Origin: Tribonema minus
Taxonomy: Eukaryota > Sar > Xanthophyceae > Tribonematales > Tribonemataceae
Assembly (NCBI GenBank): GCA_017506865.1
Contig: JAFCMP010000009.1
Location: forward strand, 481,442-545,441
DNA length: 64,000 nt
Direction of reading: 5' to 3'
This document shows positions 1 to 64,000 of this stretch, in pieces. Position numbers and translations under genes: made by a program. Below the pieces are notes generated by a model. The model ran no database searches. It was not told the origin of the DNA and saw only the letters and a list, made by a program, of their open reading frames with translations. Positions within the stretch are counted from its first letter, which is position 1; each line of letters starts with the position of its first letter.

Positions 1-1013
1 GCTCCCAGGTGACAGGCGCTGTGTGGCCCAAGGCTTAGAGCAGTTGCGACACTTTTCAATCACATTCAAGAGCAGGCAGCAGCAGTGAGCCAGTGTGTGC
101 AAGGCATGCCAGCACACGCACAACATCGCTGCATCGACTGCGAAGCATGAAAGACAGGGGGGTTGTGGGGGGTTTGTGAAAGGGGCACCGCTGAGCAGCT
201 GCAACCCCCTGAAGCCCCTTGCCCCCCGGGGGGGGGCAAGCGAAGTTGATTACTGTTCGTGCAAGCCAATGATGTAACTGGTTCCAGCAAAGGCTTGTCG
301 CCTTCGTGCGCGCGCACACGCATTTTGTGTGTGTGCGTGTCGTATCCTGCTTCTGCTACTTCTGCAGCCATACTTACTTAGGTCATACACTACAATCACA
401 ACGGTCAGGGCATGAGTCTTCAAGCTTTGGCGGTGTTCTCTTGCACTTCACTGTTGCGCTTTGCGCCCTGTTGTCTCATCATGTTGAATATGGTCACCCA
501 TAGCGAGATATGCATATGCAAGCGAAGTGCCTAAGCCGCCATTGACAGCGTCTTCTTGCCTCTGCCTAGTAAAAAGTTGGGGCCTGTTTTATGATGCCAG
601 CGTTCACAATTCGCTTTCTATGAGGCGCTGGCAGCGGTTGCTGCATCGTCAAGGGTTGGTTCTGAGGCCGTGATTTGTTAGGGAATCTCACAATTTTCAA
701 GGATCCTTCATGCTGGCAGAACTGCGTTGCTGAGCCAAAGAGGCCAAGCCTCATGACCCTGGCTCTGCCAAAGCCACTTCTAAAGAAGCCAAATCTGACA
801 CTCTAAGTATCGAGAGGTCTTGTGAAGTCGCCAGTTAGAGTCACGTGACCAGCGGAGTTTGAACTTGCTCTAAATTGAATTTTTTTTTTGTTGAGAGCGA
901 GTGCAAGCAGCGAGTGTACGAGAGAGCGAGCATGGCCATAGGCCAACTCAAAAATTTTCATGTAAGGCACACTCGATAAACTTGACGACACTACGGAAGC
1001 CCGCACACGCGCC
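1..1013. other. Upstream spacer, no gene recognised
   Basis: No open frame here resembles a known family or splices convincingly into a neighbour. It ends at the start codon of the LOTUS/ATPase gene, so its last few hundred bases should hold that gene's promoter and leader. No clear TATA box or other core element was identified. Confidence 0.5.
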
Positions 1014-4000
1014 ATGCCGACGCTGCAGCAATTCCAAATACAGCTGGTGAGGGTAGTGGAAGCGGCAGGCCGGGATGGCGTCCTGTTGCCTCAAGTAACG
1101 CAAGTGGTTGTGGTAGACGGCTACCCTCTCAACAAGCAACAATACAATTTCTTTGGCTACGCAAAGCTGAGAGGGTTCATCGATGATGTCCCTGAGCTCA
1201 TGCTGTGGCCGAATGCCGCGGACCCTTCGCACGTTGTCATGAGGGGCGCAAGGAGGCCGGTGCAGGCGAAAAAACAGCCCCCGCCAGTGAACGCATTCAA
1301 GGAGCATTCCGTTGCCTCGCCACCTCTGCAGCTGACATGGCTGCGCCAGCCTGCTGCGCCTGCCACGGCGGACCACTTCCCTTCGCTGCCGACACACAAT
1401 GCCCATGCCGACGCACTGCAAGGCGACGACCAGGACAACAACACCCGCACCACGCTGTCAGCAGCGGTGATCGACTTCTCATCTGTGCGAACGCCAGCGC
1501 CATCGCTCTTCCAGGTCAAAGGCATGCTGCGTAGCCCCCCAATGACTGGCGCCGTCATCGGCAACAATCAGCCCACAGCAGCGCAGTGGGGCCTGCTTGG
1601 CGTTCTAGACGGTGCGAAGGCTGGCACCTGGGCCGCGGAGCGCGTGTTCATGAACACCGCTGACCCTTTTTGTTCGGTGATTGTGGGATCGCCGGTGAGC
1701 GCCTCGCGACAACTGCTGCCGTCCAGTGCTGGCTTTTGCTTTCTATAAGGACTTTCAGCAGTGTGTAAGGGGACGTCAATGATATTGAAGTGCTCCCCAG
1801 TGTAGCGCACAGTTAACATGTGCTGAATTGTCGTATCACAGGCTCTGCACGCAGTAGACGACACATTGCGTAGCATCATGGTACATCAGGCGGAGCTTCA
1901 AACATGAGGTGGAGCTTCAATGTGCCTGATCACTGATTGCGTCCTGATCCGCTTGCTTGCTTGCTTGCCGCTTGGACAGAATTCGGGCAAGAGCCACACC
2001 GTCGCCACCATTGCCGAGAACTGCCTGATCCAGTGCAACGGCGTGGCTCACACAGGCGGAATGAAAACAGCGACGCTGGTGCTGCACTACGATGAGGACC
2101 CGCACAGCGAGTGCGAACTGCTGTCACTGCTACGTCAGCGGCCGCAGGCAGCATCGCGGGACCATGCACCGCACGCCGCAAACAGTCATGGGTATGTAGG
2201 CGGCGCCGCCGACAGCGATGGCATTGGCGACACTTCGAGTGACGCTGCAGCTGAGGGCAGCAGCGGCAGCAGCGGCAGCGGATACGCGGCGCCGCCGCCG
2301 CCGCTGGGCCTCGCAGACGCCATTGTGCTGGTGTCGCCGACGGCCTACCTGCAGCGCCGCGCGCACTACGCGCAGCGCGGCCGCGTGCGCGTGCGCCCGC
2401 TGCTGCTGGACTGGAGCGCGCTCGCTCCGCGGCACGTGCTGGCGCTTCTCAACGGCGGCAGCAGCGCTCAGCTAGAGGCGCCGCACGCCGCCGCGGTGCT
2501 CGCGCTGCTGCGCGGGAGCGCGCGCGGGGGGGGGGCGGGGGGGGGGGGCGGGGTCTGCCGCCCTTCGAGGAGTTTCTGCAGGACTGCCTGAGGGTGGAGC
2601 TGGGGCTGTTTGAGGTGCAGAGGGGGGGGTTGCAGCAGCGGCTCGGGCTGTTGGAGACGTTCGTGGGGGGGTCGCGGAGCAACAGGGAGCTCAGGAAGCT
2701 GGCACCGATGGATCTGAGCCTGGATGCGCTCTTCCAGGTGTGTGGATAGGCTAGGGTTGTTGGTGGAAGGCATTCAGTTTGACGGCTAACCATGCCTTGT
2801 CAGCTGAAGCTCTGCGATCTCTTGGTTCATTTCCACGTAGGTAAATGGGCTAGGGTTTGAGGCGTGAGCTACTTCAAGTACGTGTTGAAGAAGGGGCTGC
2901 AATGGGTCATCAGCTGGCGTGCTGCAGGTCACAGGCAGTCATAGCAAGCCCGCAGCTTAAGTAACGGGTAGTCTTGATTGGAGAACAATCATCTCTGGTA
3001 TTGGAGAATAAGTATTTTTGGTTTCTGTGCAATGGTCGCTGATCACTGCGTCGTGAGTCGCATGGAGTGCGATCACATGCATGTCACCATGCCACAAATG
3101 GGTCATGGTCACTTATGTGGGCCCTGTCTCCACACTTCGCGTCAGTCCACATCAAGGAAGATGAAAACAGTTCACCTGATGCAGTGTCATGCGTGCTGGG
3201 CTGGCATCGGCAGCTGCGCGTGGCCCTAATCGTAACCCTAACCCTAGCCCTGACCCAGTTGATCATCAACATAGAAGTACTACACTACAATTTGTGACTA
3301 AGTGAGCCCTTCCTGTACCTGCTGCAAATGCGCGTATCTGCCCTTGGGCGTGTGACGGCCACACAGCCACTTGCGCTTTCTCGTGCTGCGCTGCTCCGGA
3401 CGGCTGTGCATGCGGTCACCAACCCTTACCCTAACCCTGGCCGTAATTCCCATACAAACAGTTTAAACATCATTGACGGAGCAGCAACAAAAGCACTGTG
3501 AAACAAGTTTACGCTGCAAGTGCAGCATGGAGCCGCAGTCCTTCACTGTCTGTGCGTTTCAAATGATATGGCTTGCTACAAAACGCCCAATCTGACTGCT
3601 GATTGCAATCACCGCCTGTGCTTCCAACGCCCCCAGGAAAGTCAACTGGTCATCTGTGACCTGACGGACCCGTTGCTGAGCCCTGATGACGCCAACTGCA
3701 TATTTGAGGTGAGTGTGCACCGCTGATGTGCGGCATACGGTATGTTTGACTGATGGTGCCCTTACAAGCGGGCAGCGCAGCACTTGCAATGGTTGTAGTT
3801 CGCTATCATGCTGCTGGCTGATATGAGTTAGGGTAGGGTCGGGGTTAGGGTTATGAAGAACATGCAGTCAGGCCGCATCTGTACATCACAATTGCTGCTC
3901 GTGCGTTGCCAGGAAGGTGATGGTGACAACCGCAGAGTACATTCACAGACTCTACATAATCCATGGACTTGAAGTTGAATGTTGAAGTTTTCACCAGGCA

Positions 4001-4618
4001 CTCCCTTTGCCTGAAGCCGCTCGCTGTAAGCAGTTCAGCACAACTCCTGCTCAGCACTCACACGAATGATTATCTCCCCCCCCCCCCCAATCAACCGCAC
4101 AGGTCATGCTGGACCAGTTCTCGTGCGTGCGCGCGCCGCAGCGCAAGCTGGCCATCCTCGACGACGCCCACAAGTACCTGAGCACTGCCACCACCCCCTC
4201 CCCCTGCGGCCTCGCCGCCGCCCTCGTGCGCGCCGCGCGCCACTCGCGCGCCACCGACACGCGCCTCGTCATCTCCACGCACGCCCCCGCGGCGCTGGCG
4301 GAGGAGACGCTGAGCGCTGCCACCATCACCCTGCTGCACGCGTGCGTCGCGCGCGAGGCGCTGGCGGCGCTCTCGCGCGCGCTGCCGTTGCGCCCCGCGC
4401 GCCACGCGGAGGCGGCGGCGCTGGCGCAGGGGGAGGCGCTCGTGTTCGCGCGCGGCGCGCGCCTCGGCGGCGCTTGTGCAGCGCCGCCGCCGGCAGCAGC
4501 GGCGGCGGCGGCGGACGCGGCGGCGGCAGCGGCCGCGGCGGCGGCGCGCGGCGGCGGCGAGCTGCCGTGGCACCGGCTGCGCGTGCGGCGGCGCCTGACG
4601 GGCGCCAGCGCTGCGTGA
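1014..4618 (+). CDS. LOTUS (OST-HTH) domain joined to a HerA-like P-loop ATPase
   Basis: Exons: 1014-1694, 1980-2737, 3637-3708, 4103-4618, all joined in phase 0. Residues 1-65 look like a LOTUS/OST-HTH domain (GVLLPQV, GYPLNKQQYNF, KLRGFIDDVPEL), a winged-helix fold known to bind RNA or RNA-helicase partners. A linker of about 130 residues follows. The ATPase begins with a Walker A motif, GSPNSGKS, formed only after splicing across the first intron. Exon 3 carries QLVICDLTDPLLSPDDAN and exon 4 a Walker B-like AILDDAHKYL, then RLVISTHAPAAL, the order seen in HerA/FtsK-type ATPases. The C-terminus is Ala/Gly-rich. Exon 2 changes frame inside a poly-G run near 2526-2552: before it the frame reads ...LLRGSARGGG, after it LPPFEEFLQDCLRVELGLF. 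This is probably a sequencing indel, otherwise a real break. The ATG at 1014 is the first in frame and sits directly before the LOTUS helix. The substrate is unknown; pairing suggests an RNP-linked ATPase. Confidence 0.8.
1695..1979 (+). other. Intron splitting the Walker A motif
   Basis: Donor gtgagc at 1695, acceptor ggacag ending at 1979. The upstream exon ends with codons for G-S-P and the downstream exon opens with N-S-G-K-S, so the P-loop exists only in the spliced product. Confidence 0.8.
2760..2838 (+). repeat. Dispersed repeat of about 80 bp, copy A
   Basis: The stretch starting TTGGTGGAAGGCA and ending in TTGGTTCATTTCCACG recurs in this window, more faithfully at 28321-28405 (reverse) and 38790-38872, and in fragments at 39692-39735 and 55993-56025. 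This is the most diverged of the long copies. It lies in the second intron of the ATPase gene. Confidence 0.7.
3229..3856. repeat. Interstitial telomere-like CCCTAA/TTAGGG tracts
   Basis: Three short tracts sit inside introns 2 and 3 of the ATPase gene: CCCTAA type near 3229-3255 and 3424-3440, and TTAGGG type near 3826-3855. They are imperfect and lie in both orientations, so this is not a chromosome end. Confidence 0.8.
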
Positions 4619-7192
4619 CCACGGGCAGAGAGCGAGCTCTCGAGCTCGTATACACGCCACGCTCACCTAGTGCCAAGAGCTTCTGGTGAATGTTGTACCC
4701 GGGTGGTGACGGTTTCACAGCCCTGCCTGAAGAGGCAGCGCCGACTTCACGCACGCCAGCATGTGGTGCATCGCCGACGGTGCACAATGCACAAACCGTG
4801 CTGTGCTGGCAAGCGCTATTGATGTGCAGCAGCGGCACAGCGCCTTTCCGTCGGGTGCTGCCAGCATCGCCAGGCAGCGCAGTGCAGCTCGGGTGCTGCC
4901 ATTGTGTGTGTGGCACACTGACCCCGCCGTTGGCAACCGATGGCCATTAGTGGCAGCATAGCAGTGCTCACGTGGCATGCACGTAAGCTTCCGTTCTAGT
5001 GTCAAAACCATCAAGGGAATGCAAGGCCTGCAGGAGGCAGCAGCGCTCAAATGCCATGCATCCTGCACATGCTGAAGGTGACATCTTGGGGGTGATGCCT
5101 GCCTAGCCTACACAGCAGGGCTGCACAAGATGTACTGAGACCAGGCTGCAGTTCACAGCAGCAGGCACTGGCATTGGGGTGGAAAGCTTGGTTGTCTGCA
5201 CACGAGTCAGCAGATCTTGGAGGAAACACATACTCTTTGTACGCACGCATGGTTCATACTTGTACAAGCCAATGCGCAGTACTGAAAAGGCTACACAGGA
5301 GTTCGTGGCTCAAATGCAGGTGTCAGTGCATGACGCATTCGCGGTCTAGATGTGTGAACGCACTCAACGTGTGTGTTCGTTGTCGTATGCTACTTCGGAA
5401 CTTCCGCAATGAATGAGATTAAGAAGTTCAAAGCATCGAAACGACACAATGTCGCTGATGATGCGGTGCAGCGCCAGACATCTACATGCAGTGCCAGCCA
5501 TGATGAATATACCCGAATCATAGCATCTTGCACAAGGCGCTGGTTCCAATATAAACAAAACATTGAGTAGTATCTGCCCTGAGGCACATGTGGAATTTTG
5601 CTATCGCTGTTGCACGAACCTGCTGTCATGGCAAATACAAAGTGACAGTGCCATTCTCAAATGGGGATGAATTTTTGGTCTGCATTTCAATGAGCAAAAC
5701 GCGCGCGCACACCAATGACAGATGCAATCATGAATGGCACAAGCAACAAAAGTAAACCTCCTGACAAATGCATGCCTCCCTTCCAAATGGAGCAAAAATA
5801 TCGTCTATTTGTTCCGTGCCGCACCGCCGTCCCGCCGGCCTCCCCAAATGACCAGCGCACAACGCTTTGTCACTTGTTTTCATCACTGATTCACGCCAGC
5901 ACCAGCCCTATCGCCGCTCTGTCACTCGCCCCCAACACACACACACCAACTCTCACTAACACTGCCACCCAGCTGTCTTTGCTAGCCCCTGCGTCGCTGC
6001 ACGGGCGTCAAGAGCAATGGGGGAAATGAGCAAATCAGCGTGTGCAATGAGTCAGTCACTTGGTGCTAATCTGAGACTGTGACCCAGAGAGATCTGTGAG
6101 ATGACAGTGAACAAGGGGGGGGGGGGGGGCGCTACAAGGGTAATTGGATGCAAGCTCATGCTCTCCAAATTGCAATTCTCATGCGTAACTGCTACTGAAC
6201 ATGTGGCACAGCTCAACGTAAGCGCGCAGGCCTTCTCGTCAGCCAACACCTCCCACTGTGACATGCAGATGCCGATGCGACTGCAGAGACAAGCGGGCAG
6301 GCACTGTCCATCCTGACGATTGCAGCGCACGTGAACTGGTCGGTCTCATGTGTTTGTGCCAGCTATGAATGTCAATTGCACGGTGACTGTGTTCTGCTAC
6401 TAATGCAACACGCTGAGAGCCGCAACCACGTTCCAACTGTACTTGAAGTTTGGGTCAAACTTCCTAGCACTGCTGTATCAATGTCTGAATGACTGAATCT
6501 GCAAGCTTCTTGCTGCATGCAAACGAGCATCACCGCCATCGGGTGTCAGCAATACAGCATGACCAAGACTGAGAGGCCGGTACCCTTTCAGGGCACAAAC
6601 TGCTCGTGTCGTGTGTGAGTGTCACCAGCAGCAGAATCCACTTATGACATGCCTCACTCACACAAGTCAACATCCTCCATCGTAGGACATGCAGCACATA
6701 TCCTGTTCCTCCCTCAACGTGCTGAGTCTGAGCATTAACCCTCCGTCACAGCGGCCACGCGAGGCTGTTTCCAAAAGCCCGTGCTGTTGATTTGATGCAG
6801 CGACTTTTGTCGCGACTAAATTACACTAACATTTTGAAGTAGTATACACCGGCAGCATGCTCAGTACCTACTCAGCGGTTTGCCCCTGGTGTAAGACAGC
6901 ATTTGCGCAAATGATAACGGCGTACTGCGTTGCCTGGGCGCCACTCTGACACTTCAGCGGTAGACCGCCACATCTGCGGCCTTGAAGGCGCCAACCCACG
7001 CATGTGGATGCTCAACGCTCAGCGCGCTTCGTGATTCCACAACACATCTAATAACATGAAATGCGCACGACGGCGCGCCGCCACCGAGCAGTCATTCGCA
7101 CGTGCAGCCTCTCGCAGCAGCATCTGCAATCGCCACACCCACCTGTGTTATTAGAGACGCCCGCACAACCACAACGCTCAGCACAGCATTGC
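4619..7192. other. Spacer between convergent genes, no gene seen
   Basis: About 2.6 kb between the stop of the LOTUS/ATPase gene and the stop of the RRM gene. Open frames are short, low in coding character and have no recognisable domain. It must contain both 3' untranslated regions. A 12-base poly-G run lies near 6115. Confidence 0.5.
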
Positions 7193-10100
7193 TCAGTGCT
7201 CCTCGCCGTGGTGGTCGCCGCCGCCGCTGCCGCTGCCGCCGCCGCGTCTGCGGCCGCTGCCGCCGCCCCTGTGGCCGCCGCCGCGCCCGCCGCCGCCGCC
7301 GCCGCCGCCCCTGCAGCACGTCAACAATGCACACGCTTCTGAGTTCCCGATGCATTTCAGCAGGTGCCGACGTGTGTGGAAGGTTGGCCGAATGAGCGCC
7401 CGCATGTCACTAGCTTGATCGCTCAACCCCCCTCGACCCCCCCCCTCCCCCACCCCCACCTCTATCGCCACCGCCACTGCGCACAGCGCTGGCTTCAACG
7501 TGCGCAGGGAGGACGGGCCGGCGGACGCCGCGCGCTGCTGCACTGCGTCCACTGCATATTGCGCGCTCTCACGCACCATCCGGCTTCCGCATTCACCGCG
7601 CGCGCGCATGCGAGCGGGAGGGCGGCACCCATCGGCACACCCAGCCTGTGACACGGAACCACTCGCCTGAACAGCTTGGCAAATACAATCACCATCATGA
7701 ATGCTGGTCCATTGTAGGTACACTTGCCTGAACAGCTCGGCAGACACAACCAGTGCCATCATGCACTTGCCTGAACAGCTTGGCAATACAATAACTACCA
7801 TCATAGGTGCACTTGCCTGTACAGCTTGGCAAACACACTCACTACCATCACACGTACACTTGCCTGAAACAGCTTAGCAAACACACCCAGAACAGCTTGG
7901 CAACCACACTCACTACCTTCCTTGACATGTACACTTGCCTGAACAACTTGGCAACCACAACCAGAACAGCGTGAAAAACCAACACAATCACTACCATCAT
8001 CCATAATGCACTTGCCTGAAGAGCTTGGGCTCGCTCGTCCTTGCCTCCACCGTGACCGCGTGCCCGGCCACGTCCACGCCCTCTGCAGCAGCGGCGCCCA
8101 CCGCGCCCGCAACTGCCTCCGGCTCCACAAACTCTACGAATGCCCATGCGCGCACATCGCCCTCCTGTGCGCGAACGCCAGTTACAAAACGTCAGTTACA
8201 TTAGTCAGTTACATAACATGACCGCATCTGCGTCGCCAAAGTATATAAACGCCCATATGCGCACATCGCCCTCCTGTGCGCAAACGTCAGTTACAAAACG
8301 TCAGTTACAGGCCATCGGTTACATAACGTCACCGCCTCTGCGTCAACAAAGTATATGGATGCCCATGCGTGCACATCGTTGTCTTGCGCATGCAGCAGCG
8401 GGCGGAGGTAGCACAGGTCAATGTCAATTACATACCGTCAGTTACATTACAGTTACAGAGCACTGCCGCAGGATGAGCAGCGGTGCGCGTTGTGAGCGCA
8501 CCGCGCCTTAACTCCATGCGCTTGATGCGCAGGATGACGCTCTGCATCTTAAGACTATAAATGCATTTCGAAAGCGAAGCATTTATGAGTACATTACCAC
8601 CACCAAAGTATGCATTCATGTCTATAAATATCAACGAAGCGCAGCAGCGGCGGCGCATCGCGGGCGCACGAGCCCTTCCTCACCTTCGTGGGCTTGATGA
8701 CGGAGCACTGCCGCAGGATGACGCTCTGTACCTCAAGACTATATAGAAGTATTCATTTTACAAGTGAAGTAGTCCACACGAAGTACATACTTTGAGCCAT
8801 GAACATGTCCTTGCTCAGGCCCCTACCTCCGTGGGCTTGATGCGCAGGATGACGCTCTGTATCTTGCCGTACGCCTCAAACGCGCCGCGGATCACGTCCT
8901 CCGTAGCGCCCTCCGCCGCGAACCCCTTGACATACACGCTGTTCTCCATCTTGGGCGGCGTCGCGAGGCGCCCCTGCGTGCGCGCGGGCCTGCCGCCGCC
9001 GCCGCCGCCACCCTCCTGAGACGACACGGACAAATAGCGCAGATGTGAAAGGGAGACTTGGGGGGTGAGCGCTCCGCAAATAGCACAGGTGTGGAAGGGA
9101 GACTTGGGAGAGTGAGCGCGCCTCAAATGGCGCACATGTGGAAGGGAACTTAGGGGGTGAGCGGCGGAGCCGTGCTGGGGGGGGTTGCGGGTGCCATCTC
9201 CATGAATGACCCTCATTCCGGCGGTGCGCAAAGGCGTGTGAAGGCCGGCGTGCTGCAGCGGCGCAAGCATGGTGCGTGCCGCACACCGCTGACACCGCAG
9301 GGTGCGTTGCTGCTGGGAGTGATTGCATCGGCTAGAGTTGTGTGGTCGCAGCAAGAGGAACGTAAGGCGGGGGGGCGGGGGCGGGGGGGGGGGCATGCGT
9401 CGACCACAACATACCATGCGCGTTCATGCGCGATGCTGATGGGGATGAGTGAACTGCCGGCCCCCTGCGCCCCCCCCCCCCCGGGAGGTGGGCAGCTGTC
9501 TGTACCCCTAACCCTAACCCTAAGCAGAGTGTGGCGGTTGCGGCGACAGTGATGCATCACAGCAGTTACGTACATGATATGGGCACAGGCAGCTGCAGCA
9601 GCAGCACGCGGACGCTCGCGCATGCGCGGCGCCGCAGGAACATAAACTTCAAATGTGAAGTTCACAGAGGGGGACAGGACGGACGGAGGCAGGTGCGAGT
9701 GGAGGGCCGGTGTCGTCGGCGATGATCGCAGAGGAGTGACGTTCCGCTCATATATGCGTGAAGCGCTGAGCGCTGTCGCCGCAGCACTCCAATGGCGCCG
9801 GCATCGACTGCAGGCCCAATCTCAACTGGCATCCAAACTCAACTGGCATCCAAACTCAGCTGGCAACGACTGCAAACCAACCTCAAGTTGCATGTGGCGC
9901 CATGGACAGAGCCGGCTCATTGCTTCATCAAGCTGTGAGCAGCAAGAGACAGCACATTAGCAAGCAGCTAACGCAACATGCAGACCTGCGGAACCCCATG
10001 ACCTTACTAACTTGGCCTTTGTGTATGCGCCTGATCATTCTCGAGCGTAACTTCACCTTTGCGTATGCGCCATTGGCGCGCCCGTTGGCGTTGCCGCCGC

Positions 10101-13100
10101 CCCCCTCCTTGCGCGGCGCTCGGTGGCGCTGAACACTGTGCCTTTCCTGTGTACCAGACGAATGGCATTGTCCAGGGGTCAGCGGGGTCAGCAATCTGAG
10201 GTTGAAACAGTTGTGTTATTAAAACTTTTAGGTACAAATGGCGCTTTTCGAGGGGTCTGGGGTGGGGACAAATGTGTTGCAAAGTTTGGGGTACAAGGCC
10301 CCCCGAATGGCTGTGTTTTGAGAGGTCAGCCATCTGGGGTTAAGATACTAGTGTTAACAACTTGAGGTGACAAGGTGCGTCACAGCTGCACTACAGCTTG
10401 GAACTTAAACCGAGCCGCTGGAGTTAGGGTTAGGATTAGGGTTAGGGCTAACCCTAACCCTAAGTTTCTGGAACACCACGCTGCGCCGAGCCGCTGGAGG
10501 TTTCTGGAACACCACGCTGTGCCCGTCAGTATCACATGGTTGCGAGGCAGCTCCAGAGCTCAGTGTGCTGCAGTTGTCATGTAAACACACAGAAGCTGCA
10601 GAGAGGCAGGTTGTGTACTTTTATTATATTCCACTTGTGGCTGTGGAAATGCCATGTTGTAGGTGTGTCGCCTTGTTCTCACTCTTGGATGTAGCATGCA
10701 AAGCTTGCACGCCACACCCCGCCCCCCACGTTGTGTACTTGTAGTGAAAGTGCACGTGCATATACATACATGTATATATGTGCACAAGGGTAAGGGTAAG
10801 GGGTAGGTGCGCAACCGCAGATATGGGCAATGATGTAATGTATTGCAGGGCCAGCCGGAAACAGGTCGTGGAGACTGGTGCACTTTGCGATAGCAAGTTG
10901 AGTTTGAAACGAATCGTACATAGACATGTGCACAAGGGTAATGGGTAGGTGCACAACTGCAGATACTTCCATGTAGGGCCAGCAAGAAACAGGTCTTGAA
11001 GACTGATTTACTTTACTTGGCGATAGCCGCGGGACTCGCCATCACAGAACAGGCGTGGTGATTCATCACTTGCCAGTCAGCACATAGTAAACCTGCATGA
11101 CTTGCTAAACGGCATCTCTCTGGGTTTGTCGCCGAGTCGAGTCATGACCGATGAGTCATGAGTCACGCACCAGGAGCACGACCACAAGTGTTTGCATGAA
11201 TGGTACAACAGCGATACAACAAACACGCACCGGTAATGACTGAAGCACGCCACCGGCATGACCACGAACACGTCAAAATGGCATTGTCAACTGCAACTTG
11301 TCATGTCATGCAGCCAGTAGCGCACATCCTCCCCTGAATGCCCATCACTGGGTGTGCTTCCAGTACCCATGGCGGCACCATTGATGAAAGCACGCAACGC
11401 GCTGCAAAAAGTGCTTGATCACGCTGGATCATGTAGTTGAAGTACTTCAAGTAGTTGAAGTTGACGCACCTCAACCTCTACTGGTTGGCCGCAGATGGTG
11501 TAGGGGCCGCCGCTCTTGATGGCAGACACCACATCCGCACTCTGCGCAACAAATGCAGACACCAAAAATTGGAAACAGCAACGCATGCAGACACCATGAG
11601 GCGAGAGATGATAACAGCGTCCGGTTGAAATTGCAGTTGGCGATGCTGCGCGCGACACTGTCCGCATGGACATGCAGCAAGTATTGAGTGGTTTGTCTTT
11701 GGCATGAACACATGCTTGCAGTGCACTGAGGCCTGACTAACGGCAACGCACATTTGTGTCTCAGGAGCCAGAAAAAGCGTCACAGGCCAGGCCCCAGCCA
11801 CACAAGGCAACAGCGGAGCCCTGCTGCTGCCTTGTGTCAGCCTCTTCTGCGACGTATCCAGCAGCCGCAATGACAAGGCCCCCATTCAACGAGGCAAGCG
11901 ACGTGGTGGCTGACCATGCATCGTGGATGGCGCGCTGCACCTAACCCTAACCCTAACCCTAACCCTAACCCTAATCCTAATCCTATAATTCTGTGCAAGG
12001 GGCTCGCTGTTAATGGGCAATACGAAGTACTGCCGCTGGTCCGCACTCAAGCACTGAGGTCATGTATGCACGTCAGCAGCTTGCGCAAATTCATGAATTC
12101 GTTCATCAATCGCTAGGGCCCCTTGTTTGTCGTGTGGTGCTGTTGAGGTTGCAATACTTTCTGCTGCAATCATCCCCCTCCAAAGCCGAAGGGTCTTTGT
12201 GCTTGCAAGCGCAAGTAATGCACATCTGTATTGCACCATACGTACTGAGCAAACACTTGTGCCAAGTGTTGTGCGCTATTCGTACATGAAAACATGCCAA
12301 GTAGAAGCAAGCAAACTGAATACTGCGGCTAACCAGAATGACAGCGTCACTCAGCAAAGCGTCGTGCAGACTATAGAGCAATTCAAGCATGCAACAAGAA
12401 AATTCAACTGCATTAACATGATTGGACAAATTCAACTTGCCTCAAACTCCACAAACGCGTACTTGCGCCCTTGCACCGAGGTGCGGAACTGTGAGCTGCA
12501 GCAAGAGCAGCCAATAAAGCGCGCAGCAGGTGGTCAGACAGCACGTACAGTCGTGATTGAAGTGCCCTGCCGTCACCAACTGCCCCATGAGACGCACTGA
12601 GATGTGCCATCAGCAAAAGCCGAGAGAACGCAGCACACATGCACATGGCGACATGCCTAGCCGTGGCACCAGTAAGCGCGATCGCTGGTGGAAATCTGAT
12701 GCTGGCACACCTTGAGCAAACAATACCAGCAACGGCGGTGCCCTGGCGCAATGACTCCGTTGCCGCAAAATCAGAGCTGTGGTATGGCAGTGCTCACCAA
12801 GCTGACAGGTGCATGAATGATGGAACTGCAAGATGACTTTTACACCTGCAGTGATTGATTTTTGCCTTGTTGCTAGTGCAAAGCTGGGCCATCGATACAG
12901 GGCTGAGGGGGCACAGGGGCAGGGTGCAGCTACAGGAGGCTGATCACCTGCGACTGCAAGACGATCATATCCTTCTGCAGACGGCATTACTGTCACGAAA
13001 CAAGAGCTCCCCCTTACCCTGGCCCTTACGCTTAGATCTAGAGGAATTCCACGCCAGATGATGATACTGTAACGAAACGACTCCCATGCAGTGAACCCTA

Positions 13101-14171
13101 CATGTAGGTGCACGCAGGCGATATAGTTGGAAGCACTTGCAAGAGTATGGTTTTCGGGCCACCATGTCGACGTTGGCGGACGTGCTCCCTTCCCCTCCCC
13201 TCCCCCAAAGCTCACAAAGGTGTCACGCATCATGCCGCAGCAGTCAGCGGACTGACCACCGTTTCACAGGCTACACGGTGGGAACAGAGTGACTGATCGC
13301 TGCACTGGAGAGTGGCTATCGCAGCTAGTGACCTCGCCACGGAGCACGACACACGCCGCGGTCGGGTCTAGAGGGCATGTACGTACGGGTACCGCGCCTC
13401 CTACTCTGACTGAAACGACAGCGCATGACCAGACACACCGTCAATGCGTGCATGTGCGCAATCGCCGCACGCTGCATTCCACTCTCCGCGCGCCCACATA
13501 CCTGATGACCGTGCCGAACGGCGCGAACGCCGTGAGCAGGTCCTCCCGCGTCGCGGCGTCGTCCACCGCCGGGATGTATATGCTGTGCGAGGTGCCCTCC
13601 GGCGCGCGCTGCGGCGCGCCCCTGCCCTCCCCGCGTGGCGCCCTGTCGCCGCCGCCGCGCCTGCTGCTGCTGCCCCTGCGCAGCTCCACCGTCGCGTCGT
13701 GGCCGTCCACCGTCACCGAGCCGGCGGCGCAGACCGCCTGCGCTGCGTCCTCCGTCTCGAACTCGGCGAAGCAGAACGGCCGGTCGTCGGGGATGGTGAC
13801 CGATGAGACGGCGCCGAAGGGCTCCAGCGCGCGCCTTACGGCCTGTCAAGGAGGAGGATGGCTTGTGTGAGGTTTGAGCGCAGCGGCGGCAGAGAGAGAG
13901 AGGGCGAGACAAGCAGGCAGCGGGTACCCCAAGCCGTGTCGGCTGCAACAAGATTTGCTGCGTACGCCAGCGCCACTCTGAGCCTCAGAGCATGTGCATG
14001 GTATACAGATACAACGAAGTTCTAGGGCATCAGAGGCAGTAGCTCACGGACAGCGGAAGGTCAAAGCTCATTTGAAGCTTGATGCAATGATTGAGATATT
14101 TTGGGTGCAGCACGTACCGATTCCTCCACATTTGAGGGAGATCCCTTGAGATAAACGGATCTGGTAGCCAT
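7193..14171 (-). CDS. Three-RRM RNA-binding protein with C-terminal RGG box
   Basis: Exons in transcript order: 14171-14118, 13842-13502, 12495-12441, 11541-11470, 9015-8827, 8164-8016, 7310-7193. All phases agree and give 325 residues. RRM1 (about 5-73) has RNP2 SVYLKG and RNP1-like RPFCFAEFE. RRM2 (about 103-174) has SIYIPA and RKYAFVEFE. RRM3 (about 198-272) has SVYVKG and AWAFVEF. The tail (287-325) is Gly/Arg/His-rich with RGGG repeats, as in hnRNP- or nucleolin-like proteins that bind RNA through RRMs and contact partners through RGG. Introns 3 and 6 use GC donors (gcaagt). Start at 14171 is chosen because RNP2 follows four residues later; an upstream 5' exon cannot be excluded. Several introns hold decayed copies of the neighbouring exon ends. 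Confidence 0.85.
7661..7952 (-). repeat. Array of about six copies of an exon end plus GC donor
   Basis: On the minus strand each unit reads roughly GCCAAGCTGTTCAGGCAAGT, matching the end of exon 6 plus its GC donor at 8030-8011. Copies start near 7661, 7721, 7764, 7811, 7857 and 7933, with partial ones between. They lie in the last intron of the RRM gene, immediately downstream of the real donor. Confidence 0.85.
8137..8400 (-). repeat. Tandem copies of the exon 6 acceptor side (period about 112 bp)
   Basis: The start of exon 6 with its acceptor (minus strand, 8164) is repeated with decay near 8250-8340 and 8355-8400. Each unit is followed by TCAGTTACA-rich spacer and the string GTATATAAACGCCCAT or a variant of it. 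Confidence 0.75.
8500..8745 (-). repeat. Two decayed copies of the exon 5 end (RRM3)
   Basis: The coding end of exon 5 (QSVILRIKPTE, minus strand 8870-8827) recurs at about 8512-8560, still reading QSVILRIK, and again at 8687-8745 with an internal insertion. Both lie in the intron just downstream of the real exon. Confidence 0.8.
9030..9165. repeat. Short tandem repeat of about 50 bp, three units
   Basis: Units share CGCA..TAGCACAGGTGTG and AAGGGAGACTTGGG, followed by GTGAGCGC. They lie just upstream of the RRM3 exon in transcript orientation. Confidence 0.7.
9508..9530. repeat. Interstitial CCCTAA tract
   Basis: About three telomere-type hexamers in an intron of the RRM gene. Confidence 0.8.
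10424..10462. repeat. Head-to-head telomere-type repeat
   Basis: A TTAGGG tract runs directly into a CCCTAA tract, making an inverted telomeric palindrome inside an intron of the RRM gene. The flanking sequence TTTCTGGAACACCACGCTG occurs twice just after it (about 10464 and 10500). Confidence 0.8.
10788..11028. repeat. Tandem duplication of about 140 bp
   Basis: The unit beginning TGCACAAGGGTAA and containing GGGCCAG..GAAACAGGTC occurs at about 10788-10910 and again, diverged, at 10927-11028, inside an intron. Confidence 0.7.
11941..11985. repeat. Interstitial CCCTAA tract, about seven units
   Basis: One of the longest clean telomere-type tracts in the window. It decays to CCTAAT at its right end and lies in an intron of the RRM gene. 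Confidence 0.9.
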
Positions 14172-15218
14172 GACTGCATCACACCACGACAGGCGCAGAG
14201 CAAAGAGAATTCGCACCGGTGAGCACGCATGGCAAGCTGCAGAGAGCAGCTTTTGTGATTGAAGCGGAAAAGTCCGGCACACACCCAGCTATCGCTGACG
14301 CTGAACAGACCGTGCATGCAATAATTTGCGATTGCAGAGCCACTGGCCGCCGCTTGCAGCGCCTGCACGGCTAACAGGCAGCTGGGGACGAGGCATGTCT
14401 GCTGCTATTGCGCAACAACTTTCTCTGTGGTTAGAAAGCAACGAAGTCGCAGCGGACCGGCTGTCGCCCGAAGGAGCAGAGCGGTTCAATACCGAGCAGC
14501 GGTCCTTATGCCGCTGCAGCGCGTGTTCAAGCATGTGTGCACACCGGCTATACGCCGATGACGGCGATCTCTATGCGTAGGTCTGCAAATTGGTCTGGGG
14601 TGCTGCATCCCAGAGGCACTGGCAGGATCTACTGGGTGCAGAGGGCGCAGTGTGCATCAGCATACAAGGCCTAGAGGCTACTCACCTGGCTTGCTCACTG
14701 GATCCTTTGCTATGGCGCACTATGGGCAATGGCGCCTCTTCGTCGTTGCCAAGCCATTTGCTCAAATAGAGGGCTTCTGGCAGGGACTGAATTACTTTTT
14801 TTTCAGCCACTTTACTTTTCAGCCGGTGCACGCCGTGTGGGGAGTGTCTTGTCAGCGCTTGCGTGTGGGTGCCGCCGCTGTGCTCGCCAGAGGCCGTGGC
14901 CTACGTCTGTGACGGTGGCTTCGGCGCGCTAAAGGTAAGGAATTACTCTCATCGAGGAGTGTGACTCACCCACTTTTTGCCAAGACGCTGCTGTGTCGCA
15001 GCTTTGTGTGTGTTTGCCTTGGTGTTTGCATCATAAGTGCATCGCGCTTCACCTCGTAAGACGATCTGCAAGCATGCAGGCCTGCATATCGACCACATGA
15101 TGCTTGCTCCGAACAAATTTCGAGATCTGGAACTTTGAACCATGCGAAGCAATGCTGATCGCGCTTGCTGTCTCTTCCTGCGCCAGCAGGAAGCTGCAGT
15201 TGTGGTTGCACAAACGTC
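14172..15218. promoter_or_regulatory. Shared upstream region of divergent genes 2 and 3
   Basis: About 1 kb between the start codons of the RRM gene (minus) and the TPR-AHA1 gene (plus). No convincing exon was found, so it should hold both promoters and leaders. The assignment is from gene arrangement; no core element was identified. Confidence 0.45.
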
Positions 15219-18200
15219 ATGTTCAGCGAGCACACGCCCTTCTCGGAGCACGGCGACGTGCTGAATGCAGCTCCTTCGGACGAGCCTGGCAAGAAGGCGC
15301 TCGTGGAGGAGCTGAAGAGCAGAGCTAGGGGAGCTTTTGCGGCGAAAAACTACCCCGTGGCAGAGAAGCTGTACAGCAAGGGCATCGAGGTGCGTCAGCA
15401 GCTGTTGAAGTGCTCAAAACGCCGCCGTATGCAAGGCTGCAGATGGTGTCCTTGCTGATGCTTGTCACCTTGCTTGTGGCGTTTGGTTCATCACTGGCTT
15501 TGTGCAAATGCCCAGCTTTATGCTCTGTGCCACATCAGATCAATTGCATTCAGCTCCCACTTGTGTGTAGATGCACTCCTCCTTCCTGCAGCCGCTGTCC
15601 GGTAGCCTGTATTTAGTGTGCTGAGCACTGGTGACAAGGCGCGTAGAGTCCCTCGCATCAGCTCGTGGCAGTACCGTCTTGTCCTTAACAAGGGCGGTGG
15701 GTTACCCAATAAAATCATGCGTTTGGCTACATCGTACAAGCGAAGCGAAGCGAAAGGTAGCTCTGAATCCCCAGGCTTGAACATATTTGGCCGGTGTGTG
15801 CGCTAGCCTCTTGCGCAACATACACAAGGCCTCAAGCTCCCGCTGCGCGCGTTTCCGATACTTCACTTGAAGTGCCCGGTTCCGAGGCTGTTGAAGGTGC
15901 CTACTACGTGTGCTGCTGTTGTGTGCGCAACGGTGCTCCTGTAGCGATCTCATGACAACATGCGTGAAACTCGTGACACCATGTGTGACAAGCAGATCGA
16001 GGGGGTCGGCTTGAATGACTTTGGCCACTGTACCACCCAGGCTGAGATAGTCTTAGAACTAGGCATCACTTCAAGCAAGTGCCCTGCGGGCTTCAACAGC
16101 GACACGACGCTCGCCCAACCGCCCTCGCCATGTCCCACATCTATCATGCAGTGCTGGTTCCGCGCCACGCGCCACTCTGTTTTTATTCATTTAACAACAA
16201 TACGACGCTGGTACAGTCGACCTCGCCACGTCCCACCCCCTCACGCGATGCCGCTCTTGTGCCCCGCTCTCTCCATTCAGGAGTATTTATTCATTAACAG
16301 AAGTGACTGACTTTCTCCGCCCTGCCGCGCAGACGCTGCCGAAGCAACGCTGTACGCGAACCGTTCCGCCATCTCAAAACCGCTGTTGCTCAACGCTGGC
16401 CCGACCGCCAGTGCCATGTCCCACACCTCCTCTCACGCAGTGCCAGTGAGGCACTCCCGTGCCTCACTCTCTCTCTCATTCATTCTCTCACTTCAACTAA
16501 TTCAATGGTAAACTAACGTCATCCGCGCAGACGCTGCCGGACGCGATGCTGTACGCGAATCGCTCCGCCGCGCGCGCGGGCCTCGGGCGCCATGCAGCAG
16601 CGCTCGATGACGCGGAGGAGGCCCTCAAGCTCCTACCTACCTACCCCAAGGGGTACTGGCGCAAGGGGGTCGCATGCCTGGGCCTCGGGGCTTCGCACGC
16701 AGCGGACGCGCTCGCGGCGTTTCAGGCGGGGGAGAAGCTGGAGCCGGGGAATGCGGCGTGGAAGGGGCAGATTGCCAAGGCGAGCGCGCTGATTGGCGCT
16801 GGGGGTGGGGGGGCCAGTGACAGTGCTCAGGGGGGTGGGGGGGGTGCGGCGGCGGCGGCGGCGCCTGCGCGGCAAGCGGTGAAGGCGGCGGCGAAACCGG
16901 CGACGAAGGTGCGCGCGGGGGGCAGAGTTGAAGTATATGTGTGACGCCGATGTGGTTGGTTTATGTGCCTGTTGTCCACCGTTCACTCCGTGCGTTTTCT
17001 GTATGGCGAGGAAATGTGTATGTTGCTTGGGAAGGTGGGCGGGAATTGATGCCAAAGGCGCCGTGTGAACCAGTTAATCAAACTCCTGTTCTATGTCAGT
17101 ACAGGAGCTTTTGTCATGACAGCTGTGCCTGATTTCAGTGTGGCGCTGAATCGGCCACTGCATCTGGGAGGTTATATACAAGCATTGACAGTTGGCTCTC
17201 ATTGTGGTATGTGATGTTATAAGACTGTTGCAGTGAACAAACGCTTTGCGGCAACAGCTCTCTGAATAGCAGGGGGACTGGTGCGTTGTGGAGTTCACCA
17301 TGTACACATGTTGAAGTTCAAGGTCCGCTTTATTACAGTCGCCCCACCTGAGGGCGTCTGTTGCAATGTCTGGCTGCTGCTGCTGATGATGATGATGTGG
17401 TATCCCACACCATTGTAATGTCAAAGCAAGCAGCATGTGAACGCCGGCGGCTGTTGCCGTCAGCAGCTTGGCCATGAGACGAATGTCCTTTGTTATTTGA
17501 GTCCATGTTGCAATTCACTTCATCATGACATATATGTTATGCATGAGGAGCGGAAGAAACGTATCTGAGATCAAGATATTTCAGGAGCATACATGTCTGT
17601 ATACACAGTCACACTGTAGCAGCAGAGAAGTCAAGAAGGGCAGAGCCGTTCCTGTTGTGCAGCAGCTGTTCTGCACTTCAAGTGTCGTTCCTTGAAGTTG
17701 AAGTGTGTCGCAGCACTCAGCGGCATGCCGCACCAGTCACCCGCATTACAGCGGCTACCACAGAGAGCACGCAGCGCGGGCCCCCTCTCACAGCACGTGC
17801 CCCGAAACCCTGCTTTCTCCGATGCCGCATAACACAAGAAAGCAGTTGTGGAGCACTGACACACTTGCACCCCCCACGTTACTGGCCACTGTATTGGCCA
17901 ATTCAAACAGGAGCCGGCGGCGGACGCAGACGTCGAAGCCGCTGCGAAGAAGGAGGACTCCTCGCACCTGCGCGGCTACAAGAAGACGGCGGATGGGCGC
18001 ACGACCACGTACTTCAACAGGGACCTCTCGGAGCACGAGAGGGCGCTGATAGGGGACATTGCACCCAAGAAGCTAGAGGGGGCGGGGCAGGGGGGTTCGC
18101 CGGTGGCGCCGGCGGTCGCAGAGGGGGTCAGCAGCTGGAACGTCGCAGGTGCGCATGCGTGCGTTGTATGGAAGTTGAAGAGTTGTAGAGGTTGCATTTT

Positions 18201-20829
18201 ATGGAAGTTGAAGTGTTCTTCAGCATTGCTCGTGCCTCGACATTGCGCCTCAGAAGTTGGAGGGGGGGGGCACGGGGGTTCGCCGGCGGTGCCGGCGGTC
18301 GCAGAGGGGGTCAGCAGCTGGAACGCCGCAGGTGCGCACGCTCGCATTTCATGGGAAGTTGAAGTATTGTGATGATTGCACTTGTGGGGGGTCAAGTTTT
18401 TCATCAGTGTACATGTTTTTTTGCAAAACAAGGCGTCGGCAGGCAATGAGCTGGGCTGATGAGAGCTGGAGTGTACCCAACCTCTTGAGAAGTACTTCAT
18501 TCGCGCCCTGAGCGAGAATTAATAAAAAGTACTTCATTCTCATCGGCAAGCAATTCAGTTTTTTATGGCAGTTGAAGTATTTTCGGCAGCGCTCGTGCCT
18601 TGTTGCGAACCGAGGCATCCGACTGACGGGGTAGGCTGATGAGAGCTGGAGTGTACCCAACGGTGCAGTGCCGATGTGAATTACTTCCATCGCGTTGGCA
18701 AGCAATTGGGTACTTCGAAGTATACTGGTTGGGACGAGGGCCATCAGGCTCAAATGCTTTTTAAAAAACAGCCGAAATGGGGGCACCGAGCCCATAGCAG
18801 CGTGTCACTGTGGGTATCGATTTGTACGCAGTGTGTAGCGCTGCGGGTCGTCTTCATATTGCACGTCGCTCAACGAACTTAAGTTCAAAGCTTAGTTTTG
18901 CCTGCTGTGCGCTTGCGTACTGCTTCAAGGCACAGCGACGCGAACGGACACAAGTTCAAGCTTGAGTTGCCTGCAATGCACTTGCGTACCGCGTCAAGAC
19001 ACAGTCGGAGCGCACTGGCTTTTGTCCATCAGTACGAAAATGCATACCCAAGTTCATGGCGTTCACACCCTGCTGAAAGAGCGCAGCACCATCCCTGTCA
19101 GAGTCGCAACCTCTAGCGCTCGCCACGATCGCGCCGCGCGCGACACGTCACACGCAGACCTACCCTGGCTTAGGTCCCTCTCAACGAAAGCTTATTTGGC
19201 TCAAGTAAGCGGCACAACTCCCCACAGTGCGCGCGGCGCCAAACACAATCTTGAGGCACTTCAAGTTGAACTTGTGCGTCTCCCCCCGGTGCAACAACGC
19301 TCAGAAACGCGGGAAGAGCGTGACGCATTTGCGCGATATAGTGAGGGTATTGCAGCGCCACCACTCTTCACCGCAGCATCGCTCCCATGCGGCACCTGAA
19401 GCGCTGTTGTGCCACAGTCGCAGACACGCGACACCGCACGGAGTGCGCGCACCCACGCTGACCCAGTCGGTTGAAGTTGAACTTGTGCACTGTCACCTCT
19501 GCGCGCGACAACGCTCAGGGACGTGGGAAGAGCACGGCGTGTCTGCCTGGTGCAGCGAGCGCATCACCCATCCAATTGAAGTTGAAATTGAAGTTGAACT
19601 TGTGCACCCCCCCCCCCCCCCCCCCCTGTGACAACGCTCAGGGACGTGGGAAGAGCGCGACGCGTCTGCGTGGTGCAATAAACGCATCACGTAGTCAGTT
19701 GAAGTTAAACTTGAAGTTGAACTTCTGCACTGTCCCGCCCCCCCCCTCGTGACAACGCTCAGGGACGTGGGAAGAGCGCGACGCGTCTGCTTGGTGCAGC
19801 GAGCGCATCACGGCGCTGCTGTCGGGCCTGGTGGCGGACGCTCCGCCGGGGCCCGTGCGCATTGCCAAAGTTCAAGAGGTGACGGGGGACGCCTCCATCA
19901 CGTTCTCGCGCGGCAAGCGGCGCTCCCTCTTTGAGTTCTCCGTCAAGGTGAGCTTTGAAGATGTTCGCATCTATGTGTGTGTGATTTACACGCATGATGT
20001 GCTGTTCGTCACGCTCTAGTGTCGATGTTCTGTGTGCCCTGTGAACGCGCGTGTGCGTGTCAGTGCACAGCATCACCGCATGCGCTATGCAGCGGCGTAT
20101 ACCTTGGTATTTGGCGTGCTCAAGTGCGTATGCGCGTGTGTGAAGTTGGGCACCTGCCATACGTCCGATCTGGAAGTAAGGATTAGAATGAGGGTTAGTA
20201 GGCGTGCCGTGCCAAGACTGCTGCGTGCAAATTCATGGAGATGCCTTGGCTTACTGCTCGGTCCCCGAGCAGCTGCATGCGATCATTCAGGACCGAGTGC
20301 TTCAAGCTTCCCCCTCCCCGCGCCTGCAGCTCGACAGCATATGCTCCGCTGCATGCTGCATGCCTATGACTGCCGATTGAGTGAGTCAAGCGCACACCGA
20401 GCGCTGTCGTTGGTACAGCTGACGTCACCCTGTTGCGGTCGGAGCCGCCGCACTTCAACTTCTCCGCACGCTCACGCTGCTGCTCACTATGCGGTGCATG
20501 CAATTGCGGTTGGTGCCGCCGCATTTCAATCTCTCGGCACGCTCACGCGGCTGTTTTCCTCGTCGCGCGCCGCATATATGCGTCATGCTGCGCAGGCGGA
20601 CTGGGAAGCGCAATGGCCCTGCGGCCTCGCAAAGGGCACCATACACTTCCCCGACATGAGCTACGACTGCATGGGCGAATACGAGGCGGTGGTTACGGTC
20701 GACAGCAGCACCGCGCCCGCTGCGCGACCGCTTGTTGACTCGTTTGTCAAGGCTGAGGATAGGGGGCTGCGAGCTGCCATGAACGCCAAGTTTGCGCAGT
20801 TTGTGGAAGAGTTCAACAGCAAGCAGTGA
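15219..20829 (+). CDS. TPR-AHA1 protein, predicted Hsp90 co-chaperone
   Basis: Exons: 15219-15389, 16531-16908, 17911-18148, 19763-19947, 20596-20829; phases agree and give 401 residues. Residues about 20-140 form TPR repeats of the Hop/PP5 type (LYANRSAARAG, YPKGYWRKGVACLGLG), which clamp the EEVD tail of Hsp90. Of the clamp residues, Lys, the Asn of ANRS and the Lys/Arg of PKGYWRK are present, but the usual first-repeat Asn appears to be Arg (KSRARGAF). A Gly/Ala-rich linker precedes GYKKTADGRTTTYFNRDL and IGDIAPKK. From about 255 the sequence matches the AHA1 N-terminal domain (SSWNVAGTWEERDASAW, VTGDASITFSRGKRRSLFEF, GTIHFPDMSYD), which binds the Hsp90 middle domain and stimulates its ATPase. 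The separate AHSA1/START-like C-terminal domain of yeast and human AHA1 is absent. The ATG at 15219 is the first that leads into the TPR helices. Confidence 0.87.
16328..16376 (+). repeat. Decayed copy of the exon 2 acceptor and start
   Basis: The stretch after CGCGCAG at 16328 (ACGCTGCCG...CTGTACGCGAACCG) copies the true exon 2 start at 16531, with substitutions and an indel that spoil the frame. It lies about 200 bp upstream of the real acceptor. Confidence 0.8.
18300..18345 (+). repeat. Decayed copy of the exon 3 end and donor
   Basis: GAGGGGGTCAGCAGCTGGAA followed by CGCCGCAGGTGCGC repeats the real exon 3 end at 18121-18154. The duplicated block extends upstream to about 18255 (GGCGGGGG...TTCGCCGG). 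Confidence 0.85.
19258..19800 (+). repeat. Four-unit acceptor array before exon 4 (last unit is the real exon)
   Basis: Units are headed by TTGAAGTTGAACTTGTGCA or a close variant, then a C-rich run, then ACAACGCTCAG and the exon start GGACGTGGGAAGAGC. Copies lie at about 19258-19345, 19475-19560, 19577-19690 and 19700-19800. Only the last leads into the open AHA1 exon; one earlier unit still encodes TWEE..VSAWCSERIT. Confidence 0.88.
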
Positions 20830-22257
20830 CGCGCCGCGGTTGCAAGCTGCGATGCATGCAGTAGTAGCGGCAAATGTACGGGGTTCCCGTTTAACACATC
20901 GCGTCGGTGCATGTGCTGTGAGGCTGCTGTGTCTGCGGTCGCACTTGCAATTCAAATCCAAGTGCAGTGCACACTTTGGCGCATCAACAAGAGGGTGTTT
21001 ATGACCGTTTCGCACCATTGTTGCATGCAGACATGACAAGATGCAACCTGCAAATACATTGCGCCATTTCACACATGCACGCATGCATGCTGCTCCAAGG
21101 ACCATGGCCAAACGCTGCAAGCACGATGAGACCCTGACCGTTGTGACGGAAAAGGTTGACGTGCACAGTGGCAATACCAGTGGCTACACATAGGAGAGAG
21201 GCAAATACGGCGCAGCAGTAACCTGAGCATCATCCAATGTAATGAAACAGCTTCAATTATGGGAAGTTACCTGGCCGCATGTTGCGCGCGCGACACGACA
21301 GCGCGATGCGATGAATCACCAGCACCGGGTCTGCGTGTGTGTGTGAGAGACTGTGTGTGTGCGTGTGTGTGTGTGTGTGTTGCGTCTAGCGGACTGTGCA
21401 CATGGCGCGGCAGCGGCCGTCCCCTCTATCTCCCTCTACCACTACCTCTAGACATGCATGTAGGGAGACATTTTGTTTGCAGTGAAGAAGAACAGGGCGC
21501 CGATGCAATCGTGATGGCGTGCGCAGCAGACAGACTGCGGCAGAGCTCCGGTACAGCGTTGGAGGCACTCAATGCCGCCAACTGACATAATGTAGCATGC
21601 GCGGGCATGCGCCGAGCGTGTGCGCCCACCGCAATAGCAATGTAGGTACTTGAAGTTGAAGTTGTCAGGGGGGAGGGTCACGAGCTCATGGAAAAGAAGC
21701 GCCCTCCCGGTCAAAGGCGCCACCGCCGATCGGACAGAGTCGCTGCCGCTGCTCACATAAAGTACCGCTGCATGTGGAGAAGCAGGGCAGAGGGGCGGCA
21801 ACAGGCAAAGCGCTCAGCACAGGTGAAGCGTGTGATTTGAGCGAAAGCTTCATACTGGATGAACAAACAGGCATGATGGCGGCATGATGCATAGGGGAAC
21901 TCTGTGCTTATAGCTTGGTGGCCTAGACCACGCAGCAGGCGAGCCGAGCGCGACATGCCAACAGACAACTGCCCACCGATACACATGAAAACGTCGACTA
22001 TGGGGAAGTGCCAACCAGCATGACTGCATCATCCGATACAGAGGCGTGCGTGCGCACTCCACCGGCAGCTGTCAGCCACTGGCACACGCCTGCCAAACTC
22101 CATCATGCCTGCAAACGTGGCTCCTGTCACTGCCAACTCTCTCTCTCTCTCTCTCTCAAGCGCGCGCAACTTGCCTGTCAGATCCAGCATGCAGTACACG
22201 CCCCATCCGGGGAGGGGGTTGAGTATGTCTTCAACAGCCACGTGAGGCCTCCAAGGG
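20830..22257. other. Spacer between convergent genes, no gene seen
   Basis: About 1.4 kb between the stop codons of the TPR-AHA1 gene and the Cys-repeat gene. Open frames here are short and unlike any family. It contains a GT-rich microsatellite at 21330-21382 and a CT run at 22139-22157. Confidence 0.5.
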
Positions 22258-25200
22258 TCATGCGCTTTCGCCGCCACCGCCGGCTCCCGCTGAACCCCCG
22301 CCGCCGCCGCCAGATGCAGCTGAGCCTCCGCCACCGCCACCATCCGGGTGCTGCTGGTTGTGAACGCGGCAGAGCTGCAGCTTGCCCACCGCGGCCTGCA
22401 GCAGGGAGGCAGCGCACAACGCGCGATAATGCCACGATGATTGGCGCATGTAAGAGCGAGCGATGATGTGCGGGGGTGCTTGCTTGGGCCTCGGCGCTAT
22501 CCGCCGCTGGCAGATTTTTGCATGCGCCTCGTGATTCAACGCCTTTTCAGGCTTGCAAAAGTGAGCGGAGCTGCATGCGCCCTGCGAATGGGCACAGCAC
22601 GATGCGTTCCATGCGCGCCCGCTGCACCGGCGATGTGTTGCTGCTGTGACACTATGTGCTAGCTCCAAGACGGCAGCGATGCTGAAGTGTCCACCATCTG
22701 AAGTATTTCAATATGTTGTATACATAGTGATCCCCCACACACCCTATTGCAGCGCTCCACGCGGCAGCAGATGTCGCCGCCGTGCGCAATGCAGCACTGC
22801 TCACCTCTAAAAGCATTACTTCCAACATCAACCCGCACAATTTATCAGTTCTTCATCAGCTTTTTGAAGAAGGTTGTCAGCACAATGATCCCCCACGCAC
22901 CCTATTGCAGCGCTCCATGCGGCAGCGGATGCCGCCGCCGTGGGCTGCGCAGAAGCGCGTGCGCCCGCGCGCGACCTTCTCGCACCCCGCACGCTCGCAT
23001 AGCCGCCCGCCGCCGTGCTTCACGCAGAATGGCGTCGAGCTCTGCGCGCTCTGCAAAGGCGAGAGGGCGGCGAGAGCGGCGTCCAGTTGTGAAACGACAG
23101 GCAGCGATGTGATATAAACTTCAACCCGTGAAGTTGATGTAGAACGGCGTCGAGCTCTGCGCACTCTGCAAGGTGCGAGAGCGACGCGCACTGAGACAAG
23201 CAGAGACTTTGGGATGAACTCCAACACTTGAACTTGCAGCGGTGTCAAGCTTTGCGCGCTGTGCACGTCACGTGCACAGAGTGTGAGACAAGCAGAGATT
23301 TGAGATGAACTTCAACACTTGAACTTGACGCAGAACGGCATGGAGCTCTGCGCGCTCTGTGAGGTGCCAGAGGGCGGTGGGAGCGGTGTGCGCGTGCGGA
23401 GCGTGACATCTGGGTTTGATGTGGCAGAGATCGTGTCACAACTTCAACAGTTGCAGTTAAGGGGCGCAACTGTGCAAGTGACTGTGCTTGACGAAGAACG
23501 ACATGAAGCTTTGCGGGCTTTGCAAAAGCGAGGGGGCGGCGGGAGCGGCGTCCGCATGCGGTGTGTCACAGTAGGGTTGCCAAAACCGTACCTTTTTTAC
23601 AAGTATACTCCGTAAATCGTACCGTAATTTGACCGTAAACTCCTGCCTATTGAGGTTTTGGAGATCTTCAATACCATTCTTTCGTCTGGCACAGTAAGCC
23701 CGAAGATAAACCTCAGGGCACCCGACGCTGTGGTCAAGATCAGCATGGTTTACGCTACAAATACCGTTGACCGTATTTTTTCAATAATAGCGTTTTGGCA
23801 ACCCTAGGTGTGTGAGACGGGCAGAGACGCATGCGGTGTGTGAGACGGGCAGAGATTTGTGATATACTTCATCACTTGAAGTTGAAAGGAGCGCAGTCAT
23901 GACGGTGCGCGCGCCGCCGTGCTTCCCGCAGAATGGCGTGGAGCTCTGCGCGCTGTGCGGACTAGCATGTCCACGTGCGGAGTGCAAGACGGGCAGTAAT
24001 TGTGCAGACCTCTAGGACCTCCGCAACCCAGGGTTGGCAAGGTCCCTTACCGGACTGTGCTGTGGGCGAAGATCGTGCCAGATTGTCAACAGTTGAAGTT
24101 TACAGTTGCAGTTGCATGCGATGCAATTGCGCCTGGCAATGCCCGCCGCGCAAAGCAGGCACTCGGCAGCTGGTGCCTGCTGAGCTGTACGCAGGACGGT
24201 ATGGCAGCGCTCCTTGACGACAGCAAGGTCACCACAACTGCTAGCACCTTTGAGCGTCAACTCAAGCTCAAGATGTGACATGCCTGAACATGCGCAGCAA
24301 ATAATCCGCTGACACAGCAACCCAGTGCAGTGCTGCCAGACCAACGCGCGCAGCACGGGACACAGTGCCAGAATGGCATTCAAATCCTTTGACCACGGCC
24401 CGTTTTGTGCTTGACTTCAACTTATGGTGACATACCTGAGGCGTGCACGGCCCGCTGCAATGCGCGAAAAGTGACGTTCAAGTGGTGACTCTCCTAGGAA
24501 ATCGCAGTCGCAATCATGGTCGGCACGCACATGCCACAAAAATGCCCCTCGAGAAGCTGCATGAGCAACTGCTGGCTGTGTGTGCAGGCCGTGATGACAC
24601 CCACCTTGGAGCAGCCGGGAGCGGTGCAGCGCTTGCCGCCGCCGTGCGCGGTGCACAGGGAGCTGCCGCCCACCGCCGCCTGCAGCAGCACAGCGTGGCG
24701 CGACGATTCGTCAAAATGTAGCCACTTTCCCGCAGCAGAGTTATCAAAATGATTCAGGCAGACACGTCGGCATTGTGGACACCAAGTCGCATCGAATGTG
24801 TGGAGCGACGCGACAGCGCTCAGAGGTTTGAGTGCTTCACTCATCTACATACCCCTACTAGTCATCCTAAGCCCTAAGCTCGCTGCCATGTCTGTCAGGG
24901 GCGAATGCAGCAGCTGCACGACAGCAGCACGGTGCAGCGCGACAGTGCATCACTGTGAAGCGCGTTTCCCGAAGAGTTGCTTAACGTAAACGACGCAGGC
25001 AGACAAGTCGGCATGTGGACGGTGAGGGCACCAATTCGCATCAAATGTGCGGCGCGCAGCAGCAGCGCTCAACCTGCTGCTATTGATGCAGCAAATGTGA
25101 ACATCAGCTGCTGCGGTTCAGCCCGATAATAACGTCTGCCAGGGGCGAATGCACCTGCAGCAGCTCAACCGTGCTCAACCGCGTTTTGAAGCAGTGCTCA

Positions 25201-27463
25201 GCGGCGAGCATCGCTCGACCGGCAGGGCTGCACACATCGCCAAAACTCGTTAATGCTAGCAGCATACCGCACATTACCTCTAGCACGCTGGGGCAACTAA
25301 TTGCAAGGATGTTGAAATCAAGTAGTCCCTTAACCACGTCCTGCTTCGCGTATACGGTTGCGCGACATAAAAAAAAAAGACTTGCCTTGGTGCAGGAGGA
25401 CATGCTGCAGCGTTTGCCGCCGCCGTGCGCTGCGCAGAAGAAGCGATCCCGAGCGCCCTGCCCCAGATCATGGAAGCGCAATACGCATCGTCAAAAGTGC
25501 ATACTTCAAAGTATATACTTCTTGAAGTATATATATGGGGGCGCAATGACCAGCACCGACAGACACGCGCATGACTGCTGGCACCTGCACGCCCCCTGGT
25601 GGCGTCCTTTCAAGCCATTGCATGTGGCGTCAGAGTCGAGCCTATGCCGAAAATCCTTCCCGTTCACTTCTGGCACGCGCTTCATTCATTATGCATCGCC
25701 GGGCAAGCAAGTGCGGAGCGTCAAAGATGCGTATGACATCACCATGACGCATCAAGGCACATGCCAACACGCAGCGTTCTGTGCATCTCGCAGACAGGCA
25801 AACCTCGCTTTCTTCACCAGCAAATGGTTGTACTGTAAGCGCCGGTTTCGCTCAGCGTGCAGAGCGCATCATCGGCATGACGCCTTCAAATACTGTATTT
25901 CTCAACATGAACAAAAATCATCGAGGCACGCAGCACTCCTGAACCTACACGCGGTGCGGGCGCGTTGTGACTGCCACCTATCAGCTGTGCTAGTAGTGAC
26001 GGCCGCCAATCGCGTCTGATAGCGCTGCACGCCCCTTGCAGCCGTGTGGCAGTGCTCACCGCGGTGCCTTTCCGCAGTGCATAGCGCATGAGTGCCGCTG
26101 TGCTACCTACCTGCTTGTGTGACGTCTGTCGCTCATGTGAGCACGTGACCTCTCTGACCCTGTGCAGAAACGTGTCGTGTTTGTCCCCCACAGCATTGAA
26201 TTGCGCCTTGCAGTGTGACAGACACTGCGCGCGCATGGCGTTGAGCATCATCGACGCACGCAGTTCCCATCGCGTATTCTGCGCTTGTGAGCAGAGCACT
26301 CTGCAGCCCTAATTCTAGGCGCGCGAGCCCTAGTTTTAACCCTAACTCTAACCCTAGGCGCAGGCGGGCTCGATGGCAGCGCTCTGCGCGGCGCTCACCT
26401 TGGTGCAGCCCGGGTGCGTGCAGCGCCGCCCGCCGCCGTGCGCGATGCAGAACTGCGTGCTGCCCTGCGCCGTCTGTTGCGGACGCAAACACCCAACAAC
26501 GCATACAGCGGGCGTGAGCGCGTCAGAATGAGATTGGCATCTGCGATGCAGAAGTGAGTGCTGCCCTGCGCCGTCCGCTGCGGCCGCACAAGAACACAAA
26601 AAGACACCCAATAGAACATACAATGGTCGTGAGCGCGCGCAGCCCTAAAGGCCCAACAAAGCATACAAGTACAATGGTCGCAAGTACAATGGTCGTGAGC
26701 GCGTTGGAATGAGATTGGCGCAGCGCGCACCGGAGGAGCTGGGTGTTGGCCAACGTCACTCTGCAGCTAGGAGTGGTACGACCAGCAGCACCAGCGGTGC
26801 AGCTAGGAGTAGCGGCACAACAGTGCCACGACACCACCAGCTGCAGCAGCAGACACGCGCGTCTGCTACTGGGGCGTGCAGCACGGAGCGCAAAATGTGC
26901 GGATTAACTTCAAAATGAACTTCAAATCTGTGCATGGCACCAGGGGTCAGCTGTCAGTCAATTCGCCACTGGCCTCGCGTGCCGCCACGGTGCACGGTTC
27001 TTGAAAACGTGGTGTGCGGTGCCGCACACATCGATCAGGTGAGCACGATGACGATCAGGTGAGCACGATGACGCGATGGAACAGTGTGCACCAGGAAGTA
27101 CTGTTGCCCAATCGCACTCAGGTCCGACCAACGCCTGCGGCGCGCAGAGCATATGCCTTGCAGTTTGCTAGCGAAGTGATGTGCCCGCACTGTTACACTA
27201 ATACCCTTAAATAGAAGTACAACTTCACTTGTACGCAGCATCTTCAGAACACAACCCCCCCGTGCTCACTTATAGGAAGCGCGAGTGCCCAAGCATTGAG
27301 CCAGCACTTCCGGCATGAAAGAAGTACTTCTATGTCAACTTTCAGTGACAGAAGTTGTCAACTTTGACTTCAAGTGTGACATGCCACGGAAAAACAGAAC
27401 GCACCTTTTCGCAGCCGGCATGCGCGCACTGCTTGCCGTGCTGCGCAGGCAGCGCTGCGCCGC

Positions 27464-27494
<31 letters not shown>

Positions 27495-27596
27495 TAGTGG
27501 CTGCACGTCCCCTGCGCCCTGAGCGTTGCTGCCGCTGCCGCTGCTGCTGCTGCCGCGCTGCCGCTTGGCGGGTCCCTGCCGCGCACTCGCCGCCAT
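22258..27596 (-). CDS. Cys/His-repeat protein ('WRKY19-like' HGGG-RC repeats)
   Basis: Exons in transcript order: 27596-27405, 26473-26399, 25457-25386, 24679-24605, 23050-22901, 22395-22258; every junction is phase 0, giving 233 residues. After a Ser/Gly/Ala-rich start come about six units of roughly 24 residues with the pattern C-x4-C-x-K ... F/L-C-x2-H-G-G-G-x-R-C (for example FCIAHGGGRRC, FCAAHGGGKRC, LCTAHGGGKRC). The tail is Gly-rich. Such repeats are common in oomycete and algal proteins mislabelled WRKY19; there is no WRKY domain here. Cys/His spacing suggests metal binding; the function is unknown. Exons 2, 3 and 4 each hold one unit, exon 5 holds two. Exon 3 has a GC donor. The start is uncertain: an Ala-rich frame extends upstream of the Met at 27596. 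Confidence 0.8.
22680..22850 (-). repeat. Decayed copy of the exon 5 end plus donor
   Basis: On the minus strand this reads CCIAHGGDICCRVERCNR followed by gtgtgtggggga, a degraded copy of CAAHGGGIRCRMERCNR with gtgcgtgggg at 22945-22891. It lies in the last intron, directly downstream of the original. Confidence 0.8.
23128..23970 (-). repeat. Array of five decayed acceptor-side copies of exon 5
   Basis: Copies of the exon 5 start (minus strand SAQSSTPFC) with its acceptor lie near 23130-23175, 23228-23262, 23328-23365, 23493-23530 and 23925-23965. Most are headed by an inverted repeat of the form ACTTCAA...TTGAAGTTGA. The real exon starts at 23050. Confidence 0.85.
26330..26360. repeat. Degenerate interstitial CCCTAA tract
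   Basis: Telomere-type hexamers with substitutions, immediately downstream of exon 2 of the Cys-repeat gene. Confidence 0.7.
26523..26600 (-). repeat. Decayed acceptor-side copy of exon 2 (Cys-repeat gene)
   Basis: On the minus strand this reads TAQGSTHFCIADA, copying TAQGSTQFCIAHG at the true exon start (26473). It sits in the upstream intron. Confidence 0.8.
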
Positions 27597-28320
27597 CGCT
27601 GCTGCCGCGGCCGCGGCGGCGGAGGCGGCAGCGCGGTTCGCTGCCGCGTCGGGCAGAGGTTGATATGCGCCATCTGCTGCCGCTGCTGCTGCTGCTGGTG
27701 CCGCCGCTGCCGCAGCGACGCTTGCCGAGGAGCCGCGAGACCTGCTGCGACAGCGTAGCGCAGGTTTTGCAGAGGCAGGCCGTTGTAGGCGTGGTCAGCG
27801 ATGTGAGAGGCGACAAACTTGAGCTGAGCGCTGCTTGCGTGGCGTAGCCCAAGGAGGCGCAACCGCCACGGCGAGCAACAATGCGCCCAATTGCAATTTT
27901 TGCAGCCACGCCAGAAGCGTGTGCGCCGCAGGTGCTGCGCAGGAGAGTTCGTGCACGATGCGCAGCGCCGCAATGCACACAACTTCAAGTTGAAGTGTGC
28001 ATCCACCGCGTGCGACCGCATGCCGTTTCCGCCGTGCAGCGCATTCAGCGGCAGCACCGACCAACGGGACGCCAGCCCTGTTGTTGGCTGCTGCGCACTG
28101 CTGTGCCCAGCAGATTCGGCCGACACGTGTGTATGGCTCTGACTCTGACTCTTACCTGCTGGGCCGGGACTCAGCGACAGCAGCGCTCGGCACGTAAAAG
28201 CCTCGGAGTCCGTCGCACGCGAGATCGTCCGCCTGGCGGCGAGCAAAGTGGCACACGCAAGCGCATGCTTGAGCGTTGCATTGGGTGACAAGTGATACGC
28301 GACGGCATTGTATTACTTAT

Positions 28321-28405
28321 CATGGAAACGAATCAAAAGATCGTAGAGCTCCAGGTGACAAGGGATGGTTAGCCATAAGTGCCTTCCACCAATAACCGTG
28401 GTCGC
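28321..28405 (-). repeat. Dispersed repeat of about 80 bp, copy B
   Basis: Reverse-strand copy. By eye it is about 90% identical to the copy at 38790-38872, sharing GACCACGG, GGTGGAAGGCACTT, GGCTAACCATCCCTTGTCACC and GATCTTTTGATTCGTTT. Confidence 0.85.
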
Positions 28406-28589
28406 ATATAATGTATTATTATAAAGGCCAACTGAACTTAAGGCTGGGGAAAGAAGGGCTTGATTGAACTCACTTGTCCATTGTACACAAACGCCTGTTT
28501 CAGTTAGGTGCCCCGCCTCTGTAATTAGCGACATGACGGCACGCGATGGCATTGCATGCAAGGCTCGCCATTGCGGCAGGAGGTCAGCC

Positions 28590-28629
28590 TGACCCTTACC
28601 CTAACCCTAACCCTAACCCTAACCCTAAG
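28590..28629. repeat. Interstitial CCCTAA tract
   Basis: About six telomere-type units in the spacer. Confidence 0.9.
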
Positions 28630-29079
28630 ACAAGGCAAGGCGGTGGGGCGGCGATAGTCAACGTACACAGTTGTCGTAAAGTAGGCAACAACGCTCAGCA
28701 ACGACCAGGGAAGGCAACGCTTGACAAACGCACCAACACATCCCACCAGCACTGTTGCGAGGGATGGGCGGTGGATGCATGCAAACAGCGCTGCAATACC
28801 AAAGTGGTTCCCCCTGTTCATCGGATTGTGGCACGGCGGGGGGGGGGGCGCACTGCTGCTTGCTGAGCGCTGACTTGCCACACGCCCATCAACAAGTCCC
28901 GATGGGCACCGTTGAGGCTGGCCAGCCGCTCAAGCAAGTTATTTGCTGTGCACTCGGCTGCATTATTAATGACTTGATGCATTTCTAGATGACTTAGTGT
29001 GGCCTGAAGAGTCAAGCTCTTTTTGCTTGCTGGGGGTGGGTTTCGACATTTGCTCAATGGTGTGCATGTCTTTGGACCC

Positions 29080-29357
29080 TAACCCTACCTCAAACCCTAG
29101 CCCTGACCCTCACAGCGTCCTCACTCACACACTGGCGGAGTACACCAGCTTAGGGTAACAACAAGACATTCCATAGCGCCCTCCTTCTCTCCTTCCCGGA
29201 AGCATTTTAGGTGAGCCGCAAGCTGCTGCACGGCGCGACAACTGCCAAATGACTCACAACATTCATGTTCGATGCCAGGCGCGCGTTGAGTACAGAAAAT
29301 GTCATTGCGTTTATGAACGCAGCCTAACCCTAAGCTTAACCCTAACCCTAACCCTGG
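29080..29357. repeat. Two interstitial CCCTAA tracts
   Basis: Tracts at about 29080-29112 and 29322-29357, in the spacer. A TTAGGG tract in the opposite orientation lies near 29760-29785. Confidence 0.8.
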
Positions 29358-31374
29358 AACCTGACGCTCACCTTCACCAGCCCCCCAGGGGACGAAGTGA
29401 CTTGGAATGAAGCCACCAACTGTGGCGGCTGCAGCATCCGATGCACCGGCCGCTACACGCACAGGGCGCAGGAGACAACATAAGCTTCAATGTTGGGCTG
29501 TAGGCATAGTGAAAGCCGCCAACACTCAGCATATCCACGTTCTGGTACTTGTTACCAATAGCAGACACATCAACATCTGTTGCTTTGAAGCATTGGGAAA
29601 TGAAAATATTGTACATTCAAGTATTCGATAGGTACAGAATGAGCAGCATGAGCATATTTGCAGGTTGTGAATGCCCCGGGGCTTGGCGACAAGCGCCGCC
29701 ACACGTCTGCTGCAAGTGTGGAACAGACGGCAACGCGCTCATTCGCTGGCTGTGCTGTGTTGGGGTTAGGTATGGGTTAGGGTTAGTTTACAAGTTGGCC
29801 ACCAGCCTTTTGATACATGGATAGCAGCACACGTCTGCTTCCAGTGTGGAAGTAACGAGAGCGCACTCATTCGCTGGCCGTAAAGATGGTGATCAGCCTA
29901 TTTTTGTTACATGGAGGGCAGCACCCAACTATGTTAGACACAAGTAGCAGACTCTTGGTGAATACTGCTCCTCTTTGCCGCAATGCAAGAGAAACAAGCG
30001 TTGGAGCAGGTTTCAGCATCGACGCGCGGAACTGGCGGCAGGCGCAGCCAATCAATCAGGCACATGCACTCTGGAATTTCAGGGCCGCAGAGCGTTGAGA
30101 GCGCAGAAATGCATGCAAACATACAGACAGACACGCGCCCTGGCCGTGCGCTTGCTGCACGACTTTTAAAAGCATGTCTTCATACGCGCAACCGTTACTG
30201 GCCCTGCGGCAGATGTTGACACAGGCGATAGAGTACGCCACGGACGTTGTCCCGCAGCTATGTACAGCGTGCCGAGCGCACTTCGCACACTGATTGGCTG
30301 ACACGACCACCGTACATAGCACATGAAGTACATACCACCCGCCACGCCAAGTGTAACGTGAACCGCTGCGCAAGCACCTGGGGTTCGCCGAAATTGTGAC
30401 AGCTCTCAGGCAGCTGTGCAGCAGGGCTCAGCGCGGGGGTGCTGCGCGAGCGCACGTCAGCATGGCGCGCTGCCACGCTCACATCAATTACCTGACTGTA
30501 GCAGCAAAACAGGGGGGGGGGGGCATAGAGTGCACGAGGCTGTCAGCAGGGGGTTTGAGGTCAGCTGTTGAAGTTGAAATTAATTGTTTAAGTTGAAGGT
30601 TTACTGAAGTTGTGTCTGCATGCCAAGCAGCCGTGCGGTGCACGCGCCTTGAGTTGAGGGTTACAGTAGGCGAATCGCGTCGACAGGAGTGGCGGGCTGC
30701 AGGGCATGCGCGCATGTGCTGATGACGTTGTGATCCAGCACATCTCAACAACACATGTGTGCACACATGCAGTCACACAAGATGCGGGCTGCGGGGGGTG
30801 AAATTGGATCGTAAACGCTTGTGCCTCAAATTATTGTAAAGATGTAAGCTGCGTTACATCACTCTCGCTCAGGCTACAGTAGAGCAAGCATGTTGAGGCC
30901 AGAAGACACATGAGAGTCAAAGTCAAAGTCATGGAGTCAGACTCTTGCCCGCTGACCCTCAACTGCTTTGTGAAGACGGAAGCAGCGTCGCATGAGTCTC
31001 ACGGATCCAAGCTGGCTCAGGCTAGCGCAAGCATGCAGGGGCCACAAGAGTCATGAAGTCAGAGTCACAGGTGAGGCACACGACGGTCACACACCCACGC
31101 GCCATGCCTGCACCTTGTCAAAACATCCGGTGACCGGCTTGGAGGGTGTGAGAGTCAAGCACTGCTGGTGTGAGACGACATGCATTGCGTGACGTCACAT
31201 TAATGCCAAGGCAACAACTGCAGCGAACGAAGGTCAACTTTCAGGCCAAGGCAACAAATGCAGCGAACGAAGGTTAGCTAAAGTAAGGGTAACGCGCCGG
31301 AACTGACCATAGTTCCAAAGTCATCACAGTTGCGGAGAGCAAGCTGAGAGCACAAAGTTCAATTGAAGTTAGGG

Positions 31375-34300
31375 TCACCGCGCCGGAACTGACCTGCTGG
31401 CCGGGGGCTGCTCGCTGTATGCATTGGCTCTCGCCTGCGGACCCACGCCTCCTGCAACTCCGAGGCTGCCGCCGCCTCCCTGTAATGCGCAACAGGTTGT
31501 ATTGAGATGAGGAGCGCGTGGTGAGGACGGCATTTGCAGCGCGTGCGAACGACGACAGGTCTGTGGAACAAATGCAAACCGTTTCGTGCGCAGAGGAAAA
31601 AGAAATGCGCGCCATCAGCTGCTTGCACTGCAATTGAAGTAATTGACGGCGCTCTTTTACTGGCCGTGGCACATGCGCATTTGCGACGGTATCGGGATGT
31701 GCGCGAGCAAGAGCACCTGCGCAACGACAGCGCCAGAGTGAATAGATACATACTGCTTGCAATCGACGACAGTGGTCACTGGCGCCAGTTTGCCTCAGGA
31801 GCAAAATTACGTTAACCATTCTTGAAGTACAGCAAAGTTCGCGTCTTTCTTCTGCCACCACAAGGTCACGGACCGAACTTCTTCGTCGCGGTGGCACGTA
31901 CACAGCGCCATGTAACCACACTTGAAGTACATCAAACTTCACGTCTCTCTCCTGCCATCACAGGGTCACGGAACGTACTTCTCCGTCGTGGTGGCATGTA
32001 CACAGCCGCAACGTTGCAGCACGCGTACGATGCGGCACGACTACAGACAATCTTTACTGCACAGCCGAAACGGCAAGGTCAACTCTTGAAGTTCTGCGGC
32101 GACGCTCCTCTCAGGGGCCCCGTACCTGCTCCTGCTGCTGCGCCTGGTAGATCTGCATCCACTGCGGGTGGCGGTCGTACGCGCCCGCCACGCGCCCCAG
32201 CGACGTCGCCGCGCCATGCGCAATCTCCACTGCACCGCCGTCGCCGCCGCCGCTGCCGCCGCCGCCGCTGCCGCCACCGCTGCCGCCCGGGTCAACGGTC
32301 AAGTGCGTGGCGCGGTGGTGGAGGTGGAGGAGAGGTGGCGCTGGCAGAGTGGGCGGCGGCGCTGCTGAGGTGTGCTGAAGCGGCGCGGCGGTGGCGCAGG
32401 GGGGGAGCGCCAGGGGGGCTTCGCCCAGAAGGACCAGGAACGCGCGCTCCACAAAGCTCAGCATGAGCTGCGAGCGCGGCAGCTGCGAGGTGGAGTAGAA
32501 CATCACAACACCCGTCTGCGCGCGCGAGGGGAGGGGGGGTTGAAGGGGCGCGGGGGAGGGGGGGGGGGGGGTTATAGCGTAAGTGGGGGTACAGGTGGCG
32601 TGAAAAAAGAGAGGTTTGGTTCTGGCGACCAGAAGTAGGCAGTTAAGTTTGCGCTGGGCGAAGTGCGAGCAGCTTTGGCACAGCAGCTGTGGAAGCATGG
32701 ACTGTAGACAAATGGGCAACATGCGCATAACCTGCTCGGAGCCTTGCGGCATGTGGTGAAGAAGCCTACTGAATGCAATCAAGGGCGGGCTCTGCCGCTC
32801 ACGATGTGGCCACAAAGGGCCGCATGGGGCTTTGTTGGTGACAAGCGCACTTGCTGAGCGCTGCAGCTGCACACGTGAACCGCTGGCAAGTTCACGCTTC
32901 GCCAGCCCGTACAAAACAGCTGTGCATGTAGATCTACACTTTGGCTACATGTTGATGAGCACACCATCGGCCCACATACGCGATCAAAGCGGCAGCCAAC
33001 GTGCTCTTGCGTTACTGTACAGAATAATACGCGGCGCGCAAATACGCGGCGCGCAAAGCGCGGGTCGCTTCAAAAGCATACCCGTGCAGCCAGCCAGATG
33101 CAACCCCCTAACCCTGCACATTGCCAGGGGGGCGTCACATTTGAACTTGAAGTTATGCGCTCACCTTGCCGCTGCCGACAGGTATAGGCACGCCGAACGC
33201 CGTGTGAATGCCCAGGATATTGGCCACGGGCGCCAGGGGGTTGGAGTTGGTGTCCACCTGTGGCAGCGGGGGTACGGGTGTGTGCATGGAAGCAGTACAA
33301 CATGAGTGTACGCAGGTGCGCGGAAGGTGCACACATACCCCATGTGATACTTCAAGTGAAAATGTACACGCAGGTGCGCGCAAGGTACATACATACCCCA
33401 TGTGGTACTTCAGTGAAAGCGTCAGACAGGTTGTGCGCTGCCGCACTTCAGAGCTTGCCAGCCTGCATGCAGAACGCATATGCAGGCTGTACCTAGGGCA
33501 ATGAGAGTGTACGCTGCATGGAACTGAATGAACTAATGAATGCATGGACGACACAGAATGCCGCCGAAGCACCAGCTGGGGGCTGTGAGCAGACCTGGCA
33601 GTACTCCGGGAACCACGCAGCAGCGCGCTGAGCCACAGCCACGCCACAGCCACAGCAAGGAACTTCAACTTGAAGTACAAATTGCGCTGAGTACACTGCG
33701 CTATGAGAAAACATTCGTGCCCTGAGCTGACCCGGCAGTATTCCGGAAACCACGCTGCGGCGCGCTGAGCGTAGACTTGGAGCTCGGCAGCAGAAATTCA
33801 TGATGTCACTTCAGTATTGTGTTGGGCGCTACTTTACACGATACACTTCCACTCATGCAAAGCAGGATGCCGCCAAAGCACCAGCTGGAGGGCAGACCTG
33901 GAAGTACTCCGCGAACCACGCAGCAGCGCGCTGAGTTTCAAATTTGGAGTGCACAGTCGTGCTGAGCACACCGCGCTGTAAGCAACCACTGAGCCACAAC
34001 AAACAGAACCTTCATACTTGTAGCGCGTGCACAGTTGTGCTGAGCACACCGCGTTATAAAACATCAATCGAGCTTTGAGCTGACCTGGCAGTACTCCGGG
34101 AACCACGCAGCAGCGCGCTGAGCGTAGATGCGGCCCGGCGGCGCGATGCCGCTGCCAAATACCACCGCACTGCTGAAGCTTGTCCACTTGGCCAACTCGG
34201 GGTTCTGCGGCGGCGGCGACCGGGGCAGCGCGGAATGAATGAAGCAGGCAGCGCTCAGCCACTGAGTGATTTCATTAATGAATGGATGGATGAATGAGTG

Positions 34301-37300
34301 TGTGAATGAATAAATGAAAGGCATGACGCAGGGCGGCGCTGACCAGGCGCTGTACCGGTAAAAGACCTCTGCAGTATTGAGCAGCGTGTGCTATGATATG
34401 CAAAGCGCGGCATGCCCCTGTCGCGCAAACGCACAGACGCAAGTGTAACTGCATGGCAGCGACCACACCAGAGCTAAGGCTAACGATTAAAGGGTTGCTG
34501 TTCAGTCAGACACAAGCAAAGTGCCCCTGTCTTGCAAGTGTTCAGTATCGCAATGCGAGAGGCGGCGTACACCCTCAGCCTAAGGTTACCACATCGCACC
34601 AGGCACATCAACAACACGATTGGTGGATCTCATGTCCCTCAAGGAGCACGGCAGACCTGATGAAGACAGTGCTCTCCATAGAGGAGTTCTCAATGAGACA
34701 TGGACTGACTGACCAACCAGATTGGAGATACAGTACGCAGGCACGCGCACTTGCCTGCACGCTGGAGCACGCCAGGAACAGCTGCTTGTCACTCGCACTG
34801 CCCAATTACACGTTATGGGAGAGTACGATGCACTGTTGAACTTGAAGTAAGCCAGAAATTGAAGTGCGCACTTGCCTGCACGCTGGAGCACGCCAGGAAC
34901 AGCTGGTCGTCGGCGCTGGGTAGCCAGCAGTCGGCAGCATGAAAGACGCTCATGCCCAGCAAGCCGCGGATGAACTCCTCAAACCTGCACATGCGCGCAG
35001 CAACGGCGGCAATCAAATTTAGTTGAAGCGGATGAACTCCTCAAATTTGCACACCCTCGCAGTAACGGCAGCGATCAATCATAGATCGAACGGATCAACT
35101 CCTTAAAGCCGCACATGCGCGCGTGACGGCGGCCATCAATTGTAGGTTACTTACTGATGAAAGCACGATAGCGGATGAACTTATCAAATTTGCTTATGCG
35201 CGCAGTAACGACAGCAATCAGTTATAGTTTACTATTTGATGAAAGCGCGATGGCGGCGGCAATTTCGCCCATGGGCGGCTGGCGCACAGTAATGGCAACA
35301 ATCAATTAGAGATCAATGACTACTTCTTTTTTGAGGTGCTGAAAGCACAGTTGCGGCAGTAAATGAATATCTTCTGTTCATAAACGGCAGGTGCACGCGA
35401 TGCACTGCTAAAACCTGCGCACAGCGCTGTGGCAAATCTTGCTGAACGTCCTTCAGGTACGGCATGAACTCGCAATGAACTCGGACGACCTCCTTCAACT
35501 CGTGCACGATAACGTCGGCGATCCTCACAGACGTATTTTACGTACTTCAAGACGTGAGCAGCGAGCGTTGAGGCTTGAAGTTCGGTGACATGCGTGCACG
35601 ACCCCCTGGGCCTGCACACATCCAGCGAATGAGCGATACCCAAGCGCCCGGTGGGCCTCACTTTTGACCTTAGGGTTAGGGTTAGGGTTAGGCCATTGCA
35701 ATGTGCATAACCCGCAGAAACGCAGACACACGGTCAAGTCTATTCCCCTTCCAGCGCACACGCGGGCCAGTGCACACCATCCGCACACCCACGACTTGGG
35801 ATTTGTACTATCGTCGAGCAGGTTAATTAACTCAGCTGAATAATAATAAGATTATACCCAACCGTAATCCTTTGTGTACAACGAATCCATTCCAACCAAA
35901 AAGCAATCCCGCGTGCCCCCAAGCGCCGCACCCACCGTGACCGCCTGATGGGATCTTCAAAGAAGCAGCTGGCGGAGGACGGCGGCGCCGCTGCGTCCGG
36001 CGGCGATGGCGGGGGCGCAGGTGCCGCGAGGGCGGCGGCGTGCGCGTGCGCGGCGCGGGCCCCTGCAGAGCTGAGCGCTGGCATCTGCAGGGGGGGGGGG
36101 GGTGGCAGGGGGACACATCAGGTTGCCGTCGTGCACAGTACATGTTGGAGCAGCAGTTCCGCAATGGAGACTCTGGTGGTAAGTGGTCGTTTCTACTGCA
36201 TCTCAACATCTGGTGTTCGTGATGTTTCTACATGGCGAACAGAATAGAGCTGAGCGCTGGCATCTGCAGGGGGGGGGGGCAGGGGGACAGAGCAGGTCGC
36301 TGTCGTGGGCAATTGATGTTGGAGCAGTGGTTGCCTAACGGTAACTGCCGGGTGGTGGTAGTTGTCACCGTACTTCAAGTGGTGTTCGCGATAACCCTAC
36401 ATAGTGAGAAGAAGGACTTTTTTCAGCGTGTGTGGCAGAGTTGAACAATGCTGACCTGCCTTTCATTCAAGATACGCGGGGCTGCAGCGCCACTTGCACT
36501 GGCACCAGCACCAACACCAGTGCCGATACAGCACCAGCAGCAATCGCAACAGCACTCATCAGCAGCTGCAGCATCACTCAGCGGTGGCTACTGTAGCCAT
36601 TGGCACCGCCGCACCCTAGCCCATGCGCAAGCGGCACTTGCTCAATGCTGCATGTGCATCGACACCCCGAATCTCGCAGCGTAAATTGCGACAATGCTCA
36701 AACGACTGCCACAACTCCCCTACAACATACCTGCACTTCCGCATGCTGGCCACCGGCACCTCTGCCGCCGCCGCCTGCCGCCACCGCCGCAGCGGCAGCG
36801 CGTGTAGGGCTCGAAACGCCGTGAAACACGTCTGTCGCATCGCCTGACAGCGCCGTTGGCGCTACGGCATCCATGACAGAGGACCATATAAGGAAGTCGT
36901 CGTCGTCGAGGGTCTCGCCTGCTGCCCAGGGGGCGCTGTACTGGCGCTGATCGCTGCTGCCGGGGGGGTGCTGCAGGGGGCGTCGACGGAGGGGGGGGGG
37001 GCAGAGCACCATGGAGAGAGAGAGAGACAGAGAGAGAGATGAGCCTTATGGTGATTTGGCGTGACGTGCGCGATGCGGCACTGGCGCTGGCGGGTGTGCA
37101 TCATTCATCGTGTAGTACGGGTTTCAGCACCGGCGCAGACGGGTGTGCATCATTCATGGCCGTTCTGCCAGCAACGTCATCAGCATGCGGTCGCCGATGA
37201 CGCGCTGCGCTGCTGCTGCTGCTGCTGCTTGGCGAAGATCCGACGCCGCAGACGCAGTGCATGTAGGGATGGCTTCAAGCGGCTGAGCATTGCGTATGCG

Positions 37301-40300
37301 TGTACTTCGCTGGTGTCCGCAGCGAAGTGTCGGTATGGTTCAAGGGTACGATCGCGCACACGTCTCTCTGCGACAGTCGCGTTCAGCTACATGTTCGGAT
37401 TCGGGTGCCGTTGTGGCGGCTTCCCTGTGGTGCACAGCATCAGCGTTCCGCGAGCGTTCAAGATCTACAGAATGATGGGTACTTCAAACACAAAATCATG
37501 AACATGGCACATGAACACAAGGTCACACGCATGGCGCATGTACGCTAGGCACATGGACACACACACACACACATGTGAAACCTCAACAGCGACAAACGCA
37601 TAGGCGCATTTCGCGTCGCACTGTGATTGGTATTGTGACTGCTCAAAGTGGTCGTGCGGCATGCCACCTACAGTGCATGATAAAGAATTGACTTTGAACA
37701 AAGGATAAGAGCGGCCACGCCCTACAATACGCGCACTACTTCTTAATACTTCAAGTACAAGTATACTTCTATACAGTTTCGCGTGCATACCTGGCCGCCA
37801 CTGGTTGTCGTGACAGTTGATCCTGCCAGTAGCTGCGCGTCAGATGCCAGCACTGGCACCGTGGCGGCCGCTCCTCTCGGCGACTTTCAGATGAGGGGGG
37901 GAGGGCGTCAGGCGTGCCAAATTATGACACAATCCTCTTGGGTGGAGCACGCAAGCAGGCCAGCATCAGAACGGCTCAAAAGTAATGTAGTTCGCCGACG
38001 GTGAAATGTGCTGCGCGCTGTTTGAAATCCGCACAACACGCCTCGCTGCCAGCGCTGCTCAGTAGGCGAGTGGGCCGCAGCAGACGGCACAGCGCATGGG
38101 CGTCTAAGGCATACTCTATAATGGAGTCGCGGGTGCCTAACCCTTACCCTAACCCCAACCCTATCCCTAACCCTACCCCTAACCCTATCCCTGACCCAAA
38201 CCTACCCCTAACCCTAAAACACCGCACTGCGGCTCGCAACACGAGGTACGTCAACAGGTGCGGGGAGCGGCCCAGCATCCTCATCCTAATCCTAACCCTA
38301 ACCCTAAGGGGCCGCAGTGGAGCGTCAACCTGTTCACCATCCTCGCCAAGAACGACCACACCGGCGCCATGCACCGTCGTTGCCGCGGCCTTGCCATCCT
38401 GGCTGAGAGTATGCTCGTGAAAGGCTCCAACGACAAGGGCGGGGCGTGGGACGTGGTGAGCCCACCTCCGCAAGGAGCGCCGCACACACCTCCTAACCCT
38501 AAACCTAACCCTTATTTTAACCCTAACAATTGTCGTTGGAGCCGTTGGCAAACATCCTCTCAGCCAGGGTGGCGAGGCCGCGGCGGCGTCTGTGCGTGTT
38601 GCCGGTGTGGTCCTTCACGGCAAGATTGGTGACGCTCCACCAGAGGCTGGGCCACGGCGTGCACCTGGTCGCCGCGGCAACTTATACTGAACACCCATGC
38701 CTGGAACGCTAAAAGCTTGCACACAGAAGTCTTTTTGAGTGGTGGATACGGTGGTACTGGTTGACTCGTGGCCAATTGCTGCAGCAGCGGCGACCACGGC
38801 TACTGGTGGAAGGCACTTGCGGCTAACCATCCCTTGTCACCTAGAGCTCTACGATCTTTTGATTCGTTTTTGTACTGAAACGGCTCTCAGCAGTTGGGTG
38901 GGCAGCAGCGGGCGGCACGTACGCCGTGGCAGCTCACATGGAAACGGCTCTAACCCTAACCCTAGCCCTAACCCTATGTGATGACCCATCTGCACGCTGC
39001 AGATTGCCCTGGCGGCGCAGGTGCAATTCCTCCCGGTGCTACGTGCGCGCTTCAGCGGGCATTGCGAATGCACAGCGGCAGCAGTGCTCGGGTGCAGCGC
39101 TCAGGGCTGCGCGCACATCGGAACGGCACCATGCCTGCAGGCATCTGACGGTGCAAGTTATCGGCAGCGAGCGCGGCAGCGACGGAGGAAGCATGACCTG
39201 CGGTTGAAGCAGGGTCTATCTACATCGTCAGTGCTCGGGTGATCGGCGGTGGGCGCGGCGATGACGGACGCAGCGTGACCCGCACGTTGAGCCAAGACTC
39301 GCCGCGCGCGCCGCCTGGTCGAGCATCGCCAGCCACAGCGCCCGACCTGGCAGGCGATGTGAAACGGGCCGTGGCAACTGCACAAGGCTCGCGAGCACTT
39401 GAGGTCGTGGCGTGGCGCGCTAGTCCTACGTGCTGACCGTGTCGTAGCCTACCATCGCTGACCGAATTGCAAGTTTTACGCGCTGACCGTGTTGTAGCGT
39501 ACCATCACTGACACGGTTGCGGAGCGCGGACTCACCGCACGCGCCGCTTGCTCGAGCATCGCCAGCGACAGCGCCGACGTGGCATGGCTCAGCAGCGCAT
39601 GAAACACCATGTGAAACGAACTCTGGCAACTGCACGAGGCTCACATGCCGTTGAGGCCGTGCACGCCATACTACATACACACCATACATATATGGAAAAT
39701 AAGTCTAAAGATCGTAGAGCTCTACGTGATAAAGGCATGGAGCGATGACTGACCGCCTTCGCCGCCTCGTTGAGCATCGCCAGCGACAGCGCCGACGTGG
39801 TGGGGGTCAGCAGCGCGTGCGCCGCCGCTGCTGCTGCCGCCGCCGCCGCGTGCGGCGGCCCCTGCAGCAGCAGCAGCGACTCCACACCATACTCCATACA
39901 TACATACCATACGTTTATGTTGCGGAGCACTGACTCACCGCGCGCGCTGCCTGCTCGAGCATCGCCAGCGACAGCGCCCGACGTTGCAGTGCTCAGCTCC
40001 GCGTGAATCACCATGAGAGAAACGGGCCCTGGCAACTGCACGAGGCTCACGCGCTCTCCAGGCCGTGCGTGTTACACCCTACTCATGTTGCAGTATACTG
40101 TCGCTGACAAAATTCTGGAGCGCTGACTCACCGCACGCGCCGCCTGCTCGAGCATTGCCAGCGACAGCGCCGACGTGGCGGGGGTCAGCAGCGCGTGCGC
40201 CGCCGCCGCCGCAGCGTGCGCGTGTGGCGGCCCCTGCAGCAGCAGCAGCGACTCCAGCATGTCCACGCCAGGACTGCCGGGGCGACTAGAGGGGCCGCTC

Positions 40301-43300
40301 ATTGGGCCGCCGTGGAAGATGCTGAAGTTGCTGAGCGATGGGGGGGGGGAGGCAGCAGGGGGGGTGGGGGGTTAGGGGGGGGTCAGTGCTCAGAAGAGGT
40401 TTTGAAGTTGCTAAGCAATGCAGCACTGCAGGCGCAACGTCTAGGACCATGAGGAAATGCGTGTGAAAAAAAGGTATGCGAAATTACAAAATGCCCGGGC
40501 GGCGGCTCGAGGGGCCACTCATGGGGCCGCCGTGGAAGATGCTGAAGTTGCTGAGCGATGGGGTACAGGACAGCAGGGGGGGGGGGGGGGGGGGGGGGGT
40601 GCTCAATAAGGGGGTTTTCGATGTTGCGGGGCGATGCAGCACTGTAGGCGCAGGCGCACATTCCCTGCTGCCCGCCGATTATTCGAACGACACAGCGCAG
40701 CACTGGCAAACAAAACAAAGTTGCTGAGCGATGGGGTGCGGGACAGCGGGGGGGGGGGGGGGGGGGGGTCAGTACTCAGCAGTGATGTTGAAGGTGCTGG
40801 GCGATGGAGCACTGCAGGCACGAGCGCGTACTCCGTGCTGTTCATTTGATTGACGCAGCGTAGCGCTGGTAGAAAAGCAAATGCGGGCCCGGGCCTGACG
40901 CTGTGCATCCCATGCTTCGTGCACGCCTCAGCCGGCCAGTGCGGCGACGCGCATCAGGACTGCATACGCGCTGCGCCGCGCACAAAACTGAATTGACATG
41001 TGCATCACGAAGAAGTCAACGCCTCTCCATACCCACCACCGCCGCAGGCATGCAAGAAGACCAACGCCTGGCGCTCAAGTGGATATCGTTCCAGAAGCGC
41101 GTCTCTTTCTTGAAGAGCTTTCTCTGCAGTTCTAAAGCATTCCACTGCAGCAATGCTGCACTACCAAGTAACTCGGTCCAGCACCGGACCAAACAAGTCC
41201 CCTCACTTCCAACTGCTGCTGCTGCTGCAGCGCACGCACCTGAATGAATTGAAACTGTACAAGCACTACCCATGCCTACAATGTTATGCTGGTTTTTTTT
41301 GTCCTTAACAAGAAGTTTTTTTCTTGCATCAATTTACAGCTTTTGTTACTCACCTGAACGACCCCCTGCTGAGCGGCATGCTGGCAGCAGCGCTCGGCAC
41401 GCCCGAATTGTCATACGCGTCGGGCGCAGCGGCGGCGGCGGCAGCGAGCGCGGCCTGTCGCAGGCGCTGCGCAAGGTATGGTATCTGGCCCATGGCCCAG
41501 GCCTGCAGGCGGATGCTCTGCGTAGCGTTGTGGGGGGGAAGGGGGTGGGATGACGTGAGTGCCATGTACTTGTATTGAGTCTTGACATAAGTACAAGAAG
41601 TAAGACTACAGGCGCTGTGCAAGGTGCGGTATCTGGCCCATGGCCCAGGCCTGCAGGCGGATGCTCTGCGCATACCTTCCGCTCCAGAGAGTCGATGATG
41701 GCCTGGCTCTTGCGGTGGTCCGACAGCGCATGCGCGTCCGCTGACGCTGGCAGCACGGGCTCGGATGCGCTAGCGGGCAAAAAGCCGCACATCACCTGCC
41801 GACAGGAAGACACGAGAAAAAAACACACGAATGTATGAAAACTTGTTGAAGTTGACAGGCGCTGACGCCGGCAGCACGGGCTCCAATGCGCTGGCGAGAA
41901 GAAAGCCACACATCACCTGTCAACAGAAACACATCAGGATGAATGCGTGAATGGATGACAACGATGTTGAAGTTGACAGGCGCTGACGTCGGCAGGACGG
42001 GCTTGGACGCGCTAGCGGGCAGGCAGCCACACATCACCTGGGCATCAAAATAGACTACATCAATGAATGAAAATTTTGTAGTAAGCGGACGCGAGGGCAC
42101 ACAAAGACGTGCGGCGGACAGGAATCCGCACGTCCCCTGCAGGCAGCGACATTACAGGAAACCATGATGTTGAAATTCAAGCTATTGAAGAAGCCGGTGA
42201 CGGGGACTACCTAGCACTCCCGGAGTGACACGAGAGGATTTGCCGGACAGAGGACCACATGCGACCTGCCAGATAATGACCAGAAGTATGATGTTGAAGT
42301 TGAAGTAAGAGGCCGCGTGGCCAAAGAGACGACAACTGCACCCAGCTACCATTAGCACGCTGGAAGTGATATATAGCTTGCCATGGTTCATCACCCAGTG
42401 GTTTAGCGTGAAGTGATATATAGCTTGCCATAGTTCATCACCCAGTGGTTTCTATACCTGAACTACATGTCTGCGACAAGGATCTGTCGTGCGTGCAGAG
42501 GGCAGGACCCACATAATTGAAGTCGGAGGTCGCCGACTGACAAAACTACAACGGCGTCCAGCTTGACTTAACATAATACAGCACGCCATGAAAAAAGAAA
42601 GGATTGTCAGGTTGGTTATCGCCCGGTTACATATGTGCTTGAAGTACGTGTTTGCACGCCGTGCGCAAGGCGCAGCCCACAGGGCGAGCGACGACAGGCG
42701 CACAAGCCCTGTGCGCAATGTGTGTGATGACGTACTTCAAGGCACAAGCGGGCGTAACGCTGACTCTAACCCTGATCCTAGCCCTGAGGGCTCGGCTGCG
42801 TCCTGCACCACTTGGAATGTGGCAGGTTGGCGCGCTCCCTTCGCGCTCCCTTCAAGTCTTGGGGGATCCTGTGCTGACAGCAGCGCCCGTGCCAGCAGTC
42901 ACCCAAGCCATGCCAACGTCGCACGCGTGATGTAGTGCAGTCTCTCTCTGAGCTGCAGCCGTACCCGGGCAGGGGAGGGGGGGTGCCCCGCGGAGCTTGC
43001 AGCAAGTTCGAATGTTTTTAAAAGACTACAAACATCAATTTTGTTCATGACTCTTGGAGTTGAAGTTGTTTGCACACACACCTCCGATTTCGTGTGCCTC
43101 CGCAGCAAGTCAAGTTGAGGTTTCTCCAGGGCTCGACACATATCGCACTTTTGCCAAAACTGTGAATCAAATCAAAGCCCTTCCTGGGCTCACGGATCCG
43201 CTCAATCATAAGTGCCCCAGCGAACAGTGACGGATCAAATCAAATCATAGTGCCTGCCTCACGGATCAAATCAGCATCAGACGGATCAAATCAAGTCATT

Positions 43301-46300
43301 GTACCTCACGGATCAAATCAAGCAGCCAGCACCAATACGTGACAACCAGTTGTTCGTAGCATATGCGAGATGTATACGCTGACCCGGCACCAAACAACAC
43401 AGGCAGCTCTGTCATCCTACGACGCGTTGGCGGAACAGCATGCGCTGTGGGTGGGGGCTTACAGCTCACACACCCACACGCCATTGACAATGCCTCGACA
43501 CACGAAAGCCACACGTACGAGCCACACACACACACACCGCCAGTGGTGCCTCGCTGCAGCGACAGCTGTGTACAACCACACACACATATGAGTTCAACTC
43601 TTACGTGAAGTTGCATGTGAAGTTCACGACACACCAGGAAAGCGATGGTGTTAAGGAAGCGATGGAAGACGGCGGCTATCATGTGTTCAGAGATCGCCTG
43701 CAGTACCTGCACGGCGTCTTCTATAGTCTGACACCGGCGCCAAGGGCTTATTTTTGGCAATTGAACCGCTGAGACTGATCCGTCTCTGTCCACGGGTGTT
43801 TCGAAATCTCACGGATCAAATCAAATCAGTGCAGACAGCCCAAATCATTCATAAATCAAATCTACAGGAGGTTGGAGGTTGTAAATCAAATCAAAATCAG
43901 TGATTTGATCCGTGACTTTTGAATGATCCGTCCAAAGCCATGATCCGTGTGAGCCCTGGTTTCTTCAAGATGACAGAGTTGAAGTTTTCAGCACCCACCT
44001 CCGACGCGGCCTGCGCCAGCGTGTACAGGAAGTCCATGGCATCAAGTCCGAATGGTTTTGACTACAAAGTTCAAGCTTTTTTCATAGAGTTGAAGTTATT
44101 GGCACGCACCTCCGAGCCTACAAAGTTCAAGTCTGTTCATGGAGTTGAAGTTACGCACCTCCGATGCGGCCTGCGCCAGCGTGTACAGGAACTCCATGGC
44201 GTCGGGCGTGCTGGACAGCACGCACGGCGAGAACAGCACCTGCCGAGAGCGCAGGCAACGTGCATGAGCGCAGCAGACTGCAGCAGCAGTTCCAAGTTCA
44301 CCGCAACAAGCATGGGCTTGCGCTCGACAGTGTGGGCTCGGCTCGCAGGCATAGCACAAGTTCAAGTTCAAGTGTAAGTTCTCTTCTGATTGTCTGTCAG
44401 TCGGGCGTGCTGGACAGCACGCACGGCGAGAACAGCACCTGAAGAGAGCACATGCGGCGGAACGTGTGGGCTCAGCAGAGGCACTGTACTGCAGCAGCAG
44501 TTCACCGCATCGAGCATGTGCTTGTGCTCAACGTGGCTCGTCGCGCTGAGCATCTTAACTTCAAACCTGGAGATTTGCTGCTTGTGTATGAAAGCAGTGC
44601 CTGCCAGAGGCATTGTAAGTCAGCACCGTGTGCACGGAGAGTGCACCAGCAACTGCCACCTCAACACCTGCAGTAAATGTATTCATTCATACGCAATCAT
44701 GAGAACCAATCCCAAAAACCATTTTGCGACAACACTCTTGAATTGCATCGCCTGCTTTGCAGGATGCCAAAGCCCAGATATGCATCACATGCTCAGTGTG
44801 ATTCTGAATGTGACGTGCAGCTTGGAATCACATGTACTCAACAAGAAGACCCAACACTAACCCTAACCGTACATCAGAAGGAACTCATACTTGCATACAT
44901 GCGCAGACAGTCGCTCTCTCAGCCGCCTCTGCACCAATTGCACATCCACACAGCAACTTCATGTTGCAAGCCATTTGGGTACTAGCCAGTATGCACACAT
45001 TGTAAAGCCAATGCAATGAACCCAAATGAGCGAATTGCGTGTTTACAGCCGACGGAAGTAGTTGCCAGTATGCAGAGGTCGCAGTCAACGCAGCAAACCC
45101 AAATGAGCAAATTGAAGTACTTGCCAGTATGCAGAGGCCGCAGCCAACGCAGCACACCCATACGATCAAAATGCGTGTTGCAAGCCATTTGAAGTACTTG
45201 CAAGCAAAATGCGTGTTGCAAAGCCATTTGAAGTACTTGCCAGTATGCAGAGGTCGCAGCCAACGCAGCACACCGGCGCGCCCACGGCTGTGCGCAGCGG
45301 CAGATCGGAGCGCCCCAGCAGGCCCTCCTGAGAGTTGAGACACGATGTGACGGGTGTTGATCAGGGTGGTGTGGATGAGACACGCAGCGCATTGGGGCCG
45401 GCATTGGCTTGGCATATCGTGCCAAACTGCGGCGAGCCTTGATAGCAATGTCAGGAAGCATTGCTGCGAACAGCATGAGCACCTAGGTACAGTAAAACTG
45501 CGTACACAGCCTAAATCAGCAGGAGAGTAAAGCATCACCCAATGTCACTGGTACACTAATGCATTGCCGTCGTGCTTCAGCCTTAATGTGGTGAAACAGA
45601 AGAAGTCAGAACATGATGTGTGTACGCTGTCGTTGCCATCGCTCTGTCTAAGGGAGGATTCTGCGGGTGCAACAGAAGCAGAACCCTTCAGCCAGCTTTT
45701 GTTCTAAATGTACCTACTCCATGACCGAAATATCAGCTCTCCACACCAGGCTTGTTCAGGTTCACGCTCGTGAAATATGCTCTTGGCGTGCCTGCAGCGA
45801 TTGTCACTGTCCCTGACCCTGATCCTGGCCCCACCCCTCTGCAAACGGCACCGCATTGGATTCTATCACCGACGCAGCCGAGACTGCTCTAGGGCAAAAT
45901 GAGCGGATGCGCTGGATGTGCAATCTGTTGCATGTTCGCGGTAGTTCCAGTCCAGCTAGGGTTAGGGTTAGGGTTAGCACGCAGCTGCGGGTGTGTTGCT
46001 CGGTAACACTTGACAGCGCTGCTGACGATACTTGCGCGGTGCTGTACATGTCCACGCAATGGACATCGCCAAACTGCTGCTGTTGGGCTGTCAAGTGCAT
46101 TGATGATCGTTGAACCGACATAGCATCAACGCATATGTTGTTGCCATGCAGCCAACTACGTCCTGCTGAGCACCAGTGCCTACCAAAACATAATAATAAT
46201 CACTGGGTACCTCCAAAACATATTAATAATCACTGGTGAACATTGATGCATTGCAAGGGATGTTGCTTACATCCGTCCCCGTATTTGCCCATACTATCTG

Positions 46301-47562
46301 CCCTCCATCCCTCACGGCTTCGCAGATCTGGGGGCTGCGCGCAGCAAACGGAGAACCGTGTAGTGACGGACAAGGTGAACCAAATACTTTGTAGTAAGAA
46401 AGCATCATGAGTAATGGAGTACAACATTGTCAAGCAGCCGCATTGGCGGTCCTATGCACAGCTGCAAGCGTCGGCGTATTTGACGGGTGCAACATACCTT
46501 TTTCCAAATGAATTCCACAGTCCATGTGAAGCATACATGCCAAAGCATCGATAGTGGGCTGTAGGCATACAGGCTCCGTCGCTCCTAGGTGCATCACAAA
46601 GTCCAAAAAATGCCAGAAGGTTTGACATACGCTGTCAAGATGGCAGCGTGGAGGTGACCAGCACTGTAGTGCAGCTCCTCAAGTGTACATACTTTAACTT
46701 CAACTGTTTGACTACGCTCGGCGAGCTGTGCAGCAACAGCCACGGCCGTAGATGATAGTCCACCTGGCGGTGACATTTGGGAAACTGCGTCAAGAAGACT
46801 ATCTAATTGCAGCTGCAAGTGCTTTCCCTGACAGACATCAAGAGCAAGCGATGTGCGAGGACTGGTTTGCAATTCGTACCTGAACCTGTGTTTGCTGACG
46901 TCGTGATGATCGTCATCGCTGGGGGTCACCAGCTTGCTCCTGTACACGCCGTACGCGGGGCTCGTGTACAGCTGCACAAAGTGCAGGCTGGTCGCCTCCG
47001 CTGCAGCAATGAGCGTGCAAGAGCGCGCAATGGCGCAAACACAATGTCAAACATCCTCATGTGTGTCACGACCAGGCGCACTGCTTTGAGCGTATGCTGT
47101 CCAACGGTTCATGGGATTGCACTACTGATTTTTTTGCGACATGTGCAAGTTCATTACGGCAAGGGTTGAGATTGCATTTCTGTTGGCACAACAGGAAGCA
47201 AGCATGGCAGCGGACGCCCGAAAAGTAATCACAATACACAATGCACGTACCATCGTCGCAGCACCATATCTCGCCAATGTCGAAGTTCAGGGCAGCGCAC
47301 GCGGCCTGCAAAGGCATTGATTGCAGCATCAACAGTTAGTGTCGCTGTTTTCGCTTCGTCGCTGATAAGAAGCAAGTTGAAGTGCAAGGTGACATACATC
47401 AGGACCAGCTGCGGTGAATCCTGCGCTCACCTGAAGATATGCCTCTATGCGGTGTGGGTCCACGCTGCCATGCGGCGAGGAGCCAGATGGCCTCTCAGCC
47501 TCGGCCGACAGATGAATCTTTCGTCGCTTTCCGCCAGGAAGGGCAACATCCTCGCCTTGCAT
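31375..47562 (-). CDS. Double GAF-like domain protein with basic nuclear-type motif
   Basis: Exons in transcript order: 47562-47431, 47305-47251, 47000-46886, 46334-46271, 45327-45241, 44239-44159, 41795-41676, 41466-41354, 40330-40132, 36970-36731, 36084-35936, 34984-34876, 34204-34085, 33257-33165, 32515-32126, 31479-31375. All 15 phases agree, giving 723 residues. GGKRRKIH near residue 10 resembles a nuclear localisation signal. GAF-like domain 1 (about 37-178) includes FDIGEIWC, ICEAVRDGGQIVW, LRTAVGAPV and ILVLFSPCV. GAF-like domain 2 (about 450-595) includes FEEFIRGLLGMSVFHAADCW, GIAPPGRIYAQRAAAWFPEY, HTAFGVPIPV and GVVMFYS. GAF domains bind small ligands or mediate dimerisation; the ligand is unknown. 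A linker of about 270 residues, Ala/Ser-rich in places, separates them. GC donors follow exons 5 and 12. The last exon could instead splice on at gtcagt (about 31392). No DNA-binding domain was seen. Confidence 0.82.
31823..32010. repeat. Tandem duplication of about 95 bp
   Basis: Two units sharing TTGAAGTACA.CAAA.TTC, TCTGCCA and GTGGCATGTACACAGC or variants, at about 31823-31913 and 31918-32008, in the last intron of the GAF gene. Confidence 0.75.
33306..33420. repeat. Tandem duplication of about 60 bp
   Basis: Two units sharing GTACGCAGGTGCGCG or a variant, CATACCCCATGTG and GTACTTCA, in an intron of the GAF gene. Confidence 0.8.
33590..33940 (-). repeat. Three decayed copies of the exon 13 end plus donor
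   Basis: Copies near 33590-33635, 33728-33775 and 33893-33935 repeat the true exon end at 34085-34130 (minus strand CAGCGCGC..CGTGG, GAGTACTGCCAG, then gtc). They lie one after another downstream of the real donor. Confidence 0.87.
34741..34800 (-). repeat. Copy of the exon 12 end plus GC donor
   Basis: Minus strand CTGTTCCTGGCGTGCTCCAG followed by CGTGCAGGCAAGTGCGC repeats the real exon end at 34876-34911 almost exactly. Confidence 0.9.
35028..35310 (-). repeat. Four decayed acceptor-side copies of exon 12
   Basis: Units near 35030, 35090, 35170 and 35275 repeat GCGGATGAACTCCTCAAA, a TGC-rich string and GTAACGGC.GCAATCA, copying the acceptor and exon start at 34984. The copies decay with distance from the exon. 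Confidence 0.82.
35669..35692. repeat. Interstitial TTAGGG tract
   Basis: About four units, in an intron of the GAF gene. Confidence 0.85.
36246..36287 (-). repeat. Copy of the exon 11 acceptor with its poly-C tract
   Basis: GAGCTGAGCGCTGGCATCTG followed by CAGGGGGGGGGG repeats 36068-36102, where the real acceptor (minus strand poly-C, then TGCAG) precedes ATGCCAGCGCTC. Confidence 0.9.
38138..38526. repeat. Cluster of CCCTAA tracts
   Basis: Tracts at about 38138-38217 (long, with CCCTATCC and CCCTACCC variants), 38284-38309 and 38503-38526. Two of them flank the plus-strand member of an inverted coding-like pair. Confidence 0.85.
38310..38655. repeat. Inverted pair of coding-like segments
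   Basis: Plus-strand 38318-38440 reads WSVNLFTILAKNDHTG, HRRCRGLAILAESM and KGSND, ending before a donor-like gtgagc at 38456. Minus-strand 38645-38525 reads WSVTNLAVKDHTG, HRRRRGLATLAERM and NGSND. Both lie in a 3.1-kb intron of the GAF gene, with a CCCTAA tract between them. The family was not recognised. Confidence 0.6.
38790..38872 (+). repeat. Dispersed repeat of about 80 bp, copy C
   Basis: Plus-strand copy, about 90% identical to the reverse copy at 28321-28405. A fragment sharing GATCGTAGAGCTCTACGTGA lies at 39692-39735. Confidence 0.85.
38949..38977. repeat. Interstitial CCCTAA tract
   Basis: About five units, with one CCCTAG variant. Confidence 0.85.
39285..39995 (-). repeat. Four copies of the exon 9 end plus donor
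   Basis: Copies at about 39285-39350, 39530-39590, 39755-39885 and 39935-39995 repeat the real exon end at 40132-40260. The shared core on the plus strand is CGCCGCCTGCTCGAGCAT, then CGCCAGCGACAGCGC. The copy at 39755-39885 is the longest and includes the Ala-rich coding stretch and the CAG-encoded run. Confidence 0.9.
40385..40830 (-). repeat. Acceptor-side copies of exon 9 with long poly-G/C tracts
   Basis: Copies near 40395-40425, 40490-40565, 40618-40650, 40718-40745 and 40790-40820 repeat the exon start (GAAGATGCTGAAGTTGCTGA followed by GCGATG). Poly-G runs (poly-C in transcript sense) lie near 40345, 40577-40600 and 40750-40768. The copy at 40490-40565 is nearly exact. Confidence 0.87.
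41600..41672 (-). repeat. Acceptor-side copy of exon 8
   Basis: CTGGCCCATGGCCCAGGCCT followed by GCAGGCGGATGCTCTGCG occurs here and at 41485-41523, with CAGGCGCTG.GCAAGGT in front. The real acceptor is at 41467. Confidence 0.88.
41853..42145 (-). repeat. Three acceptor-side copies of exon 7
   Basis: Copies at about 41855-41918, 41978-42041 and 42088-42140 repeat the exon start (minus strand CAGGTGATGTGCGGC..CGCTAGCGC). The first two are headed by TTGAAGTTGACAGGCGCTGA; the third is the most decayed. Confidence 0.85.
43140..43940. mobile_element. Possible non-autonomous element with GATCAAATC inverted ends
   Basis: GTGACGGATCAAATC at 43227-43241 is matched in inverse by GATTTGATCCGTGAC at 43902-43916. 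Further direct CACGGATCAAATCA copies cluster inside both ends. The interior (about 43340-43790) has no recognisable gene. It sits in an intron of the GAF gene. No target-site duplication was established, so a minisatellite-flanked segment remains possible. Confidence 0.4.
43987..44160 (-). repeat. Copies of the exon 6 end plus donor
   Basis: The real end (plus-strand CGCACCTCCGATGCGGCCTG at 44154) recurs at about 44002-44060 (CCCACCTCCGACGCGGCCTG, then CGCCAGCGTGTACAGGAA) and as a stub at 44103-44120. Each is headed by GAGTTGAAGTT. An acceptor-side copy (CGTGCTGGACAGCACGCACG) lies at 44397-44445. Confidence 0.88.
44970..45240 (-). repeat. Array of exon 5 end plus GC donor copies
   Basis: Plus-strand units GCCAGTATGCAGAGGTCGCA followed by GCCAACGCAGCACACC occur near 44990 (decayed), 45063 and 45125; the real exon end is at 45241. 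Units are joined by TTGAAGTACTT and GCGTGTTGCAAGCCATTTG. Confidence 0.88.
45955..45978. repeat. Interstitial TTAGGG tract
   Basis: About three to four units in an intron of the GAF gene. Confidence 0.85.
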
Positions 47563-47923
47563 TCAAACAGCACAGCCCGCAACCCACACGACCCACGCAG
47601 TCGCCAGCCCCGTATTGCGCCTGCTGCAAGACCACACGCCCCGCTCCCGCAAGCACAGCGGTGATTGGCCAAGCCCCTTGCTCAGGCTGGTTCAACAAAA
47701 CTTTGAAGTTGGCGCCTAGTTCCGATTTTTTGCTTGCTTGTGGCCTTCAGCGCCGCTGAGGCTTTGAACGCTCTGCAATTCAACCGCACAACTGCAAGCG
47801 ACCTGCTCGTATCTCTCGCGCCCGTGTGTGCACACTTTCTGTGTGGAGAACCATGTGTGTCGAACTACGAAGTTGAAGCTGAGCTCTCTTGGTGGAATTC
47901 CTGATCGAAGACCAAATCACGCC
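47563..47923. promoter_or_regulatory. Compact divergent upstream region of genes 5 and 6
   Basis: Only 361 bp separate the chosen start codons of the minus-strand GAF gene and the plus-strand aminotransferase gene, so the two promoters must overlap or be shared. An in-frame upstream ATG at 47828 would extend the aminotransferase by 32 residues and shrink this to 265 bp. No core element was identified. Confidence 0.5.
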
Positions 47924-50900
47924 ATGGAGCGGCCTACAGATGCAGAAAGGACGTTTGAGTTCTTGGAGCCTAAGTGCGCCAGCAAGCCTAGCGATGAGCA
48001 TGTCCGGAGCTACCAGGAGGCAAATGGCGACAGCATCGTCAAAATTTGCCATCAGCATTACGAGTCTGTAGCACTATGGTCCGATGCAGCAGCGACCATA
48101 CGGCGCGAGCTGGTCGGCAGGCTTTCTCCCTTCATGAGCCCTTACGGCCAGATGCCCCTCGTCTACGCCGACTGGACAGCGACTGGCAGATCCCTGGCGT
48201 CCATCGAGAGCTACATCGCCAACGAGGTCATGCCAATGTATGGCAATACCCACACCACCACAAGCATTACAGGCAGTCAAAGCACCTGCTTCCAGCACGA
48301 GGTAAAGAGTCCTCCTGCTGCAGTGCACTGAATGTGTTCGACGGAGGCTGTTTTGCTTGCACTGCAGCAGCAGCACCTGCAGCAGCAATGAGCAATTCGG
48401 TGATTCAGCTGCTCCTTATTGTTGTCTTGCTACGAATGCAGGCCAGGCAGCTGGTGGCGGAGTATGTGAATGCCAAAATCACCGGACGAGCGTCGGAGGA
48501 CTGCGTACTGTTCACAGGAAATGGCGCCACTGCCGCCGTCGCAAAGCTGGTGCAGGTAGGTGAAACAATTTGTCACCTCCGCATACCTCTCGAAATGCCA
48601 ACGACTGGTCCATCAAGTTTAGGCCCCTACAAGAGCAAAGTCGTCATTCCCTGGCCGCTGCAGCACTGTCAACACCAAGCAACACTCATTGCGCACAAAC
48701 AATGCCAGCGTTTGGTGGCGATGGCCCGTCAGTTACCCCAACCTGCAGTCTGCCTGCCAAATCAATCGCCAACACCAGCGCTGCGCCCCCCCCCCCCCCG
48801 GAACCCCCCACTTCCCCTCACCAATCCCATCCCCCGCCGCAGGCGCTCGGCCTCTGCCAGCAGCTGCCCCCGGGGACCCCCCGCAACCAGCGCCCCGTGG
48901 TTTTCGTGGGCCCCTGGGAGCACCACTCCAACCTCCTGCCGTGGCGCGAGAGCTGCGCGGAGGTGGTGATGCTCCGCGACACGGCGTGGTCGCGCCGCGG
49001 CGAAGGCGAGGGAGAGGGAGCGGGTGTTGACATGGAGCATTTGGAGAGGGTGCTGGTGGAGTACGCGGGGCGGCCGCTGGCGGTGGGCGCGTTCAGCGCG
49101 GCGAGCAATGTCACGGGGGTCACGTGCGATACGGACGCCATTTCAGGTACTTCAAAAGAAGAACTTGAAGTATGAATGCGGTTGCGGTACGCGGGGCGGC
49201 CGCTGGCGGTGGGCGCGTTCAGCGCCGCGAGCAACGTCATGGGGGTCACGTGCGACACGGATGCCATTTCAGGTAGGTACTTCACAAAAAGTACTTGAAG
49301 TATGTTCGTTTTTGGTCTGAGGTGCACATCACGTACGCTTTGAGTACACATTTGGCGTTCAGCGCAACGTCACGGGGGTCACGTGCGACACGGACGCCCT
49401 TTCAGGTATGCCATGTTGAAGCATCGCAGTGCAACTTGGGTACACTATGGGTACACTGCGTGTTCAGCGCCGCGAGCAACGTGCAGGTATGCCATGTTGA
49501 AGCACTGCAGTGCAACTTGGGTACACTATGGGTACACTGCGTGTTCAGCGCGGCGAGCAACGTGACGGGGGTCACGTGCGACACGGATGCCATTTCAGGT
49601 ATGCAGTACGCTTTCAGTATGCGGAGGTGTGCAGTACGTACGCTTTCAATATGCACCGCATGTACGCTGTAGGTACACTTCGAGTTCAGCGCCGCGAGCA
49701 ACGTGATGGGCGTCACGTGCGACATGGATGCCAATTCAGGTGTGTACGAGTTCAGCTCATGTTGCACATGGGTACAATTTGGGTTCAGCGCGGCGAGCGA
49801 CGCGACGGGAGTCACGTGCGACACGGATGCCATTCAGGTACGCTGTCAGTACACGGTGCACCTCGAATGCATTTGGGTACACTTCAAGTTCAACGCAACG
49901 TGGCGGGGGTCACGCAACACGGACGCCATGTCAGATGCGAGTTTGGTTCACCCCGGGTACACTTTGGGTACACTTAAGGTTCAGTGCTGCCGGCGAGCCA
50001 TGTGACGGGGGTTATGTGCGACATGGACGCTGTTTCAGGTACAATACAGCAACATGCCCTCCAGACAGTTGATATGAGTATTACAAAAGCGATATTTTAA
50101 CGGGCACAATGCTGACGATTTGGCGGGATGAGGTGACGTGTGACCTGGATGGTGTATTTTGAAGTATCAGGTATCTGCTACTTTGAAGTACAAGATCCTT
50201 AGACCAGCACGCACATCAACTTCAACATCCGTGCAGCTGCGAGTGTCTAAGCATGAGGAATAGGCATGCATATCTGAATCTACCGACAATCCAGAAAGCA
50301 TCACTTTGCCGCATTATCAGCACTGGTGTTTGCGGCGCAATTCAGGCGACCAAGGCATGTGCATTGCAGTGCAGATAGAGGGCACTGTCGGTGGTGCCAC
50401 TATTGCTTCAACACAGGGGCAGAGGCTTTGGCTGGCTAGCGCTGCCAGTGCCGCTACCAGATTGGGCCTCGTGTGTTTCAGTACAGTTGCTGGGGGTCTT
50501 TCTGACGCTGACCGGACCCACATGTCACAAAATAATGACCAGCAAAAGGCTTGCCGTGCACACATGCAGTGCACTCACGCTTCTTAAAGGTAGGATGAGG
50601 GTGGCGTGGAACTTGGCGACTGCTGCAGCATAGTAACTTCTTTTTAATGTTCGTCATCAATGTCGCTCATCATTTCCGGGCTGATCTTCACCTTCAAGTT
50701 GAGCACTGGATGTTACGCCAGCGACTTAGAAGCACGTTTTGGTCTCAGCACTGCTGAGCCCGGCCAAGGGCCGGCATGCTGTCAACTTGAGCGGCACTCA
50801 GTACCTACTTTTGCGGTGGCAGTCCGTGCATGCCACAAGTACATACTTATTACCATATGTCCACACCGAGTTGCAAGTGCCGAACACTGGGTCCCTGTCC

Positions 50901-53900
50901 TCAGCACTCAGCTGCAAAGCGGTGAGCACTGCTGCATCTGTGTCCTCGGCGCTCAACAGTCAATTACTGAGCTCTGCCGCTGCATCGCTGTCCTCAGCGC
51001 TCAACTCTACAAAAGACTGAACGCTGCTGCTGTGTTTTTTGTTGTCAACGCTCAGCTGTAAGCTCTGAGCACTGCTGCATCATCAGCGCCTAACTCTAAG
51101 CACTGTGCCCCCCACTACTCTGCCCCCAGCGCTGCTGCACCGGCACGGCGCTGGCGTGCTGGGAATGTGCCACCGCCGCGCTGCACATGAGACAAAGCAC
51201 CGAGCACCGCTAAACCATCAGCTCTAAGCCATAACCACTGAGCACCAAGCATAAATCATCAGCTCGAAGCCATAAGCACTGAGCACCAAGCACTGATCAC
51301 CAAAGCACTGCCCCTGTGTATCTCTTCTCAGCGCTGCTCCATCGGCACGGCGCCCTGGCGTGCTGGGACTGCGCCACCGCCGCGCCGCACATGCGTGTCA
51401 ACATGAACCCCGTGGTGGTGGGCGCGGACCAGTCTCTGGTCTACAAGGTGTGTGCAGTAGCCCTAGTTGAATTTTAAGTCTAACCCTAGTTCAACCCCAA
51501 CCCTAGTTTAAACCTAAACTCAAATCCTAAACCCTAAACCTAGCCCTGTGGTAGTGGGCGCGGACCAGTCTCTGGTCTACAAGGTGTGTGCAATAACCCC
51601 AGTTAATAATTAAATGTAGGCTACCCCTAGCGTTAGCCTGAAGTGACGCTGTCATGGTGAACGCCGACCAGTCTCTGCTCTACAAGGTGTGTGCGGCAGC
51701 CCTAATTACAATTTCAACATTAACCCTAGTTTAACTCTAAACCTAGTTGAACCCTAAACCTAACCCTGTGGTGGCGGAATCGGACCAGTCTCTGGTATAC
51801 AAGGTCCGTGCAGTAACCTGTTGACATTGCTGGTTTTAAACCCTGGTTCAACCGCGAGCGTGATGTATGGTGGTGGTCGGAGCAGTGACCCTGACCCTGG
51901 TTGAAATTCTGTACCTGGCCATAGCGTCATGAACCCTTGATCACTGACCTCAACCCTACAAAGTGCAATAACCATTTTACCCCCCTGAGCACTAAATCCT
52001 TATCATATCGTCTGCTCGTAAAGCTAGTGGTCGCCAGCGCTGATCAATTTCTGGCCCAAACGGAACCCTAACTCCAAATTGCGTCTGTGTATCCACACCA
52101 GCCTCTGGTCTACGAGGTGTTTGCTGGTTAATCAACCTCAACCCTAGCCGCATTTTGATTTCAAACCTCATTATGTGTTGCCACGCAAACACACAAATGA
52201 AGTTCTCAATCCCCGCCCCCCCCCCCCACACATCGCAGGACGCCATCTTCATGTCTGGCCACAAGTTTGTGGGCGGGCCGGGGACCCCGGGCGTGCCGGC
52301 GGTCTACTTTTAAACCCAAACCTTTTTCTCTGTCGACATGCAAACATACAGATGAAGTCCTCAACCCCCCCCGCCCCCCTTCAACACATCACAGGACGCC
52401 ATCTTCATGTCTGGCCACAAGTTTGTGGGCGGGCCGGGGACCCCCGGCGTTCTGGTGGTGAAGCGCAGGCTACTCGCCAACGCGGTGCCGACGGTGCCAG
52501 GGGGCGGCTCTGTGTTCTTCGTCACGCCTACGGACCATCGGTTCCTGCGCAACAGAGAGGTGATTTGATCCATATGAAGACGCAAGAAATGCTTTTGATG
52601 TCCGTTTTCATCTTGTTGCGATTTTATTTACGGTGCCGGGCGGCGGCTCCGTGTTCTTCGTCACGACGACGGACCATAGCTTGCTGCGCAACAGAGAGGT
52701 ACGGCGGAGCCCTGGTGCATGCTGAGCGTTGAGCAGGCGACTGAGCACTTAGCTCAAGCGGAGTGTCACTTGTTGTCACGTGTGCCAATTGTCCTGTGCC
52801 GTACTTGAAGTGCTCGGCGGTGGCTCCGTCTTCTTCGTCAAGCCTACGGACGACCGTCTTCTGCGCAACGGAGAGTACGGCGGAGATGTGGGGTGTGCTG
52901 AGCGTTGAGGAGGCGACTGAGCACTGACCTTAGTGGAGCGTCACTTGTGACACTTGTACTGTGTCGTAATTGAAGAAGGCGATGAGGCGGACGCTCTGAA
53001 AGGGGCGATGTCCCCGCGCAGGTGACGTAGGTGAAGTGCCATAGTTGAAGTAGCATGGCCTGTGGTCGCGAGCAGGCATTCGCGCAAGTAGCCACAGTTG
53101 CAAGTCGTCTGCTTGCTGTCACACCTTGCACTTCAGGTCTGATGTCTGTCTCCCAGCCATGGTATTGACGAGACCATGCTCACGTGCAGGAGCTAGAGCA
53201 ATCACAGTGCATGCGGCTTACGTACTTGGAAGCACGACATTCTTCCCGGTCGGCGCCGTTTCTGCATCCTACAGTACAATTTCATACTAAACATGTTGCT
53301 TCAGCCATGATTTTGACAGGACTGTGTATGTGCACTCTCCGCGCCGTTCTTCGCTGGAACAGGAGAGAGAGGAGGCGGGCTCCCCGGATTTGCTGGGCGT
53401 AGTGCGGCTGGGCCTCGCCATGAGGCTGCAGCAGCAGCTGTGCGCGCTGCGCATCGAGGTGCGTGGTCATGGCCTAAACCTAACCCTATTTCAACACTCA
53501 GGTTCAGCCAACCGATTCAAGGGAACCGCTTGCTGCCATGGCTGAGCAACACGCACCATTGACACATTCCTCAGCAGGAGGTACCTGCTCATTGTTCCGT
53601 CTGCAATGCCGCAATTTTCAGCAGCAGGTCGACTTTGTGCTTGCATATACCGTGTGGCAATGCTCATTTTTGCCCAGCTCATCTCCAGAAATCCTTGTGC
53701 ACCTCACCGGCTGTGCGCTCTCCTTACCCCCTCTGCCGGCTAGCTCTCCATCATATGCGTGCGTTGGGTTCAGCGCCGTGGACGTGCTTGTACGATCCCC
53801 TGATCAAACCATCACCGCGACTTGACGCACTGCTGCTGCACCATTCGCTTCACTCGGTGTGTATCAGCGTGGTGTGTTGACGTTCGTTTCTCGCTGCGTC

Positions 53901-56900
53901 GGGTGCAGAATACAGCGGCAGAACTAGTGCGCGTATCATGCTGCGCCATTCTCATTCAACCTCACTCGCTGCTGCCTGCGTGTTCTATCGGGCCAGGCAC
54001 GGCAAGCCTCAACCCCACTTCACGTTCAGCTTTCTCCACATGTGACACTCCCGATCCCCTGGACCTCATGCGCCGCTGACCGCGTTTTGTCAGGCCAGGC
54101 GCAGCGACCACAGCACCCGCTTGAACTTCATCACTAATTTCCCGAACGACGCTCCCAATCGCTGCCACGTAGGACGCCGAGGCAGCGCTCTGCAGGCGCG
54201 CCCTCGACAGCCTGCGCGCCAACCCCAACATAGTCGTGCTCGGCGAAGACGCCGCCGCTGCCGCTGCCGCCTCCGCCCGCTGCTGCCGCTGCCGCCGCCG
54301 CTGCCACCGACGCGCCGCAGCCCCCGCGCCGCGCAGCGACCGGCGGCAGGCTCCCAATCCTGTCGTTCCTGATACGCTGCGGCAGCGGCGGCAGCGGCGG
54401 CGCGCAGCAGCAGCAGCAGCGGCGCGGCGCGCGGCCGCTGTTCCTGCACTACAACTTTGTGTGCGCGCTGCTCAACGACCTGTTTGGGGTGCAGGCGCGG
54501 GGGGGGTGCGCGTGCGCGGGCCCTTACGCGCAGCGCCTTCTGGGCCTGAGCGCTTCCGCCGTGCGCGCGCTGGAGACGCAGCTGCTGCTGAAACACGTGA
54601 GTGTGGCTGCCGCGTGCGCATGCGTGCCCACCTCTTGCAGCCTTCATGGACAGGCTAGTGAATGAGTACAGAATATACTACGCACAGTGCCTTCTGGGCC
54701 TGAGCGCTGCCGCCGTGCGCGCGATAAAGACGCAGCTGCTGCTGAAACACGTGAGTCCGGGGCACGGATGCCGCATTATCACTGGCCTAAGGGTAGGGGT
54801 TAGTGTTGAAGGTAGGCGCTGTGCGCGCACTGGAGACGCAGCTGCTGCTCAAGCACGTGAGTGCAGGGGGGCCGTGTTGTCGCTGGCCTGAGGGTTTGGG
54901 GTTAGGTCTAGGGTTAGGGCACTGCCACAGGCCGTGTTGGTGATGCAGCAGCTGGCCAGGCACGCGAGTGCACGCGCGGCCGTTCGAGGCACAGGGACTG
55001 CGTTCCTGTCAGCTGAGTGCTGGAGTACGGTTTGAGTTGCGGATGAAAAATCGCCAAAATCATCCGCTACACACGTTCCTGTGTGAATGCACTTGTTGAC
55101 TCGTGTGCCCCCCCCCCCCTGCCCCTCTCCCCCCCTCTCCCCCCACCTCCCCATTCCTTGCCCAGGAGCTCCTGCGGCCCGGTTTCACGCGCCTCAGCCT
55201 CGCCTTCTTCAACTCCGAGGCGGAAGTGGACCACATACTGAGCGCTGTGCACTTTGTTGCAGACAAGGGCGCGCTCTTCCTGCCGCAGTACCGCATGAAC
55301 CACCGCACGGGGGAGTGGAAGCACGTGACGCGCGCCAACAGGTTCCCCGAGCGCAGGTATGTGTAAAAAAATAGGGGCACGCGAGTAATGTACTTCAGTG
55401 TTGAAGTATGCACGGCGCTCACAGGCGGTGGTGCGGGGCACGGTCGCTCGTGTGCGAGGGCGCATTACTATTTCAATACAGAAACGGTCTGGTTGTTGAA
55501 TAAATAAGAATGGCAGGTAGCATTGGATAATACAGGGAAGAAATGCTGGAACTGTGTCAATTGCTGTCTGCCACTACCTTTACTCTGCGATTACGTCAGT
55601 GCGATGCACCAACGTTGGCCCTCAGCAGGTCACGCCGACGCAGCCAAACGGCCGCAACTGCCGCGACTAAGCGGCAGTTGACACTCGGTTGCACAACTTC
55701 ATGCTCAATTACATGCTCCGCGACGCTGCTGTTGATTTTTGCTGCAGGTGGCTGGGCAACTTCAACTTTCTGGCTGCTGCGTCACTGCGCAACGGCGCGA
55801 CTTCGCACCCGACCATGGCAGCCCCTGCAGGAGGCTGCACGATGAATGACGCTGCTGAGAGGGAGCTGCTGCAAGGCGTGCAGGTACGCCAAGCGTGCGT
55901 GCATCAACTTCAAATTGCAGTTATCAGCTGCCAACAGCCTGCCATCGACGTCTGTAACTATATTGTATATACGGATTTCACTGGCGTATATACACCTAGA
56001 GCTTGACGATCTTTTGATTCGTTTCCACGTTCATACAAAAATTACGCCGAATGCGTACATCTACCCATATATGAAATCTCATTATACGGGTTTTGCTGAC
56101 CATAGGCACAGTTGAGCTTGATGTTATGCTGCTCACCACTGCATCGGTGCCACGCTGCACCTTCCCCCCCCCCTTTCACCGCAGTCCGCTGTGATGGCGG
56201 AGGCTCAGCTGCTGGAGCGCGCAGCCGATGTCAATGGAACCGCTAACCTTGACCCTGATCTTGATCCTAACAGGAAGCTTAGCGGACCGCAGCATCAATA
56301 ACCTCCACTAAATCGGATTCAGCGAGTCATTCCGATTGATGCGCCACAAGCACGCGTGCCCACCAGACTTGAAGTTCGTGTCAGCTGAAGTTGACAGTGT
56401 GCTGCTCACCGCCGCGCCCGCCCTCACCCTAACCACTGTTGCACCGCAGTCCGCTGCAATGGCGAAGGCTCAGCTGCTGGAGCGCGCAGCTGATATCAAT
56501 GGCAGCGCTCAGCGACCAGCAATCGCCGGCGCCGTTGCCACCGCCGGCCTCGCCAACCACGACAGCCTTCTCACAGCGGAGGGCGAGGCACTCAGGTATG
56601 GGTGCATGGGTATGTGTGTAGGGTAGGCAGGTATCTTGCGATCAAGTTAGGTATGGGTATGTGTATGGGTATGTGTGTAGGGTAGTTGGGTATCTTGTGA
56701 ACAAGTTGGGTAATGTGTAGTATGGTATGTGTGTAGGGTAGGTAGATATCGTGTGATCATGTTAGCTATGGGTAGGTCCGTTATGTGTGTAGGGTAGGTG
56801 GGTATATTGTAAACAATTCAGGCATGGGTAGATGTGGGTTATGTGTGTAGGGTAGGTAGGTATCTTGTGATCAAACACCACAGCGTGTGCGCGCGTGAGA

Positions 56901-57304
56901 GCGCAGCGTCAACAGCGGCATCCCCAGCGGCATCGCTTGCGTCACCTAGGGGGTGCACACCCGCTGCAGTGAGGCCTTTGATGTCTGTCAGGTGGTGCCG
57001 CGTTCCGAACGGCGACCGCATTCGGCGCACAGCGCGCACCTAGGTTTAGGGCTAGGGTCACATGTCTCACGCTCTGCCACGCCTCTCGCAAGCACCGCGA
57101 TAAGCTCTGCCACGGCGCCCATTCTGCTGCTTCATGATCATCAACTTCTGCACACTTTGCTGACACTTGCCACTGTGTTGCTTCGCCAGGTGGTTTGCGT
57201 ACCCCTGGGAAAGGCTTGGTGGCGGCAGCGGCGGCGACGCCGCGGGCGTTGACACCGTGGAGGCAGTTGTAGATCCATCGCGGTACTTCTACACGTCCTC
57301 TCAG
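47924..57304 (+). CDS. Class V aminotransferase / cysteine desulfurase-like module (5' part of probable fusion)
   Basis: Exons: 47924-48301, 48442-48555, 48843-49146, 51332-51447, 52395-52559, 53363-53458, 54173-54596, 55166-55356, 55748-55883, 56450-56595, 57190-57304. This is a fold-type I PLP enzyme of class V. Markers are YADWTATGRSLASIE, YGNTHTTTSITG, FTGNGATAAV, GPWEHHSNLLPWRE, SAASNVTG, GALACWDCATAAPH and SGHKFVGGPGTPG, whose Lys (about residue 313) should bind PLP. Class V members include NifS/IscS-type cysteine desulfurases, which release sulfur from cysteine; activity here is inferred. Exon 7 (54173-54596) changes frame in a GCC-rich stretch near 54240-54300, between ANPNIVVLG and RLPILSFLI: sequence error or real damage. 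The last exon ends at a weak donor (gtgcag) that splices in phase 0 into the PP-loop module; without splicing the frame stops at 57424. The ATG at 47828 is an alternative start. Confidence 0.87.
49147..50045 (+). repeat. Eight copies of the exon 3 end plus donor
   Basis: After the real exon end at 49146, copies ending in ATGCCATTTCAGGTA or a variant follow at about 49187-49271, 49356-49406, 49461-49486 (partial), 49543-49599, 49683-49740, 49784-49837, 49888-49934 and 49980-50039. The shared core is GCGAGCAACGT..CGGG, then GTCACGTGCGACACGGA. The first copy is the longest (about 85 bp) and still in frame. Links contain ACTTCAA..TTGAAGT or GGGTACACTT. Confidence 0.93.
51128..51195 (+). repeat. 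Acceptor-side copy of exon 4
   Basis: CAGCGCTGCTGCACCGGCAC followed by GGCGCTGGCGTGCTGGGA copies the real acceptor and exon start at 51330-51370. The run before it (50930-51300) is rich in CTCAGCGCT/AGCACT variants. Confidence 0.85.
51541..52125 (+). repeat. Four copies of the exon 4 end plus donor
   Basis: GCGGACCAGTCTCTGGTCTA followed by CAAGGTGTGTGC recurs at about 51541-51590, 51640-51690, 51765-51810 and, decayed, 52097-52120. The originals are at 51421-51456. CCCTAA-like strings separate them. Confidence 0.9.
52228..52310 (+). repeat. Acceptor-side copy of exon 5 (PLP-lysine exon)
   Basis: After CACATCGCAG this segment copies 52395-52455 almost exactly, including the codons for SGHKFVGGPGTPGV, then diverges and reaches a stop (TAA at 52312). 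Confidence 0.92.
52633..52880 (+). repeat. Two copies of the exon 5 end plus donor
   Basis: Copies of the sequence encoding PGGGSVFFVTPTDHRFLRNRE lie at about 52633-52697 and 52810-52876. The first keeps GTTCTTCGTCACGACGACGG and CGCAACAGAGAGGTA; the second has lost part of the donor. Confidence 0.87.
54688..54980 (+). repeat. Three copies of the exon 7 end plus donor
   Basis: Copies near 54688-54756, 54812-54862 and 54930-54980 repeat the end of exon 7 (GCTGCTGCTGAAACACGTGA at 54581). Divergence increases along the row. TTAGGG-like strings lie between them, including about 54895-54920. Confidence 0.88.
55993..56025 (+). repeat. Fragment of the dispersed 80-bp repeat
   Basis: CACCTAGAGCTTGACGATCT followed by TTTGATTCGTTTCCACG matches the 3' third of the copies at 28321 and 38790. 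Confidence 0.75.
56183..56245 (+). repeat. Acceptor-side copy of exon 10
   Basis: CCGCAGTCCGCTGTGATGGC followed by GGAGGCTCAGCTGCTGGAG copies the real acceptor and exon start at 56443-56500. Confidence 0.9.
56596..56875 (+). repeat. Minisatellite, about five units of 50-60 bp
   Basis: Units share GTATGTGTGTAGGGTAGGTA, then GGTATCTTGTGATCAAGTT or a variant. The array begins at the donor of exon 10 (gtatggg), so it may have grown from the donor-proximal intron sequence. Confidence 0.85.
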
Positions 57305-57751
57305 GTGCAGCCCGGATCATTGGTGCACCGTCAGCTACCATGTGTACTGCGCACATTGATGAGCGCGGTCCAGCGTTATTCACACAGTACAGTGAGTCTT
57401 GATCTACGATACTCGGAAGTGTGATACTTGAAGTGATCTTCTTCGGTGAGGCGCTTGTGTGCCATGGTGCATGCATTTTGCACTGGTGGCGCCCTCTCTC
57501 GCTTGACGCTGCTGCTCGTCTCGACTCGATGCGCCATTGGTGACGCATTCGGCCGCGAAGCAAACTTGCCAGCCTGCGTGTGTTGTCAGTAGCCTCTCGC
57601 CATTGCACTCACTACAGAACTTCACATGGGCCTACATGGTGACTCGCAGCAGGATGTGACCACACCGTACAAAATCAAACAGACGCGTATGTTCTGTGCA
57701 TACATTTTCCTATACCCCCGCCCCCCCCCCCCTCTCACCCCATGTCCGCAG

Positions 57752-60700
57752 GTGCAAGCGGAGCTGGGCTGGGAGGACTCCGTGGTGAGCTTCCAGTGCG
57801 ACCTCCACCACCATCCGCAGCAGCAGCAGCAGCAGCAGCAGCCGCCGCCGCCGCCGCAGCAGCAGCAGCAGCCACAAAATGGCAGCGAGCGAAACAGCCG
57901 TGACGCTCTGGCACCCGAACTCGAACACGAAGCCGCCGATGGCCCTGAAACGGAGCACGAAGGCGCCAACGGCGCGACGCACGACACCGCTGTTAACAGT
58001 GTTCTGGCAGCCAGTACATCGCTCAGCACGGCGCCGCAGCTCGACCACAAGTACTACAACAAGTACCCGAAGCGGGAGGGGGGGGGTAGCGGCGGCGGGG
58101 GGGCGGCAGGGGGGGCGGCATTGCCAGCGTACATGACGCTGGCGCAGGCGTGCAAGCTGCCCGATCGCGCCGCAAGGTATGTATGTAGGCATGTATGTAC
58201 CGCGTCTGAATCGCGGCAGCGCTGCTGACTCGCAGCAACAGAAGCAGCAGCAGCAGTAGCAGCAGCAGCAGCAGTAGCAGCAGCAACAGCAGCGGCAGTA
58301 GCATCGTGGCGCGCCAAAAGACGCGTCTCACGGCAGCGCATGTGTGGCGGTTGTGAAGCGTTAGGGTTGCAATGGTTTTTTCAGTGTTTTACGGTCGCGT
58401 CTTGCGTGCGCCTGTTGTACGCTCGTACCACATGGCTCAGCCGTTGTAGGGATGTATGCATATACTGTATGGAAAGGAATCAGAAGATGTATACATATAC
58501 TTGAAAAATAATGGCACCATTCTAGTGTACTTCTCACGTATCATGAGGCACTGCTGATACATTAGGCACTCAAACGCTTACTTATTTGGTCATCCACGTG
58601 TAAGAGTCACTTAACCGTTACCCAATACTTCCGAAGTACATCCTCATCTACTGACAGACAGAATCGCACCGCGCTAGTTGCCGACTGACAGCGTTGCACC
58701 GCATGCTTTGCTGTTTCTGCATCACCCCCAGTGTTGCCGTAGCGGACGCCGCCTGTTGTCTGTTGACAGCATTGCGTGGTGTCGATGCCATCGCACCACG
58801 GTATTTGCCCACTGACAGCGCTGCACCGCCTGGTTTGCTGTTCTTGCATCGGCCTCCACATCGTCGGCACAGAGCGCCAACGCTGATCCTGGTTGTCCAC
58901 TGACAGTAACGTGTGCTTGTGACGCGAGAGCTTGCAGGGCAAATAATGGCAAACACATTTTGGCTTTAAAATACCTCTGTGCCAGCTCTCTCACGTTTGT
59001 TTCCGCTGCCTGCTTATCCGTTCTTACAATGCCCCGCCACAGCGTTGCCATAGTGGACGCCGCCCTGGCGGCCCCCCTGTTCCCCAAGCCCCCAGTCAAG
59101 CTCTGCCGCACCGTGAGCCAGGCCATCACGGTGAGCCAGATGTCAGCGCTCAACTGTTGCAACACAAAGTCAGCGCGCACAGGCGTGCATTGCTCAACAG
59201 AGCACAGTGCTCGGCACTCAGCTGTATCTAGGGTTGGAGTTAGCTTAGGGTTAGGGTTAGGGTTACAGAAGTCAGCGCTCAACTGTTACAACCCAAAGTC
59301 AGCGCTCACAGGAGTGCGTTGCTGGGCAGAGCGCAGCGCTCAATTTTATCGAGATACTTGAGGCCGCACTCAGGTGCACCCAGAGTTAGTTTGGTTAGGG
59401 TCAGGGTAGGGTCAGGGTTAGGTTTAGGTAGAAACGAGTGCGCAACAGATCAGTGCTCAGCTACGGTGTTGGACGGAAGGCCGCGCACAACAGATTGCAA
59501 CGCGCAACTGTATTGTGAGACAAAAGCCAGCGCTCGATCGACTGCAGCGCTCAGCTTTGTTGCGCATCAACGCGCACGCCCGCACCCTCCGCCCTCCATC
59601 AGCCTCAACAACACCGTTTTGGCCTCCAGAGATGCCGTGGCCTGGCCTCTATTGCAGCAGTGCTCATCTGCTGCAGCGTAATGCAGCCGAGAATGTTGTG
59701 GCGCTGCGCGTTCTCTTTTTAAAGCGTGTGTTGCGTTCTGCGCGCGTGTGTGAGGATCGCCTGCAATCACGGACGTGCTTGCGCTGTGCACTGCCGCTGT
59801 GCAGCTGCAGCCTTTCATGTTGGACCGCGCAACGGCTTTGCGTGTGTTGATATGCGCGCCACTAACTTCAACTGTACCAAACCTGCTGTGTGTGACGTGC
59901 CGCTAACTTCAATTGCACCCTGCTGCGACCGTAGGAGTGGGGCATGATCGAGGAGGGAAACCGCTTGTGCCTGAGGTGCCATTAACTTCAACCGTAGTGT
60001 GCTGCTAACTTCAACTGAAACTACCTCACGGCTGTGTGTGCCATGTCGCTAACTTCAATCGCACCCCCGCTGCACCTGCAGGAGTGGAGCATGATTGAGG
60101 AGGGCGACCGCTTGTGCCTGGGGCTCAGCGGCGGCAAGGACTCGCTGGCCCTGCTGCACGTGCTGCTTGACCTTCAGCGCAGAGCGCCGGTGAGCAATCC
60201 ATACGTACCCACACCGTACAGTTCACTTCAAGAAGTGTAGGTTATACTCCTCTAATTTGAGATCAGATGAACGCATTTATATATTAAATTAAAACAACGA
60301 AAAACCATGAACCTCCAGCGCAGAGCGCCAGTGAGCAATTCATACGTACCCACCAGATGAATGTATTCATCAAACATGTCACACAACTTGGACATGGAAA
60401 AAGCTGAAGTGTAGAGACTACTTGTATCACAACAGATGCATGTAGACTGCAGAGTTCTTGTGCTGCCCCCCCGTCCACTAGCTGTCACGTTGCGATGTGC
60501 ATCTGCTCAGCTCCAGCGTCGGGTGCTGACACTCAAGCGTCGGTTGCTGACAGTTCACGGCATCCCACTACCTACTGGTAGCTCCAGCATCTCAATACTG
60601 CTACTGTATGTCGCCATCGTCTGCAGTAATGCTGGTGATACACTCTTGACTTTGGTACGCCACAACCAACGTCTCTGTCATCACACGCTCTGCGCACGTG

Positions 60701-63027
60701 CTACGTGCGCTCCCTCACGTCGCCGCAGGTGCGGTTCGAGCTGGCGTGCGCGACTACCTTAGGTAGTTACAAGTACCAGTGTGTGAGCTCCAAACTTAGT
60801 ACGCCGCAACAGAGGTCTCGGGAATCACACGCTCCGCGCACGTGCTACGTGTATGCCGCCTCTCTCGCATTGCCGTGCGATGCGAGCTGGCGTGCGCGAC
60901 AGTAGACCCTCAAACGGCCTCCTTCGACCCGTCGCCGCTCAAGCCCTACATGGCAGCGCTCGGCCTAACCCTAAGTACCACCACCTGAGCGATGCCATCG
61001 TGAATACAAGTGCACGAGTTCCAATTTCAGTACGCCGGCGCAACAGAGGTCTCGCTCATCACACCCTCTGCGCACGTGCTATGCCGCCTCTCTCGCATTG
61101 CCGCTGCAGGTGCGATTCGAGCTGGCGTGCGCCACAGTCGACCCGCAGACGGCCTCCTTCGACCCGTCGCCGCTCAAGCCCTACATGGCCGCGCTCGGCG
61201 TCAATTACCACTACCTGAGCGATGCCATCGTGGAGAGGGCGCGCGCGAAGTTGCAGGGAGACAGCCTGTGCGCCTTCTGCAGCCGCGCCAAGCGCGGCCT
61301 GCTGTACACGTGCTGCAGGGACAACGGCTACAACAAGGTAACTGCCAAATCTCAAACTTGATGAAGGGGGGATTGCCCCGCCTCCCGCTCGCATGCATTC
61401 GGCGGCTAGCTTACATGCCTTAGGATGGCTGGCTTGCATGACTTGTGCGCCTTCTGCAGCCGCGCGAAACGCGGCCTGCTGTACACGTGCTGCCGGGACA
61501 ATGGCTACAACAAGGTAGCTTTGCCAGCATTCAAAGTTTTGAGCGCCCCACGCGCACATGCGTTTGGCGGGCACTTGTGTCTTCGGGCGGCTAGATTGAC
61601 TGGTGCTGATCCAGTGACAAATGATAACAGTAGCGTAACTGACGGATTTTGGATTTGTCAATAATTGAAAATATTCCAGTCCGTATGCCTTCAGGCGGCT
61701 AGATTGACACTTGCTGCAGGCAAACATGGTCACAGTAATTTCATTAGCTAGATTTTGTTTTTGTTGAGGGATGCAACAGTTTAGGCCCAGATGCCTTCAG
61801 GCGGCCGACTCAACTTGTGCCTGGGAGAACATCTACAATAAAGTAACTGCAGGGTGTGCGGGTGCGCTGAGAGGTTTGCCAGCGCCTCTCATGCCTTTGG
61901 GTGGCTGGTTACCTGGCGTTGCGTTGGTTCAGTGAGGTCCTCAAGACCGAAGATTTGGGGGCAGAGTGCGGAAGGCTGTGCGCATGGCACACACGAACTG
62001 TAGGATGTAAGCGCTGCGTGGCGCATGCGGTAATGGCATCGACGGTTGTGAGTGTACAGGTGTCAAAGGCCTGCTGCATGCAAGCACTCTTTTGTCCCTC
62101 TGCTGGTCTTGCATGCCCCCCTCCACCCCCCCCCCCCCCCCCCCCCCCCGTGCTTTGCTGATCTCATTCCTGCCCTGGGCTGTTGGCACACCCTGGCGCG
62201 TCCCGACAGCGCGCCCTGCCTATCCGGTTTACAGATGATCCTTGATAAGGTCATTTACGGATGTTCTTGTCCTAACTGAGCACTGTTGCTCATCGTCGCC
62301 GCTGCTCCGCTCATTACTGTCCTGGCGCGTCCCTATAGCGCGCGCTGCCCATACTGGCTTACAGATGATCTTTAAAAAGGTCCTGACTGAGCACTGTTGC
62401 TCGTTGTCGCCGCTCCGCAGCTGGTGCTCGCGCAGCACCTGGATGATCTCGCGGAGAGCTTCATGATGAGCTTCCTGCACAATGGCCAGGTGAGGCATGT
62501 ATATATGTATGCATTGAGGCATGTATGTATGTATGTATGTGTATGTATGCTTCCTGCACAACCGCCAGGTGAGCGTTGTGTGCAGATCTTGCAGCGTGCG
62601 GTGCTGGCGCTGCTACACTTTGGCCATTTCGTGTGTGCAGGGTTTTTGCAGGTGGCACTAGACTGAGCTTGAATCATCCCAACATGAAGTGATGCTGCTG
62701 AGTCCTGAGCGCTTTTATTGTAATGCTCGCAAAGAATGCAATAGTGGCTCGATGCATGATGTACTGTGTTCAGTGGCTAGGTTTAAGCGTCGAACATCAA
62801 CAAGGAGCAGTTTATTATGCGAAATAGAGCACTCCAGTGCTGGCGTCAGTGACAAGGCTGTTTCAGCACATGAAGCTGTTGTTTCATGTCATCAGTGACT
62901 CTCCACATGCCAAGACTGAGCGCTGCCGTGTTCGTTGCTGGCGCCGCAGACGCGGACCATGAAGGCCAACTACTTGAACGACGCGGGCGACGTCTCCATC
63001 ATACGCCCCCTCATCTACACGCGCGAG
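57752..63027 (+). CDS. TtcA-like PP-loop ATPase module (3' part of probable fusion, runs off the window)
   Basis: Exons: 57752-58176, 59043-59130, 60082-60189, 61110-61337, 62421-62489, 62950-63027, then further exon(s) beyond the window. The first exon encodes [11 protein letters not shown], a Gln/Pro-rich linker, then YYNKYPKRE and a Gly run. The catalytic part has the PP-loop [14 protein letters not shown], the Fe-S-type [16 protein letters not shown], the HLDD motif and [10 protein letters not shown], in the order found in TtcA. TtcA enzymes adenylate a tRNA cytidine or related base and insert sulfur. The first exon follows a poly-C tract and CCGCAG acceptor, so it is spliced to something upstream; phase 0 matches the aminotransferase exon ending at 57304, and phases stay consistent to 63027. 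The alternative is a separate gene with an unseen short first exon. A conserved C-terminal C-x2-C is expected past 64000. Confidence 0.85.
58230..58305. repeat. AGC/AGT trinucleotide repeat
   Basis: Imperfect CAG/TAG triplet run just inside the intron after the Gln-rich exon, which itself carries CAG codon runs at 57820-57870. Confidence 0.85.
58690..58885 (+). repeat. Decayed acceptor-side copies of the 59043 exon
   Basis: CAGTGTTGCCGTAGCGGACG followed by CCGCCTG at about 58728-58755 copies the true start at 59041 (CAGCGTTGCCATAGTGGACG). Further ACTGACAGCG strings recur nearby. Confidence 0.75.
59239..59430. repeat. Two TTAGGG tracts
   Basis: Tracts at about 59239-59264 and, degenerate, 59393-59430, separated by repeats of a GTCAGCGCTCAACTGTT-type string. 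Confidence 0.85.
59930..60345 (+). repeat. Copies flanking the SGGKDS exon on both sides
   Basis: Upstream, 59932-59975 copies the acceptor and exon start (GGAGTGG.GCATGAT.GAGGAGGG). Downstream, 60312-60345 copies the exon end plus donor (CCAGCGCAGAGCGCCAGTGA followed by GCAAT). The real exon is 60082-60189. CTAACTTCAA strings repeat before the acceptor. Confidence 0.87.
60720..61850 (+). repeat. Copies flanking the CxxC exon on both sides
   Basis: Acceptor-side copies lie at about 60722-60757 and 60868-60985, the second covering [16 protein letters not shown] almost intact. Donor-side copies lie at 61437-61516 ([20 protein letters not shown] intact) and, as a stub, at 61826-61850. The real exon is 61110-61337. 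Confidence 0.92.
62210..62420 (+). repeat. Two-unit tandem repeat before the HLDD exon
   Basis: Units share CCTGGCGCGTCCC, TTACAGATGATC, AAGGTC and CTGAGCACTGTTGCTC, ending in a CGCCGCTGCTCCGC or CGCCGCTCCGCAG acceptor. Only the second has a working CAG. A poly-C run lies at 62126-62150. Confidence 0.85.
62495..62576 (+). repeat. GTAT microsatellite and exon end copy after the HLDD exon
   Basis: A GTAT/GCAT run (62497-62548) is followed by GCTTCCTGCACAACCGCCAG and gtgagc, a copy of the exon end and donor at 62470-62495. Confidence 0.88.
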
Positions 63028-64000
63028 GTACGTACGTACGCGCAGACAGACTGAGTCAGTGCTCAGCATCAGCGCACGCGCGCATGTACGTACGTACGCA
63101 CCATGTGTATGTATGCACAGACAGTCTGTGCTCAGCACAAGCGCACACGCGCACGAGGCACGTTGAGATGTAGTGCGCAGCGCTCGGCACGTGAAGTTTC
63201 ATGTGGCATGATGAGCAGCTGCATGCATAGTGTATCTTGCACGCCGCGAAAAAAACGAACACTGTACGGCGCTGGGCGCGTTCGTGGCCACATGGCATGA
63301 TGAGCAGTGTTGCCGTCCCGGCGCAGGCGGGCTCGTGCTGCACAAGTCGTGGCCATCTTCCGTGGCAGGGCGTGGCCACCACCAGACTTTGCTGGCAGGT
63401 TGTCCGCGCCGCCAACTGGCATGCCTGCCGGCGTTTTTTTGCCACTGAGACTGGCAATAGCTGACGGACACTGCAACTACACATTTTGCCGATGTCGCAA
63501 GCCCATCAACACCTGCTTGCTTGCGATGCAATGATGCAGTCGACACCAAGTTTTCTCATCGTACGTGGTTGCAGACGGTTGATTGTCCCTAATTGATTAG
63601 GTGGATGCCTCCCCGGGTCTGCTGCACCTCACCACCACTGCTGTGCGCAAACAAGTTCAAGAAGTCACGAAGGCTTTCGATCAGGAAATTCCACGGCAGT
63701 TCTGAGGAAACAAATTCAAAACTCCGCACGTTCACATTGGAAAGTCTGCTCAAAACGACGCAAGATGATTGAGAGAACGCATTTGAACACTGTCGTTGCA
63801 TTGGACCCTTTAGCAAGGTTATCTTGTTTTTGAAATCAAGAACAGAACACCAGGGCTGAGCACTGTCACATTGACCTTCGTGCCGGTGGCCACGCGCGAC
63901 TTCTCAATGAGTGCGCGCATGAAGCTCGAGGAGGCTCGCACCCTCAAAAACCGCTCAATCTTTGCAAGTCAAGAAGCGAGCTCTGCACTGTCACACTGAC
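63028..64000 (+). other. Intron of the PP-loop gene at the window edge
   Basis: Begins with donor gtacgt and GTACGTAC-rich repeats (63028-63105). Near 63880-63935 the sequence reads ATRDFSMSARMKLEEAR, resembling the segment expected after the IRPL motif, but no acceptor supplies the required phase. The strings GAGCACTGTCACATTGAC (63858) and GAGCTCTGCACTGTCACACT (63979) look like successive acceptor-side copies, so the true exon probably lies just past 64000. Confidence 0.5.

Follow-up and report, generated by a model that had tools for sequence, protein, structure and literature searches.

How introns lengthen, and how the splicing machinery tells a real splice site from its own copy lying 100 bases away, are open questions, and both are raised by a stretch of 64,000 nucleotides from the xanthophyte alga Tribonema minus (contig JAFCMP010000009.1, hereafter the window), the introns of which carry degenerate copies of the junctions that bound them. 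Site and copy have a common origin here and differ mainly in position, so that RNA reads could measure the positional rule that separates them.

Junction copies in the window

Comparison of the window with itself yields 93 same-strand repeat pairs, spaced by no more than 4 kb in 90 cases, and among the pairs lying less than 2 kb apart the direct ones number 89, the inverted ones two. Five junctions belonging to four genes were checked singly, with 60 random stretches as the null for each: the copies score between 35 and 183, when the best random stretch reaches 25 to 30 (Table 1). The first-pass annotation of this DNA had described degenerate junction copies in introns, on both sides of exons, and they are indeed present at these five junctions as well as among the 24 genes from elsewhere in the genome that are considered below. 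Six of the eight copies of the aminotransferase-like donor array have GT at the aligned site or at most one base off. The single RRM-like intron contains two donor-side copies of exon 1 facing two acceptor-side copies of exon 2; on the donor side, the copy at 8512-8550 extends to the junction, its GT being lost, and the copy at 8712-8733, 22 nt long, ends 16 nt before the junction. The TtcA-like acceptor copy at 60875-61002 comprises 123 exonic nt.

Table 1. Exon ends used as queries and the junction copies found beside them, in positions of the window; null maxima are those of the random stretches
Feature	Position	Strand	Details
Aminotransferase-like gene, last 120 nt of exon (query)	49027..49146	+	open frame and GT donor read directly; donor from 49147
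Aminotransferase-like donor array, eight degenerate exon-end copies	49187..50038	+	identity 0.81-0.94; scores 35-147; null maximum 30
Aminotransferase-like donor array, copies 1-4	49187-49272, 49364-49405, 49458-49482, 49539-49598	+	
Aminotransferase-like donor array, copies 5-8	49681-49739, 49783-49834, 49895-49934, 49991-50038	+	
RRM-like gene, exon 1, last 120 nt (query)	8827..8946	-	frame read; donor from 8826
RRM-like exon 1, donor-side copies 8712-8733 and 8512-8550	8512..8733	-	scores 39 and 63; null maximum 25
RRM-like exon 2, acceptor-side copies 8331-8378 and 8237-8273	8237..8378	-	scores 46 and 39; null maximum 26
RRM-like exon 2, first 100 nt (query)	8065..8164	-	frame read; first base of exon 8164
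TtcA-like gene, first 150 nt of exon (query)	61110..61259	+	frame read
TtcA-like acceptor-side copies 60729-60754 and 60875-61002	60729..61002	+	scores 42 and 183; null maximum 25
Aha1-like donor-side copy of the exon ending at 18148	18239..18331	+	score 135; identity 0.89; null maximum 27

The gene names need a word of explanation. Aminotransferase-like and TtcA-like come from a reading of motifs, with no database match, and PDB searches with these two ORFs returned no match. The RRM-like label reflects an RRM_1 Pfam match below cut-off (E = 0.044), and the Aha1-like label an Aha1_N match, likewise below cut-off (E = 0.0089), in an ORF some 2 kb downstream of the exon concerned, exon and ORF making one gene in our own reading. 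A Pfam search with 20 window ORFs produced matches at E <= 0.05 for six, two of which lie above the curated cut-off. Exons in the window are too short for Pfam, so that conserved genes, modelled by spliced protein alignment, served for the test at gene level. The window also contains interstitial telomere-like CCCTAA runs (9492-9523 and 11925-11980), and ORF translations from other parts of it show LTLTLT or NPNPNP strings, as CCCTAA-type runs would yield. Several local repeats occupy 22715-26588, a region with an ORF that has a WRKY19-type zinc finger match (22877-23311, minus strand), and some of them may be coding repeats, not junction copies.

A sample of conserved genes

In the genome assembly (158 Mb, 554 contigs), 24 conserved genes were modelled from E. 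coli K-12 protein homologues with a purpose-written spliced protein-to-DNA aligner permitting only GT or GC donors and AG acceptors, the loci having been picked by homology and exon number prior to any inspection of repeats. They consist of 11 heat-shock genes, three clpB, five ftsH-like, two gcvP, two tktA and one carB, and belong to only six families, hence they are not 24 independent samples; three of the four genes that were taken later are ftsH-like paralogues with similar exons. Unmodelled homologue matches are many, among them HSP70-like ones with few exons, most of the ftsH-like ones and a carB on contig C509. Some modelled donors are GC instead of GT, as predicted from the protein alignment. 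The gcvP pair witnesses the quality of the models, with 14 exons per copy, all 13 intron positions in common and GT-AG ends in 26 of 26 introns. Its two members (L009-L012, on C67 and C32) have 89.6% protein identity and differing intron lengths and copy numbers, and this and some other gene pairs may reflect an old large-scale duplication. The genome further contains 92 light-harvesting matches; among the PDB matches of two light-harvesting ORFs are fucoxanthin chlorophyll a/c and ACPI/CAC antenna proteins, LHCI-11 being the top match of one, which makes a chlorophyll-c alga likely. A search for the phycoerythrin family gave no match, and neither did its control.

Introns shorter than 150 nt were dropped from the counts. 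Exons shorter than 40 nt were dropped from the 20-gene and four-gene copy counts and from the counts of repeat components, and those shorter than 60 nt from the controls with 60-nt queries and from the exon-length tests. First and last modelled exons were omitted from the exon-length tests and retained in the copy counts of the four later genes. Copies that stop over 2-3 nt before the junction were omitted from the analyses of homologous pairs, period, divergence and decoy scores.

Exon ends recur in their own introns

In the first 20 genes, exon-end copies were found in the flanking intron at 28 of 195 donors and 17 of 199 acceptors, when none of 1970 unrelated pairs of exon end and intron reached the cut-off; the corresponding counts in the four later genes are 17/39 and 7/39. 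The array load varies widely from gene to gene, six of the 11 heat-shock models being devoid of copies; among donors of exons of at least 130 nt, copies are present at 8/10 in the carB gene of C82 and at 4/4 in the ftsH-like gene of C346. A search of 60-nt exon ends against their own introns, proposed for the whole genome along with the first reading, showed such matches to be commoner in this sample than in unrelated introns. Over 16 genes and 177 introns, 28 of 153 queries made of the last 60 exonic nt outscored each of their 40 nulls from unrelated introns, when 3.7 were expected, and 22 of the 153 had a score of 50 or more, a value attained by none of 6120 nulls; the first 60 nt exceeded all nulls in 20 of 155 and scored at least 50 in 9 of 155. 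Neither the far end nor the middle of exons can be accepted as a source of copies, as controls with the wrong, far exon end (4/111 and 1/107) and with mid-exon queries (3/55 above nulls) remained near chance. Reverse-complement controls gave 8/153 at donors, somewhat above expectation, and 2/155 at acceptors.

Short-range repeats are not confined to junctions, since mid-intron 60-mers recur within their own intron above chance (18/132), as do the first 60 nt (33/132) and the last 60 nt (14/132) of introns, with 3.2 expected in each case. Counting intron sequence only removes the help from exon conservation. Of 72 such intron-only repeat components, 44 overlap an exon-end copy or lie within 40 nt of one, a further 18 are found no more than 35 nt from a junction, and the remaining 10 are interior, under a linking rule that is generous. 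The number that is linked to junctions depends on the rule, being 35/47 by hand and 40/47 by a looser automated rule, and with exon flanks included 55 of 66 components are not interior and 11 are. The expectation for uniform placement, about 40% linked, is our own rough estimate, made for the hand rule.

Anatomy of the copies

Local pairs in the 20 loci are direct in 99 cases and inverted in two. Copies end within 2 nt of the junction for 38 of 46 on the donor side and 21 of 26 on the acceptor side, and continue past the junction into intron sequence; multi-copy ladders are visible in the sequence. The period of the nearest copy ranges from 85 to 274 bp (85-200 in 37/41) and is not tied to three (16, 14 and 11 cases for the three remainders), which argues against a protein-level role of the copies; with remainders so even and no frame kept, a coding function can be discarded. 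In the first 20 genes the nearest copies have an exonic part of 20-80 nt and an intronic part of 38-211 nt (41/41). An upper limit of about 80 nt on the exonic part, true of these 41, fails in the later genes and in the window, where it reaches at least 120 nt, and the intronic minimum of 38 nt falls to 35 in the later genes and to 12 in one weak partial copy.

Real junction and copy diverge by 9.8% over their exonic and by 21% over their intronic sequence, a ratio close to the factor of two that drift of copies and introns, with exons under constraint, should produce. Between copies (26 pairs), identity is 0.86 in the exonic part (14% divergence) and 0.765 in the intronic part (23.5%), an excess of exonic identity that plain neutrality does not predict, in a measure that is biased by the selection of copies via exonic similarity. 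The first-pass annotation had also seen divergence often rising with distance from the exon, as if junctions had been duplicated time and again and had then decayed, and this could not be upheld: the nearest copy is more identical than the farthest in 9 of 17 arrays and less so in 8, the Spearman coefficient over all copies is -0.21 (p = 0.08), and it is by alignment score that one obtains 14/17 (14 versus 3).

Copies and intron length

The median intron measures 620 bases where copies are present (n = 43) and 475 where they are absent (n = 165). Homologous introns allow a closer comparison. Four homologous gene pairs have 31 intron positions in common; copy number differs at 19 of these, and in 17 of the 19 the longer intron is the one with more copies (p = 0.0004). 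In the C190 heat-shock gene, for example, four introns of 793-1726 bases hold two to four copies each, and the matching introns of the related C522 heat-shock gene measure 279-531 bases and hold none. Copies are present in both homologues in gcvP introns 1, 3 and 6 and in one ftsH intron, and arrays common to both homologues may be old or may stem from parallel events. The pairs other than gcvP have five to seven intron positions in common, the remaining ones being unshared. The recent pair hsp_C522a/b, with six common introns and no copies, was left out of the 31 paired introns; the C522 heat-shock genes L015 and L016 lie in opposite orientation some 24 kb apart, with 97.7% protein identity, and neither has a junction copy that reaches the cut-off.

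In the 20 genes, 9.3% of the intron sequence (105.9 kb) is recognisable array, and in the four later ones 27% (of 28.5 kb), shares from which older copies may be missing, having passed beyond recognition. The claim that tandem duplication at junctions is a main route of intron growth retains its core, namely duplications that span junctions on both sides of introns and a copy number that tracks intron length, but the statement that introns are 'largely built' from such copies was too strong.

Exon length and decoy splice sites

Two properties of the copies, absent from the earlier reading, are new here: they depend on exon length, which is the strongest new result, and the decoy sites that they carry are of near-normal strength. 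With 60-nt queries and internal exons, exons of at least 130 nt have copies at 57 of their 275 junctions, shorter exons at 8 of 136. The donors with copies are 3/68 for exons below 130 nt and 35/102 for those of at least 160 nt; at acceptors, where the effect is weaker, the counts are 5/68 and 15/103. Within-gene permutation gave 1/20000 for the first 20 genes, 7/20000 for the four later ones and 0/20000 for all 24.

Decoys were scored with a weight matrix derived from copy-free junctions. The 10th percentile of real sites is reached or exceeded by 30 of 38 donor decoys and 16 of 21 acceptor decoys, with mean scores, decoy versus real, of 6.15 versus 8.65 for donors and 4.70 versus 7.87 for acceptors; this lower mean may indicate that site strength helps in the choice of the real site. 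The dinucleotide is kept in 28/38 donor copies (GT) and 16/21 acceptor copies (AG). Ten of the 38 donor copies lack the T of GT, versus about 10% expected from the exonic rate (p = 0.003), an excess which hints at selection against use of the decoys, some of them having perhaps been silenced. To judge from the protein alignments, splicing would ignore the decoys. Taken together, exon-length dependence and near-normal decoy scores point to a filter at the level of splicing.

How junction copies may come to persist

On balance, we believe that tandem duplications spanning junctions survive where exon definition still picks the original exon. Recurrent short tandem duplication of a segment straddling the exon-intron border would lengthen introns, the duplicate falling on the intron side, intronic from birth and carrying a full decoy site. 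The spliceosome would keep pairing the acceptor and the donor that bound the original exon, and it is this pairing of the nearest sites across the exon that would leave the mRNA unchanged for duplications on both sides. Where acceptor copies lie downstream of donor copies in one intron, no acceptor-donor pair defining a false exon would ever arise. The copies would later decay, presumably in a neutral way, and may be re-duplicated into ladders. Splicing would then act as a sieve, through which duplications persist best beside long exons, where use of the decoy would yield an over-long exon; a short exon extended by one unit would still be of ordinary exon size, so that the decoy would compete and the duplication be lost, a loss that would produce the exon-length pattern observed. 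We may go further, and tentatively picture introns as continually renewed from their own exons, with strict exon definition hiding copies that look usable and exon length deciding where this happens, a generalization about which we have more doubt than conviction.

The main rival to a splicing sieve is mutation that targets exon borders, in which breaks, paired nicks or replication slips would duplicate the border itself, splicing merely tolerating the outcome; exon-positioned nucleosomes, R-loops or co-transcriptional splicing are its possible drivers. It would account for the finding of 62 of 72 intron-only components near a copy or a junction, when our rough estimate for uniform placement is about 40%, and for an exonic part of 20-80 nt in all 41 nearest copies of the first 20 genes, while exon-length dependence could mirror the nucleosome occupancy of long exons or result from some other chromatin-linked bias in duplication. 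The exonic parts of at least 120 nt in the later genes and the window fit it poorly, however, as does the broad period (85-274), and a look by eye established no breakpoint motif or consistent microhomology; we consider such targeting unlikely. Were short tandem duplication uniform in all non-coding DNA, junction copies might simply be those that stay recognisable via the conserved exon. The recurrence of mid-intron sequence, next to which the donor excess is only about two-fold, speaks for this, as does the existence of interior components (10/72, or 11/66 by the other rule), but with the visibility bias removed there are still 62 linked components against 10 interior ones, albeit under the generous rule, and the exon-length effect persists with queries of an equal 60 nt; we find uniformity improbable.

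That the arrays should be maintained for a function, for example tuning of splicing or buffering of the real site, would agree with decoy scores that mostly lie within the normal range, with exonic parts that differ less among copies than intronic parts do, and with the copies present in both homologues of gcvP introns 1, 3 and 6 and of one ftsH intron. Nevertheless, 19 of the 31 pairs of homologous introns are unequal in copy number, donor copies lack the T of GT more often than expected and no frame is kept, and we give this possibility very little credit. Insertion of introners or other transposable elements has a precedent, introners being known from a green and a stramenopile microalga (PMC7789003, in the part available), but it can hardly be reconciled with exon-end copies that match the adjoining exon when unrelated pairs give 0/1970, nor with 13/13 common intron positions in the gcvP pair; copies some 10% diverged from the exon and found in many contigs are likewise hard to obtain from assembly error, and we scarcely believe in either origin.

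To return to the sieve by exon definition, exon-length dependence, seen in 20 genes and again in four others, makes it directly testable. On the bolder and more doubtful picture of introns continually renewed from their exons, tolerance by the splicing machinery would for the most part set intron length as a side effect, and the arrays would constitute a natural library of ignored decoys, numbering thousands if the rate of the 24 genes holds genome-wide.

Relation to known systems

In the open-licence literature, the matches listed include single boundary-crossing duplications and no genome with recurrent two-sided junction arrays. A general scheme close to our case is the tandem genomic duplication model of intron gain (Rogers 1989; Hellsten 2011; Gao and Lynch 2009, cited in the available parts of PMC4974935 and PMC3443670). 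As there described, duplication supplies new splice sites and the protein can remain unchanged, as would be the case here, and the direct tandem copies of gene sequence that the model entails are what we observe. In the model it is an exonic AGGT that is duplicated to give a new intron, whereas in T. minus the segment already holds a junction: the copies end within 2 nt of an existing junction in 59 of 72 cases, not at an exonic AGGT source, and as regards intron gain the gcvP pair has 13 of 13 intron positions in common although lengths and copies differ, while in the other pairs, with their unshared positions, gain may have occurred.

Introners, as presented in the available parts of PMC9860276 and PMC7789003, resemble our arrays in their large-scale contribution of repeats to introns, protists included. 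They spread one element into many genes, whereas the exon-end copies of T. minus are each like the border of the exon beside them; as to an element common to unrelated genes, none of the 1970 unrelated pairs reached the cut-off, a count made with exon-end queries only, and as to terminal inverted repeats, inverted local pairs are rare (two in the window, two in the 20 loci). A further likeness is to the RNA-dependent RNA polymerase gene of potato, in which a duplication crossing the intron-exon boundary gave rise to an intron whose donor is a cryptic exonic one (PMC4974935, in the part available). In both cases a tandem duplication spans an existing splice junction, and the duplicated segment crosses the intron-exon border in our copies too; the potato account is that of one event and one new intron, whereas in T. 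minus existing introns would lengthen, in many genes and on both sides, and often by ladders.
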